A stretch of 64,000 nt of DNA from positions 1 to 64,000 of the forward strand of contig JAKLGA010000017.1 in NCBI GenBank assembly GCA_022710975.1. Reading direction: 5' to 3'. Within the stretch, counting starts at the first letter, position 1; each line of letters opens with the position of its first letter. The translations under genes and the position numbers were made by a program. The notes beneath the pieces were generated by a model. It had not been told where the DNA came from and searched no databases. It saw only the letters and a list, made by a program, of their open reading frames with translations. The stretch is from Myxococcota bacterium (GTDB lineage: Bacteria; Myxococcota; B64-G9). Below, piece after piece: positions 1 through 64,000 of the stretch.

Positions 1-117
1 CACATCAAAAACAACGGACCACCCGGATGGCTCACCCTGGGGCGCGGATTCGACAAGCTTCTCTTGCTCGAGCTCGGCTGGCTCGCCGCTCAGCCAAAGG
101 AAAAGAGATCCGATCAA

Positions 118-729
118 TCATGAGCCGTGCAGGACGCTCTGGATCGCCTCGTTGGCGACGCCATCAGCACCCGAGGCGGGCACGAAGGTGCCTGTCAGGC
201 GAGCCCCGTTCCGGTCAGACGCGGTGGTGGCCACGCGCAGCATGTCCCCGCGTTCGTTCATGCGCTGGAACACCGTGACATCACCGCCGGCCAGCGTGTG
301 GAGCCTGTCCACCAGGGGTACCTCCGCGCTCCTCTCCCGCGTCTGGCCGAGCCATTGGCTGCCGACGAGCATCCTGGGCAGGCTGAGCTCGGCGCCCTGG
401 CCGCTGACCTCGCTGGCGGCGGACCAGGTGACGCGTTCCGGCGACAGGCTGAGACCTCCGGCCTGACGGACGGCCTCGTTCGCCACCTCCATCCCGCTCT
501 TGAGCCTCGAGAGCAGGGACTCGTGCACGGACCGGCACATCAGGAACACGTCCTGGGCGATCCGCCCGGTCTCCTTGCGGACCAGTTCGTCGATCTGCGC
601 GCTGCTCGTCTCGCTGATGGCCTGTTTCTCGAAGAACACCACGAGCAGCAGGGTGAGCGAGAACAGGCACATGATCGAAATCAGGGCCAGCATGATCCGG
701 GCTCGAATCGTCGTGAACCAGCGCAACAT
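118..729 (-). CDS. Truncated chemoreceptor: membrane anchor plus Cache sensor only
   Basis: 203 residues from an ATG preceded by AAGGAGTG; an in-frame GTG three codons earlier is less well placed. Residues about 10-32 form one membrane helix. The rest resembles the Cache_3-Cache_2 fusion sensor of methyl-accepting chemotaxis proteins, with the characteristic stretch GGDVTVFQRMNERGDMLRVA and then GTFVPASGADG. Family members continue for several hundred residues through a second membrane helix, HAMP and the MCP hairpin. This one stops at a TGA right after the sensor, and none of the three frames in the remaining 117 bp resembles MCP sequence. It is the last gene of the chemosensory operon in the window. 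It may be a broken receptor, a stand-alone sensor module, or a rearranged end. Confidence 0.65.
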   Translation of the reverse strand: MLRWFTTIRARIMLALISIMCLFSLTLLLVVFFEKQAISETSSAQIDELVRKETGRIAQDVFLMCRSVHESLLSRLKSGMEVANEAVRQAGGLSLSPERVTWSAASEVSGQGAELSLPRMLVGSQWLGQTRERSAEVPLVDRLHTLAGGDVTVFQRMNERGDMLRVATTASDRNGARLTGTFVPASGADGVANEAIQSVLHGS

Positions 730-765
730 GGCCGTCACTCCTTTCTCGCCAGCCTCAAGGCCGAG

Positions 766-1485
766 TCACGAGGCCGCTGTCTGGCCGAGCCGTCGGGTCT
801 CCTCGGCCGTGAGGACCTTGCCGATGTCGAGCATCAGGATCACCCGCCGGTCGGCCTTGCCGACCCCCAGGATGAACTCGACGTCGACGCAGCCCACCCC
901 GAAGTCCGGCGGCGGCTCGATCTGATCGGCCGCGATGGAGACCACCTCGAGCACCTCGTCCACCAGGATGCCCATGGTCGTCAGCCGATCCTGGGACACG
1001 TACTGCACCACGATGACCACGGTCTGGTCGGTCTCCTCGAGCGAGCCCATGCCGAACTTCCGCTTGAGGTCGATGACCGGGATGATCTTGCCGCGCAGGT
1101 TGATCACCCCCCTGACGAACTCGCTCGTCCCTGGGACCTGGGTGATGTGCATGAGCCGGATGAGCTCGCGCACCTTGAGGATCTCGATGCCGTACTCTTC
1201 CAGCGAGAGCTTGAAGGTCATGTACTTTCCGGCCAGGGCGCGCCCGACCGAGGCCTGCAGCGTCCGCCGCGCCTGGGCTTCATCGTCGTCGGCCAGCTTG
1301 CCCGGGTCCAGCTGGGGGTCCGCTCCCTGCTGGCCTGCGGTCGGGGCAGGCGGAGGCGCCGAGCTGGTCTCTGTCTCCGGTCCGGCCGTCGGCGCGCCGG
1401 TGGCGGCGATCGCCGAAGCGCTGGCCGGCCCGGCGCCGTCGAGACCGGCCAGTGGGTTGTCTTGGATTCGGCTGCGTCGCGCCAT
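766..1485 (-). CDS. cheW: CheW-type coupling protein with long N-terminal extension
   Basis: 239 residues; ATG preceded by AGGAGGAC. Residues about 88-230 are a CheW domain: YMTFKLSLEEYGIEILKVRE, the conserved VRGVINLRGKIIPVIDL, and MGILVDEVLEV. CheW links receptors to the CheA kinase at the membrane array. The first ~85 residues are a proline/alanine-rich, probably disordered extension that ordinary 150-160 residue CheW proteins lack. The gene lies between the ParA-like gene and the chemoreceptor on the same strand, consistent with one chemosensory operon. The end ILMLDIGKVLTAEE is typical of CheW. Confidence 0.9.
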   Translation of the reverse strand: MARRSRIQDNPLAGLDGAGPASASAIAATGAPTAGPETETSSAPPPAPTAGQQGADPQLDPGKLADDDEAQARRTLQASVGRALAGKYMTFKLSLEEYGIEILKVRELIRLMHITQVPGTSEFVRGVINLRGKIIPVIDLKRKFGMGSLEETDQTVVIVVQYVSQDRLTTMGILVDEVLEVVSIAADQIEPPPDFGVGCVDVEFILGVGKADRRVILMLDIGKVLTAEETRRLGQTAAS

Positions 1486-1506
1486 GTCCTCCTCCTGTGG
1501 CGGCGG

Positions 1507-2283
1507 TCACTCGGGAGCCCCTCGGCCGTGGGCGGCCAGGAGCTCCTCGGCCAGCTTCCGGTAGTCGCTCGCGCCAGGACTGCCCGGCGCGTACCGGGTG
1601 ATCGGCGCGTGGAAGGATGGCGCCTCGGCGAGCTGGACGTTCTCCCGGATGACGGTCTGCAGCAGCTGCGGCCCGAGTCTCGCCCGCAGGATCTCAAGGA
1701 CCTCGCCGCTCAGCCGCTTGCGCCGATCCACGCGGCACGCCACCACCCGGACGGTGTGGCCTCCGGCGCGCGGACCGCAGTCGAGCCGGACCATGGCCGT
1801 GAAGAGTTGCGCCAGGCCGCGGACCGCGAGCACGTGCGCCTCGACCGGGACCAAGAGCTCCCTGGTCACGGCGAGCGCCAGCCGGGTACGCGCCCCCAGG
1901 GTGGGCGGACAGTCGGCGATGGCCACATCCCAGGGGCCCTGCTCGAGCAGGCTCGAGAGGTCGCCGGCCGAGAACGCCCAGCCGTCCTCCTCGAGGCCCG
2001 CGCCGGAATCTGCACGCGCCTCATCGGCCGGGCTCGCGGGCAGGAGGTCCACGCCCGGCGCGGCGGTCGCGATCACGCGCGCGCTGACGCCGGTGCCAGG
2101 TGTCGTCCGGTGGGGCCCCTCGCCGCAGAGCCAGTAGCTGGCCGCACCCTGGGGATCGAGATCGATCACCAGCGCGCGTAAGCCGCGCTCGGCCATGGCG
2201 CCGGCCAGGTTGACGGCCGTCGTGCTCTTGCAGCTCCCGCCCTTGTGGTTGAGGACGGCGAAGCTCAGGGCGCGTGGCTGCAT
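1507..2283 (-). CDS. ParA/MinD-type ATPase in the chemosensory operon
   Basis: 258 residues with a ParA fold: FAVLNHKGGSCKSTTAVNLA (Walker A), ALVIDLDPQGAASYW (switch I), VAIADCPPTLG (Walker B region) and a C-terminal EAPSFHAPITRYAPGSPGASDY as in Soj-like proteins. The signature KGGxGK(T/S)T reads KGGSCKST here: the glycine before the catalytic lysine is cysteine (codon TGC where GGC is expected). ParA relatives inside chemotaxis operons (ParC of Vibrio, PpfA of Rhodobacter) position receptor arrays at poles or segregate them at division; that role is inferred here from context. Its start overlaps the end of cheA by 19 bp, implying translational coupling. No ParB partner is visible. Confidence 0.85.
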   Translation of the reverse strand: MQPRALSFAVLNHKGGSCKSTTAVNLAGAMAERGLRALVIDLDPQGAASYWLCGEGPHRTTPGTGVSARVIATAAPGVDLLPASPADEARADSGAGLEEDGWAFSAGDLSSLLEQGPWDVAIADCPPTLGARTRLALAVTRELLVPVEAHVLAVRGLAQLFTAMVRLDCGPRAGGHTVRVVACRVDRRKRLSGEVLEILRARLGPQLLQTVIRENVQLAEAPSFHAPITRYAPGSPGASDYRKLAEELLAAHGRGAPE

Positions 2284-4301
2284 CCGCCCACCTCCTCGCC
2301 ATGGGCGGGCGCCCCCTGGTCTGGCCCAGTGGCGTCCGCGGTCCGGTCCTCGGCGTGCGAACGTCCGCGGCGGATCATGGCTCCGATCTCGTCCACGCTC
2401 AGGATCAGGCCCACGTGCCCGTCCGAGAGGATGGCCGCCCCGCTGAAGAAACGCGCCTGCTGGACTCCCGCGCTCAGGCTCTTGATCACCACCTGCTGCT
2501 GCGCCAGGACGTCGTCGACCAGCAACCCGAACTTGCAGCCCATGCCCTCCACCATCACCACCAGCGACTGGCAGGGATCTCTCGGGGCGAGTGCGAGGTC
2601 GAAGAGGGCGGCCAGTCTGACCAGGGGGAGGGTCTCTCCGCGGATGTGGATCAGCTCGTAACGCGCGGCGTGGGAGAAGAGCATGTCGCGCGTGGGCCGC
2701 AGCGACTCGAGCACCGAGAGGGTGGGGATGATGTAGCGCTCCGTCCCGCAGGCCACCAGCATCCCGTCGATGATCGACATGGTGGTGGGCAACAGCAGCT
2801 TGAAACAGGTCCCCTCACCAGCTCTGGAGCTGAGCTTGATCCGCCCGCTCATGGACTCTACGCCCCGGCGAACGACGTCGAGCCCGACGCCGCGGCCGGA
2901 GACCTCGGTGACGCGCGGCGCGGTGCTCAGGCCGGGCTGGAAGATGAGCGCGTCCGTCTCCTCCGCGGAGAGGCTCTGGCCCTCGCGGACGAACCCCAGC
3001 TCGGCGCCCTTCTCCAGGATGCGGCCGCGATCCAGGCCGCGGCCGTCGTCCCGCAGCTCGAGCACGACGCCGCCGCTTTGGCGGTAGGCGGACAGGTGGA
3101 TGGTCCCCATCCGCGGCTTGCCCGTCCGGATGCGCTCGCCCTCGGGCTCGATGCCGTGATCCACCGCGTTGCGGATGAGGTGCACCATGGCCTCGACGAT
3201 GGGCTCCAGCATGCCGCGATCCATTTCGGTGTCCTCGCCGGCCAGGATGAGCTGGATCTGCTTGCCGTGCTGACGTGCGAGGTCGCGGACCATGCGCTTC
3301 ATGCGCAGGAACGTGCCGCGTAGAGCGACCATCCGCATGCGCAGGCCGGCGTCCTGCAGATCCCGGGTGATCTTGCCGAGCTGGCCGAGGTGGGCGCGCA
3401 GCTGCTCCGACCGCAGGGCGCGCAGCTCGGCCGCGCTCGAGACCATCGACTCGACGATGACCAGCTCGCCGATGAGATCGACCAGGCCATCGATGCGCTC
3501 CATGTCGACCTTGATCGTGCTGCGGGCGGAGGGCGCCGCCCGGCGATCCGGGGCGGGCGGCTCCGCACTGAGCTGCTGACACGCGCAGCGCGAGACGCCG
3601 AGATCCTGCAGCTCCCGCCGCAGGTCGTCGGGTGTGCCCGTCCCACCGACGAGGACCCGGAGAGGCCCGCGCCCGTCCAGCCTCCCCAGATCGCCCTCGG
3701 GGGGATCCGTGGCGACGACGCTCCAGGCCTTGCGTAGGCCGCGCAGCAGCTCGAACGCCGCCTCCGGCGCATCGGGAGTGTCGACCGGAAGCCAGAGGTC
3801 GGCCTGCAGGACCTGCAGGCCCTGCTTGCGGAGCGCCTGGATGCGGATCTTGTCGTACTCGCCCTGGGCGAACTCAGCCGCGCCGCCGGGCTGCCCGAGG
3901 GCTTGCTCTGGCCTCGCGGCGTTGCCCAGCAGGGCGGCTAGCCTGGCGGCCATCCCCGCGATCTCCGGTGCGCCTGCGCCCGTCGCCAGCGCGGGCAGAT
4001 CGGCGCGGATCGCGTCCACGGACTGGAAGAGCAGCTCGATGCCGGCCCCGGCGTTCGGGATTTGGCCGCGGTGCAGTCGATCGATCAGCTCCTCGAGGGC
4101 ATGGGCGAACTCCGCGAGCTGGTCGAGCTCGACCGTGGCGGCGGCGCCCTTGAGCGAGTGCGCGCTCCTCAGCAGCTGCAGGTGATGCTCCTGCGAGTCC
4201 GGCTGTTTCTCCAGCTCGAGCAGCGTGCGGTCGAGGAGATCGAGGTGGTCGTGGGCCTCCTCGACGAACACCGGCAGGATGGCTTCGAGCTCCTTGTTCA
4301 C
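2265..4301 (-). CDS. cheA: CheA-type chemosensory histidine kinase
   Basis: 678 residues from a GTG preceded by AGAAGGA. Order of parts: an N-terminal Hpt domain with the phosphorylated histidine at about H48 (RSAHSLKGAAATVEL); a linker/P2-like region to about 265; the dimerisation domain (IDGLVDLIGELVIVESM); the ATPase domain with N box HLIRNAVDHGIE, G1 DDGRGLD and G2 GRGVGLDVV; and a C-terminal CheW-like regulatory domain. It passes phosphate to a response regulator, most obviously the CheY-like protein encoded just upstream. No receiver is fused to its C-terminus, unlike FrzE of Myxococcus. No cheB or cheR is visible, but the operon may continue past the left edge. Confidence 0.95.
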   Translation of the reverse strand: MNKELEAILPVFVEEAHDHLDLLDRTLLELEKQPDSQEHHLQLLRSAHSLKGAAATVELDQLAEFAHALEELIDRLHRGQIPNAGAGIELLFQSVDAIRADLPALATGAGAPEIAGMAARLAALLGNAARPEQALGQPGGAAEFAQGEYDKIRIQALRKQGLQVLQADLWLPVDTPDAPEAAFELLRGLRKAWSVVATDPPEGDLGRLDGRGPLRVLVGGTGTPDDLRRELQDLGVSRCACQQLSAEPPAPDRRAAPSARSTIKVDMERIDGLVDLIGELVIVESMVSSAAELRALRSEQLRAHLGQLGKITRDLQDAGLRMRMVALRGTFLRMKRMVRDLARQHGKQIQLILAGEDTEMDRGMLEPIVEAMVHLIRNAVDHGIEPEGERIRTGKPRMGTIHLSAYRQSGGVVLELRDDGRGLDRGRILEKGAELGFVREGQSLSAEETDALIFQPGLSTAPRVTEVSGRGVGLDVVRRGVESMSGRIKLSSRAGEGTCFKLLLPTTMSIIDGMLVACGTERYIIPTLSVLESLRPTRDMLFSHAARYELIHIRGETLPLVRLAALFDLALAPRDPCQSLVVMVEGMGCKFGLLVDDVLAQQQVVIKSLSAGVQQARFFSGAAILSDGHVGLILSVDEIGAMIRRGRSHAEDRTADATGPDQGAPAHGEEVGGCSHAP

Positions 4302-4319
4302 CGTGGGTCCTTCTCGTGC

Positions 4320-4685
4320 TCAGTCGATGAAGCCGCGCACCTTCGCCAGGAGCTCGAGCTTGCTCACTGGCTTGGTGAGGTAGTCGTTGCAGCCCGCCAG
4401 GAACGCCCTCTCGACCAGGGCGGGCTCGCCCTTGGTGGTCACCATGACGATCGGGATCCGGTTGGTCTTCGGGTCGGCCTTCACCCGGCGGCAGCACTCG
4501 ATCCCGTCCATCACCGGCATCATGATGTCGAGCAGGATCAGGTCCGGCGGATCCGCCTGGACCGCGGCCAGGGCCTCGCGCCCGTCGTGGGCGGTCGTCA
4601 TGTCGTAGCCGTAGGTGCTGAGCATCATCCGCATGAAGAGGAGTACGGTCTCGGTGTCGTCGACGAGCAGGATCTTGCGCCCCAT
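4320..4685 (-). CDS. CheY-like single-domain response regulator
   Basis: 121 residues. The ATG giving MGRKILLVDD is preferred; a longer reading adds 11 unlikely residues. The acidic pair is D9/D10, the phosphoacceptor is D53 (LILLDIMMPVMDG), then MVTTKGE and the lysine in DYLTKPV, so all receiver residues are intact. There is no output domain, so it signals by protein contact. It is the first gene of the chemosensory operon, 18 bp ahead of cheA, and about 40 bp downstream of the predicted start of a sigma54 promoter. Likely substrate of the adjacent CheA; the target (motor, Glt complex or other) cannot be told. Confidence 0.92.
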   Translation of the reverse strand: MGRKILLVDDTETVLLFMRMMLSTYGYDMTTAHDGREALAAVQADPPDLILLDIMMPVMDGIECCRRVKADPKTNRIPIVMVTTKGEPALVERAFLAGCNDYLTKPVSKLELLAKVRGFID

Positions 4686-4735
4686 CTCAGGCCTCCTCGG
4701 GCAGCGCGCACCATGCATGAGTCGGCCTGCTGCGT

Positions 4736-4751
4736 TGCACGGGGTGTGCCA
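4736..4751 (-). promoter_or_regulatory. Sigma54 (-24/-12) promoter of the chemosensory operon
   Basis: Read on the minus strand the sequence is TGGCAC-A-CCCC-GTGCA. It matches the sigma54 consensus TGGCACG-N4-TTGCA at all but two positions and has exactly the required GG-to-GC spacing of 12. The predicted start is near 4726, about 40 bp before the CheY-like start codon. The gene upstream encodes a GAFTGA-containing sigma54 activator, which fits. Confidence 0.85.
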
Positions 4752-4826
4752 GGGCGGCTGGGGCCTCCGAACGCACGGAATCGCATGCGCACTGCGCAGG
4801 GGCGCCGCGCCGCGCCCGGTTCGTTT

Positions 4827-4863
4827 GTTGCCAGCCCGGCAACTGTTGACATCAACAGTTGCC
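4827..4863. promoter_or_regulatory. Palindromic upstream activating site (probable enhancer)
   Basis: A perfect inverted repeat with 12-bp arms (GGCAACTGTTGA / TCAACAGTTGCC) and a 2-bp centre occupies 4838-4863. A third, inverted half-site GTTGCC lies at 4827-4832. Its centre is about 125 bp upstream of the predicted sigma54 start, within the usual range for enhancers bound by dimers of NtrC-type activators. It begins 15 bp after the activator gene ends. No T-run follows on the minus strand, so it does not look like a terminator. Confidence 0.7.
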
Positions 4864-4877
4864 AGCCTGGGGGCGCA

Positions 4878-6260
4878 TCATTCGAGGCGATATTTGGCGA
4901 TCTTGCTGCGCAGGGTGGAGTAGGCCATGCCGAGGGTCTTGGCCGCCTGGCGGCGGTTCCACCGGGCCGCCTGGAGGGAGGCCAGGATGCGCTCGCGTTC
5001 CCCGGCCGCGGCGGCGGGGGTCGTCCGCCTGGGTGAGCGCGGAGGTGCCGGTGTGCCGGCGAACGGGGGCAGGAAGTGCTCGGGCAGCAACCACCCGCCT
5101 CCGCTCAGGATGGACGCGCGCTCGACCATGTTGCGCAGCTCGCGGGCGTTCCCCGGCAGCTCCAACGACGTGAGGTGCTCCTCGGCCTGGGGGGAGATGC
5201 CCTCGAAATGCATCCCCCTGGCGCCAGCGAAGTCGGCCAGGAATTGCCGTGCCAGGGGCAGGATGTCCTCGCGGCGGTCCCTGAGCGGGGCGAGGTAGAT
5301 GGCGAAGGCATTCATGCGATAGAGCAGATCCTGGCGGAACCTCCCGCGCTCGACCAGGGTCTCGAGCTGCGTGTTGGTCGCGGCGACCACCCGGACGTCC
5401 ACGGCGATCTCCCGGTTGCCGCCGATGCGTCTCACCATCCGCGTCTCCAGCACCCGCAGCAGCTTGGCCTGCGCCCCGGCGGAGAGATCCGCGACCTCAT
5501 CCAGGAACAGGGTGCCTCCGTTGGCGAGCTCGAAGCAGCCGATCCGGTCGCCCGCGGCGCCGGTGAAGGCGCCCCGGACATGGCCGAAGAGCTCGCTCTC
5601 CACGAGGGTGTCGGGGAGCGCCGGGCAGCTCACGGCGATGAACGGTTGCTCCCGGACGTCCGACTGGAAGTGGATCTGCCGCGCGACCACCTCCTTGCCG
5701 GTTCCGGTCTCTCCGCACACCAGCACGGTGTCGCACCCGGCCCGCGCGCTCAGCAGGATCTGCTCGCGCACCACCTCGGTCTGTCGGCTGGTCCCCAGGA
5801 CCTGCGGCGCAGATCGGGTCGAAGGGTGATTGCCCTGGAGGTGGCAGATGGTTTCCTTCAACCGGTTGCGCTCCATGCTCAGCCGGCGGACCCGCGTGGA
5901 TTTCTCCAGGACCGCGTCGAGCTCGAGCAGGCGGATGGGTTTGGTGAGGAAGTCCACCGCGCCGAGCCGCAACGCCTGGATGGCCGTCTCCATGGTGCCG
6001 TGGCCCGAGATCATCACCACCGAGATCTCCGGATAGAGTCTCTGGATCCGGGAGAGCAGCTCCAGCCCGCTCATGCGCGGCATGAGGATGTCCAGGAGCA
6101 CGAGGTCGAAGTACTCGCGCTCCAGGCAGGCGAGCGCCTCCTGGCCCTCCCGCGCGCAGCGCACGGCGTGGCCGCATTGGACCAGGTAGTCCCCGAGCGT
6201 CTCGTGCACGATGGCCTCGTCGTCCACCACCAGGATGTGTAGCTCTTTCTCCATGACCAT
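4878..6260 (-). CDS. NtrC-family sigma54 response regulator (enhancer-binding protein)
   Basis: 460 residues. Residues 7-120 are a receiver with phosphoacceptor D57 (LVLLDILMPRMSG) and lysine in DFLTKPI. Residues about 155-390 are the AAA+ activator domain: Walker A GETGTGKE (183-190), the sigma54 contact loop GAFTGA (230-235) and Walker B TLFLDE. The last ~40 residues are a Fis-type helix-turn-helix (WNRRQAAKTLGMAYSTLRSKI). Phosphorylation by the kinase encoded just upstream (5-bp gap) should trigger oligomerisation and open-complex formation. The obvious target is the sigma54 promoter and palindrome immediately downstream. An in-frame ATG two codons later is an alternative start. Confidence 0.95.
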   Translation of the reverse strand: MVMEKELHILVVDDEAIVHETLGDYLVQCGHAVRCAREGQEALACLEREYFDLVLLDILMPRMSGLELLSRIQRLYPEISVVMISGHGTMETAIQALRLGAVDFLTKPIRLLELDAVLEKSTRVRRLSMERNRLKETICHLQGNHPSTRSAPQVLGTSRQTEVVREQILLSARAGCDTVLVCGETGTGKEVVARQIHFQSDVREQPFIAVSCPALPDTLVESELFGHVRGAFTGAAGDRIGCFELANGGTLFLDEVADLSAGAQAKLLRVLETRMVRRIGGNREIAVDVRVVAATNTQLETLVERGRFRQDLLYRMNAFAIYLAPLRDRREDILPLARQFLADFAGARGMHFEGISPQAEEHLTSLELPGNARELRNMVERASILSGGGWLLPEHFLPPFAGTPAPPRSPRRTTPAAAAGERERILASLQAARWNRRQAAKTLGMAYSTLRSKIAKYRLE

Positions 6261-6265
6261 CCCCG

Positions 6266-7558
6266 TCAGCCGTTCTGTCCGTCCGGGCTGGCCACGGCCA
6301 GGCGGACTGTCGCAACGGTCCCCGAACCCTGCGCGGTGTGGAGCGCGAGCTGGCCCCCCATGCGCTCCACCAGGAGCCGCGAGACGGGTAAGCCCAGGCC
6401 GGTGTTCCCGGCCTCGAGCCGGCTGGTGAAGAACGGCTCGAACACGCGCGGCAGGATCTCCGCGGGGATGCCGCCAGCCGAGTCCTCCACCTCCACGAGG
6501 ATCCAGCCGCCCTGCGCCCCTTCGCGCGAGGTCCGCACGTGCACGGTGCTGGCCGGATCGATGCTGCCTCCCTCGGGCACGCGGTGGTGGTCCAGCAGCG
6601 CATCGCGAGCGTTGGCCAGGAGGTGGAACAGCACCTCCTCCAGGGCGGCCGGGTTGATGCGGATCGGAGGGAGGTCCGAGGCCAGCTCGAGCGCGAGGGA
6701 GATCCCCCGGCTGTGGAGGCGGGGAGAGACGAAGTCCGCGCCGCGGCGCACCACGGCGTTGAGATCCGCCAGCTGTCGTTCGGTGCGAAACGCCCCGCGA
6801 GCGTGCTGGCGCAGGTGGTTCACGATCTCAGTGATGCGATCGGTCTGCTCGATGATCCGGGTGACCTTCTCGCGCAGGCGCTGCTCGCTCCACTCCCATC
6901 TTCGATCGAGCCCCAGCAGGATGTGCTCGGCGATGCCCCGAACCCCGACCAGCGGCTGGTTCAGCTCGTGGGCCAGGTTGGACGCCATCTCCCCGAAGAT
7001 TCGCAGGCGGTCGGCGGCGATGGTCTCTGCGTACTGCTCCGGCGATGGGCCCGGCGCGTCGCCACTCCAGCCGTGGGCCGCCCGTGGGCGCTGCAGCCAG
7101 GTGCAGTCGGCCAGCAGACCCGCGAGGCCCTTCGCCGTCACCAGGTCGCCTGCCCTGAACCCGTCCGCCCGGTCGGCCGCGAACAGCGTCCCCAGGAGCT
7201 CGCCCTCCCTGCGGAGCGGGGCGACGAGGGCATTCGCGAAACACCCCGAGGCGCCCGGCAGGGCGGTGGACCACTGCCATTCGTCGGGTCGGCCCGAGAG
7301 AAGGGCGGCCCCCAGGATCCCGGACTTCTGCACCAGCTGCTCGAGGTAACCGAGCCGCTCGGCGCGCTCGACCGTGGACCAGGTCGGCCCGTCCAGCGCG
7401 GGGCTCCTGACGAGTTGGCCTCCTCCGGTAAAGACGGCCAGCCACGCCACGCGGACTTGGAGGAGATCCCTGGCGCAGGCACACGCCGACTGCAATCCGG
7501 CCGGGGGGTCGCGGAACTTTCCGGTCGCCTCCTCGCTGCCAGCATGAGCTCGCGGCAC
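6266..7558 (-). CDS. Soluble sensor histidine kinase (GAF-HisKA-HATPase)
   Basis: 430 residues from a GTG with GGAGG seven bases upstream. A longer reading from a TTG at 7609 is rejected because that TTG is part of the -35 element. Residues about 20-155 look like a GAF-type sensor with no membrane segment. The dimerisation domain carries H197 in NLAHELNQPLVGVRG. The ATPase has an N box around N316 (LLANARDAL), DSAGG at 359 and GNTGLGL at 384. This NtrB/ZraS-like arrangement pairs with the downstream sigma54 regulator, 5 bp away. A cytoplasmic signal is likely; ligand unknown. Confidence 0.9.
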   Translation of the reverse strand: MPRAHAGSEEATGKFRDPPAGLQSACACARDLLQVRVAWLAVFTGGGQLVRSPALDGPTWSTVERAERLGYLEQLVQKSGILGAALLSGRPDEWQWSTALPGASGCFANALVAPLRREGELLGTLFAADRADGFRAGDLVTAKGLAGLLADCTWLQRPRAAHGWSGDAPGPSPEQYAETIAADRLRIFGEMASNLAHELNQPLVGVRGIAEHILLGLDRRWEWSEQRLREKVTRIIEQTDRITEIVNHLRQHARGAFRTERQLADLNAVVRRGADFVSPRLHSRGISLALELASDLPPIRINPAALEEVLFHLLANARDALLDHHRVPEGGSIDPASTVHVRTSREGAQGGWILVEVEDSAGGIPAEILPRVFEPFFTSRLEAGNTGLGLPVSRLLVERMGGQLALHTAQGSGTVATVRLAVASPDGQNG

Positions 7559-7580
7559 GGCGCTGCCTCCAGGGCGCGGG

Positions 7581-7609
7581 AGGTTAGCATGTCTTCGATC
7601 CGCGACCAA
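7581..7609 (-). promoter_or_regulatory. Sigma70-type promoter of the kinase-regulator operon
   Basis: Minus strand TTGGTC-N17-TAACCT, predicted start near 7574, about 16 bp before the kinase GTG. It stands back to back with the hypE promoter. Confidence 0.6.
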
Positions 7610-7659
7610 GGGCTGGACTCCCAGGCGCGAACCGGGAACCGACAGTCCCGCGGTAGGGT

Positions 7660-7688
7660 TTGAGCCGCCGGGCGGCCCGTGCTACGGT
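7660..7688 (+). promoter_or_regulatory. Sigma70-type promoter of hypE, probably leaderless
   Basis: TTGAGC-N17-TACGGT. The -10 hexamer ends only 8 bp before the hypE ATG, so transcription should begin at or next to the start codon. Confidence 0.6.
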
Positions 7689-7696
7689 CCGCGCCC

Positions 7697-8719
7697 ATGG
7701 GCGCGGCAGACGACAGGCTCGAGCGGGTCACCATGGCCCACGGGGCCGGCGGGCGGGCCGCGGCCCGGCTGGTGCAGGAGCGCTTCCTGCCCCACCTGGC
7801 GAACCCGGCGCTCGCGCCCCTCGACGACGGCGCCCTGCTCGAGCTCTCCGGCCGCCTGGCCATCTCCACCGACGCCTTCGTGGTCGAGCCGCTCTTCTTC
7901 CCCGGCGGGGACATCGGCAAGCTGGCGGTGTGCGGCACGCTGAACGACGTGGCCATGTGCGGGGCCGTGCCCCGGGCGCTGTCGGCCGCCTTCGTGCTGG
8001 AGGAGGGGCTGCCGCTCGAGGAGCTCGAGCGGGTGGTCGCGAGCCTCGGCGCCACCGCCCGGGCCGCGGGCGTGCCGGTGGTGACCGGCGACACCAAGGT
8101 GGTCCCGCGCGGCAAGGCCGACCGCCTGTTCATCGCCACCACCGGGCTGGGCGAGCGGCTGCCCGGCGTGGAGGTGGGCGGCCGGCTCGCGCGGCCGGGC
8201 GATCGGGTGCTGGTCTCCGGGCCGCTCGGGGATCACGGCGCGGCCATCCTGGCCTGCCGGGCCGGCATCGCGCTCTCGGGCGAGCTCCGCTCGGACTGCG
8301 CCGCGGTCTCGGCCGCGGTGGTGGCGCTGCTCGCGGCGGTGCCCGGGGTGCACTGCCTGCGCGACCCGACCCGGGGCGGGCTGGCCGCGGTGCTGCACGA
8401 GATCACCCTGGCCTCCGGGGTGGGGCTGGAGCTCGAGGAGGCGCGCGTGCCCGTCTCCCCGGCCACCCGGGCGGCCTGCGAGCTCCTCGGGCTCGACCCG
8501 CTGGGGCTGGCCTGCGAGGGGCGCTTCGTCGCCATCCTGCCCGAGGAGCTGGCCGGGCGGGCGCTCGAGCTGCTCCGCGGCCGGCCCGAGTGCCCGGGGC
8601 CCCTGGACATCGGCCGGGTGGTGGCCGAGCACCCCGGCCGGGTGGTGCTGGCCACGGCCATCGGCGGGCGGCGGCTGCTCGATCTGCCGGAGGGCGAGCC
8701 GCTGCCGCGCATCTGCTAA
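7697..8719 (+). CDS. hypE: HypE, carbamoyl dehydratase for [NiFe]-hydrogenase maturation
   Basis: 340 residues from an ATG. HypE hallmarks are present: MAHGAGGRAAARLV near the start, the AIR-synthase-like core STDAFVV...FFPGGDIGKLAVCGTLNDVAMCGA, TGDTKVV, DPTRGGLAAVLHE, and the C-terminal PRIC whose last cysteine receives the carbamoyl group from HypF and is dehydrated to thiocyanate, the source of the CN ligands. Both the catalytic core and the terminal cysteine look intact. No other hyp gene or hydrogenase subunit lies in the window, so its partners must be elsewhere. It is a single transcription unit diverging from the kinase operon. Confidence 0.93.
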   Translation: MGAADDRLERVTMAHGAGGRAAARLVQERFLPHLANPALAPLDDGALLELSGRLAISTDAFVVEPLFFPGGDIGKLAVCGTLNDVAMCGAVPRALSAAFVLEEGLPLEELERVVASLGATARAAGVPVVTGDTKVVPRGKADRLFIATTGLGERLPGVEVGGRLARPGDRVLVSGPLGDHGAAILACRAGIALSGELRSDCAAVSAAVVALLAAVPGVHCLRDPTRGGLAAVLHEITLASGVGLELEEARVPVSPATRAACELLGLDPLGLACEGRFVAILPEELAGRALELLRGRPECPGPLDIGRVVAEHPGRVVLATAIGGRRLLDLPEGEPLPRIC

Positions 8720-8735
8720 CCTACCCCAAAACCCT

Positions 8736-8764
8736 TTGACTCGGCCCGGCCCGGCCGGTACGGT
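8736..8764 (+). promoter_or_regulatory. Sigma70-type promoter
   Basis: TTGACT-N17-TACGGT, start near 8771, with GAGGTG and a TTG start codon following. Probably drives the lipoprotein gene and perhaps the tdk-upp pair. Confidence 0.65.
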
Positions 8765-8797
8765 GGGGCGACCCTGGACGGTACCCCGAGGTGATTC

Positions 8798-10654
8798 TTG
8801 TCGCTGCGTGCGGCGTGCGCCTCTGCCCTCCTGCTGCTGCTGGCCCTGCTGCCAAGCGCCTGCATGAAACGCGTGCCCGTGTCGGCCGGCGGCGATCGCG
8901 CCCTGGAGGCCGGCGCACCCGCGCGCCTGGGCCAGCCGCTCGAGCTGCCCGAGGGCGCCCGGGTGGCCTGGGAGCTCGGCGACGGCGTGCGCGCGGAGGG
9001 GGCCGAGATCGAGCACACCTGGCAGCGCCCGGGCGACTACACCCTGCGGGTGGAGATCGTCGATCCCGACGGGGAGCGGCGCGCCGACACGGCCCGGGTG
9101 CGCGTGACCCGGCCCCCGCTCGAGCGGGCCGCGCCCGACTCGGCCCAGGTGGTGCTGTGGCTGCCGCGGCCGGCGGCCGAGGGCGCGGCGCTCTCGCGCC
9201 TGCCGCTGCTCCTCGAGCGCCTGGTGGCCGACGGCCAGGCGGCCAACGCGCTGCTGGCCGGCGCGCGGGAGGCGCTCGGCTTCGATCCCTTCTCCGCCGC
9301 GGGCTGGCGCACCGCCGGCCTGGACCCGCAGGGCGATCTGGCCTGGCTGGGCCTGGACGTCCCGGGCACGAGCCCCCCGCGCGCGGTCGGCCTGATGGCG
9401 ATCGCGGCCGGGGACGAGGCGGTCCTGCAGGCCCACCTGGGCCGCGCCCTGGCCGGCGCGGACGAGGCCCGCTGGCAGCCCCGCGCCGGGGCCGAGGGGC
9501 TGCAGGAGCTGCGCGCGACGGGCGACGGCCGGCTGCTCGGGCTCGCGGTCCAGGCGCGCGGCTACCTGTGGCTGGCCCCGACCGACGCCCTGGGCGAGGG
9601 CCCGGCGGACGCGGAGCGGGCGCTGGGGCCGCTGCTGCGGGCCGACGGCCCGCGCCTGGCCGGGCTGCCCGCCTGGCGGGAGCTGCTCGGGCGCCGGCCG
9701 CCCGGCGGGCTGTGCCTGTGGCTGCGCGAGATCGACTCCGGGCCGGGCCCCGACGGCGAGGGCGGGCTGCCGCCAGGTGGGCTGCCGCCAGGTGGGCTGC
9801 CGCCAGGTGGGCTGCCGCCAGGTGTTCGCGCGGCCCTGGGCGGCCTGCGCCTGGACCTCGACCTCGGCGAGGCCGACCTCGGCCTGGACGGCTGGCTCCA
9901 GCTCCGCGGGCCCGAGGCCGCCAGCCTCGCGGCGGTGCTCCGGGCGCGCCGGGCGCCGCCGGCCTTCGACGGGCGGGTGCCGCCGGGCAGCCACGCGCTG
10001 CTGAAGCTGTCCCTGGACGCGGTCGGGCTCGCGCGCCTGGTGGCCGGCTGGCTCGGCCAGGACGAGGGCTGGCGGCGGGCCCAGGAGGCCATCGACCAGC
10101 TCTCGGCCCAGACCGGCCTGGACGTGCGCGGCGGGCTGCTGGACAACCTGGGCGACAGCTACCTGCTCAGCCTGCGGCTGCGGCCGGCGGCGCTGCTCGC
10201 CAGGCTCGACGACCCGGCCGCCGCCGGCCCGGACCTGGCCGAGCTCTGCTCGGGCCGGCTGGTGGCCCAGGCGCTCGACCCCGAGCGGCTGCGGCTGCTG
10301 CTGGCGGCCCTGCTGCCCGCGGTCGGGCTCGGCCTGGACGCCGCCGTGCGGGACGGGCTGCTGGAGATCGCGCTGCCGGCCCCGGCCGCGCCGCCGCCCG
10401 ACGGACCGGGCGGGCTGCTGGCCGCGCTCCCGGACCTGGATGCGCCCGGCCGCCAGGTGCTGGCGCTGGATCTGCGCCGGCTCAGGCTCGATCTGCGGGC
10501 GCTGGGCCCGGGCGACACCGAGGGCATGGCCGGCCTGATCCGCTCGGTCCTGTGGGCCGGGCTGGAGCAGGCGGGCGAGCTGGGGCTGCTGCGCGCGGAC
10601 GCCGAGCTCACGCCCACCGGGCTGTGGCTGCGGATCTCTCTCGACCTGCGCTGA
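8798..10654 (+). CDS. Large secreted lipoprotein, DUF3352-like, function unknown
   Basis: 618 residues. The TTG start is supported by GAGGTG five bases upstream. A signal peptide ends in the lipobox LPSAC (C22). Residues about 45-105 form a PKD-like beta sandwich ([13 protein letters not shown]...[20 protein letters not shown]). The remainder is rich in Ala, Leu, Gly and Arg, with [37 protein letters not shown] and LPAWRELLG, faintly reminiscent of DUF3352 proteins. A four-copy GLPPG repeat sits near residues 323-342. It ends 11 bp before tdk. No enzymatic motif is seen; an envelope role is inferred only from the lipobox. Confidence 0.75.
9764..9823 (+). repeat. Tandem repeat, 4 x 15 bp, in frame
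   Basis: Four identical copies of GGGCTGCCGCCAGGT back to back encode (GLPPG)4 inside the lipoprotein gene. Perfect identity suggests recent expansion. Copy-number change would add or remove five residues without shifting frame. Confidence 0.95.
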
Positions 10655-10665
10655 AGGAGGAAGGC

Positions 10666-11253
10666 ATGCACCTGCAACCCGTGAACACAGGCTGGATCGA
10701 GGTCATCTGCGGCTCGATGTTCAGCGGCAAGACCGAGGAGCTCATCCGCCGGCTGCGGCGCGCCCAGATCGCCCGGCAGAAGGTGGTCATCTTCAAGCCC
10801 GCCATCGACACGCGCTACCACGCCGAGCAGATCGTCAGCCACAGCGACCAGCGCATGGAGTCCATCCCCATCGCCAGCGCCCGCGAGATCCCGGCCCGGG
10901 TCGGCGCGGACATCAAGGTGGTCGGGGTGGACGAGGCCCAGTTCTTCGGGCCCGAGGTGGTCGAGGTGTGCGAGGCGCTCGCCAACCGCGGGGTGCGGGT
11001 GATCGTGGCCGGCCTCGACCAGGACTTCCGCGGCCAGCCCTTCGGGCCCATGCCGCAGCTGCTGGCGGTGGCGGAGTTCATCACCAAGAACATGGCCATC
11101 TGCGTGCGCTGCGGGAACCCGGCCAACCGCTCCCAGCGCATCAGCCCGTCGAAGGATCAGCTCCTGGTGGGCGCGGCCGACTCCTACGAGGCGCGCTGCC
11201 GCCACTGCTGGCGCCCGGAGCCCGAGCCCGCCGGGGAAGGGAAACAGGCATGA
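10666..11253 (+). CDS. tdk: Thymidine kinase
   Basis: 195 residues; ATG preceded by AAGGAGGAA. Type II thymidine kinase: P-loop [11 protein letters not shown] (16-26), the DEAQFF Walker B motif (89-94), the [11 protein letters not shown] loop, and zinc cysteines C146/C149 and C178/C181. It phosphorylates thymidine to dTMP for salvage. It overlaps the following phosphoribosyltransferase by ATGA, so the two are co-translated. Length is normal for the family. Confidence 0.96.
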
Positions 11254-12068
11254 ACGATCGCGCCTACCGCCACCTGTGTTACCGGGCCAACGAGATCCGC
11301 CACCGCTACGGGCGCCAGGTGCACGTGCTCGGCGATCCGGTCATCCTGGCCCGCATCCTGCGCCTGTCGCTGCCGGAGACGCAGTCCATCCAGGGCTCGC
11401 TGCTGCTGAAGTCCATCTACCGTGATCTGGTGCGGGTGACCATGGCGGCCGAGTTCCCGCGCTGCCGCACCGCGGCCGCCTCCCGCATGATCCGCGCCGA
11501 GCCGGACGCCATCTGGTCGGGCGAGGTGATCGATCCGGACACCACCGTGGTCAGCGTGGCCGTGGCCCGCGCCGGGCTGATCACCTCCCAGGTGTGCTAC
11601 GAGGAGATCGGCCAGGTCATCCACCCGCAGAACGTGCGCCAGGACTTCCTGACGATCGAGCGCAAGACCGGCAAGGGCGGCCGGGTCCTGGGCGCCCGGG
11701 TGACCGGGGCCAAGGTGGGCGGCTCGTACGCCGGGCGCATCGTGCTGCTGCCCGATCCCATGGGCGCCACCGGCGGCTCCCTGGATCTGGCCATCCGCTT
11801 CCTGCGGGCCCAGCCGGGCGGGCGGGAGATCGCCAAGATCATCTCGCTCAACCTGGTCATCACCCCGGAGTTCGTGCGGCGCATGCGCCAGGGGCACCCG
11901 GCGGTGCAGGTGTACGCCGCGCGCCTCGACCGGGGGCGGAGCGCGCCCGAGGTGCTGCGCGCCGTGCCGGGCGCGCACCCCGAGCGCGAGTTCGGGCTGA
12001 ACAAGAAGGGCTACATCGTGCCGGGCCTGGGCGGCCTGGGCGAGTACCTGAACAACGCGGAGTACTAG
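11250..12068 (+). CDS. upp: Uracil phosphoribosyltransferase-like protein
   Basis: 272 residues from an ATG overlapping the tdk stop (ATGA). The C-terminal 200 residues carry the UPRTase signature: PRPP loop [12 protein letters not shown] (167-177), [15 protein letters not shown], and [17 protein letters not shown], where the GYIVPGLGD-type loop of Upp binds uracil. It would make UMP from uracil and PRPP. It is about 60 residues longer than typical Upp because of an N-terminal extension, so substrate preference may differ. A strong terminator follows at once. Confidence 0.85.
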
Positions 12069-12104
12069 AAACTCGAGCGCGCAGTAGCGCGCGACGAGTT
12101 TTTT
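12069..12104 (+). terminator. Rho-independent terminator after upp-like gene
   Basis: Stem AAACTCG/CGAGTTT continuing into GCGCGC/GCGCGC around the loop AGTA, followed by a run of six T. It starts one base after the upp stop codon. A second, weaker inverted repeat (CCCGTG/CACGGG) lies at 12107-12129 just before hpt. Confidence 0.9.
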
Positions 12105-12149
12105 GTCCCGTGGCGCGCAGCGGCACGGGGCTAGAGAGGGGAGGGCGCC

Positions 12150-12680
12150 GTGCAGACAGGCATTCGGACGTTGATCCCGGAGCAGGACATCCAGCGGCGC
12201 GTGCGCGAGCTGGGGGAGCAGATCTCGCGCGACTACGCGGGCCAGGAGCTGGTGCTGGTCGGGGTGCTCAAGGGCTGCTTCCTGTTCATGGCCGATCTGT
12301 GCCGGCACATCGACCTGCCGCTGGCCTGCGACTTCCTGGGGGTGTCCTCCTACGGGGATCGCACCAGCACCTCCGGCGTGGTGCGCATCACCTCGGATCT
12401 CACCCGGCCCGTGGAGGGCCAGCACCTGCTGGTGGTGGAGGACATCGTCGACACCGGGCTGACCATGCAGTACCTGCTGGAGAACCTGGGCAGCCGCAAG
12501 CCCCGCAGCATCAAGATCTGCTCCCTGCTGGAAAAGCCGTCCCGCGCGGTGGTCAAGGTGCCCATCGACTACCTGGGCTTCACCATCGAGGACGTGTTCG
12601 TGGTCGGCTACGGCCTCGACTTCCAGGGGCGTTTCCGCAACCTGCGCTACCTCGGGGTGCTCGGGGAGTCCGGGCGCTAG
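12150..12680 (+). CDS. hpt: Hypoxanthine phosphoribosyltransferase
   Basis: 176 residues from a GTG preceded by GAGAGGGGAGGG. Family features: LVGVLKGCFLFMADL, the SSYGDRTSTSG flexible loop, the PRPP-binding motif VVEDIVDTG (95-103) and DYLGFTIEDVFVVGYGLDF at the purine-binding end. It converts hypoxanthine and/or guanine to IMP/GMP. It follows tdk and upp but is separated from them by a terminator, so it is expressed by read-through or from its own promoter. Length is standard. Confidence 0.96.
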   Translation: MQTGIRTLIPEQDIQRRVRELGEQISRDYAGQELVLVGVLKGCFLFMADLCRHIDLPLACDFLGVSSYGDRTSTSGVVRITSDLTRPVEGQHLLVVEDIVDTGLTMQYLLENLGSRKPRSIKICSLLEKPSRAVVKVPIDYLGFTIEDVFVVGYGLDFQGRFRNLRYLGVLGESGR

Positions 12681-12682
12681 CG

Positions 12683-12711
12683 TTGCAAAAAGGGGCTCCC
12701 TCCGCTATACG
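12683..12711 (+). promoter_or_regulatory. Sigma70-type promoter
   Basis: TTGCAA-N17-TATACG, start near 12718, about 20 bp before the next ATG with its GAGAGG ribosome site. Confidence 0.65.
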
Positions 12712-12739
12712 TGGGGCCGGACGAAGGGAGAGGTTGGCC

Positions 12740-13531
12740 ATGGTGGATACCATCCAGGAGTCCCTGCCGGCGCCCTCGCGCTCGCGCAAGCGGGGCAGCG
12801 GCTGGATCATCGCCGCGCTGCTCATCCTGGCCCTGCTGGGCGTGATCGTGTACCTGCTCAGCCTGCTCAACTCGAAGAAGTACTTCCTGGCGGCCGAGGG
12901 CGAGCAGCTCGTGGTCAAGCAGGGCATCTTCTTCCTGGCCGGCAGCGATCGCTTCCGGCCCAGCGACCCCGCCCTGGCGGGCCTGTACGAGCCCATCGAC
13001 CTGCCGCCGGGCCACCGCGGCGGCGAGCGGGAGTTCGAGGACCTGCCCTCGCTGAACACCGAGCTGGCGGCGGTCATGCTGCAGCAGGCCGAGGTGTGGG
13101 TGTTCGCCCAGGAGGACGCGCTGTACAAGAAGGGCGTGAACTACCTGGACCGCCTGGGCAAGTTGAACGGTCTGTCCCAGTCCCAGCTCAAGGCCATCGA
13201 GGCGCTGCGCGCGGACGTGGACTACCTGGAGGCGCGCTCCGCCTACGCCGGGGTGGAGGACACCCTCGAGGACGCCCTGCGCAAGTTCCGCAAGTCCAAG
13301 CTCAACGAGGACAGCCGCTTCAAGGACACCGAGGCCTGGATCGGCCGGGTGCAGCACCTGCTGGAGACCATCCGCGAGAGCAAGGAGGGGCCGCGGCCGG
13401 TGCTGCCCGAGGCTCCGCCCGCCGAGCCCGGCGCGGTGAAGCCGGGCGAGACCCTGCCGGCCGGCAAGGCCGACCCGGCCGAGCCGGAGGCCGCCCGGCC
13501 CGCCCCCCCCGCCGAGGCCCCCGCCCCCTGA
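12740..13531 (+). CDS. Single-pass membrane protein, unknown function
   Basis: 263 residues. A short basic cytoplasmic tail (RSRKRGSG) is followed by one membrane helix at about 22-42 and then a periplasmic domain. That domain starts KKYFLAAEGEQLVVKQGIFFLAGSDRF and continues in helical, charged sequence resembling a scaffold. The last ~45 residues are Pro/Ala/Glu-rich and probably disordered. No family is recognised. It stands alone with its own promoter and converges on carbamate kinase with no gap to speak of. Confidence 0.8.
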   Translation: MVDTIQESLPAPSRSRKRGSGWIIAALLILALLGVIVYLLSLLNSKKYFLAAEGEQLVVKQGIFFLAGSDRFRPSDPALAGLYEPIDLPPGHRGGEREFEDLPSLNTELAAVMLQQAEVWVFAQEDALYKKGVNYLDRLGKLNGLSQSQLKAIEALRADVDYLEARSAYAGVEDTLEDALRKFRKSKLNEDSRFKDTEAWIGRVQHLLETIRESKEGPRPVLPEAPPAEPGAVKPGETLPAGKADPAEPEAARPAPPAEAPAP

Positions 13532-13532
13532 G

Positions 13533-14492
13533 TCAGCCTGGCAGGATCTTGGTGCCGGCCTCGCCCTGGAGCGCCTTGGCCAGGAACTCGGGCGAGGTGA
13601 TGATGGCCTCCTGGCCGCCCGCCTCCAGGTAGCTGGCCACGGCCTGGATCTTGGGGCCCATGGAGCCGGCCGGGAACTGGCCGGCCTGCAGCAGCCGGCG
13701 CGCCTCGCCGAGCGTCAGGCTGGGGAGGGCCCGCTGGTCGGGCTTGTTGTAGTTCAGGCACACCCGCTCGACGGCGGTGGAGATGATGAAGCGGTCGGCC
13801 CGGAGCTGGTTGGCGAGCAGCGCCGAGGCGTAGTCCTTGTCGATGACCGCCGGCACGCCCTCCAGGTCCCCGGCGGCGTTCCGGATCACCGGGATGCCGC
13901 CGCCGCCGACCGCGATGACCACCACGCCCGCGTCCACCAGCAGGCGCACGGCGTCGAGCTCGAGGATCTCCCGGGGCAGGGGGCTGGCCACCACCCGGCG
14001 CCAGCCGCGGCCCGCGTCCTCCCGCACGTCCCAGCCGTCCTTGGCCTTGTGCTTCAGGGCCTGGGCCTCGTCCATGAACGAGCCGATCGGCTTGGAGGGC
14101 TTCTGGAAGGCCGGGTCGTCGCGATCCACCAGCACCTGGGTGACCACCGTCACCACCGGCCGCACCAGCCCGGCGGCCCGCAGCTCGTTGGCCAGGCACT
14201 GCTGGATCATGTAGCCGATCGCGCCCTGGGTGTCGGCCCCGATGCTGGGCAGCGGCACCGGGTGCAGCTCCTGCACCGACAGCTCGGAGCGGCGCAGGAT
14301 GAAGCCCACCTGGGGGCCGTTGCCGTGGGTGACCACCACGGTCCAGCCCAGCTCGATCATCTCCCGGATGTGCTTGCAGGTCTCCCGGGTGACCTCGAAC
14401 TGATCCTCGACGCTCTGGTGGTCCTTGTCGCGGATCAGCGAGTTCCCCCCGATGGCCAGCACGACCAGCTTGCTCTTCTTCTCGGCGCCCAT
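13533..14492 (-). CDS. arcC: Carbamate kinase
   Basis: 319 residues from an ATG preceded by GAGGGTGA; a longer reading adds 40 unlikely residues. Amino-acid-kinase family motifs: VVLAIGGNSL at the start, VVTHGNGPQVGFILRRSE, VVIAVGGGGIPV, VIDKDYASALLA, and GSMGPKIQA near the C-terminus. It transfers phosphate between carbamoyl phosphate and ADP, usually the ATP-forming last step of arginine or purine-derived carbamoyl catabolism. No arcA/arcB lies nearby. It diverges from the TPR lipoprotein gene, and its promoter overlaps that gene's start. Confidence 0.95.
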   Translation of the reverse strand: MGAEKKSKLVVLAIGGNSLIRDKDHQSVEDQFEVTRETCKHIREMIELGWTVVVTHGNGPQVGFILRRSELSVQELHPVPLPSIGADTQGAIGYMIQQCLANELRAAGLVRPVVTVVTQVLVDRDDPAFQKPSKPIGSFMDEAQALKHKAKDGWDVREDAGRGWRRVVASPLPREILELDAVRLLVDAGVVVIAVGGGGIPVIRNAAGDLEGVPAVIDKDYASALLANQLRADRFIISTAVERVCLNYNKPDQRALPSLTLGEARRLLQAGQFPAGSMGPKIQAVASYLEAGGQEAIITSPEFLAKALQGEAGTKILPG

Positions 14493-14541
14493 GCAGTCAC
14501 CCTCGCGAGTCAGGCCTTGTGCCGCGTCGGCCGCGGCGCTA

Positions 14542-14572
14542 GCGTGTTTCCCGAGGTCCCGGGAAACCACGC
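14542..14572. promoter_or_regulatory. Inverted repeat between divergent genes
   Basis: GTTTCCCG and CGGGAAAC flank a 6-bp centre (14546-14567). With one bulged base the pairing extends through GCGT/ACGC. It lies between the arcC start and its predicted promoter, so it could be an operator or a structured leader. Confidence 0.5.
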
Positions 14573-14583
14573 GCAGAGGCCGT

Positions 14584-14612
14584 TTCGTAGCAGATGGATC
14601 CACGCGAGTCAA
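14584..14612 (-). promoter_or_regulatory. Candidate sigma70-type promoter of arcC
   Basis: Minus strand TTGACT-N17-TACGAA. It overlaps the first codons of the divergent gene starting at 14594 and would give an arcC leader of about 85 bases containing the inverted repeat. Confidence 0.45.
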
Positions 14613-15544
14613 TCCGCCGCCCGCGTCCGCTCCGGCCCGGCTGGGCCCTGGCCCTGGCCCTGCTGTGCGGGCCCGGCTGCCAGGGCGACCCGCTCCGGGG
14701 CTGGTGCCTGGAGGGCGACCTGGGCGGCTTCCGCCTCGAGAGCCTGGAGCGGCTGCCGGCGCCGGAGCGGGGCTGCCGGGCGCGCTACGCCGACGGTCAG
14801 GGTCGCGCGGCCGTCGTCCGGGTCACGCCCCACCGCCCGGGCCGCTTCGCCCAGGAGGGGCCGCCCGTGCCGTTCGAACGCTTCCTGGTGTACGCGCGGC
14901 CGGTGGCCGCGGGCACCGAGGTCGGCTGGTACACCGACCAGGTCCTGGTCGAGCTCACCCTCGCGGGCCTGAAGGCCCCGGAGGGGCCGGTGCTGCGGGC
15001 CTACCTCTACCTGCACCCCTCGGCGGTGGCCGACGAGGTCCGGGCGCGCGAGCGCGACGTGGCGGAGCTGCGGGCCGCCAGCCGCCAGACCCCCCGGGAC
15101 GCCCGCCCGCACCTCGACCTGGCCCGCAACTACCGCAAGCTCGGCAACACCATCATGGCCGCCCAGGAGTACCACATCGCGGTCGAGCTGGCCCCGACCT
15201 GCTTCGACTGCTACCTGGAGCTGGGGCTGCTCTACCGGGAGCTGCGCCACTGGGACCTGTCCATCCGCGCGCTGCGCAAGGCCTGCGCGCTCGGGCCGGC
15301 CGAGCTCGGCGCCTGGCTGGCGCTGGGCGATCTGAGCTACGAGCTGCACAACCGCAGCGAGGCCATGCTGGCCTACCGGCGCGCGCTCGGCCTGCCGCTG
15401 GCGGAGGCCGACCGGGCCCGGCTGGCCGAGCGCCTGGCCGCCCTGGAGAAGGGCGAGTTCATGATCGAGGTGCTGCCCCACGCGGCCGAGCCGCCGCCCG
15501 CCGCGCCGGACGCCGGCCCAGCCGGTGACGGCCCCGGCCCGTGA
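14594..15544 (+). CDS. TPR-containing envelope protein, unknown function
   Basis: 316 residues from an ATG. The N-terminus (RRPRPLRPGWALALALLCGPGC) is a likely signal sequence ending in a weak lipobox. Residues 30-135 form a beta-rich region with VELTLAGLKAPEGPVLRAYLYLHPSAVADEV. Residues about 165-285 are at least three TPR units (ARPHLDLARNYRKLGNTIMAAQEYHIAVELAP; CYLELGLLYRELRHWDLSIRALRKACAL; AWLALGDLSYELHNRSEAMLAYRRAL). The tail is Pro/Ala-rich. It probably mediates protein contacts at the envelope. No clear ribosome site precedes the ATG. Confidence 0.75.
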   Translation: MDPRESIRRPRPLRPGWALALALLCGPGCQGDPLRGWCLEGDLGGFRLESLERLPAPERGCRARYADGQGRAAVVRVTPHRPGRFAQEGPPVPFERFLVYARPVAAGTEVGWYTDQVLVELTLAGLKAPEGPVLRAYLYLHPSAVADEVRARERDVAELRAASRQTPRDARPHLDLARNYRKLGNTIMAAQEYHIAVELAPTCFDCYLELGLLYRELRHWDLSIRALRKACALGPAELGAWLALGDLSYELHNRSEAMLAYRRALGLPLAEADRARLAERLAALEKGEFMIEVLPHAAEPPPAAPDAGPAGDGPGP

Positions 15545-15547
15545 CGG

Positions 15548-15576
15548 TTGCCTCCCGCCGAGGCCGGGGTTAGACT
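15548..15576 (+). promoter_or_regulatory. Sigma70-type promoter
   Basis: TTGCCT-N17-TAGACT, start near 15583, about 25 bp before the ATG of the cysteine-rich lipoprotein, with GGAGG in between. Confidence 0.65.
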
Positions 15577-15607
15577 GCCCGCAGATCGCCCATCCCGGAG
15601 GTGGCCC

Positions 15608-17311
15608 ATGCTCGAGTCGACCGCGCTGCGCGCTGGCCTGGCGGCCCTGGCGCTGGCCTGCTGGCTCCCGGCTTGCTCCAGCGGCAGCGACCCCAAGCCC
15701 TGCACCACCGACCTGGACTGCGCCGCGGACCAGTACTGCGGCCCGGACGGCCGCTGCCTGCCCCGCCTGCCCGACGGCGGCGACGACGGCGCGGACCAGC
15801 CGGCCGACGGCCAGGACGGCGCGGACGGGACGGACGGCGTGGACCCCGGCCCGCCGCCCTGCCAGCGCGACACCGACTGCCCGGCGGACGAGGTGTGCGA
15901 CGAGGCGAGCGGCACCTGCGGGGCCGGCCAGGGCTGCAACGCAGACTACAACTGCAACATCGACACCGAGTTCTGCGATCCCGAGGGCAAGGTGTGCAAG
16001 ACCCGCTCGGCCCTGTGCGAGCCCTGCGCGCGCGCGCTCGAGTGCCTGCTGCCCAGCGAGGGCGACCTGTGCATCAGCTACCCGGGCGGCCTCTTCTGCG
16101 GCCAGCGCTGCGGCACGCTGGCCTGCCCGGCCGGCTACGTGTGCGATCTCACCGCCGGCTCGGGCACCGGGCCCAACCCGGGCCAGTGCCGCTCCAACAC
16201 GGGCGACTGCGCCGGCACCTTCATCTGCCACGGGGACGGGGACTGCGCGGCCAACAAGGTGTGCAACCTGGCGACCGGCACCTGCGTGGGCAAGTGCACC
16301 TCCGACGTGAACTGCGCGGCCGGGCTGAAGTGCCACTACACCGGGCACTGCGGGCCGCCCTGCAGCACCGACGCGGACTGCGGCGGGGAGCTCATCTGCT
16401 GCACGCCGGGGCGCGGCTTCTGCGACGCGGCCTCCACCGGCAAGTGCCGGCCGGAGGGCTGCGTGCTGCACTCCGAGTGCCTGCTGACCGTGGGCGACTC
16501 CCTGGGCTACTGCGACCGGCGCACGAACGAGTGCAAGACCGGCTGCCGGGAGGCCAACCCGCAGAACGTCAACGACTGCAAGTCGGGCATGAAGTGCGAG
16601 TGCACCGGGGGCGCGCTGAGCTGCGACCAGTTCGACTGCTGCCCGGACCCGGGTGGGGTGTGCCTGTGCGATCCGGAGCTGGAGGACTGCTCCCAGGTGA
16701 GCGTGTGCGACGACGGCCAGTGCATCGAGATCCCCTGCCAGGAGCGGGGCGACGTGAGCGTGGCCTGCGCCCGCAACCAGGTCTGCTGCGGCTGGCCGCT
16801 GGCCGACGGCTACCCCTGCCCGGCCGGGACCCCGACGGGCGAGTGCTACACGGCCGTGGACCCGGTCTGCCGGACGTGCGCGGACAACGCCGCCTGCGAG
16901 CAGGCCGGCTACGGCTTCGGCGAGAAGCCGATCTGCCTCGACGACAGCGACGGCAACAAGTACTGCCACCTGGGCTGCCGCAACTCGCAGGACTGCCCGG
17001 CCACCTGGGCCTGCGACTACTCCTTCATCCAGGGCTGCGAGGACGCCTCGAACTGCACCGGCGCGGCCACCTGCGAGGTGGTGGACCGGAGCCTGGATGG
17101 CGATGGCCAGGTCCAGGAGGCCCTGGCCTGCATCTGCGCCAGCGAGGCGGACTGCGAGCCGGACTTCGACGGGTTCGCCCCCCACTGCCTGCCCATGCAG
17201 GCCTGCGACCGGACGGTGGACCCCATCCAGTGCCACGAGGTGAAGGTCTGCCACTACGCCAAGGCCTGCCAGTGCTCGAACTGCTGCGGCCAGCTCGCCG
17301 CGGGCGGCTGA
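15608..17311 (+). CDS. Cysteine-rich surface lipoprotein with CxxDxDC repeats
   Basis: 567 residues from an ATG preceded by GGAGGTGGCCC; an upstream reading frame adds 20 unlikely residues. The signal peptide ends in LPAC (lipobox). The mature protein is one long array of disulfide-type repeats such as CTTDLDCAADQYC, CQRDTDCPADEVC, CSTDADCGGELICC and CRNSQDCPATWAC, with an Asp/Gly-rich spacer (DGADGTDGVDPG) at about 57-85. Such proteins are abundant on myxobacterial surfaces; no enzymatic role is apparent. It is followed 26 bp later by a ribbon-helix-helix gene. Confidence 0.85.
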   Translation: MLESTALRAGLAALALACWLPACSSGSDPKPCTTDLDCAADQYCGPDGRCLPRLPDGGDDGADQPADGQDGADGTDGVDPGPPPCQRDTDCPADEVCDEASGTCGAGQGCNADYNCNIDTEFCDPEGKVCKTRSALCEPCARALECLLPSEGDLCISYPGGLFCGQRCGTLACPAGYVCDLTAGSGTGPNPGQCRSNTGDCAGTFICHGDGDCAANKVCNLATGTCVGKCTSDVNCAAGLKCHYTGHCGPPCSTDADCGGELICCTPGRGFCDAASTGKCRPEGCVLHSECLLTVGDSLGYCDRRTNECKTGCREANPQNVNDCKSGMKCECTGGALSCDQFDCCPDPGGVCLCDPELEDCSQVSVCDDGQCIEIPCQERGDVSVACARNQVCCGWPLADGYPCPAGTPTGECYTAVDPVCRTCADNAACEQAGYGFGEKPICLDDSDGNKYCHLGCRNSQDCPATWACDYSFIQGCEDASNCTGAATCEVVDRSLDGDGQVQEALACICASEADCEPDFDGFAPHCLPMQACDRTVDPIQCHEVKVCHYAKACQCSNCCGQLAAGG

Positions 17312-17337
17312 GCCCCCGGCGCGGGGCGGGTGAGGCC

Positions 17338-17658
17338 ATGGACGTGACCAGCCTGCAGGTGGATCTCGACCGCGAGCTGATCCTGCTCGAGGGCCAGTGG
17401 CTCTCCCGCGGGGACCTGGCCGGCCTGCTCCAGCAGCGCCTGCAGGGGCAGGATCACCGGGTGGCCGGCCTGGCGCTGGCCATCGAGCAGCTCGATCGGG
17501 CGGTCAAGGCAGCCGAGACGCTGACCGTGCGCCTGCCCGCGGAGCTGTGCCAGCGGCTGCGGGAGCTCGGCGCCCAGCGGGCGCTGCCGGTGGGCGGGGT
17601 GATCCGCGAGGCCGTGCTGGCCTACCTGGTGGGGCACGCGCTGGAGCGGATCGACTGA
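17338..17658 (+). CDS. Ribbon-helix-helix (CopG-like) protein
   Basis: 106 residues from an ATG. The C-terminal half reads ETLTVRLPAELCQRLRELG...GGVIREAVLAYL, the beta-strand/helix/helix pattern of CopG/Arc DNA-binding proteins. The N-terminal half (ELILLEGQWLSRGDLAGLLQQRLQG) is helical and unassigned. It lies 26 bp after the cysteine-rich lipoprotein gene, so it may be co-transcribed. No toxin-like gene adjoins it. Probably a small regulator. Confidence 0.7.
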   Translation: MDVTSLQVDLDRELILLEGQWLSRGDLAGLLQQRLQGQDHRVAGLALAIEQLDRAVKAAETLTVRLPAELCQRLRELGAQRALPVGGVIREAVLAYLVGHALERID

Positions 17659-17667
17659 GCGCCGGGG

Positions 17668-18441
17668 CTACTGCTTCTCGATGGTCTCCAGGATCCACTC
17701 GTCGCCCTCCCTGGAGAAGGGCTTGCCGTAGACCCGGTCACCTAGCTTGATGTCCTTGGCCTTGAGGTTGATCTGGGTGCGCTCGTCGCCGGTGTCCAGC
17801 TTGCGATCCTCGGTCAGCTTGTAGTACCCGCGCACCGCGACCGTCGCGCCCACGCGGAAGGCGGCCTGGTGCTCGCCCTCGGCGGGCGCCGCCACGACCT
17901 TCAGGTGCAGCAGCGGCATGGGCTGGCAGGGCTCGAGGCCGATCACCTCGCCCACCAGGTTGGCCTTGCTGTCCTTGCGATCGCCGGAGCCCGGCAGCTC
18001 GAAGCCCTTGCTGGCGCGGATGGAGCCGGCCGAGGACAGGTCGCCCATGGCGGGCGCGCCGGCGCTGCCGAGATCGCCGAGCGCCGCCAGGGCGTCGCCC
18101 ATGGCGGCGTCGCCGCCGAGCTGCAGCGTCGAGAGCCGGGCCAGCAGCTCGGCCTCCGCCAGGCCGGCCAGGCGGAAGACCAGCGTCATGTCGTCCGGGG
18201 CCTCGACCTGCACGGGGGTCAGCTTGGGCGCCAGCTCCTTGGCCACGGCCTGGGCGCTCAGGCCGGACTTCAGCACGAAGCGGAAGGCGCCCTCGCCGGC
18301 CGGGGCCCACTCGCTGGCCGCCGCGGGGATGAACTTCCCGTCCCCGGCCTTGACCACCAGCGGCTCCCCGGCCCAGGCGCCGGACGCGAGCAGCCCCACC
18401 GCCGCGGCCACGAGACTCACCACCAGCACGTGCCTCATCAT
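17668..18441 (-). CDS. Exported protein of unknown function
   Basis: 257 residues; ATG, with a second ATG next to it, and a signal peptide ending GAWA-GEPL. The mature part has an Ala/Leu-rich alpha/beta region (to about 110), an Ala/Gly/Ser-rich linker (GDLGSAGAPAMGDLSSAGS), and a C-terminal beta-rich domain (NLVGEVIGLEPCQPMPLLHLKVVA...VGATVAVRGYYKLTEDRKLD...INLKAKDIKLGDRVYGKPF) that may be an OB- or SH3-like barrel. No family recognised. A good promoter precedes it and diverges from the AsmA-like gene. Confidence 0.75.
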   Translation of the reverse strand: MMRHVLVVSLVAAAVGLLASGAWAGEPLVVKAGDGKFIPAAASEWAPAGEGAFRFVLKSGLSAQAVAKELAPKLTPVQVEAPDDMTLVFRLAGLAEAELLARLSTLQLGGDAAMGDALAALGDLGSAGAPAMGDLSSAGSIRASKGFELPGSGDRKDSKANLVGEVIGLEPCQPMPLLHLKVVAAPAEGEHQAAFRVGATVAVRGYYKLTEDRKLDTGDERTQINLKAKDIKLGDRVYGKPFSREGDEWILETIEKQ

Positions 18442-18475
18442 GTTCTGGCCCTCCCTCGGCCTGCCGACTCCCCCG

Positions 18476-18505
18476 AGTGTATGGACCCGATCCGCCGCCT
18501 GTCAA
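18476..18505 (-). promoter_or_regulatory. Sigma70-type promoter of the exported protein
   Basis: Minus strand TTGACA-N18-TACACT, a perfect -35 and a good -10. Start near 18469, about 28 bp before the ATG. Confidence 0.75.
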
Positions 18506-18621
18506 TCGGCCGGATCGCGCGCCGCCTGCCTCCAGCGCCACCGGGGCAATGCTTGGACGCCCCGGGCCCGGGCTTGATTCAGCCTGCCCCGGGCGCGCCT
18601 AACCCTCCGCCGCGCCAGGAA

Positions 18622-18651
18622 TTCGATCGCCGTGCGGGGCTCTGCTATCCT
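18622..18651 (+). promoter_or_regulatory. Candidate promoter of the AsmA-like gene, leaderless
   Basis: TTCGAT-N18-TATCCT. The -35 is weak, but the -10 is good and ends 9 bp before the ATG, so the message would begin at or beside the start codon. Confidence 0.45.
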
Positions 18652-18660
18652 GGGCGCGGC

Positions 18661-21600
18661 ATGGAGCGCGCGCAGCACACGGCGGCCAGGCCGGCCCGCC
18701 CGCGGCGCTGGCTGCGCCGGCTGGTCAAGATCTGCCTGCTCACCCTGGCGGTCCTGCTGGGGCTGCCGGTGGTGGTGTGCCTGGCGCTGGTGGGCACCCT
18801 GCCCGACGCGCGGCTGCTGCAGATCACCCTGGCCCAGGTGCGCGCGGCCACCGGGCTGGACGTGCGCGCGCGCGCCCTGGAGCTCCACCTGCTCGACGGG
18901 CTGGTGCTGGACGGCGTGAGCCTGCGCCCCCCGGCGGGGTTCCGTGATCCGCCGCTCGAGGTGGAGCGCCTGACGCTCGGCTACGCGCCCGGCGATCTCC
19001 TGGACGGGCGGCTGGTGGTGCGCAGCCTGCGGCTCGAGCGCGCGCACCTGCGCCTGCAGCACGACGGCGCGCGCACGAACCTGGCGGCCCTGCTGGCCAG
19101 CCTGCCGCCGGCGGCGCCGCGCGCGCCCGGGCCGCCCGAGCCAGATGAGCCCTCCGGGTTCGAGCTGGTGCTCGAGCGGGGCGAGGTGCGCGAGCTGACC
19201 GTGGAGCTCAGCCTGCCGGGCCTGCGGGCCGAGCTCGCCGGCCTGTCGCTCGACCTGGCCGGGCGCCTGGGCGCCCAGGCAGCGCCGGAGGCCGAGGTCC
19301 GCCTGCGCCTGCCGCAGCCGGCGGCCGACAACCTGCGCCTGGGCGAGGAGCTCTCGGGCCTCGTGGGGCTCGAGGTCGAGGGCAAGCTGGCCGGCCCGGT
19401 CGCCTCGGCGGCCGTCCAGGCCGAGGTGCGCTCGGGGGCGCTCCGCGGCAGGCGGCTGCGGGTGGAGGCGCGCGCGGAGCTCGATCTGGTCGCGGGCCAG
19501 GGGCGCCTGGAGGCGCTCGGCCTGGCGCTCGACGGCGTGCCCGTGCTGGAGGCCCAGGGCGGGCTGGACGGGCTGTACGGCCAGCGCGCCTTCCAGCTGC
19601 GGGTCTCCCGCGCGGTGCTGCTCGAGCCCGGCCAGCCTGGACTGGCCGGGCTGGTGCCGGGGCTGCCGGCCTTCGCCGGCCGGGCCTGGCTGGAGGAGCT
19701 GGCGCTGGACGGCGCCCTGGACGGCGGGCTGCCGGGGCTGAAGGGCAGCCTGCACCTGTCCGGGCTGGGGGCGAGCGTGGCCGGGCTGCAGCTCCAGGAT
19801 CTGGGGGGCAAGCTGCGGATCGGCTTCAGCCCGGCCGACGGCCGGCTGGCCCTGGCGGGCAGCCTGCGGGCCGGCGGCCTGTGGGTGGCGGGCCTGCGCC
19901 TCGAGCGCCTGCGCGGGGAGCTGGACGTGGCCGGCGGCCTGACGTCGGGCCCGGACGGGCTCGTGGTGGCCCAGCCCCGCCTGACCTGGGACGGCTCGGC
20001 CGAGGCGCTGCGCACGGCCTGGCTGCAGGCCGACGGCCTGGACCTCGAGGTCCGCCTGGCGGGGCCGCGGGTCGAGCGGGGCCCGGCCGGGTGGGCCGCG
20101 CCTGGGGCGGAGCTGGAGCTGGAGGGCGGGTGCCGCTCCGTCGGCCTGGCGGCCGGCCCGGAGGGCGCGCGCCTGGACGCGCTCGAGCTGCACGGGAGCG
20201 CCAGCGGGGGCGGCCTGCGCCTGGCGCCCGGCGCGGCGCCCCGGGCGGCCCGCCTCGAGGCCAGGCTCGCCCTGAGCGCCGCGCACCTGCGGCAGGGCCC
20301 GCTGCAGCTCGACGCCCTGGGACTCGAGCTCACCGCCCGGGCAGGCGAGCTGCTGGCCGGGGGCAGGGCGCCGGGCTCGCTCGAGGCCGCGCTGCGCTGC
20401 GGCCCGCTGCAGCGCGGACCGCTCGGCCTGGCGCGGGCCGAGGCCGGGCTGCGGCTGGAGCTCGCCAGCCTGGCGCCCCGGGAGCTGCCCGTCCGCCTGT
20501 CGACCCGGGTCGAGGAGCTGCGCTGGGAGCGTCCCGGGGGCGCGCCGCCCTTCCGCGCCCCGGCGCCCGTGACCCTGGAGGCCGACACCCGCCTGGGGCT
20601 GCCCGGGCTCGACGTGCGCGTGGAGCGGTCCTCGCTGGCGGTCGCCGGGCTGATCGGCCTGGAGCTCTCGGGCGAGCTCTCGCCCGGGGCGGGCACGCTG
20701 CGCGGCGAGCTCAGCACGGCCCCGCACCGCCTCGAGGCGCTGGTCGCCAGCCTGCCCGAGGACGTGCGCGCGGCCGTCCCCAGGATCGCCGGGGAGGTGC
20801 GCCTCTCGGGCTGGGTGCGCGGGCGCCTGCCCGGGCGGGAGTTCGACCTGTTCCACCCGCCCTTCGAGGCCGAGCTGACCGTGGCGCACCAGGGGCTCGA
20901 GCTGGAGTTGCCCGCGGTCGGGCTGCGGGTGGCCGGGGTGTCGGGCCCGGTCCGCGTGCACCTGGGCGGGCAGGCGGAGGGGGAGGCGCCCCTGCGGGGC
21001 AGCCTGGAGCTGAAGGCCGCCGAGCTCGGCTTCGCGCGGCTGGGGCTCCAGGCCCACGGCCTGGCCCTGGCGCTGGCCTCGTCCTGGACCGGCGAGGAGA
21101 TCCTGGCCGACGGGCGCGGCTCGATCGAGCGCGTGGAGGCGCCCGGCCTGTGGCCCGGGCCGCTGGGCGACGTGCAGCTCGACGCGGCCGCGCTGCTGTC
21201 CGGGACCAAGGAGCTGCGGCTGACGGAGTTCGATCTGACCCTGGGCTCGGCGGGGCTGCGCGTCTCGGGCCAGGGGCAGGTGGTGCGCCCGCCGGAGGCC
21301 GAGGAGCTGTCCGACCTGCGCCTGGATCTGCGCACCCACCTGCGCCTGGCCGCCGAGCAGCCCGTGCGCCTGCCAGGCGGGCTGCACGTGGCCGGGCAGG
21401 CCGAGGCCGAGCTGGCGGTCAAGAGCGTCCAGCCGGGCGTGCTGCGGGCGGAGGGCAAGCTGGTCTTCGGCGGGCTCGACCTGGTGTCGGGCGGCTTCAC
21501 CCTGCTGGGCGCGGCGGGCACGGTGCCGGTCAGCCAGTACGTGGCCCTGCGGCCCGAGCCCGGGCTGCTGCAGCAGCGGCCGTCGGCCGGGGGCGCCCGG

Positions 21601-22278
21601 CGGGAGCTCGGCCGCGAGAGGCGCTCCGCGGCCTACGAGACGGCCCTGCGCCCGATGAAGGGCGAGGAGCGCAGCTTCCAGATCCGCGAGCTCGGGCTCC
21701 ACGACCTGCGCTTCACCGGCCTGTCCGGCAACCTGGAGCTCTCGGGCGGCACGCTCGGGCTGAACGGCCTGCGCTTCCAGTTCCTGGAGGGTGACTTCCT
21801 GGCGGACACGGCCGTCACCCTGGCCCCGCCCGGCACCGTGCGCGTGGGGCTGGACGCGGAGATGAGCGGCGTGGAGCTGGCCCGGCTGCCGCAGCTCGCC
21901 TCCCTGGCGGTGGGGGGACCCAGCGACGTGAGCGGCAACTTGCGCCTGGCGGTCGATCTGCACCAGGACGAGGTCACCGCCTCGTTCAACCTGACCCAGA
22001 TCGGCCGCGACACCCTGCAGGCGCTGCTGCTGGCCCTCGACCCCGGCCAGGCCAACCCGGGCGTGCAGGCGCTCAGGGGCTACCTGGACAGCTTCGACGT
22101 GTCGCCGCGCCAGGTCGCGGTGAACGTCCGCCACGGCCTGCTGAGCATGCGGGTCGAGTTCGATCTCGGGCTGGCGGCCCGGGCGGCGGCCCGCTTCGTG
22201 CGCGGCTTCCAGGGGGACGCGTTCGAGCTCTCCCACCTGCCGGTGGGCGACTTCCTGGCCAAGTACCTCAGGCGCTGA
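18661..22278 (+). CDS. AsmA/YdbH-like membrane-anchored lipid-transfer protein
   Basis: 1205 residues from an ATG. Basic N-terminus and one membrane helix at about 22-47, then a start typical of AsmA-like proteins: VRAATGLDVRARALELHLLDGLVLDGVSL...PLEVERLTLGYAPGDLLDGRLVVRSLRLERAHL. The rest is a long series of beta-strands with repeated L-x-L-x-G patterns, as in the bridge-like proteins (AsmA, TamB, YdbH) that span the periplasm and are implicated in phospholipid transport. The last 180 residues (LALDPGQANPGVQALRGYL...VNVRHGLLSMRVEF) may be a YdbH-type end. A DUF1318 lipoprotein gene converges on it. Confidence 0.85.
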   Translation: MERAQHTAARPARPRRWLRRLVKICLLTLAVLLGLPVVVCLALVGTLPDARLLQITLAQVRAATGLDVRARALELHLLDGLVLDGVSLRPPAGFRDPPLEVERLTLGYAPGDLLDGRLVVRSLRLERAHLRLQHDGARTNLAALLASLPPAAPRAPGPPEPDEPSGFELVLERGEVRELTVELSLPGLRAELAGLSLDLAGRLGAQAAPEAEVRLRLPQPAADNLRLGEELSGLVGLEVEGKLAGPVASAAVQAEVRSGALRGRRLRVEARAELDLVAGQGRLEALGLALDGVPVLEAQGGLDGLYGQRAFQLRVSRAVLLEPGQPGLAGLVPGLPAFAGRAWLEELALDGALDGGLPGLKGSLHLSGLGASVAGLQLQDLGGKLRIGFSPADGRLALAGSLRAGGLWVAGLRLERLRGELDVAGGLTSGPDGLVVAQPRLTWDGSAEALRTAWLQADGLDLEVRLAGPRVERGPAGWAAPGAELELEGGCRSVGLAAGPEGARLDALELHGSASGGGLRLAPGAAPRAARLEARLALSAAHLRQGPLQLDALGLELTARAGELLAGGRAPGSLEAALRCGPLQRGPLGLARAEAGLRLELASLAPRELPVRLSTRVEELRWERPGGAPPFRAPAPVTLEADTRLGLPGLDVRVERSSLAVAGLIGLELSGELSPGAGTLRGELSTAPHRLEALVASLPEDVRAAVPRIAGEVRLSGWVRGRLPGREFDLFHPPFEAELTVAHQGLELELPAVGLRVAGVSGPVRVHLGGQAEGEAPLRGSLELKAAELGFARLGLQAHGLALALASSWTGEEILADGRGSIERVEAPGLWPGPLGDVQLDAAALLSGTKELRLTEFDLTLGSAGLRVSGQGQVVRPPEAEELSDLRLDLRTHLRLAAEQPVRLPGGLHVAGQAEAELAVKSVQPGVLRAEGKLVFGGLDLVSGGFTLLGAAGTVPVSQYVALRPEPGLLQQRPSAGGARRELGRERRSAAYETALRPMKGEERSFQIRELGLHDLRFTGLSGNLELSGGTLGLNGLRFQFLEGDFLADTAVTLAPPGTVRVGLDAEMSGVELARLPQLASLAVGGPSDVSGNLRLAVDLHQDEVTASFNLTQIGRDTLQALLLALDPGQANPGVQALRGYLDSFDVSPRQVAVNVRHGLLSMRVEFDLGLAARAAARFVRGFQGDAFELSHLPVGDFLAKYLRR

Positions 22279-22290
22279 GGCGGGCGGGGC

Positions 22291-22875
22291 TCAGGGCTTC
22301 TGCCGCCACTCCCCGCCGGGCTCCTGGAGCCAGGTGCCGGGGGCGGCCTGCTCGCGCTGGGCGCGCGCGGCGGCCTCCACGAGCTGCGGCAGGTCGGCCC
22401 GGGTGAGGTCCGGGGAGGTGGTCACCACGAACTCGAGCAGCAGCCGGCGGGCCTGGTTCTCCGCGGCCACCAGCCGCTCGAGGCGCTGGGCGGTGGCGGG
22501 CTCGGCCTGCGCCGCGCAGGGGCGCGCGGCCAGCATGGCGTCCAGCCCCTCGCCCAGGCAGCCCTGCGCCTTGAGCTCCTCCAGGTCGTCGCGGTTGAAC
22601 TGCTGGGTCTGGCGCGCCTGGACCGCGCGCTGGCGGACGTCCGAGAGGCGCGGGGCCGGCTGGGCCTGGCCGTCGGCGCCGACTGCGCGCACCGAGGCCA
22701 CGAGCTGCAGATCGCGATCGAGCTGCTCGTAGGCCCCCAGGATCTGGTTCTCCAGCGCGGTGCGCTCGTCCACCACCTGGATGCTGGCCTCCACGCAGCC
22801 CACCCCGGCGAGGAGCGCCAGGCCGAGCCCCAGCCTGTGGACGCAGCGGCGAACAGGGTCCCTCGGCGCGCGCAT
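22291..22875 (-). CDS. DUF1318 (YdbL-like) lipoprotein
   Basis: 194 residues from an ATG preceded by GGGAGG; a GTG seven codons earlier would place the ribosome site inside the gene. Lipobox AGVGC. After EASIQVVDERTALENQILGAYEQLDRDL comes a helical region, and the C-terminus reads VEAAARAQREQAAPGTWLQEPGGEWRQKP. This resembles the end of E. coli YdbL (PGEYVQGINGKWVRKF), the DUF1318 signature. YdbL works with the AsmA-like YdbH and the lipoprotein YnbE in the outer membrane lipid pathway. Its position facing the AsmA-like gene supports the same pairing here. Confidence 0.7.
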   Translation of the reverse strand: MRAPRDPVRRCVHRLGLGLALLAGVGCVEASIQVVDERTALENQILGAYEQLDRDLQLVASVRAVGADGQAQPAPRLSDVRQRAVQARQTQQFNRDDLEELKAQGCLGEGLDAMLAARPCAAQAEPATAQRLERLVAAENQARRLLLEFVVTTSPDLTRADLPQLVEAAARAQREQAAPGTWLQEPGGEWRQKP

Positions 22876-22954
22876 GGCTCCAGACCTCCCTCTCACAGGC
22901 CTCTCACGGGGTCAGTCTACACCGGGAGGTGGTCGCAACGAAAGGAGCGCGAGC

Positions 22955-23764
22955 TCAGTCGTCGGTCTGCTGGCAGTCGTTGTTCGTGGTGACGGCCCCG
23001 GGGAACATGTCGTGGTCCCAGGCGATCTTGCGGCAGAACTTCTTGGTCAGCAGCGGGCAGTACTGGTTGCACATGCAGGCGCAGCACTGCTGGTAGTCCT
23101 TCGACTCGCACTTGGCGTAGTCGTAGGCCTCGCCGTCGGTGATGCGCGAGGAGGGGCAGATCACGCCGTTGACCGGCTGGCCGGTCGGGATGCAACCGTC
23201 GGTGCACTGCTTGGTCGGGTCGGGGCTGCCCGCGGTCAGGCCCCCGTCGCCCCACAGCTCCTCGTTGTCGCAGCGCATGTTCGCGCCGAACGGGGCCATG
23301 GCGCTGCAGCGGTAGCCCTTGGGGCAGGAGGCGTCGGACAGGCACTCCTTGGTGCAGTAGCCCATGCAGCCGTAGGGCGCCGAGGGGCAGTCGGTCTGCG
23401 TCACGTCCGCCCGGCACTCCCCGTTCATCACGTTCTCGGCCTTGTGGCTGACCCCGTCCGGGTATTCTCCGCCCTCGTCGGCCTGGGTGGCCACGCAGAT
23501 CAGGTTGGTGCACTGGAGCGACGGGAGCTGGATGCAGTCGACCGGGCAGGCGTCGTTGGCGGGCGGGGTCCCGGCCGCGGGCATTTCCACGGCCGCCTGC
23601 AGGGGCTGGCAGGCCGGCAGGATCGTGCAGTCGGGGTGGGCGTCCTCGCCTTCGCCGGTCAGGGGCCAGCTGAAGGTGCACGGCTGGCCGATGGGCTCGT
23701 CCGCGCAGCCCCCCAGGCCCGCGACCGCGATCAGCAGCCCTGCCAACATCATCGTCCCACGCAT
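22955..23764 (-). CDS. Cysteine-rich lipoprotein diverging from the glt cluster
   Basis: 269 residues from an ATG preceded by AGGAGAG. The signal peptide ends in the lipobox GLGGC. The mature protein is dense in cysteine (CTTKECLSDASC-like units: GCMGYCTKECLSDASCPKGYRC; YQQCCACMCNQYCPLLTKKFC), pointing to a disulfide-stabilised extracellular domain. No VWA domain is seen, so it is not a plain CglB homolog. It reads away from gltA across a 304-bp gap. Function unknown; a surface partner of the gliding machine is only a possibility. Confidence 0.8.
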   Translation of the reverse strand: MRGTMMLAGLLIAVAGLGGCADEPIGQPCTFSWPLTGEGEDAHPDCTILPACQPLQAAVEMPAAGTPPANDACPVDCIQLPSLQCTNLICVATQADEGGEYPDGVSHKAENVMNGECRADVTQTDCPSAPYGCMGYCTKECLSDASCPKGYRCSAMAPFGANMRCDNEELWGDGGLTAGSPDPTKQCTDGCIPTGQPVNGVICPSSRITDGEAYDYAKCESKDYQQCCACMCNQYCPLLTKKFCRKIAWDHDMFPGAVTTNNDCQQTDD

Positions 23765-23824
23765 GCTTCGCTCTCCTGTGGCGCCCACCGGCGATCGGAA
23801 GACTCTGGCGAACGCTTGGGTCGA

Positions 23825-23853
23825 GCCCTACCACAGCCGTCCGCGCCAGACAA
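23825..23853 (-). promoter_or_regulatory. Weak candidate promoter of the cysteine-rich lipoprotein
   Basis: Minus strand TTGTCT-N17-TAGGGC. Spacing is right but the -10 is poor. Confidence 0.35.
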
Positions 23854-23906
23854 GAAAAAAAAGGATTCTCAGGGGGTTGGGCCCCGCGCCGGCCCTGGAA
23901 ATTGGC

Positions 23907-23936
23907 TTGACAGGTCGCCGGGAAGCGTCCTATCGT
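23907..23936 (+). promoter_or_regulatory. Sigma70-type promoter of the gltA-H operon
   Basis: Perfect -35 TTGACA, 18-bp spacer, -10 TATCGT. Start near 23943, giving a leader of about 125 bases before gltA. The genes downstream to gltH follow with gaps of at most 49 bp, so this is the likely operon promoter. Confidence 0.75.
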
Positions 23937-24068
23937 TACCATCCGAATATGTGTCGGATTCCCGAGGCGTTAGATGTGGGATTCGACGGCCCCGCCTCGT
24001 TGGGAGGATGCGTGATCCTGCTCACGTCCCCACGGCATGCAAAAACCCCCTACCCACAGAGAATCGCC

Positions 24069-24761
24069 ATGCTGAGAAAGCTCATCCCGGCCGCGCTGCT
24101 GTGCGTGCTCCTGGCCGTCCCCGCCGCCCGGGCGCAGGACGAGGAGGAGAGCGGTTCGCTCCGAGACCGTATCAAGGGGGTCTCGGGCAAGCTCTACCTC
24201 AAGTCCGGCCGGCTGGAGCTGACCCTGCTGCCCCTGACCAGCATCAGCCTCAACGACGCCTTCTACCAGAAGCTGGGCGGCGGGCTGCAGCTCGCCTACC
24301 ACTTCTCGGACGCCTGGGCGCTGGGGCTGACGGGCACCTACAGCCTGAACCTGGACTCGGGCAACGCCAACTACTACGGGCGCCAGGCCGAGGACATCCC
24401 CTACGCCGGCAAGCGCAACTTCCTGTTCAGCCTGGAGGGCATGTGGGCCCCGCTGTACGGGAAGATCTCGGTGGCCGCCGAGTGGACCCTGCACTACGAC
24501 ACGTATATTTTGCTCGGGCTGGGAGGCATCGGCGGCGACCAGACCGGCGGAGACCTGAGCTTCGGCGTGGCCGGCACGGTGGGGCTCGGGGCCCGGCTGT
24601 TCTTCCTGGACTGGCTGGCGCTGCGGCTCGAGTTCCGCGACTACCTGCTGTTCAACGACAAGGTGTCCTACGACAAGACCGAGAAGACCGACGTCCAGAA
24701 CCAGCTCATGATCAACATCGGGCTGAGCTTCTTCGTGCTGGACGCCGACCCGGAGGAGTGA
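24069..24761 (+). CDS. gltA: GltA-like outer-membrane beta-barrel, gliding machinery
   Basis: 230 residues; signal peptide MLRKLIPAALLCVLLAVPAARA. The mature protein alternates hydrophobic beta-strands ending in aromatic residues, as in small outer-membrane barrels, and ends ...LMINIGLSFFVLD. It shares LNDAFYQKLGGGL and the DVQNQLMINIGLSFF end with the next gene, so the two are paralogs, like GltA and GltB of Myxococcus xanthus. Assignment as gltA rather than gltB rests on order (gltA-gltB-gltC) and shorter length. In the Glt complex these barrels link the trans-envelope machine to the cell surface. Confidence 0.75.
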   Translation: MLRKLIPAALLCVLLAVPAARAQDEEESGSLRDRIKGVSGKLYLKSGRLELTLLPLTSISLNDAFYQKLGGGLQLAYHFSDAWALGLTGTYSLNLDSGNANYYGRQAEDIPYAGKRNFLFSLEGMWAPLYGKISVAAEWTLHYDTYILLGLGGIGGDQTGGDLSFGVAGTVGLGARLFFLDWLALRLEFRDYLLFNDKVSYDKTEKTDVQNQLMINIGLSFFVLDADPEE

Positions 24762-24764
24762 GCC

Positions 24765-25550
24765 ATGCGAACGAGAATGCACATCGCCTCGCTCCTCGCG
24801 GTCGGGCTGCTCGTGGCCGGTGGGCCGCCGTTCGGCGGCTCGGCCCGGGCCGAGGAGGGCAAGGGCGGCAAGGAGGGCGAGGCCAAGCCCGCTCCGGCCG
24901 GCGACGCCAAGCCCGCCCAGGTCGCGGACGAGGACAAGGACAAGAAGGACGTCGAGGTGCGCCAGGACCGCATCAAGAGCATCCAGCGCAAACCCGTGCT
25001 CAAGCGCATGCGCTGGGAGCTCACCCCGACCTTCTCCCTCAGCCTGAACGACGCCTTCTACCAGAAGCTGGGCGGCGGGCTGGGGCTGACCTTCCACCCG
25101 GCCGACTCGCTGGGGCTGGAGCTGGCCGGCACCTACGTCGGCACCGTCCAGAGCGACATGGTGGGCTTCTTCCAGCAGGCCAACCAGGCCCTGCCCAAGG
25201 TGTCCAAGCTGATGTACTACTTCACCGGCAGCGTGGCCTGGTCGCCGCTGTACGGCAAGCTGTCCTTCGTGACCGACGACATCGTCTACATGGACCTGTA
25301 CCTGCTGGCCGGCTTCGGCATGGCCTACTCGGAGACGGGCGCCAAGCTGGCCGGCAACGTGGGGATCGGGCTGCGCTACTTCATCAACTCGTGGCTGGTG
25401 CTCAAGCTCGAGGTGCGCGATCTCATCTACACCGAGACCTTCCGCCTGGACGTGTCACGCACCGAGTACTCGGACGTCCAGAACCACGTCATGCTCGACA
25501 TCGGTCTGAGCTTCTTCCTGCCGACCGACTTCGAGTACGAGTTCCAGTGA
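24765..25550 (+). CDS. gltB: GltB-like outer-membrane beta-barrel, gliding machinery
   Basis: 261 residues; signal peptide ending GGSARA-EEG, then a Lys/Glu/Ala-rich linker (residues 31-70) that the upstream paralog lacks, then a barrel domain with SLSLNDAFYQKLGGGLGLTFHPADSLGLELAGTY and the terminal strand HVMLDIGLSFFLP. It starts 3 bp after gltA, so translation is coupled. The long charged linker would sit in the periplasm and could contact the TPR proteins encoded next. Same family as GltA/GltB of M. xanthus. Confidence 0.75.
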   Translation: MRTRMHIASLLAVGLLVAGGPPFGGSARAEEGKGGKEGEAKPAPAGDAKPAQVADEDKDKKDVEVRQDRIKSIQRKPVLKRMRWELTPTFSLSLNDAFYQKLGGGLGLTFHPADSLGLELAGTYVGTVQSDMVGFFQQANQALPKVSKLMYYFTGSVAWSPLYGKLSFVTDDIVYMDLYLLAGFGMAYSETGAKLAGNVGIGLRYFINSWLVLKLEVRDLIYTETFRLDVSRTEYSDVQNHVMLDIGLSFFLPTDFEYEFQ

Positions 25551-25563
25551 GCGGGGTGCGGCG

Positions 25564-27594
25564 ATGCGCCACAGCAAGCTTTCCTTCGTGCTGGTGTGTG
25601 GACTCGGCCTGAGCCTGTGGCTGGGCGGGGCGGGGCCGTGGCCGGCCCTGGCCCGGGCCCAGGACGACGGGCTGGGCATCGACCTCACCGGGGACGAGAC
25701 CAAGAAGAAGAAGAAGAAGGACGCCAAGAAGCCGGACCCGAAGAAGCCGGGCGAGGCGAAGGCCGCGGACGGCAAGGCCGCCGACGACGGCGGCTTCGGC
25801 TTCGAGGCCCTCGACGTGTCGGTCAAGAGCGCCGAGAAGGAGGCCATGGAGGCCGCCCTCGACCAGATGAAGGACGAGAAGTACGAGCCCGCCGCGGTGA
25901 GCTTCTGGGATCTGTACAACAACCCGAAGGCCAAGCAGTACTTCCAGAGCTCGGAGTACCAGCTCGCCAAGGCCCTCTACCGCATGCGCCTGTACCACAC
26001 GGCGCTCCAGCACTTCGGCAAGATCCTGGAGAAGGGCACCGACCACAAGTACTTCAAGACCTCGCTCGAGTGGCTGTTCTTCATCAGCCACAAGGTCAAG
26101 GACCAGCGCGAGGTGCTCGACTACATCGCCCGCTACTCGGACGTTGAGTTCCCCAAGAAGTACCGGGACGAGTTCCTCTTCCTGCTGGCCAAGAACTTCT
26201 ACTTCCGCGCGCTGGAGATCGAGAAGGGCGCCGTCGCGGCCGCGGCGCCGGCCGCCAAGCCGGCCGAGGGCAAGCCCGCGGCCAAGCCCGCCTCCGGCGA
26301 GGAGGAGATGGGCTTCGACCTCGGCGGCGGGGACGAGGGCGAGAAGTCCGGCGGCGGGGACGACGGCCTGGGCCTCGATCTGACCGGCAGCGGCGGGGGC
26401 GGCGCGGCCGGCGGCGGCGGGCTGGACCTCGGCGGCGGCGACGAGATGGGGCTGGACCTCGAGGACTCCAAGAAGACCGGCCCGAGCGCGCTGCCCACCG
26501 ACGCGGTGGGCCTGCTGTCCAAGTCCAAGGCGCTGCTGCTGCAGGTGGGCGAGAACAGCAAGTTCTACCCCCGCGCGCGCTACCTGGAGGGCGTCATCTT
26601 CTACAAGGAGGAGAACTTCCAGGAGGCCGTGGGCGCCTTCCGCAAGGTGGTCCGCCTGCTGCACCCCAAGACGGGCAAGTTCCGCGACGACGCGCTGCGC
26701 GAGATGGCCTTCTTCCAGCTCGCGCGCACCCACTACGCGCACAAGCAGTTCCGCTACGCGCTGTTCTACTACGACCGCATCACCAGCGACAGCGTGCAGT
26801 GGCTCGACTCGCTGTTCGAGTCGAGCTGGGCCTGGTTCCGGCTGGGCAAGTTCCAGAAGGCGCTCGGCAACCTGATCACCCTCGACAGCCCCTTCTTCCG
26901 CGAGGAGTACTTCCCCGAGGGGCTGGTGCTCAAGGCGGTCACCTACTTCGAGAACTGCCGCTACCCGGAGTCCAACCAGATCGTCACCGAGTTCCGCACC
27001 CGCTACGAGCCCCTGTACAAGGAGCTGGACAAGCTCGTCTCGCAGAAGATGGAGCCCGAGGCCTACTACAAGAAGCTGCTGGCCATCCAGACCGCGCCCA
27101 GCGACGACCCCGCGGGCAAGCTGCTGCGGCGCATCCTCAAGGTGGCGCTGCAGGACGACGACCTCAAGGTGCTGAACGCCTCGGTGCTGGAGATCGAGCG
27201 CGAGATGCAGCGCATCCGCAAGAAGCCGGCCAGCTTCACCGGCAGCAAGCTGGCCAAGCGGCTGCTGGACATGCTCAAGGGCCAGCGCGACGCGCTGGTG
27301 GTGAAGGCCGGCGAGCTCACCAAGCGCCGCCTGGAGCAGGAGCGCGACGCCCTGTCCACGCTGATCGGCCAGGCGCTGCGCATCAAGCTGGAGAACGACA
27401 ACGCCGAGCTGGACGTGCTGCGCCGGGCCAAGGCCGGGGACACGGATCTCGGCCCCACGCTGCTGCCCTACGACTGGACGGCCGCCACCGACGACGAGAA
27501 GCTCTACTGGCCGTACGAGGGCGAGTACTGGCGGGACGAGCTGGGCACCTACGAGTACACGCTGACCTGGGGCTGCCGGAAGCAGGTCGAGTAG
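25564..27594 (+). CDS. gltC: GltC-like periplasmic TPR protein, gliding machinery
   Basis: 676 residues, almost the length of M. xanthus GltC (about 670). Signal peptide ending ALARA-QDD, a poly-lysine stretch (KKKKKKDAKK), then TPR-like helices (AAVSFWDLYNNPKAKQYFQSSEYQLAKALYRMRLYHTALQHFGKIL). A Gly/Asp-rich insert at about 245-305 repeats the motif G(L/F)DL(G/T)G, and further TPR units follow (ARYLEGVIFYKEENFQEAVGAFRKVV). It comes 13 bp after gltB. In M. xanthus, GltC works with the GltA/B barrels at the outer membrane. Confidence 0.8.
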   Translation: MRHSKLSFVLVCGLGLSLWLGGAGPWPALARAQDDGLGIDLTGDETKKKKKKDAKKPDPKKPGEAKAADGKAADDGGFGFEALDVSVKSAEKEAMEAALDQMKDEKYEPAAVSFWDLYNNPKAKQYFQSSEYQLAKALYRMRLYHTALQHFGKILEKGTDHKYFKTSLEWLFFISHKVKDQREVLDYIARYSDVEFPKKYRDEFLFLLAKNFYFRALEIEKGAVAAAAPAAKPAEGKPAAKPASGEEEMGFDLGGGDEGEKSGGGDDGLGLDLTGSGGGGAAGGGGLDLGGGDEMGLDLEDSKKTGPSALPTDAVGLLSKSKALLLQVGENSKFYPRARYLEGVIFYKEENFQEAVGAFRKVVRLLHPKTGKFRDDALREMAFFQLARTHYAHKQFRYALFYYDRITSDSVQWLDSLFESSWAWFRLGKFQKALGNLITLDSPFFREEYFPEGLVLKAVTYFENCRYPESNQIVTEFRTRYEPLYKELDKLVSQKMEPEAYYKKLLAIQTAPSDDPAGKLLRRILKVALQDDDLKVLNASVLEIEREMQRIRKKPASFTGSKLAKRLLDMLKGQRDALVVKAGELTKRRLEQERDALSTLIGQALRIKLENDNAELDVLRRAKAGDTDLGPTLLPYDWTAATDDEKLYWPYEGEYWRDELGTYEYTLTWGCRKQVE

Positions 27595-27624
27595 GCCGGC
27601 GCGGCAAGGACGGAGGCCTGGGAC

Positions 27625-30600
27625 ATGGTCGCGAGACGGGCGCTGTGGGCGTTGGGGGTCTGGTTCCTGGCGGCAACCGTGCTCCCGGGCGGGCCGCCCG
27701 AGGCGCAGGCCTACACCACCGGCCAGAAGAAGGAAGACCCCAAGGAGAAGAAGCGCAAGCCGCTGCTCGACTACCAGCAGATGCGCCGTGGCCGCAAGGT
27801 CGACCGCCAGATGGCCGAGAAGCGCGAGGGCATCCGGCGGCAGATCGAGGATCTGCTGAAGTTCGAGAAGGACCCCAAGGAGATCCCCCAGCTCAAGTTC
27901 CAGCTCGCCGAGAACTACTTCGAGGAGGCCCAGAGCTTCTTCGACATGGGCCAGGAGCTGGACGAGAAGCTGATGAAGGACCCGACCAACGAGAAGCTGC
28001 GGGCCGAGGTGGCCGCGGAGCAGGCCAAGCTGCGCAAGGTCGAGGACGAGTGGCGCAACAAGGCCATCGACATGTACATGCAGCTCGCCAAGGACTACCC
28101 GGACTACCCGGGCCGCGACCAGGTGCTGTTCTACCTGGGCGAGTCGCTGTGGGACATGAAGCGGCAGAAGGAAGCCCTGACGGTCCACAAGGAGCTCATC
28201 TCCACCTACCCGCAGAGCCAGTACGTGCCCGACGCCTACCTGGCCTTCGGCGACTACTACTTCGACAAGGCCGAGCTGGACAAGGCGCTGATGGCCTACA
28301 AGAAGGTGGCCGAGTACAAGGAGTCGCAGGTCTACATGTACGCCATCTACAAGCAGGGATGGTGCTACTACAACCTGCACGAGTGGGACAAGGCCAAGGA
28401 GTCGTTCCAGGAGGTCGTGCACCTGTCCGATCTCGAGTCCGCCTCCACCGGCCGGAAGATCGATCTGCGCAAGGAGGCGCTCAACGACTTCACCCTGACC
28501 TACTCCCACGAGGGCGGGGCGGAGAGCGCCCCGCGCGTGTTCCAGCGCCTGGCCCCCAAGGAGGCCCACGACCTGCTGATCAACCTGGCCAACATGTTCT
28601 TCGGCGACGGCAAGGACAAGAAGGCCATCGTCCTGTACCGCTGGCTGATCGAGCAGGAGAAGTGCTCGGCCGAGGTGCCCTTCTACCAGGGCCGGGTGGT
28701 CGACGCCGCCTCCCGCGTGGGCGAGAAGCGCTACACCGTCAGCCAGGTGCGCCGGCTGCTGGAGCTGTTCAAGGAGGTCGAGGGCTGCGTCAAGAACCCC
28801 GACGCCCGGCAGAAGGAGCGCATCCGCGAGGCGCGCGAGATGGCCGAGCTGACGCTGCGCAAGCTCTCCTCCATCTGGTACAAGGAGGCCAAGGAGACGC
28901 AGCAGAAGGACACCTTCGAGTACGCCCAGGAGCTGTTCGGCGACTACCTGGATCTCTTCCCCGAGTCCAAGGACGCCTACGACATGCGCTTCGCCTACGC
29001 GGAGCTGCTCTTCCACCGCCTGGGCCGCTACGAGCGCGCGGCGGTGGAGTACTCCAAGATCGTCGAGGAGGACCTGGCCTACAAGAAGAAGAACGGCAAG
29101 TTCCCGCCCAAGGAGACCGATCCCAAGAAGCGCTCCGCGCCGGGCACGTACATGTGCGACTCGGCCTTCAAGGCCATGCAGGCCAACCGGGAGCTGCTCA
29201 AGAAGGAGAAGAAGGCCGACCGCAAGAAGCGCAAGGAGAAGAAGGAGGAGGGCAAGAAGGACGGCGCCAAGCCCAAGCAGGAGGCCCAGCCCATCCCCAA
29301 GAACAAGCTGCGCTTCATTCGCTCGGCCGAGATCTACATGGATCACTGCCCCCAGGATCAGGACGTGGGGGACGTGAAGTACGACATCGCCAAGACCTAC
29401 TACGACTACTACCACCTCGACGAGGGCATCAGGCGCTTCGACGAGATCGTGCGCGACTTCCCCAAGAGCGATCTGGCGGTCTACTCGGCCAACCTGGTGC
29501 TCGACTCCCTCCAGGAGAAGGAGGACTTCGAGAGCCTCAACACCTACGCGCGCAAGTACTACAAGAGCCCGGACCTCATGGCCAACGAGAAGCTGCGCGC
29601 CGATCTCACCCGCCTCATCCCGGAGATCGCCTTCAAGCGCGTCGGCAACCTCGAGGCCATGCTGGCCAACCCGCCCGCGGGCAAGCCCAGGCTGGCCGAG
29701 GCCAAGATGCACAGCAAGGTGGCCTTCGCCTACATCGGCTTCTGGCGCGAGTTCCCGCAGCACGAGCTGGCCGACGAGGCGCTGTTCAACGCCTCGGTGA
29801 AGTACATGCAGGCCGAGCGCCTGGACAAGGCGCGGAAGGCGCGCGAGCTGTTGATCGAGAAGTTCCCCGAGAGCGATCTCGTGCCCGGCACCATCTTCAA
29901 CCTGGCCGAGAACTACGAGCGCATGGCCGACTTCGACCGCGCCGCCTCGCTGTACGAGCGCTACGCCGAGACCTACAAGAAGATGAAGGGCCTGGGCAAG
30001 GCCGTGTCCTACAAGGAGCGGGGCAAGAAGCCGCCGCCCCCTCCCAAGGGCAAGGACAAGAAGGACAAGGGCAAGGACGCCAAGAAGCCCGAGGCCAAGT
30101 TCGAGGGCAACCGGCGCACCTGGAACCTGGAGGACGCCCGGGACGCCCTGCTCAACGCGGGCGTCTACCGCGAGGCGCTGCGGCAGTTCGACAAGGCGGT
30201 CAAGGATCGCAACGAGTTCGTCGACCTGTTCCCGGACTCGGACGACGCCCCCAAGGTCTTCTACTCCCTCGGCCTGATGTACGAGCGCCTGGGCAAGCTG
30301 CCGCAGGCCGCCGAGATCTTCAAGACCTACTCGACCAAGTACTTCAAGTCGAACCCGGATCGGGCCATCGCCGCGCACATGAAGCGGGCGGTGCTGCTGC
30401 GCAAGGCCAAGAAGAAGGTGGACTGGAAGGAGATCGACCGCGAGGTGCGCGAGACGCTCAAGCTCTACAACCTGCACAAGAAGAAGATCAAGGAGCTGCC
30501 CGAGGCGGCCGAGGCCGCGGCCCACGCCTCCTTCATCCTGGCCGAGCCGGTGTACGAGGACTTCATCAAGTACAAGTTCACCCTGAGCGGCGCAGGCAAG

Positions 30601-31341
30601 AAGCTCGAGGAAGGGCTCAAGAAGATGCTGGCCGAGAAGGTCAAGCGCTTCAAGAAGGTCGAGACGACCTACACCGACGTGGCCAAGCTCAAGCAGCCCG
30701 AGTGGGCCATCGCCTCCCTGTACCGCATCGGCCGCGCCTACGAGAACTTCGCCGAGACGTTCTACAACGCGCCGCTGCCCAAGGGGCTCACCCCGGAGCA
30801 GATCGATCTGTACAAGGGCATGCTGCGCGAGCAGGGCCAGCCCTTCGAGGACAAGGCGGTCGCCCACTTCAAGGCCGCCGTGGACAAGGGCTCGGAGCTC
30901 GGCTTCTACTCCGACTACTCCCAGAAGGCGCTGGAGAAGCTGCAGCACTACCGCCCGGCCGAGTTCCCCCGCGAGCAGCTCGGCTTCTCCCTGGGGCTGG
31001 CCGCCGCGCCGGCCTTCCGCAACCCGCTGCTGCTGGCCCTGTGGGACGACGCCAAGGCGAAGCCCGAGCTGCTGAACGAGCCGCCCCTGGTCACCCAGCG
31101 CGTCGGCGGCGAGCCCGTGCCCGCCCCGGCGCCCGAGGTCAAGGACCGGGAGGCGCCGAAGGATCCGGACAAGGGCCCGCCAGCGGGCGATCAGGCCAAG
31201 CCCGGCGAGCCGGCCAAGGCCTCGGGCGAGGCCAAGCCGGCGGAGGCCGCGGCCAAGCAGCCCGAGCCGCCCAAGGAGCCCGGGGATCCCGCTAGCGAGG
31301 CCATGCAGGAGGACGAGCCGGGTGACGACGAGTTCGAGTGA
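27625..31341 (+). CDS. gltD: GltD (AgmU)-like giant periplasmic TPR protein
   Basis: 1238 residues, close to M. xanthus AgmU/GltD (about 1200). Signal peptide ending PEAQA-YTT. The body is repeated TPR units (QVLFYLGESLWDMKRQKEALTVHKELISTYPQS; DAYLAFGDYYFDKAELDKALMAYKKVAEYK) broken by lysine-rich linkers (KKEKKADRKKRKEKKEEGKK at about 530; PPPPPKGKDKKDKGKD at about 810). The last ~110 residues are Pro/Ala/Lys/Glu-rich and end acidic. AgmU spans the periplasm and is part of the moving gliding complexes of M. xanthus. It lies in operon with gltC (30-bp gap). Confidence 0.88.
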   Translation: MVARRALWALGVWFLAATVLPGGPPEAQAYTTGQKKEDPKEKKRKPLLDYQQMRRGRKVDRQMAEKREGIRRQIEDLLKFEKDPKEIPQLKFQLAENYFEEAQSFFDMGQELDEKLMKDPTNEKLRAEVAAEQAKLRKVEDEWRNKAIDMYMQLAKDYPDYPGRDQVLFYLGESLWDMKRQKEALTVHKELISTYPQSQYVPDAYLAFGDYYFDKAELDKALMAYKKVAEYKESQVYMYAIYKQGWCYYNLHEWDKAKESFQEVVHLSDLESASTGRKIDLRKEALNDFTLTYSHEGGAESAPRVFQRLAPKEAHDLLINLANMFFGDGKDKKAIVLYRWLIEQEKCSAEVPFYQGRVVDAASRVGEKRYTVSQVRRLLELFKEVEGCVKNPDARQKERIREAREMAELTLRKLSSIWYKEAKETQQKDTFEYAQELFGDYLDLFPESKDAYDMRFAYAELLFHRLGRYERAAVEYSKIVEEDLAYKKKNGKFPPKETDPKKRSAPGTYMCDSAFKAMQANRELLKKEKKADRKKRKEKKEEGKKDGAKPKQEAQPIPKNKLRFIRSAEIYMDHCPQDQDVGDVKYDIAKTYYDYYHLDEGIRRFDEIVRDFPKSDLAVYSANLVLDSLQEKEDFESLNTYARKYYKSPDLMANEKLRADLTRLIPEIAFKRVGNLEAMLANPPAGKPRLAEAKMHSKVAFAYIGFWREFPQHELADEALFNASVKYMQAERLDKARKARELLIEKFPESDLVPGTIFNLAENYERMADFDRAASLYERYAETYKKMKGLGKAVSYKERGKKPPPPPKGKDKKDKGKDAKKPEAKFEGNRRTWNLEDARDALLNAGVYREALRQFDKAVKDRNEFVDLFPDSDDAPKVFYSLGLMYERLGKLPQAAEIFKTYSTKYFKSNPDRAIAAHMKRAVLLRKAKKKVDWKEIDREVRETLKLYNLHKKKIKELPEAAEAAAHASFILAEPVYEDFIKYKFTLSGAGKKLEEGLKKMLAEKVKRFKKVETTYTDVAKLKQPEWAIASLYRIGRAYENFAETFYNAPLPKGLTPEQIDLYKGMLREQGQPFEDKAVAHFKAAVDKGSELGFYSDYSQKALEKLQHYRPAEFPREQLGFSLGLAAAPAFRNPLLLALWDDAKAKPELLNEPPLVTQRVGGEPVPAPAPEVKDREAPKDPDKGPPAGDQAKPGEPAKASGEAKPAEAAAKQPEPPKEPGDPASEAMQEDEPGDDEFE

Positions 31342-31390
31342 ACCCGCGCCGCGCCGCTCGTGTCGGGTGCTGGAGAGGAGAGGGTGGTCC

Positions 31391-33343
31391 ATGACGAGGC
31401 TGCTGAGAATCCTGGCTGTGGCTGGGCTGGCCCTCCTGGTCGGGGGATGCCCCAAGGACACGGTGAAGCCCGACGACAAGCCGTCCCAGCCGACGGCTGG
31501 CGGCGACGCGGCGCAGCCTCCGCCCAAGAAGGTCGAGGTGTCCGAGACCACCAAGCTGGCCTTCGCCGACGCCGTGGCCGCCTACCAGCAGCAGAAGAAG
31601 AGCGGCCGGTTCGACTACGAGGATCTGCTGTCCCGCTTCCGCGCGATCCTCGAGGCCGACCCGAAGGCGGCCGAGGCCCACTACAACCTGGGCTGCGTCC
31701 TCGAGGCCATGCGCAAGGACGAGGAGGCGCAGAAGCACTACCAGCAGGCCCTCGAGCTGCGGCCCGACCTCACCCTGGCCGCGGCCAACTGGGGCGCGAT
31801 GCTGGCGCGCCAGGGCAAGCTCGATCAGGCCATCGAGGTCTACAAGCGGGCGCTCAGCAAAGACGCCAAGAACTCGGCCGTGCTGCTGAACATGGCCAGC
31901 GTGTACCTGGACCAGAAGAAGTACGACGTCGCCCTGCAGAAGTCCGCCGAGGTGCTGGTGCGCGACCCGACCAACGTGGGCGCCTACCGCATCATGTCCT
32001 CGGCCTACCTGGAGAAGAACGACCTGGACATGGCCCACCTGCTGTGCCTGCGCGGGCTGCTGGTGAAGAAGGACGATCCCATCCTCTACAACACCCTGGG
32101 GCTGGTGCTGCTGAAGCAGAAGAAGGTCCCCGAGGCCCTGGCCCAGTTCCGGGCGGCCCTGGAGGGGCAGCCGGACATGATCTCCACCCGGCTGAACATC
32201 GCCAAGATCGCGCTCGACTACAAGGACTTCCGCATCGCCAAGGAGGAGTTCACCCGGATCCTGGAGTACGAGCCCGGGCACCGGCAGGCCGCCTTCGGCC
32301 TGGCCATCGCGGCCCGCGGCAGCGGAGACATCGACGCGTCCAAGGCCCAGTTCCTCGCCCTGGCCGAGAAGTACCCCAAGGATCCGGCCCCCCACCAGTG
32401 GCTGTGCCGGCTGGCGCTGCGGAACTTCAACAACCCGGCGGAGGCCAAGCAGGCCTGCAAGAAGTGCATCGACCTGGCCGGCGTGGACGACAGCTCCGAC
32501 CACCCCTGCGTGGCCATGGCCAAGGAGTCGGTCCAGTCGATCGAGATGGAAAAGAAGATGAAGGTGGCCGAGGCCAAGGCCCTCGAGGAGCAGAAGAAGT
32601 ACGAGGAGAAGCTGGCCATGCTGGCCAAGCTGCGGCAGGACATCGTGGACCGGGAGTGGGAGAAGGGCAAGAAGGACTGCCTGGTCCTCCCGCCCGGGAA
32701 GCTGGACACCAAGGAGCTCGACTTCGTCCTCGAGCCGCTGGCCATCACCCCGGAGAAGGCCAACACGGTCAAGCTGGTGGGCTACCTGTGGGAGGACGTG
32801 AAGGACGTCTTCGTCGGCACCATCAAGACGAAGTGGCGCAAGGTGAACGAGTACACGCTGGAGATGATCGTCCCCAAGGATCTCGAGCTCGGGCCCTGGG
32901 ACGTGCTGATCCGCATGAAGGACAAGTCCGAGATGTACTTCGGCGGCGGCCTGTGGGTGGGGGAGAAGCCCAAGTGCGGCGAGGCGGCCAAGCCGGGCGA
33001 GGGAGCCAAGCCTGGCGACGGGGCCAAGCCTGGCGAGGGGGCCAAGCCGGGCGATGGGGCCAAGCCGGCCGACGGGGCCAAGCCAGCCGACGGGGCCAAG
33101 CCGGGCGATGGGGCCAAGCCGGCCGACGGGGCCAAGCCGGCCGAGGGAGCCAAGCCGGCCGAGGGAGCCAAGCCGGGCGAGGGAGCCAAGCCGGGCGAGG
33201 AGGCCAAGCCGGGTGAGGGAGCCAAGCCGGCCGAGGGTGGGGACAAGAGCAAGGAACCGGGAGCTCCGGGTGCTGTCCAACCGGCCGGCGAGTCGGGAGG
33301 CGACGAGGAGCCTGAGGACTCCGGCGAGCCAGGATCGCCTTGA
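31391..33343 (+). CDS. gltE: GltE (AglT)-like TPR lipoprotein
   Basis: 650 residues from an ATG preceded by GAGGAGAGGGTGG. Lipobox LVGGC at about C20. TPR units cover about 85-340 (AEAHYNLGCVLEAMRKDEEAQKHYQQALELRPD; LAAANWGAMLARQGKLDQAIEVYKRAL; NSAVLLNMASVYLDQKKYDVAL). After a helical stretch comes a beta domain (about 440-530) and then 14 tandem hexapeptides AKP(G/A)(E/D)G. The plan matches AglT of M. xanthus, required for A-motility. It keeps the D-E-F-G-H-I-J gene order. Confidence 0.87.
   Translation: MTRLLRILAVAGLALLVGGCPKDTVKPDDKPSQPTAGGDAAQPPPKKVEVSETTKLAFADAVAAYQQQKKSGRFDYEDLLSRFRAILEADPKAAEAHYNLGCVLEAMRKDEEAQKHYQQALELRPDLTLAAANWGAMLARQGKLDQAIEVYKRALSKDAKNSAVLLNMASVYLDQKKYDVALQKSAEVLVRDPTNVGAYRIMSSAYLEKNDLDMAHLLCLRGLLVKKDDPILYNTLGLVLLKQKKVPEALAQFRAALEGQPDMISTRLNIAKIALDYKDFRIAKEEFTRILEYEPGHRQAAFGLAIAARGSGDIDASKAQFLALAEKYPKDPAPHQWLCRLALRNFNNPAEAKQACKKCIDLAGVDDSSDHPCVAMAKESVQSIEMEKKMKVAEAKALEEQKKYEEKLAMLAKLRQDIVDREWEKGKKDCLVLPPGKLDTKELDFVLEPLAITPEKANTVKLVGYLWEDVKDVFVGTIKTKWRKVNEYTLEMIVPKDLELGPWDVLIRMKDKSEMYFGGGLWVGEKPKCGEAAKPGEGAKPGDGAKPGEGAKPGDGAKPADGAKPADGAKPGDGAKPADGAKPAEGAKPAEGAKPGEGAKPGEEAKPGEGAKPAEGGDKSKEPGAPGAVQPAGESGGDEEPEDSGEPGSP
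32987..33238 (+). repeat. 14 x 18-bp in-frame repeat in gltE
   Basis: Fourteen near-identical 18-bp units encode AKP(G/A)(E/D)G. The lysine and acidic residues alternate, giving a flexible zwitterionic tail in the periplasm. Units differ mainly at the Gly/Ala and Glu/Asp codons, showing they arose by duplication and partial homogenisation. Confidence 0.93.
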
Positions 33344-33387
33344 TATTGAATGGTTTTCGCAAGACCTGAAGCGCAGGAGGTCGTGAG

Positions 33388-33657
33388 ATGAAGACTGCAG
33401 GCCGCTGGATGATCGCGTGGCTGACCGGCCTGGCGTTGCTCCTCGGGCTGGCCGCATTCGCCTCCGCACAGGAGGACGAGAGCGTCATCTACAAGAAGAA
33501 GACGGTCTACAACTTCGAGGATGACACGATCACCGGCGATCTGACCCGCCCGGATCAGGAGTTCCTCACCGGTCGGAAGATGGCCAGGCACAAGAGCCTC
33601 ATCCGCATCCGGCAGGATTTCAAGGAGCGGGTGTTCCAGTCCGTCAAGGACCTGTAG
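33388..33657 (+). CDS. gltF: GltF (CglF)-like small periplasmic gliding protein
   Basis: 89 residues from an ATG preceded by AGGAGG. Signal peptide ending AAFASA-QED; the mature ~62 residues are highly charged: YKKKTVYNFEDDTITGDLTRPDQEFLTGRKMARHKSLIRIRQDF. Identity rests on position between gltE and gltG and on small exported size, as for GltF of M. xanthus. No domain is recognisable. It is co-transcribed with its neighbours (44-bp and 15-bp gaps). Confidence 0.75.
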   Translation: MKTAGRWMIAWLTGLALLLGLAAFASAQEDESVIYKKKTVYNFEDDTITGDLTRPDQEFLTGRKMARHKSLIRIRQDFKERVFQSVKDL

Positions 33658-33672
33658 GCCGGAGGTGACGCC

Positions 33673-35724
33673 ATGGCCAAGAAACTCTCCTTCAAGGTCT
33701 ACCGGGGCGGTCAGCTCCTGACGACCGAGTCGTTCGACCGGGAGATCATCAAGATCGGCCGGCTGTCCTCGGCGCACCTGCGGCTCGAGGACGAGAAGGT
33801 CTCCCGCATCCACGCCGTGGTGGAGGTCTCCGCCAGCGGGGAGATCCACATCATCGACATGGGCTCCTCCGAGGGCACCTTCGTCAACGGCGAGAAGGTG
33901 AACAAGGCGCCGCTCAAGGCCGGGGACGAGATCCGGGTGGGCGAGACGCGCCTGGTGTTCGCCGAGGGCGAGGCCGCCGCGGCCGAGACCGCCGCCGCCG
34001 CGCCCGAGGCGGCCGCCGCGACCCAGGAGGTCGCCCCCGAGGCCCCGGACCTGGGCGGGAGCGAGGCGGAGGCGGCGGCGGAGACCGCCCGGCAGGAGGC
34101 GCCTCCGGTCCAGCCCTCGCCGGTCTCCCAGCTGGCGGCCTTCGACAGCCGCGTCAGCCGCGGGCGTCCGCAGGTCGAGCCGGCCCCGGTGGAGGAGGCC
34201 CCGGTGATCACCCAGCGGAACGTGGCCCCGCCCGAGGAGGCCGCCGCCCAGGCCCCGGAGCAGCCGCAGGTCATGCTGCACTCCACGCGCCTGGCGTTGC
34301 CGCCCCCCAAGGAGCTCGGGGAGCTCAGCGACGACGAGCACGTGTCCCCCGACAACTGGGCGCTCGAGGTGCGCAAGCTGTGGGGCGAGACCGTCCTGGA
34401 CGTGAAGTACTTCCGGGCCGCGGACAAGGAGGTGCGGGTCGGCGACGCCAAGGGCGTCAGCATCTTCCTGCCCCCGGAGCTGCTGCCCGACGCCAGCTAC
34501 CAGGTCGCCAGGCTGGGCGGCGCGGAGGCCGTGCTGAGCTTCCCCGCCACCGCCCAGGGCGATCTGCGCACCTCCGACGGGCAGGTGATCGGGCTGGGCG
34601 AGCTGGCCAAGAGCAACCGGGTCGGCCAGGATCCCCAGTACGGCGGCTGCAAGAGCTTCACCCTGCCACCGGGCGGGGTGGCCACCTTCCTGTACGGCAA
34701 CGTCGGGCTGCGCTTCCGCTACGTCTCCAAACCGGCCAGCTTCCTGTCGACCATGTCCGACCGGCTGGACTACACGTTCCTGAACTCGATCCTGCTGATG
34801 CTGTTCATCTTCGCCGCCATGGTGGCCACGTTCCACCTGCGCCCCAAGTCGGTGGAGACGACCGAGGAGGAGCTGTACAAGGTCCCGGACCGCTTCGTGC
34901 AGTTCATCCTGACCCGCCCGAAGCCGGAGAAGAAGGATCTCAGCTTCCTCGAGCAGCTCAAGTCCGACATCGACGCCAAGAAGATGGCCAACCAGGCCGA
35001 GCGGTACAAGGGCTCCGAGGGCAAGATGGGCAAGGTCGGCAAGCCCGACACGGGCCGCCGCTCCGCCATCCGCGCCATCAAGCCGGACGACAAGGAGCTG
35101 GTCGGCAACCGCGGCCTGCTGGCGGTGCTCGGCGCGGGCGGCCCCGAGGGCCTGTCCACGGTCATGGGCGGCACCGGCCTGGGCGGCGAGCTGGAAGGCG
35201 CCATCGGCAACATGTTCGGCGCCCAGGTGGGCGAGAGCGGAGGCTTCGGCGGGCTGGGCCTGCGCGGCACCGGCACGGGCGGCGGCGGCATGGGCAACAC
35301 CATCGGCGTAGGACGCCTGGGCACCCGTGGCCGTGGGGGCGGCAACTACGGGTACGGCACCGGCGTGTCCCGGGTCAAGAGCCGCGGCGAGCGCGACGTG
35401 AACATCTCCGTGGGCAAGCCGATCATCATGGGCTCGCTGAGCATGGAGATCATCCGCAGGGTGATCCAGTCCCACCGGGACCAGATCAAGTACTGCTACT
35501 CGCAGGAGCTGACCCGCAACCCGAACCTGAACGGCAAGGTCTCGATCAAGTTCACCATCAGCGAGAAGGGTTACGTGACCCAGGCCACCGTGGCCGGCAC
35601 CACGATGAACAACGCCTCGGTGGAGCGCTGCCTCTGCCAGAAGATCCTCACCTGGAAGTTCCCCGAGCCCAAGGGCGGCGGCATCGTGATCGTCAACTAC
35701 CCCTTCATCTTCAAGCCGGAATGA
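33673..35724 (+). CDS. gltG: GltG (PglI)-like FHA/TonB-like transducer
   Basis: 683 residues from an ATG preceded by GGAGGTGACGCC. Residues 5-97 are an FHA domain (IIKIGRLSSAHLRLEDEKVSRIHAVVEV...GSSEGTFVNGEKV) with the phosphothreonine-binding residues R30, S44, H47 and N72 in place. An Ala/Glu/Pro-rich linker and a beta region follow, then one membrane helix at 368-388, a charged periplasmic stretch, a glycine-rich segment, and a C-terminal TonB-like AgmX/PglI domain (HRDQIKYCYSQELTRNPNLNGKVSIKFTISEKG...). Topology: FHA in cytoplasm, TonB-like end in periplasm. Matches PglI/GltG. Confidence 0.92.
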   Translation: MAKKLSFKVYRGGQLLTTESFDREIIKIGRLSSAHLRLEDEKVSRIHAVVEVSASGEIHIIDMGSSEGTFVNGEKVNKAPLKAGDEIRVGETRLVFAEGEAAAAETAAAAPEAAAATQEVAPEAPDLGGSEAEAAAETARQEAPPVQPSPVSQLAAFDSRVSRGRPQVEPAPVEEAPVITQRNVAPPEEAAAQAPEQPQVMLHSTRLALPPPKELGELSDDEHVSPDNWALEVRKLWGETVLDVKYFRAADKEVRVGDAKGVSIFLPPELLPDASYQVARLGGAEAVLSFPATAQGDLRTSDGQVIGLGELAKSNRVGQDPQYGGCKSFTLPPGGVATFLYGNVGLRFRYVSKPASFLSTMSDRLDYTFLNSILLMLFIFAAMVATFHLRPKSVETTEEELYKVPDRFVQFILTRPKPEKKDLSFLEQLKSDIDAKKMANQAERYKGSEGKMGKVGKPDTGRRSAIRAIKPDDKELVGNRGLLAVLGAGGPEGLSTVMGGTGLGGELEGAIGNMFGAQVGESGGFGGLGLRGTGTGGGGMGNTIGVGRLGTRGRGGGNYGYGTGVSRVKSRGERDVNISVGKPIIMGSLSMEIIRRVIQSHRDQIKYCYSQELTRNPNLNGKVSIKFTISEKGYVTQATVAGTTMNNASVERCLCQKILTWKFPEPKGGGIVIVNYPFIFKPE

Positions 35725-35761
35725 GTGGCGGCGCCGGGCGCCGGGCCGCGGGAGAATGCCG

Positions 35762-36418
35762 ATGCGACGAGCGTGGGTGGTTTCGGGTGGCGCGCTGGTG
35801 TGGTTGTGCCTGATGGCGCCCGCGGCCGCCCTGGCCGAGGAAGCGGCCGGCGGCGCGCAGGACAGCGAGGAGCAGGGCCAGATCACCGGGGCCCCCAAGG
35901 CGCAGGTGTTCGAGGAGGTCGAGCGGGGGTTCTTCCTGCGCACGACCCTCGGCGCGGCCATGGCGGTGACGGACATGTTCGGCGACTCGGCTGGCGTCAA
36001 GCGGGAGTCCACGCTGTGGCCCGGGCCGGTGGTGGGGCTCGAGATCGGCTACGATTTCGGCCAGTACGCCTCCCTGCACCTGGCCGCCCAGGGCCAGCAG
36101 ATCATCGGCGTGCAGGAGCGGAACGACCGCGAGTCGGGCGCGGACGCCACCCTGCTGGCGCTCATGCTGGGCGGGCGGGTCAACCTGGTCACCTCCCAGC
36201 GCGTGGCCTGGTACCTCAAGGTGGGCGCTGGCTGGATGTTCACCTGGCCCGAATTGGCAGGCCTGGACTCGGGTTTCCTGGTGCACGGCGGCACGGGCGT
36301 GGAGTACGCCACCAAGCTGCGCCACTTCACCGTCGGCCTGGAGGCCACCGCCCAGTACGATATCGCCAACGGCGGCCTCCTGGTCGGCCTGAGCCCCACC
36401 CTCAAGTACGTCTTCTGA
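35762..36418 (+). CDS. gltH: GltH (AgnA/CglE)-like outer-membrane beta-barrel
   Basis: 218 residues. The second of two close ATGs is preferred because GGGAG is then correctly spaced. Signal peptide ending AAALA-EEA. The mature protein has alternating beta-strands (FFLRTTLGAAMAVTDMFG; PVVGLEIGYDFGQYASLHLAAQGQQ; AWYLKVGAGWMFTWPE) and ends in KYVF, the aromatic last residue recognised by the BAM complex. Position after gltG and before gltI matches gltH of M. xanthus. It is the last gene of the tight operon; a 176-bp gap with a promoter follows. Confidence 0.82.
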   Translation: MRRAWVVSGGALVWLCLMAPAAALAEEAAGGAQDSEEQGQITGAPKAQVFEEVERGFFLRTTLGAAMAVTDMFGDSAGVKRESTLWPGPVVGLEIGYDFGQYASLHLAAQGQQIIGVQERNDRESGADATLLALMLGGRVNLVTSQRVAWYLKVGAGWMFTWPELAGLDSGFLVHGGTGVEYATKLRHFTVGLEATAQYDIANGGLLVGLSPTLKYVF

Positions 36419-36477
36419 CGCCCCCCGAGGACCTCGTCCGACCCCCCTGGCGCCCCGCGCATCGCCCCTGATTTCTT

Positions 36478-36506
36478 TTGATTTTGTCGCCTCCCTGAAG
36501 TATAAG
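36478..36506 (+). promoter_or_regulatory. Strong sigma70-type promoter of gltI
   Basis: TTGATT-N17-TATAAG, the best -10 in the window, in a locally AT-rich stretch. Start near 36513, giving an ~80-base leader. It would let the giant gltI be expressed independently of gltA-H. Confidence 0.75.
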
Positions 36507-36594
36507 GCAGGCGAGCGAACCAGGTGCTTCTGCAACCCTCGGGACGGGTGTGCGTTCCCGCCCGACCGCGACCAAGCCGGGAGTCGACAGCGCC

Positions 36595-39500
36595 ATGGAC
36601 GAGCAGATCCGAAACTACCAGAGGATCCTCAAGGCCAACCCCACCGACCTGCCCGCGTTCACCGCCCTGGAGGAGCTGTTCAAGGGCAAGGATCTGTGGC
36701 GCGAGCTGGTGGAGCTGTACGAGGAGCGGATGCGGCACGTGCAGGCGCCCGAGGTGCTGCGCGTCCTGCTCGAGAAGTGCGCCGGCGTGCTGCTGCACAA
36801 GCTCAACGACGCCGCGCGGGCCGAGGGCTGCTTCGAACAGCTGCTGCGCCTGCAGCCCGACCACCGGGCGGCCCTCGAGGGGCTGGAGAGCATCTACTCC
36901 CTGCGCAAGGACCACGAGCGGCTGGCCCAGGTCCTCGAGGCGCAGGCCGGCCTGGCGGAGGACACCACCGAGCGCGCGGCCCTGTTCGAGCGGCTGGGCA
37001 AGCTCTACTCCGAGACCCTCCACCGGCGCAGCCGGGCCCTGGTGGCCTGGCGCCACGCGCTGACGGCGGACCCCAAGCGGCTGCACGTCCTCGCCGCGTT
37101 GCAGGAGACCTACCTCGAGCTGGGCGCCTTCGACCGGGTGCGGGAGTTCCTGGATCGCGAGGCGGCCGTCGACGAGGGGGACGCGCAGGCCGTGGCGGCC
37201 AAGTACCTGCGGCTCGGGCAGCAGCTCCTCGAGGAGCCGCTGCACGAGGCCGCCTGCCGGCAGGCGCTGGAGAAGGCCAAGGGCATGCTGGTGGAGCCGG
37301 CCCCCGCGACGGCCGCGCTGGCCGCGCTGGACGCGGCCGTGGCCGATCGCGAGGCCCACATCAAGCGGCTGCGGGTCGAGGCCGTGGAGGCCCCGGACAA
37401 GAACCGCGCTGTCAGCCTCTACCGCCGCATCGCCGAGATCTACTACCTGATGGGCAACCACGACGCCCAGGTGGAGGAGAACCTCGAGAAGTGCTCCCTG
37501 CTGCAGCCCGGCAACACGCGCGTGGTGGCCTTCCTCGAGCGCTACTACCTGGAGTCGCGCAAGGCCAAGCAGCTCATCGAGAAGCTCAAGGCCATGGCCG
37601 CCAAGGTCAAGGACCGCAAGCAGGCCATCCCCATCCTCGAGCGCACGGCCATGCTGACGGCCGTCCACCTGCAGGACCGCAAGGCCGCCCTGGAGCTGTA
37701 CCGCAAGGTGGTGGAGCTGGAGCCAGGGCACGTGTCGGCCACCGCCTCGCTGGTCGAGGCGTACCAGGAGGAGGGCCGCTGGGCCGAGGTGGTGGAGCTG
37801 CTCAAGGGCCAGGCCGAGCGCCAGACCGATCCACACGCGCGGGCCGAGATCCTGTTCCAGATCGCGCGCATCACCTCCGACCAGCTCAAGGACCCCGAGG
37901 CGGCGCGCTTCCAGTACGAGGAGATCCTGCGGCTCGAGCGCGACAACCTGCGGGCCGCGGCGGCGCTGGAGCGCATCTACGAGAGGGCCAAGGACTGGAA
38001 GGGGCTGACGCGGGTGCTGGCCATCCAGGCCCGCCAGGCCGCCGAGCCCGAGGAGAAGGTGCGCCTGCTCGATCGGCTGGCCGAGCTGCACCGCGACAAG
38101 CTCAAGGACCCCGTCGAGGCGTTCCTGGTGGTGCTGCAGGGCCTGGCGCTGAAGCCCGAGCGCAAGAAGGCCATCAAGGAGGCCCAGGAGCTGGGCGAGC
38201 AGACCGGCCGCTTCCAGGAGCTGGCCGGGGCGCTGCGGCTGGTGGTGGACTCGGGCGCGCTGGAGGACAAGCGGGCCGTCGAGCTGCTGGGGGTGGTCGC
38301 CGAGCTGCACGACAAGAAGCTGCAGAACGCCGCGGAGGCCATCCGGGCCTACCAGGCCATCCTGGAGCGCGATCCCAAGAACATGGCCGCCCTGGACGCG
38401 CTCGAGCGGCTGCAGGTGGCGGCCGGCGGCAGCGTGGAGCTGGTGGCCATCTACCGCCGCCAGCTCGATCTGGTGCGCTCCGGGCAGAAGAAGAAGGAGC
38501 TGCTGTACAAGCTGGCCGCCATCTTCTGCGAGCGCATGGCCGACTTCGGCCAGGCCATCCAGGCCTACCGGCAGGTGCTCGAGCTGGACGGCAAGGACAC
38601 CCAGGCCTGGCGGGCCCTGGCCGACCTGTTCGAGCGCGAGGGGCGCTGGGAGGAGGCCGCCCAGGCCATCGAGCAGACGCTGGCCGGGGCGGTGCCCCCG
38701 GCCGAGCGCCCGAGGCTGCTGCACCGCCTGGCGGCCATCTTCGAGCAGCGGCTGAACGACACCGAGCGCGCCCTGGCCCTGTGCCAGGAGATCCTGTCGA
38801 CCGAGCAGGTCGAGGCCGAGCTGGCCGCGGCCACGGTGACCATCCTCGAGCGCCTGCAGAGCCGCGGCGTGAACCCGATGCGCATCGCCGAGGTGCTGCA
38901 GCCGTACTACGCCCTGGCGGGTGACTACCGGCGCCACATCGACATGCTGGAGCTGCGCGTCGAGGGCAGCACCACGGCCGCCGAGCGCGTGGGCCTGCTG
39001 CAGCGCATCGCCCAGGTGTACGAGGTGGAGATGGGCCAGAAGGAGCTGGCCTTCACCGCCCTGGGTCGCGCCTTCGCCCTGGCGCCCGAGCGCCAGGAGG
39101 TGGCCGAGGAGCTCAAGCGGCTGGCCCAGGAGACGGGCCGGCTCGAGGACCTGGCCACGGCCCAGGAGTCCGCCCTGCAGGCCACGTCCGAGCGCGGGCT
39201 GCAGATCCAGCTGGCCTGCCAGCTCGGCGCGCTGTACCGGGATCAGCTCAAGCGGCCTCGCGCCGCCATCGACGCCTTCCGGCGCGCCTCGGCCCTGGCC
39301 CCCGAGGACCCCGCCCTGGAGCGCCACCTGTCGGATCTCTTCCGCGAGAACCAGATGTTCGAGGAGCTGGCCCAGTCCCTGCAGCGCCGCGTGGACCAGG
39401 CCACCGAACCCGCCGAGCGCAAGCTGCTCATGCTGGAGCTGGGCGATCTGCACCAGACCCAGCTACACGACCGGCCCCAGGCCATCGCCACCTTCCAGGT

Positions 39501-42500
39501 GCTGCAGCGCCTGCTGGGCGACGATCTCGACGTGCTCAAGCGCCTCGACGTGCTGCTGGAGAAGGAGTCCCGCTGGCCGGATCTGGCCGACGTGCTGGAG
39601 CGCATGCTGCCGCTGGTCGGGGCCGACGAGGCCTCCGAGCTGCGCCTGCGCCTGGGCCGGGTGCGCGCGGAGCGCATGGAGGAGCACCAGCACGCCGTGG
39701 AGCACTACCGGCAGGTGCTCGGGGAGCGCCCGGAGGACGAGCGCGCCATCCAGGGCCTGGAGTCGCTGCTGGAGCGGCCCGACAGCGCGGCGGCGGCGGC
39801 GGACATCCTGCTGCCCATCTACGAGAAGAGGGAAAACTGGGAGGGCCAGGTGCGGGCCCTCGAGGTGCAGGCCGAGGCCGCGGCCGAGCCGGCGGTCAAG
39901 TTGGAGCTGGTGCGCAAGGCGGCGCGGATCTGCGATCGCCAGCTCAACCAGCTCGAGCGCTCCTTCGACCTCCTGCGGCGCGCCTACCGCATCGACCCCA
40001 GCCAGTCCGAGGTGCTGCAGGCCCTCGAACGGCAGGCCGAGAAGATCGGCAAGCACGAGGGGCTGGCGGCCAGCCTGGAGGAGGCCCTGACGGCCCAGGC
40101 CGGGCAGCCGCCCTCCGGCGACGGGGGCCAGGTCTTCCTGCTGCAGAAGCTGTCCGATCTGTACCGCGAGAAGCTGCGCCGGCCCGATCTGGCCACGGCC
40201 GCGCTGCGCCGGCTGCTCGAGGTCGATGCGCGCAACAGCGCCGCCCTGACCTCCCTGGAGACCCTGTACCGGGACGCCCACTCCTTCCAGGAGCTGGCCT
40301 GGGTGCTCGGGCGCCAGGCCGAGCTGGCCGCGGACGGGGGCAAGCAGCGCGATCTGCTGGTGCAGCTCGCCCAGCTCAGCGAGGAGCAGATCCACGATCT
40401 CGACGGCGCCGTCGCCGCCTACCAGCAGGTGCTGGCCCTGGACGAGAACGATCTCCACGCGGCCAAGCAGCTCGACCGCCTGTACCAGGCCACGGGCCGC
40501 TGGAGCGAGGCGGCCGAGCTGCTGCCGCGGCTGGCCAGCCTGACCAAGAACACCCTGGGGGTGATCGAGTACAACTCGCGCCTGGCCGCGATCCTGTCCG
40601 AGCGGCTCCAGGACGGCCGGAGGGCCATCGACATCTACCGCCAGGTGCTCGAGCTGAAGCCCGGCCACCCGGAGACGGTGACCTGCCTGGAGAAGATGCT
40701 GGCGGACGAGCGCTACCGGCTGGCCGCGGCCGAGACCCTGGAGGGCGTGTACCGGGCGGGCGGGGAGTGGCGCAAGCTGGCGGCCATCCTCGAGATGATG
40801 CTGGCCGCGACCCCGGAACCCAAGCAGCGCATCGGCCTGTACGCGCAGCTCAAGGAGATCTTCGAGACCCGCATGAGCGAGCGCGCCCTGGCCTTCAACG
40901 TGGCCGCGCGCGCCTTCCGCGAGCAGCCCCAGGACGACGGGGTGCACTCCGATCTGGTGCGCCTGGCGGGCGAGGGCGGCTTCTTCGAGGAGCTGGCCGG
41001 GCTGTACAGCGACGTGTCCGAGCGCCAGGTCGGCACGCCGCTGGCGGCGAAGGTCCGCAAGCACCTGGCCGGCATCTACGAGACGCGCCTGAACCGCCGG
41101 GCCGAGGCCGTGGCCCTCTGGCAGCAGCTGCTCGCGGAGGACGGCGCGGACGAGGAGGTGCTGGTCGCGCTGGAGCGGCTGTACCGCGAGCAGGGCGACT
41201 TCCCCGCCCTGGTGGACGTGTACCTGCGCCAGGTGGCGCTGGCCACGGAGGCCCCGCGCAAGAAAGACCTGCTCTTCCAGGCGGCGGCCACGCTGGCCGA
41301 GGGCGTCGAGGACCTGGGCCGCGCGGTGGACGTGTACCGCCAGATCCTGTCCCTGGATCCCGCCGATCGGCGCGCCTGGCGCCTGCTCGATCAGCTGCTG
41401 CTCCTGTCCGAGCGCTGGCTTGAGCTGGGCGAGGTCCTGGAGCACGAGGTGGCCCTGTCCCCGGTGCAGCCCGGACCGGGCGAGCCGGATCTGCGGCTGG
41501 ACCTGCTGCTGCGGCTGGCGCAGCTCAGGCTGGAGCGCCTCGACCAGGGCGAGGGTGCCCTGGCCTGCCTGCAGGAGGTGCTCTCGCGCCAGCCCACCGA
41601 GCCGCGCGCGGTCGAGCTGCTCGAGCGCATGCTGGCCCGCGGCGACACGCGCCTCGGGGCCGCGACCCTGCTGGAGCCGGTGTACCGGCGTCAGTCCGAC
41701 TTCCGCAAGCTGGTGGCCATCATGGAGGTGCTGCTGGCCGGTCACGCCGATCTCGCCGCCAGGCTGGCGCTGTTCCGCGAGCTGATGCGCATCTACGAGA
41801 CCGAGCTGAGCCAGAAGCCGCTGTCCTTCATGGTGGCCTGTCGCGCCTTCCGTGAGAACTGCCAGGACGAGGGCATCCGCCTCGACCTCGAGCGGTTGGC
41901 CCAGGAGACCGGCGCCTTCGAGGAGCTGGCGGGCGTGCTCGAGGAGGTGCTGCCTGCCGCCGCTGGCTCGCCGGTGCACTCCGTGCTGGAGCGTCGCCTG
42001 GCGCAGCTCAAGGAGGCCTACCTCCAGGACAAGGACGAGGCCGTCAGCCACTGGCGTCAGGTGCTGGCCAGCGATCCGGACGATCCGGAGGCGCTCAAGG
42101 CGCTCGAGCGGCTCTACCGCGAGCGCGGCGCCTACCAGGAGCTGGTCGGCATCCTGCGCCACCTGGCCGTCGTGGCGCCCACCCTGGAGCGCAAGAAGGA
42201 TCTGTACCACGAGGTGGCGACCCTCATGGAGGAGCGCCTGGGCCGCAACGACGGCGCCATCGAGGCCTACCGCGAGATCCTCGCCGAGGATCCCAAGGAC
42301 CTGGCGGTGCTGAAGCTGGTGGACCGCCTGCTCGAGCGCGAGGGGCGCTGGGAGGAGCTGCGCGAGGTGCTGCAGCAGCAGATCGATCGCGCCGCCACCA
42401 GCGAGCTGGTGCCCCTGCAGCTCCGGCTGGGGCAGCTCCACCGGCTCCACCTCGGTGAGCCGGACAAGGCGGTCGAGGTCTTCGGGCGCATCTTCAAGTC

Positions 42501-45500
42501 GGTCCCGAACCAGCCCCAGGCCGTCCAGGCGCTGGTGGAGATGTTCGACGCCAACGAGGCCCGCGCCAGCGTGGCCCCGGTGCTGGCCCAGGTGCTGGAG
42601 TCGCTGGGCGACTGGCAGCACCTGATCGCCGCCCTGGAGGTGATCCAGGCGCAGTCCCCCGAGCAGAGCGCGCGCAAGTCCGCGCTGGTGCGCATGTCGG
42701 GGGTGTACGAGCATCGGCTGGGCCAGAAGGAGATGGCCTTCAACGTGCTCGGCCGCGCCTTCCAGGAGGACCCGGCCGACGAGCGCCTGCGGCAGTCGCT
42801 CGAGCGGCTAGCCGCCGAGACGGGCGAGTTCGAGATGCTGGCCGCCATCTTCCAGCGGCGCCTGGAGGGCCTCGAGGACCGCGGGCTGCAGCTCGTGCTG
42901 CGGCGCCGGCTGGCGGGCGTCTTCGCCGAGCAGCTGAGCGACGTGGAGCGGGCCACCGAGTGCCTGCGGGCGGTGATCGAGCTGGATCCCAAGGACGCGG
43001 CCAGCCTGATGGCCCTGGAGCAGATCCACCGCCAGCGCGGCGAGCACGAGGCCCTGGCCGGCGTGCTGCGCCGGCGCGTCAAGATCGCCGACGCCGAGAC
43101 CGCCTCGGCGCTGCTGTACGAGCTGGCCGGCCTCCAGGAGGAGCGCCTGGGCGACCCGGGTGGCGCCATCCAGACCTACCGGGAGCTGCTGCAGGCGCAG
43201 CCCTCGGACCTCAACGCCTACCGCATGCTGGACCGCCTGTGCACCGCCCAGGGCCGCAACCGGGAGCTGGCCGAGGTGCTGGTGGCGGAGATCCGCCTGC
43301 TGGACGAGAAGGGTGAGCTGGCGGAGTCCCTCGATCTGCGCTACCGGCTGGCCCAGCTCTTCGAGCTGGAGTTCAACGACACCGAGCGGGCGGGCACGCT
43401 CTACCACGACATCCTCCAGGCCAACCCGGCCCACGCGCTCACGGTGTCCTACCTGGAGGGTCTGCTGACCGAGGGCCGCACGTTCGAGGGCGCCCAGGCC
43501 CTGCTGGAGACCGCCTACGAGAGCACCGGCGACTGGAAGAAGTACCTCGACATCCTGGAAGGACAGGTGCGCCAGTCCCGGGTCCAGGCCCGGCGCCTCG
43601 AGCTGTTGGAGAAGATCGCCCAGATCCAGGAGCACAAGCTGGGCATGCCGATCATGGCCTTCAACACCTACGTGCGCCTGTTCCACGAGGATCTCTCCAA
43701 CGCCCGGGTGCGCGCGGAGCTCGAGCGCCTGGCCGAGCAGGACGAGAACCTCGAGGCCCTGGCCGCGGTGTACGAGGAGGAGCTGGACAACATCGAGGAG
43801 CCCGCGGTCGGTGCGCTGATCGCCCTCAAGGTGGCCGACATCCAGCTCCGGCAGCTCGAGAGCGAGGACGAGGCGGTCAAGTTCTACCGCCGCGCGCTGC
43901 GCTTCGAGCCGCGCAACCTGCGCGCCCTGGCTGGCCTGGAGTCGCTGCTGATACGCCGCGAGCAGTGGGAAGACGCGGTGGACGTGCTGGCCAAGGAGGT
44001 CGAGCTGCTCAGCGAGCCGGCCGAGCTGGTGCGCGTGCTGAACCAGCTCGGCGCCATCCTGCTGGATCGGCTGGAGCAGACCGGCAAGGCGGTGGGCTAC
44101 TTCCGGCGCTCGCTGGATCTCCAGCCGGGCGACCTGAAGAGCATGGCTCAGCTCGCCCGCGCCTTCGAGGCGCTGGAGGACCACGAGTCGCTGTACGAGG
44201 TGCTGCGCGAGCTCCACGGCCTGGTCAAGGATCCGGCCGAGCGGCTCGTGCTGGTCAAGCGCATCAGCGAGCTGGCCTCCGGACCGCTCAACCGGCCGGA
44301 CGAGGCCGTGGGTCTGTGGCAGGCCATCGCCAAGGAGCAGCCCAAGAACCAGGAGGCCTTCGAGGCCCTGAACCAGCTGTTCGAGGCCGCCGGGCGCTGG
44401 CGGGAGCTGGCCGAGCTGCTCGAGGCCCGCATGCGCAGCACCACCGACCCGGAGAAGATCTCCGTCCTGTCCAGCCGGCTGGGCTGGGTCAAGGGTGAGA
44501 AGCTGGGCGAGCTCGAAGAGGCCATGAAGAGCTGGCAGGAGGTCCTGCGGCTCAACCCGAAGGACCTCACGGCGCTCCAGGCCCTGCGCGGCATCTACAA
44601 CGCCACCAGCGAGTGGGAGAAGCTGCTGCAGGTGCTGCGCAAGATGGTCCCGCTGCAGGAGGACATGGCGGGCGTCAAGACGCTGCGCTTCGAGCTGGCG
44701 GAGATCCTGGGCGAGAAGCTCTCGCGGCGCGACGAGGCCATCGAGGCGGCCAAGCGCGCGCTGGACATCGAGCCGCACACCGCCTCCGACCTGGAGCGGA
44801 TGTCGCGCATCTTCCAGGCCAACGAGGCCTGGCAGGACGCGGTCAACGTCCTGGAGATGGCGGCCAACCTGCGCGAGACGCCCGCCGAGAAGATCGAGAC
44901 CCTGCTGGACGTGGCCGTCCTGTGGAAGGAGCAGGTCAAGCGGCCGCTCGGCGCCGCCCCGGCCTACGAGAAGATCCTGGAGCTCGATCCCGCCCACGAC
45001 GAGGCCTACCGGGCCTGCCTGGACATCTACCGCGAGCACAAGGAGTGGCGGCGGTTGACGGCCCTGATGGAGGCGCGGCTGTCCCAGATCCGCGAGCGCA
45101 AGGATCGCGTGCTGATCATCAAGGACGTGGCCGAGATCTACGAGCGCAACCTGGGCCAGAAGGAGCTGGCGTTCGCCCGCTACTGCGCGGCCTTCCGCGA
45201 GGACTTCGGCGACGACTTCGTGCTGGGCAAGCTCGAGCAGCTGGCCGCCGACACCGAGGACTACGAGACGCTGCTGGAGGTGCTGGAGGACGCCACCTCC
45301 GAGGTCACCACCGGCGCGCGGGCCGTGGGCCTGCTGCAGAAGGTGGCCCACATCTACTGGCGGCGGATGAGCGACCCGGCCGAGGCCGAGTCGAGGCTGC
45401 TGCGCGCGGTGAGCCTCGATCGGCGGGACATCTCCTCGCTCGATCTCCTGGCCCAGATGTACGAGGAGGCCGGGCGCTGGGAGGACGTGGCCCACACCCT

Positions 45501-48500
45501 GGAGACGAAGTACGAGCGGACGGACGAGCTGGACGGGCGCAAGGCGCTGCGGGCGCGCATCGCCGATGTCCAGGAGGAGCACCTCGGCCGCATCGATCTG
45601 GCCATCGAGAGCCAGCGCCGCATCCTGGAGCTGGACGGACGGGACGGGCCCGCCATCCAGAGCCTGATCCGCCTCTACCAGCACGAGGGCAAGTGGCAGG
45701 AGCTCATCTCGGTGCTGCGCCGGGCCGCCAACCAGGCCGACGACCGCCAGATCACCATCCAGTTCCTGTTCAACATCGCCAGCATCTGGGAAACCGAGAT
45801 CGACAGCGACGAGGACGCCATCGAGGCCTACCGGGACGTGCTCGAGTTCGAGGCCTCCCACCTCCCGTCGCTCGAGGCGCTGGAGCGAATCTACACCCGG
45901 CTCGATCGGCAGAGCGAGCTGCTGCAGATCTACGACCGCCAGGTCGGGCTGGTCACGGGTGTGGAGGACAAGGTCAAGATCTTCACCAAGATGGGCAGCA
46001 TCTGGGAAGAGCGCTTCAGCAACTTCACCAACGCGGCGGCCTGCTACCAGAGCATCCTGGACCTGGACGCGCGGCACCTGCCGTCCATCAAGGCCCTCGA
46101 GCGGCTCGTGCGCCGGATGACCGACTGGAGCCGGCTGATCGAGCTGTACTACCGCCACATCGACCTGATCCAGGACCGCGGTGAGGCCGTCTCCATCCAC
46201 CTGGCCATCGGCGACGTCTGGTACCACGAGCTCAGCCGGGTGGACAAGGCCGAGGAGGTGTTCGCCAAGGCCCTGCAGATCGACGACCAGTCCCGCGAGG
46301 CGATGCACGCCCTGGGGGAGCTCTACGAGAAGAGCGGCAACTGGTTCAACGCCATCGAGATGCTCAACCGGGAGGCGGAGCTGTGCGGCGCCACCCCGGA
46401 GGCGGTGGAGATCTACTACCGGCTGGGCAAGATCCAGGAGGACATGCTGCTGGACTCCCACGCCGCGCGGGACGCCTACACCAAGGCGCTGACCATCGAG
46501 CCCGCCTTCCTGCCGGCCATCAAGGCCCTCAAGCTGATCTACTTCCTGGACAAGGAGTACGAGTCTTACCTGCAGATGATGTCGCAGGAGGCCGAGCACA
46601 CCGAGGACGTGGAGGAGAAGACCCGGCTGTTCCACGAGATCGGCAAGTTCCTGCAGGAGCAGCGGGACGACGCCGCCCAGGCGGTGCGCTACTACGAGGA
46701 GGCGCTGCGCCTGACGCCCGACTTCCTCCCGGCGGCCAAGCCGCTGGCGGACATCTACTTCCGCACCGAGCAGTGGGAGAGCGCCGAGCGCATGATGGAG
46801 GTGGTGGTCCAGGGCCTGGATCGCAACGCCGAGGCCAAGGAGCTGTGCCGGCAGCACTACCGGCTGGGCTACATCACCGAGAAGCTGGGCAAGGAGGACA
46901 AGGCGCTTGAGCACTACCGCACGTCCTACGAGCTGGACGCCACCTACCTGCCGGCGCTCGAGGGGCTGGGCAACGCGCTGATCAAGACCGAGCGCTGGGA
47001 GGACGCCTACCGCATCTACCAGACCATCCTCATCCACCACCGCGACAGCCTGTCGGACGCCGAGGTGGCCGAGCTCTACTGGCAGCTCGGCGACGTCACC
47101 TTCCACATGGGCGAGGCCGAGCGGGCCCTGGGCAGCTTCGCCAAGGCGCTGGAGATCGAGCCGGCGCACGTGGCCTCGCTGCAGTACAGCGTGCGGATCT
47201 ACGAGCAGCAGAACAACTGGGAGGAGGCCTACGATCTGGCCCAGCAGCTCATCGAGCACCTCGAGGGCGATGAGCTGTTCGATCACTACATGCACATCGC
47301 GGCCATCTGCCGCGAGCACCTGCAGGACGCCTTCCGTTCGGTGGACGCGCTGCAGGGCGCGCTGCGCCTCCAGCCGGCCAACCTCGAGGTGCTGGTGGCG
47401 CTGCGCGATCTGTACGTGCAGACCCGCCAGCACCAGAAGGCGGTCGAGGTCCTGGAGCGCATCATCCAGGCGGAGGGCCGGCCGAGCCGCCTGGTGGAGG
47501 CGCACTTGCAGGCGGCCGAGCTGCTGCGCGACGAGATCCGTGACGACGCCCGCGCGGTCGAGCACTTCAACACCACCCTCGACATCGACCCCTCGCAGGT
47601 CAAGGCCTTCCAGGCCATCTCCGAGATCTTGAGCCGCCGCAAGGACTGGCTGCAGCTCAAGGAGAACTACATCAAGATGATCAAGCGGCTGCCGCCCGAG
47701 GCGCGCAAGACCAAGCTGGCCCTGTGGCGCGATCTCGGCGAGCTGTGCCGCGTGGTGTTACGGAACCTCAACGAGTCCATCGACGCCTACCGCATGATCA
47801 CCGCCCTCGATCCCGAGGACGTCGACGCACTCGCGGTCCTGGGCGACCTCCTGGGCGCCAAGGCCGGCGCGGCTGACGAGGCCATCGCCACCCACCAGAA
47901 GGTGCTCACCCTGGCGGCCGATCGCGTCAACAGCTACCGCAGCCTGTGGAAGCTGTACAACGCCAAGAAGGACTACGACAAGGTCTTCTGCCTGACCACC
48001 ATCCTCAAGTACCTCAAGAAGGCCGACGACGAGGAGCAGAAGATCGTCAACTACTTCGCGCGCAAGGCCCCCCAGCAGGCCGCGCGCCCGGTCACCGATC
48101 CCATCTGGGAGAAGCTGCTGGCGCACCGCGACGTGAAGGTCCCCTTCACCCGCATCTTCGGCACCATGGTCCGCATGGCCGCGCCCATGTTCGTGGTGGA
48201 GCACAAGGACGTCGGCCTGCGCGCCAAGGAACACCAGGTGGACCTGGCGCGGGACCGCAGCCTGGTGGCCCACAACTTCCGCATCGCCGCCAAGGTGCTG
48301 GGCGGCCTCGAGGTGGAGCTGTTCGCCCTGAAGGACCAGGCCGCGCCCAACCCGCCGGGGCTGGCCATCGCCCTGACCAAGCCGACCTCGATCATCGCCT
48401 TCAAGGACATCTTCATCGAGGACAAGAAGAAGTTCCTGCTGTTCCACATCGGCCGGCAGCTGGCCATGACGCGCGCCGAGTTCCTGCTGGCGTGCGCCGT

Positions 48501-48906
48501 GCCCTTCGTCGAGCTGAACAACCTGCTCCAGGCGGCCTGCCTGCTGGTGAAGCCCGGCCACAAGGCCGAGGGGGACGCCCGGGGCATCGAGCGCGCCAAG
48601 ACCAACCTCAAGCGCGCGCTCAGCGAGCAGGGGCTGGGCATGATGCAGCGGGCCGTGGCCGAGTACCTGAAGGATCCACGCGCCTTCAGCCTCAAGCGCT
48701 GGGTCGAGGCGGTCGAGCACTCGATCAACCGCGCCGGGTTGGTGGTGTGCAACGACCTGGCGGTCAGCCTGACCGTGCTCAAGCAGGAGGGCGGAGGGCT
48801 GACGCCCATGCGTCCGATCCAGCGGGTGCGGGAGCTGCTGGTGTTCTCCTCCAGCCCGGAGTACTTCGCCCTGCGCGAGGCGATCGGCCTGAACGTGGGG
48901 CCGTGA
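36595..48906 (+). CDS. gltI: GltI (AgmK)-like giant TPR protein
   Basis: 4103 residues from the ATG giving MDEQIRNYQRILKANPTD; a GTG 15 codons earlier is less likely. No signal peptide or membrane helix, so cytoplasmic, as proposed for AgmK/GltI (about 3800 residues). Nearly the whole protein is degenerate TPR-like helical pairs of about 35-40 residues with recurring LY(R)E and W-x-E-L-(A/V) patterns. The last ~270 residues differ: an alpha/beta domain starting DPIWEKLLAHRDVKVPFTRIFGTMVRM. A long helical solenoid is thought to couple motor and regulators to the inner-membrane complex. Sequence quality looks even, with no frameshift over 12.3 kb. Confidence 0.93.
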   Translation: MDEQIRNYQRILKANPTDLPAFTALEELFKGKDLWRELVELYEERMRHVQAPEVLRVLLEKCAGVLLHKLNDAARAEGCFEQLLRLQPDHRAALEGLESIYSLRKDHERLAQVLEAQAGLAEDTTERAALFERLGKLYSETLHRRSRALVAWRHALTADPKRLHVLAALQETYLELGAFDRVREFLDREAAVDEGDAQAVAAKYLRLGQQLLEEPLHEAACRQALEKAKGMLVEPAPATAALAALDAAVADREAHIKRLRVEAVEAPDKNRAVSLYRRIAEIYYLMGNHDAQVEENLEKCSLLQPGNTRVVAFLERYYLESRKAKQLIEKLKAMAAKVKDRKQAIPILERTAMLTAVHLQDRKAALELYRKVVELEPGHVSATASLVEAYQEEGRWAEVVELLKGQAERQTDPHARAEILFQIARITSDQLKDPEAARFQYEEILRLERDNLRAAAALERIYERAKDWKGLTRVLAIQARQAAEPEEKVRLLDRLAELHRDKLKDPVEAFLVVLQGLALKPERKKAIKEAQELGEQTGRFQELAGALRLVVDSGALEDKRAVELLGVVAELHDKKLQNAAEAIRAYQAILERDPKNMAALDALERLQVAAGGSVELVAIYRRQLDLVRSGQKKKELLYKLAAIFCERMADFGQAIQAYRQVLELDGKDTQAWRALADLFEREGRWEEAAQAIEQTLAGAVPPAERPRLLHRLAAIFEQRLNDTERALALCQEILSTEQVEAELAAATVTILERLQSRGVNPMRIAEVLQPYYALAGDYRRHIDMLELRVEGSTTAAERVGLLQRIAQVYEVEMGQKELAFTALGRAFALAPERQEVAEELKRLAQETGRLEDLATAQESALQATSERGLQIQLACQLGALYRDQLKRPRAAIDAFRRASALAPEDPALERHLSDLFRENQMFEELAQSLQRRVDQATEPAERKLLMLELGDLHQTQLHDRPQAIATFQVLQRLLGDDLDVLKRLDVLLEKESRWPDLADVLERMLPLVGADEASELRLRLGRVRAERMEEHQHAVEHYRQVLGERPEDERAIQGLESLLERPDSAAAAADILLPIYEKRENWEGQVRALEVQAEAAAEPAVKLELVRKAARICDRQLNQLERSFDLLRRAYRIDPSQSEVLQALERQAEKIGKHEGLAASLEEALTAQAGQPPSGDGGQVFLLQKLSDLYREKLRRPDLATAALRRLLEVDARNSAALTSLETLYRDAHSFQELAWVLGRQAELAADGGKQRDLLVQLAQLSEEQIHDLDGAVAAYQQVLALDENDLHAAKQLDRLYQATGRWSEAAELLPRLASLTKNTLGVIEYNSRLAAILSERLQDGRRAIDIYRQVLELKPGHPETVTCLEKMLADERYRLAAAETLEGVYRAGGEWRKLAAILEMMLAATPEPKQRIGLYAQLKEIFETRMSERALAFNVAARAFREQPQDDGVHSDLVRLAGEGGFFEELAGLYSDVSERQVGTPLAAKVRKHLAGIYETRLNRRAEAVALWQQLLAEDGADEEVLVALERLYREQGDFPALVDVYLRQVALATEAPRKKDLLFQAAATLAEGVEDLGRAVDVYRQILSLDPADRRAWRLLDQLLLLSERWLELGEVLEHEVALSPVQPGPGEPDLRLDLLLRLAQLRLERLDQGEGALACLQEVLSRQPTEPRAVELLERMLARGDTRLGAATLLEPVYRRQSDFRKLVAIMEVLLAGHADLAARLALFRELMRIYETELSQKPLSFMVACRAFRENCQDEGIRLDLERLAQETGAFEELAGVLEEVLPAAAGSPVHSVLERRLAQLKEAYLQDKDEAVSHWRQVLASDPDDPEALKALERLYRERGAYQELVGILRHLAVVAPTLERKKDLYHEVATLMEERLGRNDGAIEAYREILAEDPKDLAVLKLVDRLLEREGRWEELREVLQQQIDRAATSELVPLQLRLGQLHRLHLGEPDKAVEVFGRIFKSVPNQPQAVQALVEMFDANEARASVAPVLAQVLESLGDWQHLIAALEVIQAQSPEQSARKSALVRMSGVYEHRLGQKEMAFNVLGRAFQEDPADERLRQSLERLAAETGEFEMLAAIFQRRLEGLEDRGLQLVLRRRLAGVFAEQLSDVERATECLRAVIELDPKDAASLMALEQIHRQRGEHEALAGVLRRRVKIADAETASALLYELAGLQEERLGDPGGAIQTYRELLQAQPSDLNAYRMLDRLCTAQGRNRELAEVLVAEIRLLDEKGELAESLDLRYRLAQLFELEFNDTERAGTLYHDILQANPAHALTVSYLEGLLTEGRTFEGAQALLETAYESTGDWKKYLDILEGQVRQSRVQARRLELLEKIAQIQEHKLGMPIMAFNTYVRLFHEDLSNARVRAELERLAEQDENLEALAAVYEEELDNIEEPAVGALIALKVADIQLRQLESEDEAVKFYRRALRFEPRNLRALAGLESLLIRREQWEDAVDVLAKEVELLSEPAELVRVLNQLGAILLDRLEQTGKAVGYFRRSLDLQPGDLKSMAQLARAFEALEDHESLYEVLRELHGLVKDPAERLVLVKRISELASGPLNRPDEAVGLWQAIAKEQPKNQEAFEALNQLFEAAGRWRELAELLEARMRSTTDPEKISVLSSRLGWVKGEKLGELEEAMKSWQEVLRLNPKDLTALQALRGIYNATSEWEKLLQVLRKMVPLQEDMAGVKTLRFELAEILGEKLSRRDEAIEAAKRALDIEPHTASDLERMSRIFQANEAWQDAVNVLEMAANLRETPAEKIETLLDVAVLWKEQVKRPLGAAPAYEKILELDPAHDEAYRACLDIYREHKEWRRLTALMEARLSQIRERKDRVLIIKDVAEIYERNLGQKELAFARYCAAFREDFGDDFVLGKLEQLAADTEDYETLLEVLEDATSEVTTGARAVGLLQKVAHIYWRRMSDPAEAESRLLRAVSLDRRDISSLDLLAQMYEEAGRWEDVAHTLETKYERTDELDGRKALRARIADVQEEHLGRIDLAIESQRRILELDGRDGPAIQSLIRLYQHEGKWQELISVLRRAANQADDRQITIQFLFNIASIWETEIDSDEDAIEAYRDVLEFEASHLPSLEALERIYTRLDRQSELLQIYDRQVGLVTGVEDKVKIFTKMGSIWEERFSNFTNAAACYQSILDLDARHLPSIKALERLVRRMTDWSRLIELYYRHIDLIQDRGEAVSIHLAIGDVWYHELSRVDKAEEVFAKALQIDDQSREAMHALGELYEKSGNWFNAIEMLNREAELCGATPEAVEIYYRLGKIQEDMLLDSHAARDAYTKALTIEPAFLPAIKALKLIYFLDKEYESYLQMMSQEAEHTEDVEEKTRLFHEIGKFLQEQRDDAAQAVRYYEEALRLTPDFLPAAKPLADIYFRTEQWESAERMMEVVVQGLDRNAEAKELCRQHYRLGYITEKLGKEDKALEHYRTSYELDATYLPALEGLGNALIKTERWEDAYRIYQTILIHHRDSLSDAEVAELYWQLGDVTFHMGEAERALGSFAKALEIEPAHVASLQYSVRIYEQQNNWEEAYDLAQQLIEHLEGDELFDHYMHIAAICREHLQDAFRSVDALQGALRLQPANLEVLVALRDLYVQTRQHQKAVEVLERIIQAEGRPSRLVEAHLQAAELLRDEIRDDARAVEHFNTTLDIDPSQVKAFQAISEILSRRKDWLQLKENYIKMIKRLPPEARKTKLALWRDLGELCRVVLRNLNESIDAYRMITALDPEDVDALAVLGDLLGAKAGAADEAIATHQKVLTLAADRVNSYRSLWKLYNAKKDYDKVFCLTTILKYLKKADDEEQKIVNYFARKAPQQAARPVTDPIWEKLLAHRDVKVPFTRIFGTMVRMAAPMFVVEHKDVGLRAKEHQVDLARDRSLVAHNFRIAAKVLGGLEVELFALKDQAAPNPPGLAIALTKPTSIIAFKDIFIEDKKKFLLFHIGRQLAMTRAEFLLACAVPFVELNNLLQAACLLVKPGHKAEGDARGIERAKTNLKRALSEQGLGMMQRAVAEYLKDPRAFSLKRWVEAVEHSINRAGLVVCNDLAVSLTVLKQEGGGLTPMRPIQRVRELLVFSSSPEYFALREAIGLNVGP

Positions 48907-48954
48907 GGCGTGCTGGACGCCCGGCGTACGGTCCCGCGCCAGGGCGTCGCGAAC

Positions 48955-48984
48955 TTGAGGGGCCGGTGGACGCTCTGGTAGGAT
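48955..48984 (+). promoter_or_regulatory. Sigma70-type promoter of gltJ
   Basis: TTGAGG-N18-TAGGAT in the 146-bp gap between gltI and gltJ. Start near 48991; leader about 60 bases. Confidence 0.6.
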
Positions 48985-49052
48985 CCTGGCTCGGGGCAGA
49001 TCCATCGACCCCGCGCAGGAGTCGAACAGGGCGGTAGCGGAGGAGCTGCGCT

Positions 49053-50858
49053 GTGAAGTTCGTGTGCGACAATTGCTCCACCCAGTATCTCATCGCAGAC
49101 GAGAAGATCTCCGCCAAGGGCGTGAAGGTCCGCTGCAAGCGCTGCGGACACGTGATCGTGCTCAAGCCCGAACAGACCGGGGTGAGCGCCGATCCCGCCG
49201 GGCTGCCGACCGATCCCTCCGGCCAGCCGCTGGGCACCAGCCGGCGCAGCCCGGAGGAGGTCGGCCAGGCGTTCGATCAGCTCCTCGGGGGCGGCGGGCC
49301 GGCGGGCGGGGAGGAGGAAGATGACCAGGACGACGGCCAGGCCACCGAGATCTTCCGCATGGAGGACGTGCGGCGCTCCCAGCGGCAGAACGACTCGGTG
49401 AACGCCAGGCTGGACGAGGTCTTCGCGGCCGGCTCCTCCACCGAGGTCAAGAGCGGCGCCGGAGAAGCCGCCAAGGGCGACTGGTACCTGGCCATCGGCG
49501 ACGAACAGGTCGGCCCGATGAAGCTCAGCGAGGTCGACGCGCGCTGGGCCGCTGGAGAGATCGGCCCGCGCACGCTGGCCTGGCAGACCGGGATGGCCGA
49601 GTGGAAGGCCATCCGGGAGATGGAAGGGCTGAAGCACCTGTGGGGGGCGGCCAAGGCGGCCGAGGCGCAGCCCGCCGCGGCGCCCGCCGAGCAGCAGCCC
49701 CAGGCCGAGCGGCCCGCGGCCAAGGACCCCTCGGAGGAGCTGTGGTCGCCCAACCGCCACTCGGAGCTCGCCTCGCTGGTCGAGGAGGAGATGGAGGCCG
49801 CGGTCAAGGTCCCGGCCAGCTCCTCCGCCAAGGCCAGCCCGGGCGAGGGCTTCGGCCTGCCCGAGTCGGAGGAGGTCCCGCCCTGGGAGCGCGAGGACTC
49901 CGTGGTGTCGGGCGAGGTGGCCCGGCCGTCGGAGTCCTACTTCGATTCGTCCCTGGACTCCAAGCCAGACGAGGCGGGGGGCAAGTCCAACGCCGCCTAC
50001 AGCCGCTCCGGCAGCGTGCTGGCCGGGCCCGCCTACCTGGGCGGCGCCAAGCGCTCGGGCTCCAAGATGAAGCTCGTCGCGGTGGCCGCGGGGGCCGGGC
50101 TGCTGGTCGTGCTGGCCGCGGTCGGGTACTTCGCCCTGAGACCGGGCCCGGAGCCCGAGCCAGGCGGCAAGATCGAGCCCGTGGGCCCGCCCGAGCGGGT
50201 TGGCGAGGGGAACGGGGCCGCCGCCGCGCCCGACGCGGGCAAGCCGGCCGAGGGAGGCCCGGACAAGCCCAGCGAGGGCAACCCGGCCAAGCCCGGCGAG
50301 GGCAGCGGGGGCGAGACGGACGTGGCCAAGCCGCCCGACGGCGCCGGCGAGAAGCCCGGCGAGGCCGAGATCGTGGTCAAGAAGCCCGGCGAGGTGAGCG
50401 GCCCGGACAAGCCCGCGGAGGTCAAGAAGCCCCCGGTCGGCCCGGGCACCCGCAAGCCGCCCGTGGCCGGCGTCCAGAAGCCCAAGGTCCCGGGCGACGG
50501 GGGCAAGCCGAAACCGCCCCCCGACAAGCCGGTCCCGCCTCCCGAGCCCGAGGCGGGCGGCGATCTGCCCCAGAAGCTGGCCCAGGCCGACGTGGGCAAG
50601 GCCCTGCAGAAGTTCGTTCCGGCCATGAAGGGCTGCGTCCAGCAGCAGCAGCAGCGCGATCCGTCCGTGACCGGGACCATGGTGGTCACCTTCACCATCG
50701 CCCCGTCCGGGGCCGTGAGCTCCTTCACGGTGTCCACCAAGGAGCACGAGGGCACCTACGTGGCCAGCTGCATCTCGTACATCATCAAGGCGATCAAGTT
50801 CCCCAAGGCCCGCGAGCCGTTCACCGTCCCCAAGCTCCCGCTCAAGCTCGGCGGTTGA
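49053..50858 (+). CDS. gltJ: GltJ (AgmX)-like zinc-ribbon/GYF/TonB-like transducer
   Basis: 601 residues from a GTG preceded by GGAGGAG. Residues 1-38 are a zinc ribbon (C5, C8, C28, C31; the MJ0042 type). Residues about 144-195 are a GYF_2 domain (WYLAIGDEQVGPMKLSEVDARWAAGEIGPRTLAW). One membrane helix lies at 340-361, then a long Pro/Lys/Gly-rich periplasmic linker, and a C-terminal TonB-like domain (about 505-601: GKALQKFVPAMKGCVQQ...GTMVVTFTIAPSGAVSSF). This is the exact plan of AgmX/GltJ, whose cytoplasmic modules receive MglA and MglB-side regulation in M. xanthus and whose TonB end works in the periplasm. It closes the glt cluster. Confidence 0.95.
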   Translation: MKFVCDNCSTQYLIADEKISAKGVKVRCKRCGHVIVLKPEQTGVSADPAGLPTDPSGQPLGTSRRSPEEVGQAFDQLLGGGGPAGGEEEDDQDDGQATEIFRMEDVRRSQRQNDSVNARLDEVFAAGSSTEVKSGAGEAAKGDWYLAIGDEQVGPMKLSEVDARWAAGEIGPRTLAWQTGMAEWKAIREMEGLKHLWGAAKAAEAQPAAAPAEQQPQAERPAAKDPSEELWSPNRHSELASLVEEEMEAAVKVPASSSAKASPGEGFGLPESEEVPPWEREDSVVSGEVARPSESYFDSSLDSKPDEAGGKSNAAYSRSGSVLAGPAYLGGAKRSGSKMKLVAVAAGAGLLVVLAAVGYFALRPGPEPEPGGKIEPVGPPERVGEGNGAAAAPDAGKPAEGGPDKPSEGNPAKPGEGSGGETDVAKPPDGAGEKPGEAEIVVKKPGEVSGPDKPAEVKKPPVGPGTRKPPVAGVQKPKVPGDGGKPKPPPDKPVPPPEPEAGGDLPQKLAQADVGKALQKFVPAMKGCVQQQQQRDPSVTGTMVVTFTIAPSGAVSSFTVSTKEHEGTYVASCISYIIKAIKFPKAREPFTVPKLPLKLGG

Positions 50859-50877
50859 CCGCCCGCCCAGGAATCGC

Positions 50878-50907
50878 TTGCTCCCCGCGGAGTTGGCGTG
50901 CTAATGT
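50878..50907 (+). promoter_or_regulatory. Sigma70-type promoter
   Basis: TTGCTC-N18-TAATGT, start near 50914, about 30 bp before the phosphoesterase ATG. Likely drives the four genes up to 53994. Confidence 0.65.
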
Positions 50908-50944
50908 CCGGGCCGATCGAGCCGGCGCCGGGAGGCTGGGCTTC

Positions 50945-51682
50945 ATGCGGCTGGGTATCTTCTCCGACGTGCACTCCAACCTGGAAGCCCTCGAAGCCGT
51001 GGTGCGCGCCTACCAGGATCTCCAGATCGACAAGTACATCTGCCTGGGCGATGTGGTGGGGTACGGGGCCAGCCCCAACGAGTGCTGCGAGATCGTCCGC
51101 AAGCTGGCGAGCGTGGTGGTGCTCGGGAACCACGACGCCGCGGTGTGCGGGCGGATGGAGTACAGCTACTACTATGACGCGGCCCGGCATGCCCTGGACT
51201 GGTGCGTGGCCAAGCTGAGCCCGCAGCACCACGCCTGGCTGCGCGGCCTGCCGTTCGTCGAGCGCTGGCAGGAGCAGGAGCTGTCCTTCAGCCACGGCAA
51301 CCCGCTCTACCCTGAGGCCTTCGAGTACATCTTCACCCTGGAGCAGGCCGCCGAGCTGCTGCCGAGCTTCGAGGCCATGGCCGCCGTGAGCTTCATCGGG
51401 CACTCCCACCTGACCAAGTCCTACGCGCTCCACCCGGGTGAGGTGAACGAGGTCGTGGCCAGGCGCTTCGGGTTGCGCCGGCACTGCAAGTACGTGATCA
51501 CCGACGGCAGCGTGGGGCAGCCTCGGGACTATGACAACCGGGCGTGCTTCACCGTGTTCGACACCGAGGCGCGGGTGCTCCAGTACCATCGAGTCGAGTA
51601 CGACGTCGAGCAAGCGGCCAAGAAGATCTTCGACGCCAAGCTGGCGGTCAACTTCGGCAAGCGGCTCTTCCTGGGTGTATGA
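50945..51682 (+). CDS. Calcineurin-like metallophosphoesterase
   Basis: 245 residues from an ATG. Metal-binding motifs in order: GIFSDVHSN (DxH), ICLGDVVGYG (GDxxxxG), VVLGNHD (GNHD), FSHGNP (xH), and FIGHSH (GHxH). All ligands are present, so it should be an active phosphodiesterase or phosphatase of the YfcE/ApaH group. The exact substrate cannot be told. The stop codon overlaps the lipB start (ATGA). Confidence 0.92.
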   Translation: MRLGIFSDVHSNLEALEAVVRAYQDLQIDKYICLGDVVGYGASPNECCEIVRKLASVVVLGNHDAAVCGRMEYSYYYDAARHALDWCVAKLSPQHHAWLRGLPFVERWQEQELSFSHGNPLYPEAFEYIFTLEQAAELLPSFEAMAAVSFIGHSHLTKSYALHPGEVNEVVARRFGLRRHCKYVITDGSVGQPRDYDNRACFTVFDTEARVLQYHRVEYDVEQAAKKIFDAKLAVNFGKRLFLGV

Positions 51683-52467
51683 GCCGCCAGCCGGAAGGCT
51701 GGGGACGCGTGGGCAGCGGTAGGAATCCAGCGGTCGGGGCCCGCGGGCGGGCCCGAGGTCACGAGCGCCTCGAGTGGTGCTTCCTCGGGCGGGTGGACTA
51801 CCCGCAGGCGCTCGCGTTGCAGTACGCCCACGCGGCCCGGGTGCAGGCCGGCGCCGGGCCGCGGCTGCTCCTGCTCGAGCACCCGCCCACGATCACCCTG
51901 GGTCGGCAGGCCGATCGTCGTCACCTGCGGCTGCCCGAGGCCGAGTACCGCCGGCGCGGCGTCGAGCTGTTCCATGTGCTGCGCGGTGGAGACGTGACCT
52001 ACCACGGCCCCGGCCAGCTGGTGGGCTACCCCGTGGCCAGCCTGGAGCGCCTGGGCCTGGGCGTGCCGGCCTGGGTGGAGGGCATCGCCCGGGCCCTGGT
52101 GGAGTACCTGGTGCAGCGCGGGCTCCCGGCCCGCTGGTCCGAGCTGCACCCCGGCGTGTGGGTGGACGGGGCGAAGATCGCCGCGCTCGGGTTCCACATG
52201 CAGCGGAGGGTCTCCACCCACGGCTTCGCCCTGAACCTGGCACCCGCGCTGGACGACTTCGAGATGATCGTGCCGTGCGGGCTGGCCAACCTGGGGGTCA
52301 CCTCCATGGCGCGCCTGGGCGTGCCCGTGCCACCCATGGCCGAGGCGGCCGCCGACCTGGCCGCGCGGATCGCCGCGCAGCTGGGCTGGGAGCTGGGACC
52401 GGCGCTGCCTGCCCAGGCGGTGCTGGCGGAGAAGGCCGATGTGGATGCGGTCCAGATGCTGCGCTGA
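51679..52467 (+). CDS. lipB: Octanoyltransferase
   Basis: 262 residues from an ATG overlapping the previous stop (ATGA). LipB motifs: LRGGDVTYHGPGQLVGYP (101-118), the acyl-binding lysine K166 in GAKIAALGFHMQRRVSTHGFALN, and the catalytic cysteine C200 in VPCGL. It moves octanoate from acyl carrier protein to lipoyl domains, the first step of protein lipoylation; LipA would finish it. The first ~30 residues form an Arg/Gly-rich extension absent from most LipB, so a downstream start is possible. The 3' end overlaps the next gene by 29 bp. Confidence 0.93.
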   Translation: MSRQPEGWGRVGSGRNPAVGARGRARGHERLEWCFLGRVDYPQALALQYAHAARVQAGAGPRLLLLEHPPTITLGRQADRRHLRLPEAEYRRRGVELFHVLRGGDVTYHGPGQLVGYPVASLERLGLGVPAWVEGIARALVEYLVQRGLPARWSELHPGVWVDGAKIAALGFHMQRRVSTHGFALNLAPALDDFEMIVPCGLANLGVTSMARLGVPVPPMAEAAADLAARIAAQLGWELGPALPAQAVLAEKADVDAVQMLR

Positions 52468-53383
52468 GCTCGCCCTGGCGCTGTGCCTCCTGGGCGTGTG
52501 CGCGTGTGAGTCCAGCTCGGATCCGGGCCGGCCGCCGGTCCTGGTGCTCGGGGTGGACGATCAGACCGGCCAGGGCGACGGGGGCTTCGACATGCGCCGG
52601 GCGCAGACCGCGCTCGAGGAGGCGCTGGCCGGCAGCCGGCAGCTGCGGCTGGTGGGCCAGCGCGACGCCCAGGCCTACCGGGCCGAGCTGGCCATCGTGC
52701 TGGCCTCCGAGCGCGCCCCCGAGCGGGAGGCGGAGGGTGCCGGACAGGACGGGCTGTACCGCGCCGTGCAGGTGGAGCTGCGCCTGGTCCGCAGGACGGA
52801 GGCCGTGTCCGAGTCGCTGCGGGCCGAGGGCAGCGCCTTCCTGGTCCAGGATCCGGCCTCCGTCGAGCGGGCGGAGGGCTTCCAGCGCGTGCTCGAGCTG
52901 GCCATCCGCCAGGCCGTGGAGCGCATCGACCTGCAGCTCGAGTCTCAGGGGCTGCCCCCGGACAAGCTGCGCGCTCTCCTGGACAGCCAGGACTCGGACG
53001 AGCGGCGCTACGTGCTGCGCGTGCTGCGGGCGCGCCCGGTCCCCGAGCTGGTGCCGCGGGTGATCGAGCTGCTCCGGGATCCGGACCCGGACCTGGTGCT
53101 GGAGGCCGTGGGGGTGCTGGTGGCGCAGCGGGATGACCGCGCCGTGCCTGGCCTGATCCGCCTGGCCGGCTCGAAGGACGTCGTGTTCCTGCTGCAGATC
53201 ATCACCGCCGTGGCCGAGATCGGTGGACCCATGGCCCGCGGGTACCTGTTCACCCTGGCGGCAGGGCACCCCGAGAGCCAGATCCGCGAGCGGGCGCTGG
53301 AGGGCCTGGCGCGGATCGATCGCCAGGCCGCTGCGGCCGTCGCGCCGGAGCAGCCATCGCCCCGGCCGGAGGCCGGGAAATGA
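52439..53383 (+). CDS. Lipoprotein with HEAT-like repeats, unknown function
   Basis: 314 residues from an ATG inside the end of lipB (29-bp overlap). Signal peptide and lipobox GVCAC. Residues 33-160 form an alpha/beta region (VLVLGVDDQTGQGDGGFDMRRAQTALEEALAGSRQLRLV...AELAIVLASE) similar in outline to proteins that report on TolB-like or secretin-associated 'penicillin-binding activator' folds; this likeness is weak. Residues about 170-300 carry HEAT-like helical repeats (LRALLDSQDSDERRYVLRVLRARPVPELVPRVIELLRDPDPDLVLEAVGVLV). Probably an envelope scaffold. The stop overlaps the next ATG by 4 bp. Confidence 0.75.
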   Translation: MWMRSRCCAELALALCLLGVCACESSSDPGRPPVLVLGVDDQTGQGDGGFDMRRAQTALEEALAGSRQLRLVGQRDAQAYRAELAIVLASERAPEREAEGAGQDGLYRAVQVELRLVRRTEAVSESLRAEGSAFLVQDPASVERAEGFQRVLELAIRQAVERIDLQLESQGLPPDKLRALLDSQDSDERRYVLRVLRARPVPELVPRVIELLRDPDPDLVLEAVGVLVAQRDDRAVPGLIRLAGSKDVVFLLQIITAVAEIGGPMARGYLFTLAAGHPESQIRERALEGLARIDRQAAAAVAPEQPSPRPEAGK

Positions 53384-53994
53384 GGTGCGCTTTGACTCGG
53401 ATCCGCGCAGTCGCCTGTGTGTGCTTGCTCCTGGCCCTGGGGGCCGTCGGCCTGGGCGCCTGCGCCCACGGCCCGGCGACCCCCGAGGGGCCGACCGCCA
53501 GCCACCCGCTGGAGGCCTACATGCCGCTGGCCGTCGGCACCCGCTGGGTGTACGGGACCACCTTCCAGGGGCAGCCCCAGCCCGACCTGGAGGTGGTGCT
53601 GGTGCGTGAGGAGGGTGGCTTCTTCCTCGACAACCGGCCCACGCCGAGCCGCTTCCGCTTCGACGCCGAAGGGCTGCGCGACGGCGCGACCCGCTACCTG
53701 CTCAAGGCGCCGCTGACCCAGGGGCTGAAGTGGATGAGCGTCGCGGATCTCAAGACCGTGGAGCACTACGAGATCACCGCCGTGGAGCGCAAGGTCAGCG
53801 TGCCGGCCGGCGTGTTCGACGGGTGCGTCACGGTCCGCATGGAGGTGCGCCTGGACGAGCGCCGCGCCATGCGCAACGACATGACCTTCGCGCCCGGGGT
53901 GGGCATGGTGGACGTGCGCGTCAGCCTGCTGGACGGGGCCAAGGAGCTTCCGCAGAGCCGCCTGGTCCTCAAGGTCTTCGAGCAGAAGAAGTGA
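53380..53994 (+). CDS. Small lipoprotein, unknown function
   Basis: 204 residues from an ATG overlapping the previous stop (ATGA). Signal peptide and lipobox GLGAC. The mature protein starts with LEAYMPLAVGTRWVYGTTFQGQ, the 'MPLAVGNRWVY' opening common in small myxobacterial beta-rich lipoproteins, and continues as an antiparallel beta domain (VEHYEITAVERKVSVPAGVFDGCVTVRMEV; DMTFAPGVGMVDV). Last gene of the four-gene run starting at the phosphoesterase. It converges on nadB with a 7-bp gap. Confidence 0.75.
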   Translation: MRCALTRIRAVACVCLLLALGAVGLGACAHGPATPEGPTASHPLEAYMPLAVGTRWVYGTTFQGQPQPDLEVVLVREEGGFFLDNRPTPSRFRFDAEGLRDGATRYLLKAPLTQGLKWMSVADLKTVEHYEITAVERKVSVPAGVFDGCVTVRMEVRLDERRAMRNDMTFAPGVGMVDVRVSLLDGAKELPQSRLVLKVFEQKK

Positions 53995-54001
53995 ACGCCG
54001 C

Positions 54002-55648
54002 TCAGGGCCAGCCGTAGGGCAGGGGGCTCTCGACGGCCACCGGCGCTCCCCGTGGGCCGAGCTGCAGGACGGTGTCCCGCACCCAGTGGGCGTCGTCGGG
54101 CTGCGGGTGGTCGAGGGTGAAGTGCAGGCCACGGCTCTCCTTGCGCAGGCGGGCCGCGTGGATGACCAGCTCGGCCACCTGGGCCAGGTTGCGCAGCTCC
54201 ACCAGGTCGGAGGTGAGCAGGAAGTCCCAGTAGAACTCCTGGATCTCCTCGCGGATCATCTGGACGCGTCTGAGCGCCCTCTCCAGGCGCTTGGTCGAGC
54301 GCACGATGCCCACGTAGTTCCACATGCTGCGCCGGATCTCGTCCCAGTTCTGGGCCACGACCACCATCTCGTCCGCGTCCACGGCGTCGCCCGGATCCCA
54401 CTCGCGGGGCGCAGCCGGGAACACGGGCGCGGTGGGCAGCCAGGCCACGGCGTCCTCGGCCGCGCGGCGGCCGAAGACCAGGGCCTCCAGCAGGGAGTTG
54501 GAGGCCAGGCGGTTGGCGCCGTGCAGCCCCGTGCAGGCCGTCTCGCCTACCGCGTACAGGCCGGGGATGGAGGTGCGCCCCGCCAGATCGGTGCGTACGC
54601 CGCCGCAGAAGTAGTGCGCGGCCGGCACCACCTGGATGGGCTCGCGGGTCATGTCGATGCCGTAGGCCAGGAGCTGCTGGTGGATGTTGGGGAACCGCCG
54701 CGTGAGGAAGTCGGGCGCGAGGCCGGTCATGTCCAGCAGCACGCAGTCGTCGCCGCGTTTCTTCAGCTCCCGGTCGATGGCCCGGGTGACCACGTCCCGG
54801 GTGGCCAGCGCCCCGCGCGGGTCATAGGCCTGCATGAACTCCTGCCCGTCGAGCAGCCGGAGTTTCCCGCCCTCGCCGCGCATGGCCTCGGACAGCAGGA
54901 AGGACTTGGCCTTGCGGTGGTAGAGGCAGGTGGGGTGGAACTGGACGAACTCGAGGTTGGCCAGCTCCGCCCCGGCCCGGTAGGCCATGGCCATGCCGTC
55001 GCCGGTGGCCACGTCCGGGTTCGAGGTGTACACGTACACCTTGCCCGCGCCGCCCGTGGCCAGCACGGTGCAGCCGCCGGTGAAGGTCTCCACCCGGCCG
55101 GTCCGCTGATCGAGCGCGTACACCCCGCGGCAGGTCCTGACGCCCCCGCCGCCGGCCGGCTCGACGATCAGGTTCACCGCGATGAGGTGATCGAGGAGCG
55201 TGATGCCAGGCGTGCTACGCGCGGCCGCCAGCAAGGTGGCCATCACCTCGTGGCCGGTGAAGTCACCGGCGTGCAGGATGCGGCGCTGGGAGTGGCCGCC
55301 CTCCTTGCCCAGGTCGAAGCCCTGGCCGCCCGCGTCCTGCGCGCGCGAGAAGGGCGCGCCCAGATCGATCAGCTCCTGGACCGCGGCCGGGCCGCCGGCG
55401 ATGCAGGTGCGCACCACCTCCGGGTTGCACAGGCCCGCCCCGGCCCGGAAGGTGTCCTGCGCGTGGGACTCGAAGGAGTCGCCGGCCGACAGCACCGCGG
55501 CGATGCCGCCCTGGGCCCTGTCCGAGGCCGACTCGTCCGGCTGCTTCTTGCCCAGCACCAGCACCGAGCCGTGCCTGGAGGCGCGCCGGGCGAAGGTCAG
55601 CCCCGCCAACCCCCCGCCGATCACTAGGAAATCCGCGTGCCTGCCCAC
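54002..55648 (-). CDS. nadB: L-aspartate oxidase
   Basis: 548 residues from a GTG with GGGAGGTG upstream. A TTG six codons earlier would place that ribosome site inside the gene and is rejected. FAD-binding GGGLAGL near the N-terminus, then SDRAQGGIAAVL, the flavin-domain motif FVQFHPTCLY, HYFCGGVRTDLAGRTSIPGLYAVGETACTGLHGANRLASNSLLEALVFG, and a C-terminal helical domain. It oxidises aspartate to iminoaspartate, the first step of de novo NAD synthesis with NadA. The active-site stretch is intact. nadA and nadC are not in the window. Confidence 0.96.
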   Translation of the reverse strand: MGRHADFLVIGGGLAGLTFARRASRHGSVLVLGKKQPDESASDRAQGGIAAVLSAGDSFESHAQDTFRAGAGLCNPEVVRTCIAGGPAAVQELIDLGAPFSRAQDAGGQGFDLGKEGGHSQRRILHAGDFTGHEVMATLLAAARSTPGITLLDHLIAVNLIVEPAGGGGVRTCRGVYALDQRTGRVETFTGGCTVLATGGAGKVYVYTSNPDVATGDGMAMAYRAGAELANLEFVQFHPTCLYHRKAKSFLLSEAMRGEGGKLRLLDGQEFMQAYDPRGALATRDVVTRAIDRELKKRGDDCVLLDMTGLAPDFLTRRFPNIHQQLLAYGIDMTREPIQVVPAAHYFCGGVRTDLAGRTSIPGLYAVGETACTGLHGANRLASNSLLEALVFGRRAAEDAVAWLPTAPVFPAAPREWDPGDAVDADEMVVVAQNWDEIRRSMWNYVGIVRSTKRLERALRRVQMIREEIQEFYWDFLLTSDLVELRNLAQVAELVIHAARLRKESRGLHFTLDHPQPDDAHWVRDTVLQLGPRGAPVAVESPLPYGWP

Positions 55649-55672
55649 GAGGCACCTCCCGTGCAACGCCCG

Positions 55673-55701
55673 AGTAGATCAGGATTCTCCCGGGCTGTCA
55701 A
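55673..55701 (-). promoter_or_regulatory. Sigma70-type promoter of nadB
   Basis: Minus strand TTGACA-N17-TCTACT, start near 55666, about 18 bp before the GTG. Back to back with the transglycosylase promoter. Confidence 0.65.
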
Positions 55702-55712
55702 TCGCCCCTTCC

Positions 55713-55742
55713 TTGCCCGGTCCGCGCGGCGCGTGCTAGACT
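55713..55742 (+). promoter_or_regulatory. Sigma70-type promoter of the transglycosylase, leaderless or nearly so
   Basis: TTGCCC-N18-TAGACT; the -10 ends 10 bp before the ATG, leaving at most a few untranslated bases. Confidence 0.6.
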
Positions 55743-55752
55743 CCCAGCGCCG

Positions 55753-56472
55753 ATGCGGGTTTCCTCGCACACCGTCCGGCCCACCCTCGCGGTGGCGGCC
55801 CTCGTGTTCTGTCTGGCCTCCTGGGCGCGGGCGGAGGTGTACGAGTTCGTCGATGAGGACGGCGTCATCCATTTCACCAACGTGCCACCGGACGGGCGCT
55901 ACAAGCTGCTGGACGACCGGGGCCGTCCCCGCTCCCGGAAGAAGCAGCCGGCCAAGGCCCCCAAGGCGGCCGCGGGCAAGGTGAGGCGCTCCGACGACAG
56001 CCGGCCCTACGCCCAGCGCTCCCGCGTGCGGACGCCCTCGCGCAAGACCGAGACCGACGAGTACGATACCTTCATCGTCGAGGCCTCCGAGCGGTTCGAC
56101 ATCCCCGCCGCCCTGGTGCGCGCGGTCATCGCCGTGGAGAGCAACTTCGATCCGCAGGCCGTGTCGCACGCCGGGGCCGAGGGCCTGATGCAGCTCATGC
56201 CCGAGACGGCCAAGCAGGTGGGCGTCGAGGACACCTTCGACCCCCGCCAGAACATCCTGGGCGGCACCCGCTACCTCCGGCAGCTCGCCAACGCCTTCGC
56301 CGGGGATCTGGTCCTCACGCTGGCGGCCTACAACGCCGGCCAGCAGCGGGTGGTGAAGCACAACGACATCCCCCCCATCGACGAGACGCAGATCTACGTC
56401 CGCCGCGTACTGCAGCTCTACTACCATTACAAGAAGCTCTATGGCCCGCCGGCCGAGGACGAGAGCCCATGA
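55753..56472 (+). CDS. Lytic transglycosylase with DUF4124 domain
   Basis: 239 residues from an ATG. Signal peptide ending SWARA-EVY; residues 28-60 are a DUF4124 strand-rich domain (VYEFVDEDGVIHFTNVP); a basic linker follows; residues about 105-225 are a family 1 SLT domain with catalytic E129 in AVIAVESNFDPQAVSHAGAEGLMQLMPETAK and LAAYNAGQQRVV. It cleaves peptidoglycan to 1,6-anhydro products in the periplasm. Its stop overlaps the next ATG (ATGA), so the two genes are co-translated. Confidence 0.94.
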   Translation: MRVSSHTVRPTLAVAALVFCLASWARAEVYEFVDEDGVIHFTNVPPDGRYKLLDDRGRPRSRKKQPAKAPKAAAGKVRRSDDSRPYAQRSRVRTPSRKTETDEYDTFIVEASERFDIPAALVRAVIAVESNFDPQAVSHAGAEGLMQLMPETAKQVGVEDTFDPRQNILGGTRYLRQLANAFAGDLVLTLAAYNAGQQRVVKHNDIPPIDETQIYVRRVLQLYYHYKKLYGPPAEDESP

Positions 56473-57761
56473 CGGACAAGCCCAGCGTGACCTTGGACTG
56501 GAACACGGAGGAAGAAGGGGAGATCGACGACGACTTCCTCTTCCACCTCTACCAGGGCGGGGAGTTCCTGCGCACCGATCGCATCGCCGAGGCCAAGGAG
56601 CATCTGGAGAAGGCGCTGGTGCTGAAGCCCAGCAACCCCCGCGGCCAGAACATGCTGGGGCTGGTGTACTTCAAGCTGGGCCTGTTCGCGCAGGCCATCG
56701 AGCTCTACCAGGGCCTGGTCAAGCGCTACCCGGGGGATCCCACCCTGCGGGTCAACCTGGCCATGGTCCACCTGAAGGCCGAGGCCCTGGACGCGGCCGA
56801 GGAGCAGCTGCGCTCCGCGCTGGAGGCCGACCCGGAGCACGTGAGCGCACACCGCTACCTGGGGCTGGTGTTGATGCGGCGCGGCCAGGCCGCGGCGGCC
56901 CGCCCGCACCTCGAGCGGGCTGGCGTGCGCAACCTGGATCGGCTGCTCGCCAGCGAAGAGGACGACCAGGAGCCGCGGCGGGAGGTCGCGGAGACCACCC
57001 AGCGGCGCGCGCTGGCCGCGGTGGCCGATCAGGGCTTCCGCGAGCTGGAGGAGAAGGAGACACCCTTCCGCGCCGTGGGCAAGCAGCCGAGCCCACCCCC
57101 GGCCGCGCCGGTGGCCGATGGCGTCGAGGCCTGGAGCACGCTCGACGCCAGCCGGGCCGCGGCGGCCGCGCCGACGCCGGGCGGCCCGGCGCCGCGGGTG
57201 TTCCGGGCGGAGGGCGGGCAGCTCGAGGTGGACGCCCCGGGGCCGGTCTTCTCCCGGCTCGTCGGCCTGCAATGGCTGCGCGGTCAGGCCGAGTTCGAGC
57301 CGGTGCGCAAGCGCTTCGCGGGCAAGGAGACCAAGCACCCCTTCGACCGCGGGGAGCGCGGGGTGGTGCTGGCCAAGGGCCCGGCGCGCATGTCCTTCCT
57401 GGCCCCGACGGGCGAGCGCTTCTCGATCCTGCGCGTGGAGCGCGAGCCGGGCTACTTCCTCGAGCAGCTCGTGTTCGCCTTCTCGGAGAGCACCTCCTGG
57501 GAGAACGGGCGCCTGCCCGCCCCCAAGGGCGAGGGCCTGCCCATCTTCCACCTGTTCGGCGCCGCCGAGCTGGTGCTGTGTTGCCAGGGAGACGTGGTCA
57601 GACAGCGGCTGCTGGGCGACGAGCGGTTCGCGTTGCGCGCCTCGCGCCTGGTCGGCTGGACCGGCAACCTGGTCCCTCGCCTGAGCGACGGCGAGCCGCC
57701 CTGGCCCGAGGGCCTGTGGATCGAGCTCTCTGGCAGCGGCGAGGTGCTGCTGCTCGGCTGA
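56469..57761 (+). CDS. TPR protein fused to an AIM24-like domain
   Basis: 430 residues from an ATG overlapping the transglycosylase stop. No signal peptide. Residues about 20-150 are TPR units (RTDRIAEAKEHLEKALVLKPSNPRGQNMLGLVYFKLGLFAQAIELYQGLVKRYPGD). A variable linker follows (about 160-240). Residues about 240-430 are beta-rich, with GERGVVLAKGPARMSFLAPTGERFSILRVEREPGYFLEQLVFAF and LVGWTGNLVPRLSDG, resembling AIM24/TraT-related beta domains. Role unknown; pairing with a cell-wall enzyme suggests an assembly function. Confidence 0.78.
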   Translation: MTDKPSVTLDWNTEEEGEIDDDFLFHLYQGGEFLRTDRIAEAKEHLEKALVLKPSNPRGQNMLGLVYFKLGLFAQAIELYQGLVKRYPGDPTLRVNLAMVHLKAEALDAAEEQLRSALEADPEHVSAHRYLGLVLMRRGQAAAARPHLERAGVRNLDRLLASEEDDQEPRREVAETTQRRALAAVADQGFRELEEKETPFRAVGKQPSPPPAAPVADGVEAWSTLDASRAAAAAPTPGGPAPRVFRAEGGQLEVDAPGPVFSRLVGLQWLRGQAEFEPVRKRFAGKETKHPFDRGERGVVLAKGPARMSFLAPTGERFSILRVEREPGYFLEQLVFAFSESTSWENGRLPAPKGEGLPIFHLFGAAELVLCCQGDVVRQRLLGDERFALRASRLVGWTGNLVPRLSDGEPPWPEGLWIELSGSGEVLLLG

Positions 57762-57792
57762 GATCGCCACCCTCCCCGGGGGAGTCCGTCGC

Positions 57793-58464
57793 ATGCGCCG
57801 CAAGCTGAAAGACCAGTTCTTCAACCTGCCCAACACGCTCACCATGGCCCGCATCCTGGTGATCCCGGCCGTGCTGGTGTTCGTGTACTACGAGAGCCGG
57901 GTCAACTCCTTCATCGCCGCCTGCCTGTTCGCCGGCGCCTCGATCACCGACTTCTTCGACGGCTGGCTGGCGCGGCGAAAGGGCCTGATCACGGTGGTCG
58001 GCAAGTTCCTGGATCCGCTGGCCGACAAGCTGCTGGTCTCCTCCACCCTGGTCATGCTCATTCCGCTCGGGCGGATCCCGGCCTGGGTGGTGGTGCTGCT
58101 CCTGGCCCGCGAGCTGACCATCACCGGCCTGCGCTCCATCGCCTCCAGCGAGGGCCTGATCATCGACGCGAGCCAGGAGGGCAAGTGGAAGACGGCCTTC
58201 CAGATCACCGGCATCCTGGGGCTGCTGGTGCACTACCCCTACCCGGTGGTGGTGGTCTCGACGGGGCTGTACGATCTGGTGGCCGGCACCTGGCTGCACC
58301 GGCTGCTGGTGGACCTGGGCGTGCCCGTCCACCCCTGGGTCGACTTCCACGTGATCGGGCTGTGGCTCATCTACCTGTCGCTGTTCTTCAGCATCTTCTC
58401 GGCCTCCAAGTACTTCATCCGCTTCGTGCGGGCGGTGGACGCCAAGGATCGCCAGGCAGCCTGA
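57793..58464 (+). CDS. pgsA: CDP-diacylglycerol-glycerol-3-phosphate phosphatidyltransferase
   Basis: 223 residues from an ATG preceded by GGGGGAG. The CDP-alcohol phosphotransferase motif D-x2-DG-x2-AR-x8-G-x3-D-x3-D is complete (TDFFDGWLARRKGLITVVGKFLDPLADKLL). Several membrane helices surround it. The start NLPNTLTMARILVIPAVLVF is typical of PgsA. It makes phosphatidylglycerol phosphate at the inner membrane. The protein is 30-40 residues longer than E. coli PgsA, with an extra loop at about 150-190. It lies 31 bp after the TPR-AIM24 gene. Confidence 0.93.
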   Translation: MRRKLKDQFFNLPNTLTMARILVIPAVLVFVYYESRVNSFIAACLFAGASITDFFDGWLARRKGLITVVGKFLDPLADKLLVSSTLVMLIPLGRIPAWVVVLLLARELTITGLRSIASSEGLIIDASQEGKWKTAFQITGILGLLVHYPYPVVVVSTGLYDLVAGTWLHRLLVDLGVPVHPWVDFHVIGLWLIYLSLFFSIFSASKYFIRFVRAVDAKDRQAA

Positions 58465-58481
58465 GGTCCGGGAAATTTCGC

Positions 58482-58510
58482 TTGACATCGTTTTGGGCTT
58501 GGGCGATATA
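58482..58510 (+). promoter_or_regulatory. Sigma70-type promoter of the tRNA pair
   Basis: Perfect -35 TTGACA; GATATA at 17 bp or TATAGG at 19 bp serves as -10. Start near 58517, ten bases before tRNA-Gly. Both tRNAs and the terminator behind them form one short unit. Confidence 0.7.
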
Positions 58511-58526
58511 GGTGCGCGTCGCTGAT

Positions 58527-58599
58527 GCGGGTGTAACTCAGTGGCCAGAGTGCAACCTTGCCAAGGTTGAAGTCGAGGGTTCAAATCCCTTCACCCGCT
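58527..58599 (+). tRNA. tRNA-Gly (anticodon GCC)
   Basis: Acceptor stem GCGGGTG/CACCCGC, D stem ACTC/GAGT, anticodon stem CAACC/GGTTG with loop TTGCCAA, T arm with TTCAAAT. 73 nt, discriminator T; CCA is not encoded. Confidence 0.96.
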
Positions 58600-58611
58600 T
58601 CTTTGGTACCC

Positions 58612-58682
<71 letters not shown>

Positions 58683-58684
58683 TG

Positions 58685-58717
58685 AAACGGGTCGGTCAGC
58701 GGGGCCGACCCGTTTTT
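58685..58717 (+). terminator. Rho-independent terminator after the tRNAs
   Basis: An 11-bp perfect stem (AAACGGGTCGG/CCGACCCGTTT) with a 9-nt loop, running straight into T5. It begins three bases after tRNA-Cys. Confidence 0.93.
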
Positions 58718-58754
58718 GTTTTGGACGAAGGCCGTCGACGGGGAGGGGACCGCA

Positions 58755-59318
58755 GTGCGTGGTAGCGTGCGCAAGGCCGTGATGATCGTCGAGGACGATC
58801 CCCAGCGGCGAAAGTACTTCTTCGAGATCCTGGATCTGACCCGCGTGGACGTCCTGTCCGCGGTCGACGCCGAGGAGGCCATGCGCCTGGCCCGCCGCCA
58901 GCAGCCCGAGCTCATCCTGCTGAACATGTTCAGCGACAAGACCGACGGGGTGTCGTTCCTCAAGCAGCTGCGCTGCTTCGGGCTGGGCCAGAAGATGATC
59001 GTGCTCGGCATGGTGGGGGACGAGGACGAGAAGGCCCACGCCGCGGCGTCGAACGCCGGTCCGGACAAGCTGCTCGAACGCCAGCCGGCCCCGCACCTGG
59101 TGCTCGAGCTGGTGGCCGGCTACCTGGGCATCAAGAAGATTGAGGTGCCCCCCAGGATGGTGCCCACGGTCGGACGCACCCGCGTGGAGGCCGCGCCCGC
59201 GGAGGCGCTGGCGAAGCCGGACCAGGCGCCGGGCTCCGAGGCGCCCAAGCCCATCATCCGCAGCCTCTCCAACCTCCTCATGCTCACCGACGACGCCGGC
59301 AAGCAGAGGAAGACGTAG
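58755..59318 (+). CDS. Degenerate (pseudo-)receiver protein
   Basis: 187 residues from a GTG preceded by GGGGAGGGG; earlier codons fall in the terminator. Residues 6-125 follow the receiver fold: AVMIVEDDPQRRKYFFEIL, then LILLNMFSDKTDG where the phosphoacceptor aspartate is replaced by N57. The usual Thr/Ser (VLGMV) and the KP motif (LLERQP) are also missing, though the acidic pair D14/D15 remains. So it should not be phosphorylated in the normal way. The C-terminal 65 residues are a Pro/Ala-rich tail ending in a short helix (PIIRSLSNLLML). Partner unknown. Confidence 0.8.
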   Translation: MRGSVRKAVMIVEDDPQRRKYFFEILDLTRVDVLSAVDAEEAMRLARRQQPELILLNMFSDKTDGVSFLKQLRCFGLGQKMIVLGMVGDEDEKAHAAASNAGPDKLLERQPAPHLVLELVAGYLGIKKIEVPPRMVPTVGRTRVEAAPAEALAKPDQAPGSEAPKPIIRSLSNLLMLTDDAGKQRKT

Positions 59319-59327
59319 GCCGACTCC

Positions 59328-59639
59328 TCAGCGGCCGCGGCGGGCGCCTGCGGCGGCGAACACGAACGCCTGCCGCACCCGGCGCGCCGAGGCCAGGAAA
59401 CCCTCGAAGTAGGCCGCCGCGTCGAAGTGCGGATCCTGCTGCTGGTAGGTGTCGGACTGCTCCCGCAGCCAGCTGGCGTTCTCCTGACCGAACACGTCTC
59501 GCTGACCGATCTCCTCGGCCTGCAGCATGGACATGGCCTGGGTCTCGTTGGGGTGGGCGTGGTTGGCCCACATCTCGCCGTCCGCCTCGCCGAGCAGGTA
59601 GCTGCCCTCGTAGTCCACCGTGGCTGCCGTCTTGGTCAT
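59328..59639 (-). CDS. Small protein paired with a ribbon-helix-helix gene
   Basis: 103 residues from an ATG preceded by GGAGGGA. Acidic and glutamine-rich in the middle (EIGQRDVFGQENASWLREQSDTYQQQD), with a C-terminal amphipathic segment FDAAAYFEGFLASA (72-85) that aligns with FDESSFLQGWAAAV in the protein encoded just upstream. It lies 22 bp after that gene and is probably co-transcribed. No family recognised; it converges on the pseudo-receiver gene. Confidence 0.7.
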   Translation of the reverse strand: MTKTAATVDYEGSYLLGEADGEMWANHAHPNETQAMSMLQAEEIGQRDVFGQENASWLREQSDTYQQQDPHFDAAAYFEGFLASARRVRQAFVFAAAGARRGR

Positions 59640-59661
59640 GGTTTCCCTCCGCGACCTGGGT

Positions 59662-60117
59662 TCAGAGCTTCTCCTGCAGTGCCTCCCAGAGCAGGCCCAC
59701 CGCGGCGGCCCACCCCTGCAGGAAGGACGACTCGTCGAAACCTTCGCCGGTGCGCTGGCTCTCCAGCGTACGCACCAGCTCCGCCGGGGGGGCGGTGCGC
59801 AGCGCCTGGAGCCGCGCCTGGATGGACAGGCTGCCCAGCTCGCGCAAGCGGGCGAAGCCTGCCTCGTGCTCGACCCAGTCCCGCGCCGCGCCTGCCCCGG
59901 CCTGGAACCAATGCGCCTGGACCTGGGTGCGTTCCTGCCGGAGCCGCAGCAGGGTGCGCTCGAGCCGCTCCAGATCCAGCGGCAGATCGAGCAGGCGGCT
60001 CACCTCGCGGCGCAGCGCGTCCTGGCATGTCCTTGATACATTGATTGATTTTCTGATTCTCGGATCGGCCAGCCGATGCTGGAGGTCGTGGGGGATGGAG
60101 ATGGTGAGGCGTGGCAT
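59662..60117 (-). CDS. Ribbon-helix-helix protein with helical C-terminal domain
   Basis: 151 residues from an ATG without a Shine-Dalgarno sequence. Residues 1-42 (MPRLTISIPHDLQHRLADP...NVSRTCQDALRREVSRL) have the pattern of RHH antitoxin-type repressors of the CcdA/CopG group. A helical middle follows and a terminal FDESSFLQGWAAAV (127-140). Upstream DNA is strikingly AT-rich, with a promoter and an inverted repeat over it, consistent with autoregulation. It could be the antitoxin or regulator of a two-gene module with the next ORF. Confidence 0.75.
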   Translation of the reverse strand: MPRLTISIPHDLQHRLADPRIRKSINVSRTCQDALRREVSRLLDLPLDLERLERTLLRLRQERTQVQAHWFQAGAGAARDWVEHEAGFARLRELGSLSIQARLQALRTAPPAELVRTLESQRTGEGFDESSFLQGWAAAVGLLWEALQEKL

Positions 60118-60119
60118 TT

Positions 60120-60151
60120 GTATGCATATAAACTATCGGTAAAATACATAC
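60120..60151. promoter_or_regulatory. Inverted repeat over the RHH gene start (possible operator)
   Basis: GTATGCAT (60120-60127) and ATACATAC (60144-60151) match in 7 of 8 positions as inverted arms. They flank the predicted transcription start and overlap the -10, the position expected for an autorepressor. Confidence 0.45.
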
Positions 60152-60173
60152 TGCGATTGCGGAGTGCGGTCAA
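60145..60173 (-). promoter_or_regulatory. Sigma70-type promoter of the RHH gene pair
   Basis: Minus strand TTGACC-N17-TATGTA in AT-rich DNA. Start near 60138, leader about 20 bases without a ribosome site. Confidence 0.6.
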
Positions 60174-60248
60174 ATTTTTGGCCGGCTTGCATGCGGGTGG
60201 GGCGCGTGGTAAGCCTCACCCGTCGTCCCAACCCACGGAGCACCCCGC

Positions 60249-61529
60249 GTGCGCTTCCCAGGCAACCGCATCGCCAAGCACTACTTCCCGGTCACCAGGA
60301 AGCACAGCCGCACGCCGGTGGCCGCCGAAGCCGTCGAGCGCCGCTGGTACGCGGTGGGGCTCGACCAGCTCGTCATGGATGTCGAGGTGGAGGGGGCGGA
60401 GGCGCTGGCCCGCGAGCTCGCGCTGGCGCCCGGGGAGTCGGCCCTGCTGTCGGACAGCCAGCACCGCCGGCTGATGGAGCGGCTGGCCGGCGACCGGGTC
60501 ACCCACCGCATGTCGCCGGGCGGCGCCGTGGGCAACACCATCAACAACTTCACCTTCCTCAGCGGCGAGCCAGCCGTGCTGCTGGGCGCGCTGGACGCCT
60601 GCATCCGCCCCGGCAGCCCGGCCTTCCACTACGTGGCCCGCACGCCCATGGCCGTGGACCTCTCGCACGTGGTCGCGGCCGAGGGCACCCTGGCGACCGC
60701 GGTGACCTTCATCGGCCCGGCCGGGGATCGCTCCTTCGCCGTGGCGCCGGGCATCTCGAATGAGTTCCCGCCCGAGGCGATACCGGCCGAGGTGGTGGAG
60801 AACGCCGCGGCGGTGCTGACCACGCTGTACTGTCTGCGCGATCCAGCCTGGCCCATCGCCCGAGCGGCCGAGCGCATGATGGCGCTCGCCCACGCGGCCC
60901 ACGTGCCGGTGGCCCTCGGGCTGGGCACGGCCAGCCTGGTGCGCGAGCGGCGGGAGCTCGCCATCTCGCTGCTCGAGCGCTACGTGACCGTGGCCGCCAT
61001 GAACGCGGCCGAGGCCGAGGCGCTGACCGGCGTGGACGACGCGCTGCTGGCTTGCCAGCGGGTGCTCGACTGGGTGGACGTGGTGATCGTGACCGAGGGG
61101 CCGCACGGGCTCACCATCGGCGGCTGGGTGGACGAGGCCTACCGGCGCGAGACCGACCAGGGCGTCCGCTCGAAGTCCATCGCCGAGTACAACCGCTGGG
61201 AGTACAGCCGGCTCATGCGGCGGGCGGACTGCCCCAAGCCGCTGAAGATCTACAGCCACATCCACCCCTACCGGGGAGGGCCCGAGCGCATGGGCAACAC
61301 CAACGGGGCAGGGGACGCGGCCCTGGCGGCGCTGCTGCACGACGTGACCGCCAACCGCTACCACCGGGCCACCGTGCCCGAGAGCGACAAGCACGCCGCC
61401 CCGGTGCCCTTTCTGACCTACTCCTCGTTGTCGCGCTGCGCCCAGTACGGCAACCGCGTGGCCTACGAGGTGCTGCGCGGCCACTCCCCGCGCCTCGAGG
61501 CCCCCGTCGGACCGGACGAGGAAGGTTGA
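60249..61529 (+). CDS. gsk: Inosine-guanosine kinase
   Basis: 426 residues from a GTG. It aligns by eye along its length with E. coli Gsk (434 residues): MRFPGNRIAKHYFPVTRKH at the start, YAVGLDQLVMDVE, GGAVGNTINNF, the SHIHPYRGGPERMGNTNGAGDAALAALLHDVTANRYHR block holding the PfkB catalytic aspartate (GAGD), and the end YANRVAYEVLRGHSPRL-like sequence. It phosphorylates guanosine and inosine to GMP and IMP, complementing hpt. No convincing ribosome site; a weak TTGCAT-N17-TAAGCC lies about 35 bp upstream. Confidence 0.95.
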   Translation: MRFPGNRIAKHYFPVTRKHSRTPVAAEAVERRWYAVGLDQLVMDVEVEGAEALARELALAPGESALLSDSQHRRLMERLAGDRVTHRMSPGGAVGNTINNFTFLSGEPAVLLGALDACIRPGSPAFHYVARTPMAVDLSHVVAAEGTLATAVTFIGPAGDRSFAVAPGISNEFPPEAIPAEVVENAAAVLTTLYCLRDPAWPIARAAERMMALAHAAHVPVALGLGTASLVRERRELAISLLERYVTVAAMNAAEAEALTGVDDALLACQRVLDWVDVVIVTEGPHGLTIGGWVDEAYRRETDQGVRSKSIAEYNRWEYSRLMRRADCPKPLKIYSHIHPYRGGPERMGNTNGAGDAALAALLHDVTANRYHRATVPESDKHAAPVPFLTYSSLSRCAQYGNRVAYEVLRGHSPRLEAPVGPDEEG

Positions 61530-61560
61530 TCGCAGCCAAGGCCGGACGGGGTGGGGTGCT

Positions 61561-62268
61561 CTAGGGCCGGCCGGGGCGGTGACGGCGCAAGAGCACGTAC
61601 AGCGCCCCGGCGCCGCCGTCGCAGGGCCTGGCGGTGCAGAAGGCCAGGATGTGCTTGCGGATGCTGGCCCGGACCAGCCAGGTCTGGAGCGCGTGTTTCA
61701 GCACCGGGATGTGATCCTTCGAGCCGTGCCCGCGGCCGTGGACGATGAGCACCCCGCGCTTGCCCTGCGCCATGGCCTCGGTCAGGAATCGGTCCACCAC
61801 GGGCTTCGCCTCCTCGCGGGTCAGGCCGTGGAGGTCGAGGTGGTCCTGGATGGCCAGCTCGCCGCGCTTCAGCTGCCGCAGCAGGCGCGGGTCTGCGCCG
61901 TCGGCCAGCCCCTCGATGGCCTCGTCGGTCTCGTAGATGGACAGCGGCGCCTCGCCGTCGACCAGATCCTGGAGCGCCTGCAGCACCTCCTCGGCCTCGC
62001 GCTGGTCGGCCCGGGGTCGGGGCGGCAGCCGCGGCGGGCGGGGCACGGCCGGCCGATCCGTGATCGGGCGGGCGTCGGCCACCGCCGCCGCGAAGAGATC
62101 CTCCTCGCTCTCCGGCGCGGCGGGTTCGGGCGGGGGCGGGGGCGCCGGCCTGGCCGGGGCGGGCGCGGGCAGGCGCCCGGCGCTCGCCTTGAGCGCGGAG
62201 AAGGGCTGGTGCCTGAACTCCGCCGGCGCGGGCGCGCCCTGGGCCCTGGACTTCTTGCGCTTGGCCAC
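61561..62268 (-). CDS. Smr-domain protein
   Basis: 235 residues from a GTG (GTG GCC AAG). The C-terminal ~95 residues are an Smr domain: LDLHGLTREEAKPVVDRFL, VLIVHGRGHGSKDHIPVLKHAL and AFCTARPCDGGAGALYVLL, including the DxHG and HGxG motifs of the nuclease class. The N-terminal ~100 residues are basic then Pro/Ala-rich and disordered. Stand-alone Smr proteins act on DNA junctions or on stalled ribosome complexes; which applies is unknown. Its start is 9 bp from the end of the upstream surface-protein gene, suggesting co-transcription. Confidence 0.9.
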   Translation of the reverse strand: MAKRKKSRAQGAPAPAEFRHQPFSALKASAGRLPAPAPARPAPPPPPEPAAPESEEDLFAAAVADARPITDRPAVPRPPRLPPRPRADQREAEEVLQALQDLVDGEAPLSIYETDEAIEGLADGADPRLLRQLKRGELAIQDHLDLHGLTREEAKPVVDRFLTEAMAQGKRGVLIVHGRGHGSKDHIPVLKHALQTWLVRASIRKHILAFCTARPCDGGAGALYVLLRRHRPGRP

Positions 62269-62277
62269 GCGCGTGCC

Positions 62278-64000
62278 TCAGGGCGCGCACACGGACAGGA
62301 ACCGCACGCCGTACCAGGTCTCCTCGGTCCAGCCGCCGCCCTCGCACTGGCCCTCGCACTGGATGCCGCACTGCTGGGACTGCTCCTCGGTGCAGTCGGG
62401 CATGCAGATCTCCAGGCAGTCGTCCAGGCACGGGCAGGGCGGCTCGCCGGCGTAGTGCACCACCTCGGTGAACAGGGCGCCGTAGCGGCCGTTGGTGTAC
62501 ACCGCCCCGGTCGGGCGCAGCTCACGCCCCATGTCCCACACCTCGCGGGCGAGCGTGATGGGCTTGAGCCCGATCGGCGCGCCGGCCGCGTCCAGGGCGC
62601 GGAACATGTGCGCCTGATCCTCGGGGTCCGAGCCGCGCTCGGTCCAGAACACGCCCACCTGTTCGTTCAGGCCCATGGCCGAGGCCGCGCCGGATGCGTT
62701 GCGGTTGACGGCCGCGGAGTCGGACACCTGGGTGGGGCCGCGCACCACGCCGCCGTCGGAGGACAGCCAGACCACGTAGGCCTCGCGCGCCCCCCCGTTC
62801 TTGAGGGCGTCGAAGGACAGCAGGTAGCCGCCGTCGCGCGGCAGGAGCACCGGGTGCATGGCGTCGGTGAAGGGGCCGCTGATGGCGCCGGCGCTGCCCG
62901 CGGAGTACCAGTCCATCCAGCTGCCGCCGGTGTAGCTCAGGCGCTGGACGCGGATGCCGTGGCTCGAGCCCGAGCCCTCCTGCCACACCACCACGAAGGT
63001 GTCGCCCGCGCCGAGGATCTCCAGGTCCTGCGGGTTGGAGGTGGAGGTCACGTCGTCCAGCCACAGGTGCCAGCCCTCGACGTAGCAGGGGTGGTCATTC
63101 CGGTTCCAGGGGTGCCAGACCCCGTCCTCGTCGGTCTCGCCCCACTGGCCCCAGTCCACCACCTCGCAGGGGTCGAAGAAGCGCACCTCCCCGTTGTAGT
63201 CCAGGGCCGCGGTCATGATCGTGTTGTCCTCGGCCCACACCAGCATGTAGGACGAGCTGGCGCGCGCCACGGCCGGCGAGCGGGGCTGCTCCCAGAACCG
63301 GCCCCTCAGCGAGTCCATGCCCAGGCCGTGGCTGCCGCCCGGATCGACGGGCATGAACACGACCGTCGACTCCATGGCCCACACCACGATGAACTGCCCG
63401 CGATCTCCATCCCAGAAGATGTCGGGCTCGTGTTCCTGGAACCACCACCAGGAGATGGACAGCTCCACGTCCTCGTGATCCGCGAGCGGGACCTGGTCCG
63501 CCAGCAGCCAGTCGTAGAACGCTTCGGCGCGCCCGCGCCGGTGATCCTGCCAGACCACGCCGACGTGCGGGCTGCCGGTGACCTGCGCCAGGCGTGGCCG
63601 GGTGCGCAGCTCCTCCTCGGCGGTCAACAGGATGCCGCTCCCCTCGCACTCGCAGCCGTCCTCGTACACGCCGTTCACGTCGAGGAAGGGAGCCAGGCAC
63701 GCCAGGATGGAGCACACGCCGTTCACGCAGCGCATGCGGGCCACGTGGGGCGGAGGCGGATCGCCCGGGCACACGTCGCAGGCCATGCACTCGGTCTGCT
63801 CCGGCATGCAGAAGCAGGTGATGTCGTTCGGGTTGCAGGTGCCGGCGCACACGCCCATCATGCAGATGCCGCCGGTGCCGCCGCCCACGTCCGAGCAGAC
63901 CACCCCGCACTCGCTGCAGTTCTCGGCGTCGGACATGAGATCCGCGCAGATCCCGCTGCACTTGGTCAGCCCCGGGGCGCACGAGTCGTCGCAGGTGCCC
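62278..64000 (-). CDS. Cysteine-rich surface protein, 5' end outside window
   Basis: The frame is open through the right edge, so the start lies beyond it; at least 573 residues are visible. The visible N-terminal part repeats CAPGLTKCSGICADLMSDAENCSECGVVC, CMMGVCAGTCNPNDITC and CFCMPEQTECMACDVC, the cysteine-rich units typical of myxobacterial surface proteins. Residues from about 130 on are beta-rich, with LAQVTGSPHVGVVWQDHRRGRAEAFYDWLL and other VVW blades like a beta-propeller. A final cysteine cluster (CPCLDDCLEICMPDC) closes the protein. Function unknown. Confidence 0.8.
   Translation of the reverse strand, partial: GTCDDSCAPGLTKCSGICADLMSDAENCSECGVVCSDVGGGTGGICMMGVCAGTCNPNDITCFCMPEQTECMACDVCPGDPPPPHVARMRCVNGVCSILACLAPFLDVNGVYEDGCECEGSGILLTAEEELRTRPRLAQVTGSPHVGVVWQDHRRGRAEAFYDWLLADQVPLADHEDVELSISWWWFQEHEPDIFWDGDRGQFIVVWAMESTVVFMPVDPGGSHGLGMDSLRGRFWEQPRSPAVARASSSYMLVWAEDNTIMTAALDYNGEVRFFDPCEVVDWGQWGETDEDGVWHPWNRNDHPCYVEGWHLWLDDVTSTSNPQDLEILGAGDTFVVVWQEGSGSSHGIRVQRLSYTGGSWMDWYSAGSAGAISGPFTDAMHPVLLPRDGGYLLSFDALKNGGAREAYVVWLSSDGGVVRGPTQVSDSAAVNRNASGAASAMGLNEQVGVFWTERGSDPEDQAHMFRALDAAGAPIGLKPITLAREVWDMGRELRPTGAVYTNGRYGALFTEVVHYAGEPPCPCLDDCLEICMPDCTEEQSQQCGIQCEGQCEGGGWTEETWYGVRFLSVCAP

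Follow-up and report, generated by a model that had tools for sequence, protein, structure and literature searches.

A candidate sigma-54 switch, with its own kinase–activator pair, upstream of a chemosensory operon in a Myxococcota bacterium

Introduction

In linked pairs of a histidine kinase and an NtrC-type activator, such as AtoSC and ZraSR, a sigma-54-dependent target located in cis is the standard layout. A pair of this kind can also be tied to a chemosensory (che) system. In Myxococcus xanthus, the NtrC-like activator CrdA is controlled by the kinase CrdS and by the Che3 system (PMC3510030), the CheA3 protein of which has a C-terminal receiver (PMC3945109). Putative sigma-54 promoters, reported as predictions only, precede several che clusters of Geobacter (PMC2577667). 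Cluster III of Vibrio cholerae is RpoS-controlled, within the context of RpoS and quorum sensing (PMC7534058), Borrelia mcp5 is under the Rrp2-RpoN-RpoS pathway (PMC11723614), and ParC and ParP are array-positioning proteins of Vibrio (PMC5706961). Since che genes with regulated expression or with sigma-54 promoters are already known, the statement of an earlier, sequence-only reading of the locus described here, that a dedicated inducible switch of chemosensory genes is unusual, was too strong, with counter-cases in Geobacter, V. cholerae, and Borrelia.

Gene Order and Protein Domains

The window, meaning the whole stretch of 64,000 nucleotides that was analysed, opens contig C9 (199,630 bp), which belongs to a genome of 7.13 Mb. 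On its minus strand, Pfam domains give the order kinase, activator, palindrome, -24/-12 element, and cheY-cheA-parA-cheW-receptor, as had been read from the sequence, with only the N terminus of the receptor present. The kinase (6266..7609, minus strand, annotated start uncertain) is a soluble histidine kinase with the Pfam domains GAF_2, HisKA, and HATPase_c; its phospho-acceptor lies within NLAHELNQPL, and no transmembrane segment is seen in the translation. The gene that follows (4878..6260, minus strand) encodes an NtrC-type sigma-54 activator, comprising by Pfam a receiver (REC), an AAA+ domain (Sigma54_activat), and a Fis-type helix-turn-helix, HTH (HTH_8), with the sequence WNRRQAAKTLGMAYSTLRSK. 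Both the receiver Asp and the GAFTGA motif are read directly from the translation, and the protein thus combines REC, AAA+ with GAFTGA, and a Fis-type HTH, as expected of the NtrC type. Its top NCBIfam matches are AtoC, NtrC, and ZraR, with scores well short of the equivalog cut-offs. A single Sigma54_DBD match (E 8.7e-62) represents the one sigma-54 (RpoN) of the genome.

The first gene of the operon (4320..4685, minus strand) encodes a CheY-type single receiver domain by Pfam, a longer open reading frame from 4718 being unlikely. CheA (2265..4301, minus strand, Pfam) carries Hpt, dimerisation, HATPase, and CheW-like domains without a C-terminal receiver, and its closest relatives are 46-47% identical over the full length. 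A ParA/MinD-type ATPase (1507..2283, minus strand, Pfam) is encoded between cheA and cheW; its best other match reaches at most 39% identity among 58 relatives. The parA gene overlaps the end of cheA by 19 bp. CheW (766..1485, minus strand), identified by Pfam and from its translation, has an N-terminal extension of ~85 residues rich in Pro and Ala.

The last feature on this strand is the N-terminal part (~200 residues) of a Cache_3-Cache_2 chemoreceptor (about 125..738, minus strand, Pfam), cut by an insertion sequence. The end of that element, with the 3' end of a probable transposase gene, occupies bases 1..124 on the plus strand, and these bases are exactly common to three contig ends (C24:428960-429083, C1:920464-920587, and the end of contig C4, locus L099); a search for the insertion sequence family gave no match. 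The rest of the receptor forms the end of C4. Both receptor flanks carry CCTGCACGG, a 9-bp target duplication, and joining them with one copy restores a continuous 926-aa MCP. As the main receptor gene of the operon is disrupted in the sequenced genome, the array may lack a receptor of its own. On C4, the receptor is followed by cheR, cheD, cheB, a GAF gene, and a second MCP-domain gene, so that the operon is longer than was first read, and the Che set is complete across the two contigs (CheA, CheW, CheY, MCP, CheR, and CheB, plus CheD).

The -24/-12 Element and the Palindrome

The -24/-12 element TGGCACACCCCGTGCA (4736..4751, minus strand), located by pattern and weighted score, has the form GG-N10-GC in a TGGCAC..TGC context, with GG at 4750-4749 and GC at 4738-4737, so that the exact spacing claimed for it is confirmed at 4751-4736. 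It is the top-scoring site of the window by a simple weighted score; shuffled sequences contain 1.7 sites at that score per 64 kb, counting both strands, which corresponds to 0.0025 (about 0.003) in the 193-bp target strand. Scoring on the genome scale comprised pattern searches and ~177 kb of own-genome sequence, the window included. The bare strict pattern occurs 15 times genome-wide and 12 times in the reversed control, that is, without enrichment, so it is position and context, and not the consensus alone, that carry weight. The transcription start predicted from the element, ~12 nt downstream of GC, falls at ~4725 on the minus strand. It would leave a leader of ~40 nt before the cheY ATG at 4685, which is preceded by GAGGAGG. 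A consensus scan of 4600-5000 revealed no sigma-70-type promoter.

The palindrome (4838..4863, minus strand) is 26 bp long and reads GGCAACTGTTGA-TG-TCAACAGTTGCC, with 12-bp perfect arms and a 2-bp spacer, and it starts 14 nt past the activator stop codon. The coordinates bear out what had been said of it, both the perfect arms and a centre at about -125 from the predicted start. Arms of at least 12 bp with a spacer of 0-2 were found in 2 of 30 shuffled 64-kb windows, or ~2e-4 when scaled to the 193 bp between activator and cheY. Another GGCAAC half-site, the third (4827..4832, minus strand), located from its offsets, lies one helical turn from the palindrome; from centre to centre, the half-sites are separated by 20 and 11 bp, close to two turns and one turn. 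We interpret these distances as placing the half-sites on one face of the helix, an arrangement known from activators that bind as several dimers. The palindrome is a candidate upstream activating sequence (UAS) or enhancer; its centre and the third half-site, at ~-105, fall in the range of 80-150 bp upstream of the predicted start where enhancer-type sites are expected.

The absence of enrichment of the bare -24/-12 pattern would fit an explanation by chance, in which both elements are non-functional and the che operon is served by readthrough or by a housekeeping promoter. We find this hardly credible, as the occurrence of both elements within a single 193-bp gap is improbable and two orthologs of the activator, described below, have the same layout.

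A search of the 7.13 Mb genome for further copies of the palindrome, as the sequence-only reading had proposed, returned a single site at up to 3 mismatches. The looser pattern GGCAAC-N8-20-GTTGCC has five genomic sites, the palindrome among them; one of the four others (L108) has a -24/-12-like element scoring 13.0 at ~100 bp, and no coherent regulon was found in this search of the genome with the looser half-site pattern. The palindrome is a probable site of the activator, an assignment that we infer from linkage, position, uniqueness, and one conserved half-site rather than from a demonstrated regulon.

Two other identities of the palindrome were rejected, that of a dispersed repeat, ruled out by the single genomic copy, and that of an intrinsic terminator, there being no T-run and no terminator match on the minus strand at this position. 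The first of its bases being only 14 nt from the activator stop, the palindrome might in a broader sense be an RNA hairpin at the 3' end of the kinase-activator transcript, acting as terminator or stabiliser, and the predicted fold is indeed strong (-55.7 kcal/mol for 101 nt, z -3.8). Besides the missing T-run and terminator, however, the third half-site one helical turn away and an ortholog (L055) that keeps TGGCAAC at the same offset without a hairpin argue against such a role, which we consider quite unlikely.

Activator Orthologs and Their Downstream Gaps

Orthologs of the activator with 52-57% identity are present in two genomes, G003 and G007, and on two Sumerlaeota contigs, L055 and L056. 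Close orthologs were found in only 2 of the 195 genomes of the phylum, at 57% and 54%, while the Sumerlaeota are represented, among the matches listed, by the two contigs (57% and 53%). A search of plasmids gave, among the best matches, only relatives at ~41-43%. All five activators, including that of the window, directly follow a related kinase.

In two of the four ortholog loci, a strong -24/-12 element follows immediately after the activator gene, with different targets. In G003, which belongs to another genus of the same family, itself covered with nine genomes, the element TGGCATGAGACTTGCT is found 201 nt past the activator stop and is followed by genes for a receiver and a GAF coiled-coil protein. 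In the Sumerlaeota contig L055 (ortholog at 994-2530, 57%), CGGCACACCGCTTGCC lies 112 nt past the stop, and the target is a dehydrogenase-like gene and not a che gene. Here TGGCAAC is found 14 nt past the activator stop, at the same offset as in the window, and the alignment of the two gaps was equalled by 9 of 1000 shuffles. The two remaining orthologs have no clear downstream element: G007 has only a weak one, and in L056 no co-directional gene is next to the activator. None of the four retains the palindrome in full. Judged from these predicted elements, the layout of kinase, activator, promoter, and target recurs in two of the four orthologs while the target changes.

A blind search for words shared upstream of four -24/-12 elements gave no 7-9-mers above shuffles (63% of shuffles were as good for k=7 and 47% for k=8), with TGGCAAC and AACTGTTG among the top words; a signal at 10-12-mers was the GCTCCTGGGC-type word seeded in L080. 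This lack of significance would suit a palindrome that serves as operator for some unlinked regulator other than the activator, such as a repressor, the activator itself acting elsewhere. That arrangement seems very unlikely to us, because no other regulator gene adjoins, a repressor would not usually bind near -125, and a genome-unique site is what a dedicated pair is expected to have.

Relatives of the Chemosensory Operon

Genomes G024 and G042 contain the closest orthologous che clusters, in which CheY shares 60-64% identity with that of the window. Neither the activator nor ParA nor a good -24/-12 element is found in these clusters (338 bp upstream were covered for G042), and no ParA was seen in any of the orthologous che clusters examined. 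Because these parts are missing there, the comparison is consistent with recruitment of the che operon by a sigma-54 cassette in the lineage of the window. We can speculate further that the kinase, the activator, the enhancer, and the -24/-12 promoter form a mobile cassette that was re-targeted between lineages and phyla and once captured a whole che operon, with ParA as an addition, array abundance thereby becoming the switched output of the kinase, possibly with feedback of CheA on the activator. We hold this extended scenario to be rather unlikely as a whole.

The G003 activator is followed downstream by a gene for a GAF coiled-coil protein that shares 43% identity, over 160 aa, with the one encoded after cheB on C4. 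Since G003 has further GAF coiled-coil copies that are about as close, what links the loci is the GAF family rather than one particular copy. This family, which has no NCBIfam name, is recurrent in che clusters of Myxococcota, with members at L193 15275-15736, L194 12404-12880, L195 1638-2096, L196 13185-13649, L197 3590-4072, and L200 1637-2110. A strong -24/-12 element, TGGCATGGGTATTGCT, also precedes a second CheY-GAF operon of G003 (L191 2250-3438, G003:C3) at a distance of 55 nt, and CheY of that operon is 62% identical to CheY of the window.

NtrC-type activators are also encoded 1-3 kb upstream of other che clusters, namely L100 (contig C12 of the same genome) and L193 (G007:C95), where the 700 bp leading up to the first che gene contain no good -24/-12 element. 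Such neighborhoods in Myxococcota, together with the control of CrdA by both CrdS and Che3 in M. xanthus (PMC3510030), lend themselves to the chief rival explanation, a mirrored wiring in which CheA would tune the phosphorylation of the activator, the main targets would be elsewhere, and the intergenic sites would serve at most for autoregulation or feedback. Several features of the locus point away from it: CheA of the window lacks the receiver found in CheA3 (PMC3945109), the kinase is a soluble GAF protein and not a membrane HAMP kinase like CrdS, a dedicated CheY is present, and the -24/-12 element faces the che operon. We regard this wiring as unlikely in its own right; it is, nevertheless, compatible with a switch of the operon by the activator.

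Proposed Mechanism

In the mechanism that we propose, the soluble GAF-domain kinase would sense an intracellular or diffusible signal and, judging from the pairing of the two genes and from their intact residues, phosphorylate the neighboring NtrC-type activator. The activator would then oligomerise on the palindrome and the extra half-site (4827-4863). Looping of the intervening ~100 bp would bring it into contact with the sigma-54 polymerase at 4736-4751, and the GAFTGA loop of the activator's AAA+ domain would remodel the polymerase. Looping and remodelling by AAA+ GAFTGA proteins are the established mechanism of this activator family. Transcription from ~4725 would proceed through cheY-cheA-parA-cheW-mcp-cheR-cheD-cheB-GAF, in the order pieced together across two contigs, the genes being presumed to be co-transcribed.

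We favor, as a somewhat better than even proposition, that how much of the chemosensory system is made depends on a dedicated two-component switch. This is supported by the intact domains and motifs, the rare and unique palindrome, a -24/-12 element that outscores all others in the window and has the correct place and orientation, the presence of RpoN, the absence of a sigma-70-type match, and the orthologs. The points that weigh against it are the unenriched -24/-12 pattern, the null outcome of the blind search, the unconserved palindrome, the two orthologs (G007 and L056) with no clear downstream element, the non-che target in L055, and the interrupted receptor. That the amount of the array is switched by a soluble GAF-domain kinase, as the sequence-only reading predicted, is the most economical reading, since the kinase-activator pair is intact, RpoN is encoded, the palindrome and the element stand at canonical distances, and two of the four orthologs have the element as well; the rarity attached to inducible che expression was put too strongly. 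On the evidence of the DNA, the activator most likely binds the palindrome and turns on the che operon, and the bacterium probably makes its chemosensory apparatus only on demand.

If this is true, array abundance would be set by a dedicated two-component switch, and the array would be deployed only under the condition sensed by the kinase. The locus would then offer a small and testable example of che genes gated at the level of transcription, a mirror image of CrdSA/Che3, as well as a case of sigma-54 control cassettes changing their targets in evolution.

Comparison with Known Systems

The locus resembles CrdS-CrdA/Che3 in that a kinase and an NtrC-type sigma-54 activator are tied to a che system, in what is probably the same phylum. 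The direction differs: the che system regulates the activator in Che3, whereas the DNA layout in the window points to control of the che operon by the activator. CheA3 has a receiver and CheA of the window has none, and CrdS is a membrane kinase with HAMP and a periplasmic sensor, whereas the kinase of the window consists only of GAF, HisKA, and HATPase domains. In Geobacter, predicted starts lie 16-50 nt upstream of the che ATG codons, compared to ~40 nt in the window, and a kinase-activator pair next to the operon, dedicated to it and equipped with a palindromic site, is not described in the accessible part of that study (PMC2577667).

V. cholerae cluster III and Borrelia mcp5 are similar in that transcription sets the amount of chemosensory proteins, but they are not controlled by a dedicated neighboring two-component pair. 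The ParC/ParP system combines a ParA-like ATPase with a ParP protein that has an AIF domain and with a LID segment in CheA. It shares a ParA-type ATPase in a che operon beside a CheW-domain protein; the window, however, has only one CheW-domain gene, which is homologous to CheW of clusters without ParA. Compared to AtoSC and ZraSR, it is the target that differs, being a chemosensory operon. In a limited search of the literature, we found no described case of a dedicated cis-linked switch of a whole chemosensory operon. The parts are all of known kinds, and a dedicated cis-linked switch of a whole che operon is a variant of them.

Follow-up and report, generated by a model that had tools for sequence, protein, structure and literature searches.

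In Myxococcus xanthus, the gliding machinery is encoded at separate loci, namely G1 (gltD-J), G2 (gltK and gltBAC) and M1 (aglRQS), with mglBA at a locus of its own. M. xanthus also possesses the Glt paralogues G3 (nfs), G4 and G5, and Nfs is devoid of GltI and GltJ (PMC3169522). The promoters of cglC (gltK) and gltBAC are divergent in this organism (PMC4488436). Luciano et al. (2011) found G1 and G2 grouped in four Anaeromyxobacter and linkages to have been lost later, and proposed that GltH, GltI, GltJ and GltK were recruited stepwise and late (PMC3169522).

We analysed a stretch of 64,000 nucleotides (the window), which corresponds to C9:1-64000 in the 7.13-Mb genome of a Myxococcota bacterium (G000). 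Ten successive plus-strand genes between positions 24069 and 50858 encode orthologues of GltA to GltJ, without a foreign gene in between. Both points had been made in a preliminary description of this DNA and were confirmed, the first by family models, BLASTP and a tree of concatenated GltD, GltE and GltG, the second by gene calls and spacing (3-44 bp between neighbours from gltA to gltH, 131 bp between gltH and gltI, 146 bp between gltI and gltJ). The outer-membrane beta-barrel proteins GltA (24069-24761, 230 aa) and GltB (24765-25550, 261 aa; best M. xanthus match GltB, 32%) scored 113 and 120 bits, respectively, against TIGR04565 (OMP_myx_plus barrels, curated cut-off 60 bits). Four of four equivalog families reached or exceeded their cut-offs: the periplasmic TPR protein GltC (25564-27594, 676 aa; NF033756, 618 bits, cut-off 450), the TPR lipoprotein GltE (31391-33343, 650 aa, lipobox LVGGC; NF033758, 225.2 bits, cut-off 225), GltF/CglF (33388-33657, 89 aa; NF033764, 92 bits, cut-off 90) and the outer-membrane barrel GltH/CglE (35756-36418, 220 aa; NF033755, 116 bits, cut-off 70). 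The inner-membrane protein GltG (33673-35724, 683 aa), which combines an FHA N-terminus (E=2e-17), one hydrophobic segment (366-384) and a TonB-like C-terminus, obtained 635 bits against NF033760, just below the cut-off of 650, and sorted with Glt in the concatenated tree. GltJ (49053-50858, 601 aa), likewise an inner-membrane protein with one hydrophobic segment (338-356) and a TonB-like C-terminus, remained below the cut-off of NF033761 (224 versus 450 bits); its head carries a Zn-ribbon (Zn_ribbon_4, E=2e-14; Cys 5, 8, 28 and 31) and a GYF domain (GYF_2, E=2e-15).

GltD and GltI, for which there is no specific family model, were identified by BLASTP. The periplasmic protein GltD (27625-31341, 1238 aa), which contains TPR domains, was 34% identical to Archangium GltD over 86% (E=1e-170) versus 27% to NfsD, and the giant TPR protein GltI (36550-48906, 4118 aa) was collinear with M. 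xanthus GltI, with 31.6% identity over 99% of 4118 aa (1491 bits). In Nfs loci, GltI had no full-length match, just a short one at the level of TPRs. As judged by these comparisons, the family matches of the ten genes are far beyond chance. A different frame for gltE (31360-33216) was discarded as wrong, having no family match; the true gene, at 31391-33343, has a low-complexity, repetitive Lys-Pro-Gly-Ala tail (window 33000-33300, GAKPGEGAKPADGAK...), as a result of which the protein exceeds M. xanthus GltE by about 180 residues.

The preliminary description was mistaken in listing gltK/cglC as absent from the window. With good, if not complete, confidence we assign the minus-strand gene at 22955-23764, divergent upstream of gltA, as a gltK/cglC homologue, which would place the start of the Glt locus at about 22955 and make it a set of eleven genes. 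The predicted product is a Cys-rich outer-membrane lipoprotein of 269 aa, with an ATG at 23764, 304 bp from gltA, and the lipobox VAGLGGC. The assignment is based on a profile match, shared motifs, a conserved position and the divergent promoters of M. xanthus. The CglC/GltK profile NF033754 had one match in the 7.13-Mb host genome, at 23384-23737, and this match was weak (E=1.7e-4; 23.5 bits, below the cut-off of 60); a single Myxococcus GltK sequence used as query gave no match in the host family, and the profile alone detected the gene. Downstream of the lipobox, the motifs (I/V)GxxC, CxxL(I/V)C and GYC(S/T)KxC are common to Myxococcus, Anaeromyxobacter and other members. The gene is kept at the same divergent place in five related genomes (G007, G006, G005, G002 and L072), and the divergent position also occurs in Myxococcus, Anaeromyxobacter, G040, G018 and G024. 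Relative to M. xanthus GltK, the protein is about 100 residues longer owing to an additional Cys-rich C-terminal part. An overlapping minus-strand frame (22917-23942) was rejected as wrong. The intergenic region (23765-24068, 304 bp) contains, on the plus strand upstream of gltA, a sigma-70-like site (TTGACA-18-TATCGT, 23907-23936); one such site was found in the region versus 0.5 expected by chance, which is weak alone, and apart from it the promoter scans were near background.

All 11 frames are open with a third-position G+C content of about 0.89-0.99, GltG and GltC are 67-72% identical in sister genera, and the locus is kept there together with its flanks (an AsmA-like gene upstream; lipoate ligase, HEAT and other genes downstream). 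The intact frames and the strong conservation make it almost inconceivable that the locus is a degenerate or non-expressed remnant, a reading for which nothing speaks except that some scores are below cut-off. The sole Rfam matches in the window are two tRNAs, a tandem of tRNA-Gly(gcc) and tRNA-Cys(gca) at 58527-58682.

As M. xanthus has Glt paralogues, the clusters were compared with each other. Each of the ten proteins scored higher with Glt of Myxococcus/Archangium than with the sporulation paralogue Nfs. In the concatenated tree, the window joined Glt of M. xanthus, Archangium and Anaeromyxobacter in one clade (100/100), to which neither Nfs nor G4/G5 belonged. In line with the preliminary description, the two barrel genes and the gene for the 676-residue TPR protein fall in Glt as gltA, gltB and gltC. 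The Nfs spore-coat system (nfsA-H) has homologous proteins in the same A-H order in one operon, but it forms a separate clade and lacks GltI, GltJ and GltK, of which the window has the first two and a GltK-like protein. The host genome contains an Nfs-like A-H cluster elsewhere (C26:63-75 kb, L109), which is sister to Myxococcus Nfs (100/100), suggesting that the lineage may own a sporulation machine as well.

With the window, the Nfs-like cluster, an mgl-linked locus and two further clusters, the host genome has five Glt-like machines. The mgl-linked locus (C1:43.6-57.3 kb; L103, L104) reads mglB-mglA-x-C-D-E-MotA-ExbD-ExbD-G and is also present in G005, G006 and G007 (L232-L234); the motor encoded there is orthologous to M. 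xanthus M2, and the C/D part to G4. M. xanthus G4 likewise follows mglBA (L235), without M2, and the G4, M2 and mglBA set looks ancestral. The two further clusters are located at C1:228-243 kb (L106, L107) and C26:45-54 kb (L108); the former includes a MotA and two ExbD genes of its own.

The ten genes had been described as following the order gltA to gltJ, which was confirmed; relative to M. xanthus (gltB-A-C), gltA and gltB are swapped. In a tree of the barrel genes, the first gene clustered with M. xanthus GltA in a GltA clade (98/98), which excluded the second, pointing to the order gltK / gltA-B-C in the host family versus gltK / gltB-A-C in Myxococcus and Anaeromyxobacter.

The contrast between M. 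xanthus, in which gltABC and gltK lie apart from gltD-J, and the joined locus in the window was corroborated. The joined arrangement is not unusual: it is already known from the four Anaeromyxobacter (PMC3169522), and an A-H set also makes up the M. xanthus nfs operon. Besides the host family, three further Myxococcota lineages have a joined locus. In G021 (Anaeromyxobacteraceae), gltA-J are complete and uninterrupted, and G062 shows nearly full contiguity, without gltH; a joined (B/A)-C-D-E-F-G(-H) order is also found in G038 (Anaeromyxobacteraceae), L045, L047, L076, L088, G012 and G018. The Anaeromyxobacter loci resemble the window in having gltK, gltB/gltA and gltC-J joined and a standalone aglRQS triplet, and differ in the B-A order and, in G038, in the roughly 8 kb that separate gltH and gltI. 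The loci of the other uncultured Myxococcota (L045, L047, L076, L088, G012, G018) are joined from gltB/gltA to gltH, several with a divergent gltK, and differ in having no gltI or gltJ directly after gltH where the flank is available. In G040, about 6.8 kb lie between gltC and gltD (C9:289-295.7 kb) in an otherwise joined locus.

The split arrangement is found in Myxococcaceae and UBA1203, whose members form one clade in the Glt tree (100/100). The arrangement labels together require three changes on this tree, which is the minimum, and all four basal branches, as well as the Nfs outgroup, have gltA/B-C-D-E-F-G(-H) joined. Because the split loci form one clade and the Nfs outgroup is joined, the phylogeny indicates that the joined arrangement is ancestral and that the M. 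xanthus state goes back to a single split in the lineage ancestral to Myxococcaceae and UBA1203. Of the two origins considered in the preliminary description, an ancestral arrangement and a secondary join, it is thus the former, followed by one later split, that agrees with the Glt tree and the Nfs outgroup. That the one-locus form is a secondary join peculiar to the host lineage might be suggested by the separation of the blocks in the reference organism M. xanthus, but is highly improbable in view of the joined state of the basal branches and the outgroup, the single clade of split loci with its minimal number of changes, and the full or nearly full contiguity in G021 and G062.

The presence of gltI, gltJ and gltK in the ancestral locus is less sure than the joined state, because gltI and gltJ were not seen directly after gltH in the G012 and G061 branches, in which the flank of gltH was examined. 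Only tentatively, and against somewhat unfavourable odds, can a single locus with gltK and gltA-J be ascribed to the ancestor from which all Glt machines descend. If this were true, the full transducer, including the MglA-responsive GltJ and the giant GltI, would have existed before the Myxococcota classes retaining it diverged, and the late-recruitment scheme of 2011 would need revising towards later losses.

As described previously, aglRQS, mglAB and a clear cglB are not within the window; motor homologues were found elsewhere in the source genome. Among its eight MotA/ExbB-type genes, one belongs to a MotA-ExbD-ExbD triplet at C1:429-431 kb, adjoining ftsQ-ftsA-ftsZ, and its product clusters with M. 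xanthus AglR (100/99). The products of the triplet are each reciprocal best matches of M. xanthus AglR, AglQ and AglS (53, 36 and 39% identity), the reference proteins having been picked by their exact published lengths (245/162/194). This aglRQS orthologue is convergent to ftsQ-ftsA-ftsZ (C1:425.6-431 kb, L105). Another candidate, at C1:658-660 kb, had fitting sizes, yet grouped with another M. xanthus ExbB-type motor and not with AglR. The mglB gene, the sole Roadblock/LC7 gene of the host genome, lies with mglA at C1:43.6-44.8 kb, and both products are reciprocal best matches of their M. xanthus counterparts (72% identity for MglB, about 80% for MglA). Finding aglRQS and mglAB elsewhere in the genome removes the doubt over a missing motor and switch.

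CglB is needed for gliding in M. xanthus. Of the other genes that were to be sought in the genome, gltK has a homologue in the window itself, as proposed above; for cglB, the search gave just a weak match to a VWA lipoprotein. No clear CglB orthologue was found in the host genome, and a single-sequence query had no match at E<=1e-3. The CglB model, NF033757, was reached by way of Myxococcus, in which a VWA lipoprotein gene lies downstream of M2; NF033753, tried as a CglB model, represents an unrelated family. Parts of the CglB profile were weakly matched by a VWA lipoprotein of 383 aa (C28:25.1-26.2 kb), which is a candidate surface adhesin. VWA lipoproteins are common. The C28 protein (L310 7087-8235) has a MIDAS-like motif (DKSGSM) and counterparts in sister genomes, which likewise match portions of the CglB profile.

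Taken together, the locus probably encodes an orthologous Glt complex of GltK and GltA-J in its ancestral one-locus form, serving gliding as in Myxococcus. An AglRQS-driven, MglA-controlled gliding complex is the most likely function because orthology holds for transducer, motor and switch alike and because GltI, GltJ and a GltK-like protein, the parts that distinguish gliding from the assembly of spore coats, are present; the main reservation concerns the adhesin, CglB. The similarity to M. xanthus extends to the eleven Glt families, GltK being a proposed homologue, the giant GltI, the Zn-ribbon/GYF head of GltJ, the divergent gltK promoter region and the separate loci for motor and mglBA, whereas the union of G1 and G2, the A-B order and the want of a clear CglB set the host apart. 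By analogy with M. xanthus, the AglRQS motor, driven by protons and seated in the inner membrane, would engage GltG and GltJ, the TonB-like ends of which would span the periplasm. GltC, GltD, GltE and GltF would link GltG and GltJ to the outer-membrane barrels GltA, GltB and GltH, a connection that the lipoprotein GltK may assist. The GltJ head would act as an MglA-responsive switch, and MglA-GTP would govern assembly, probably via this cytoplasmic Zn-ribbon/GYF head. A surface adhesin would then receive the force, making the cell glide. That the genes specify one functional complex, as the preliminary description had inferred, was judged right at this level of inference.

A Glt orthologue that drives something else, such as the movement of surface polysaccharide or spore coat, as Nfs does, or contact with prey, is unlikely, even though the nearest paralogue, Nfs, serves sporulation with a similar complex (PMC3169522) and the adhesin is in doubt. 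Such a role would leave unexplained why the host retains aglRQS and mglAB, has a separate Nfs orthologue and keeps GltI, GltJ and a GltK-like protein, which Nfs lacks. Moreover, CglB-like VWA lipoproteins exist in the host family, and in A. dehalogenans CglB has been reported missing, yet gliding is presumed.

The host of the proposed gliding complex seems to represent a deep-branching, apparently uncultured lineage of Myxococcota: its close relatives comprise eight genomes from a single family but from different genera, the next nearest genomes compared share the phylum alone, and the named relatives are MAGs labelled Deltaproteobacteria or Myxococcales bacterium. The find soundly extends the known gliding system rather than revealing a new one. 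It provides a clean, single-piece transducer gene set from a lineage distant from Myxococcus, indicating that the blocks seen apart in the model organism were separated late and only once and that gltH and gltK arose earlier than the 2011 scenario assumed. Occurring with the known motor and switch in one genome, the compact set is well suited to supply divergent sequences for structural modelling and for the analysis of part co-occurrence.
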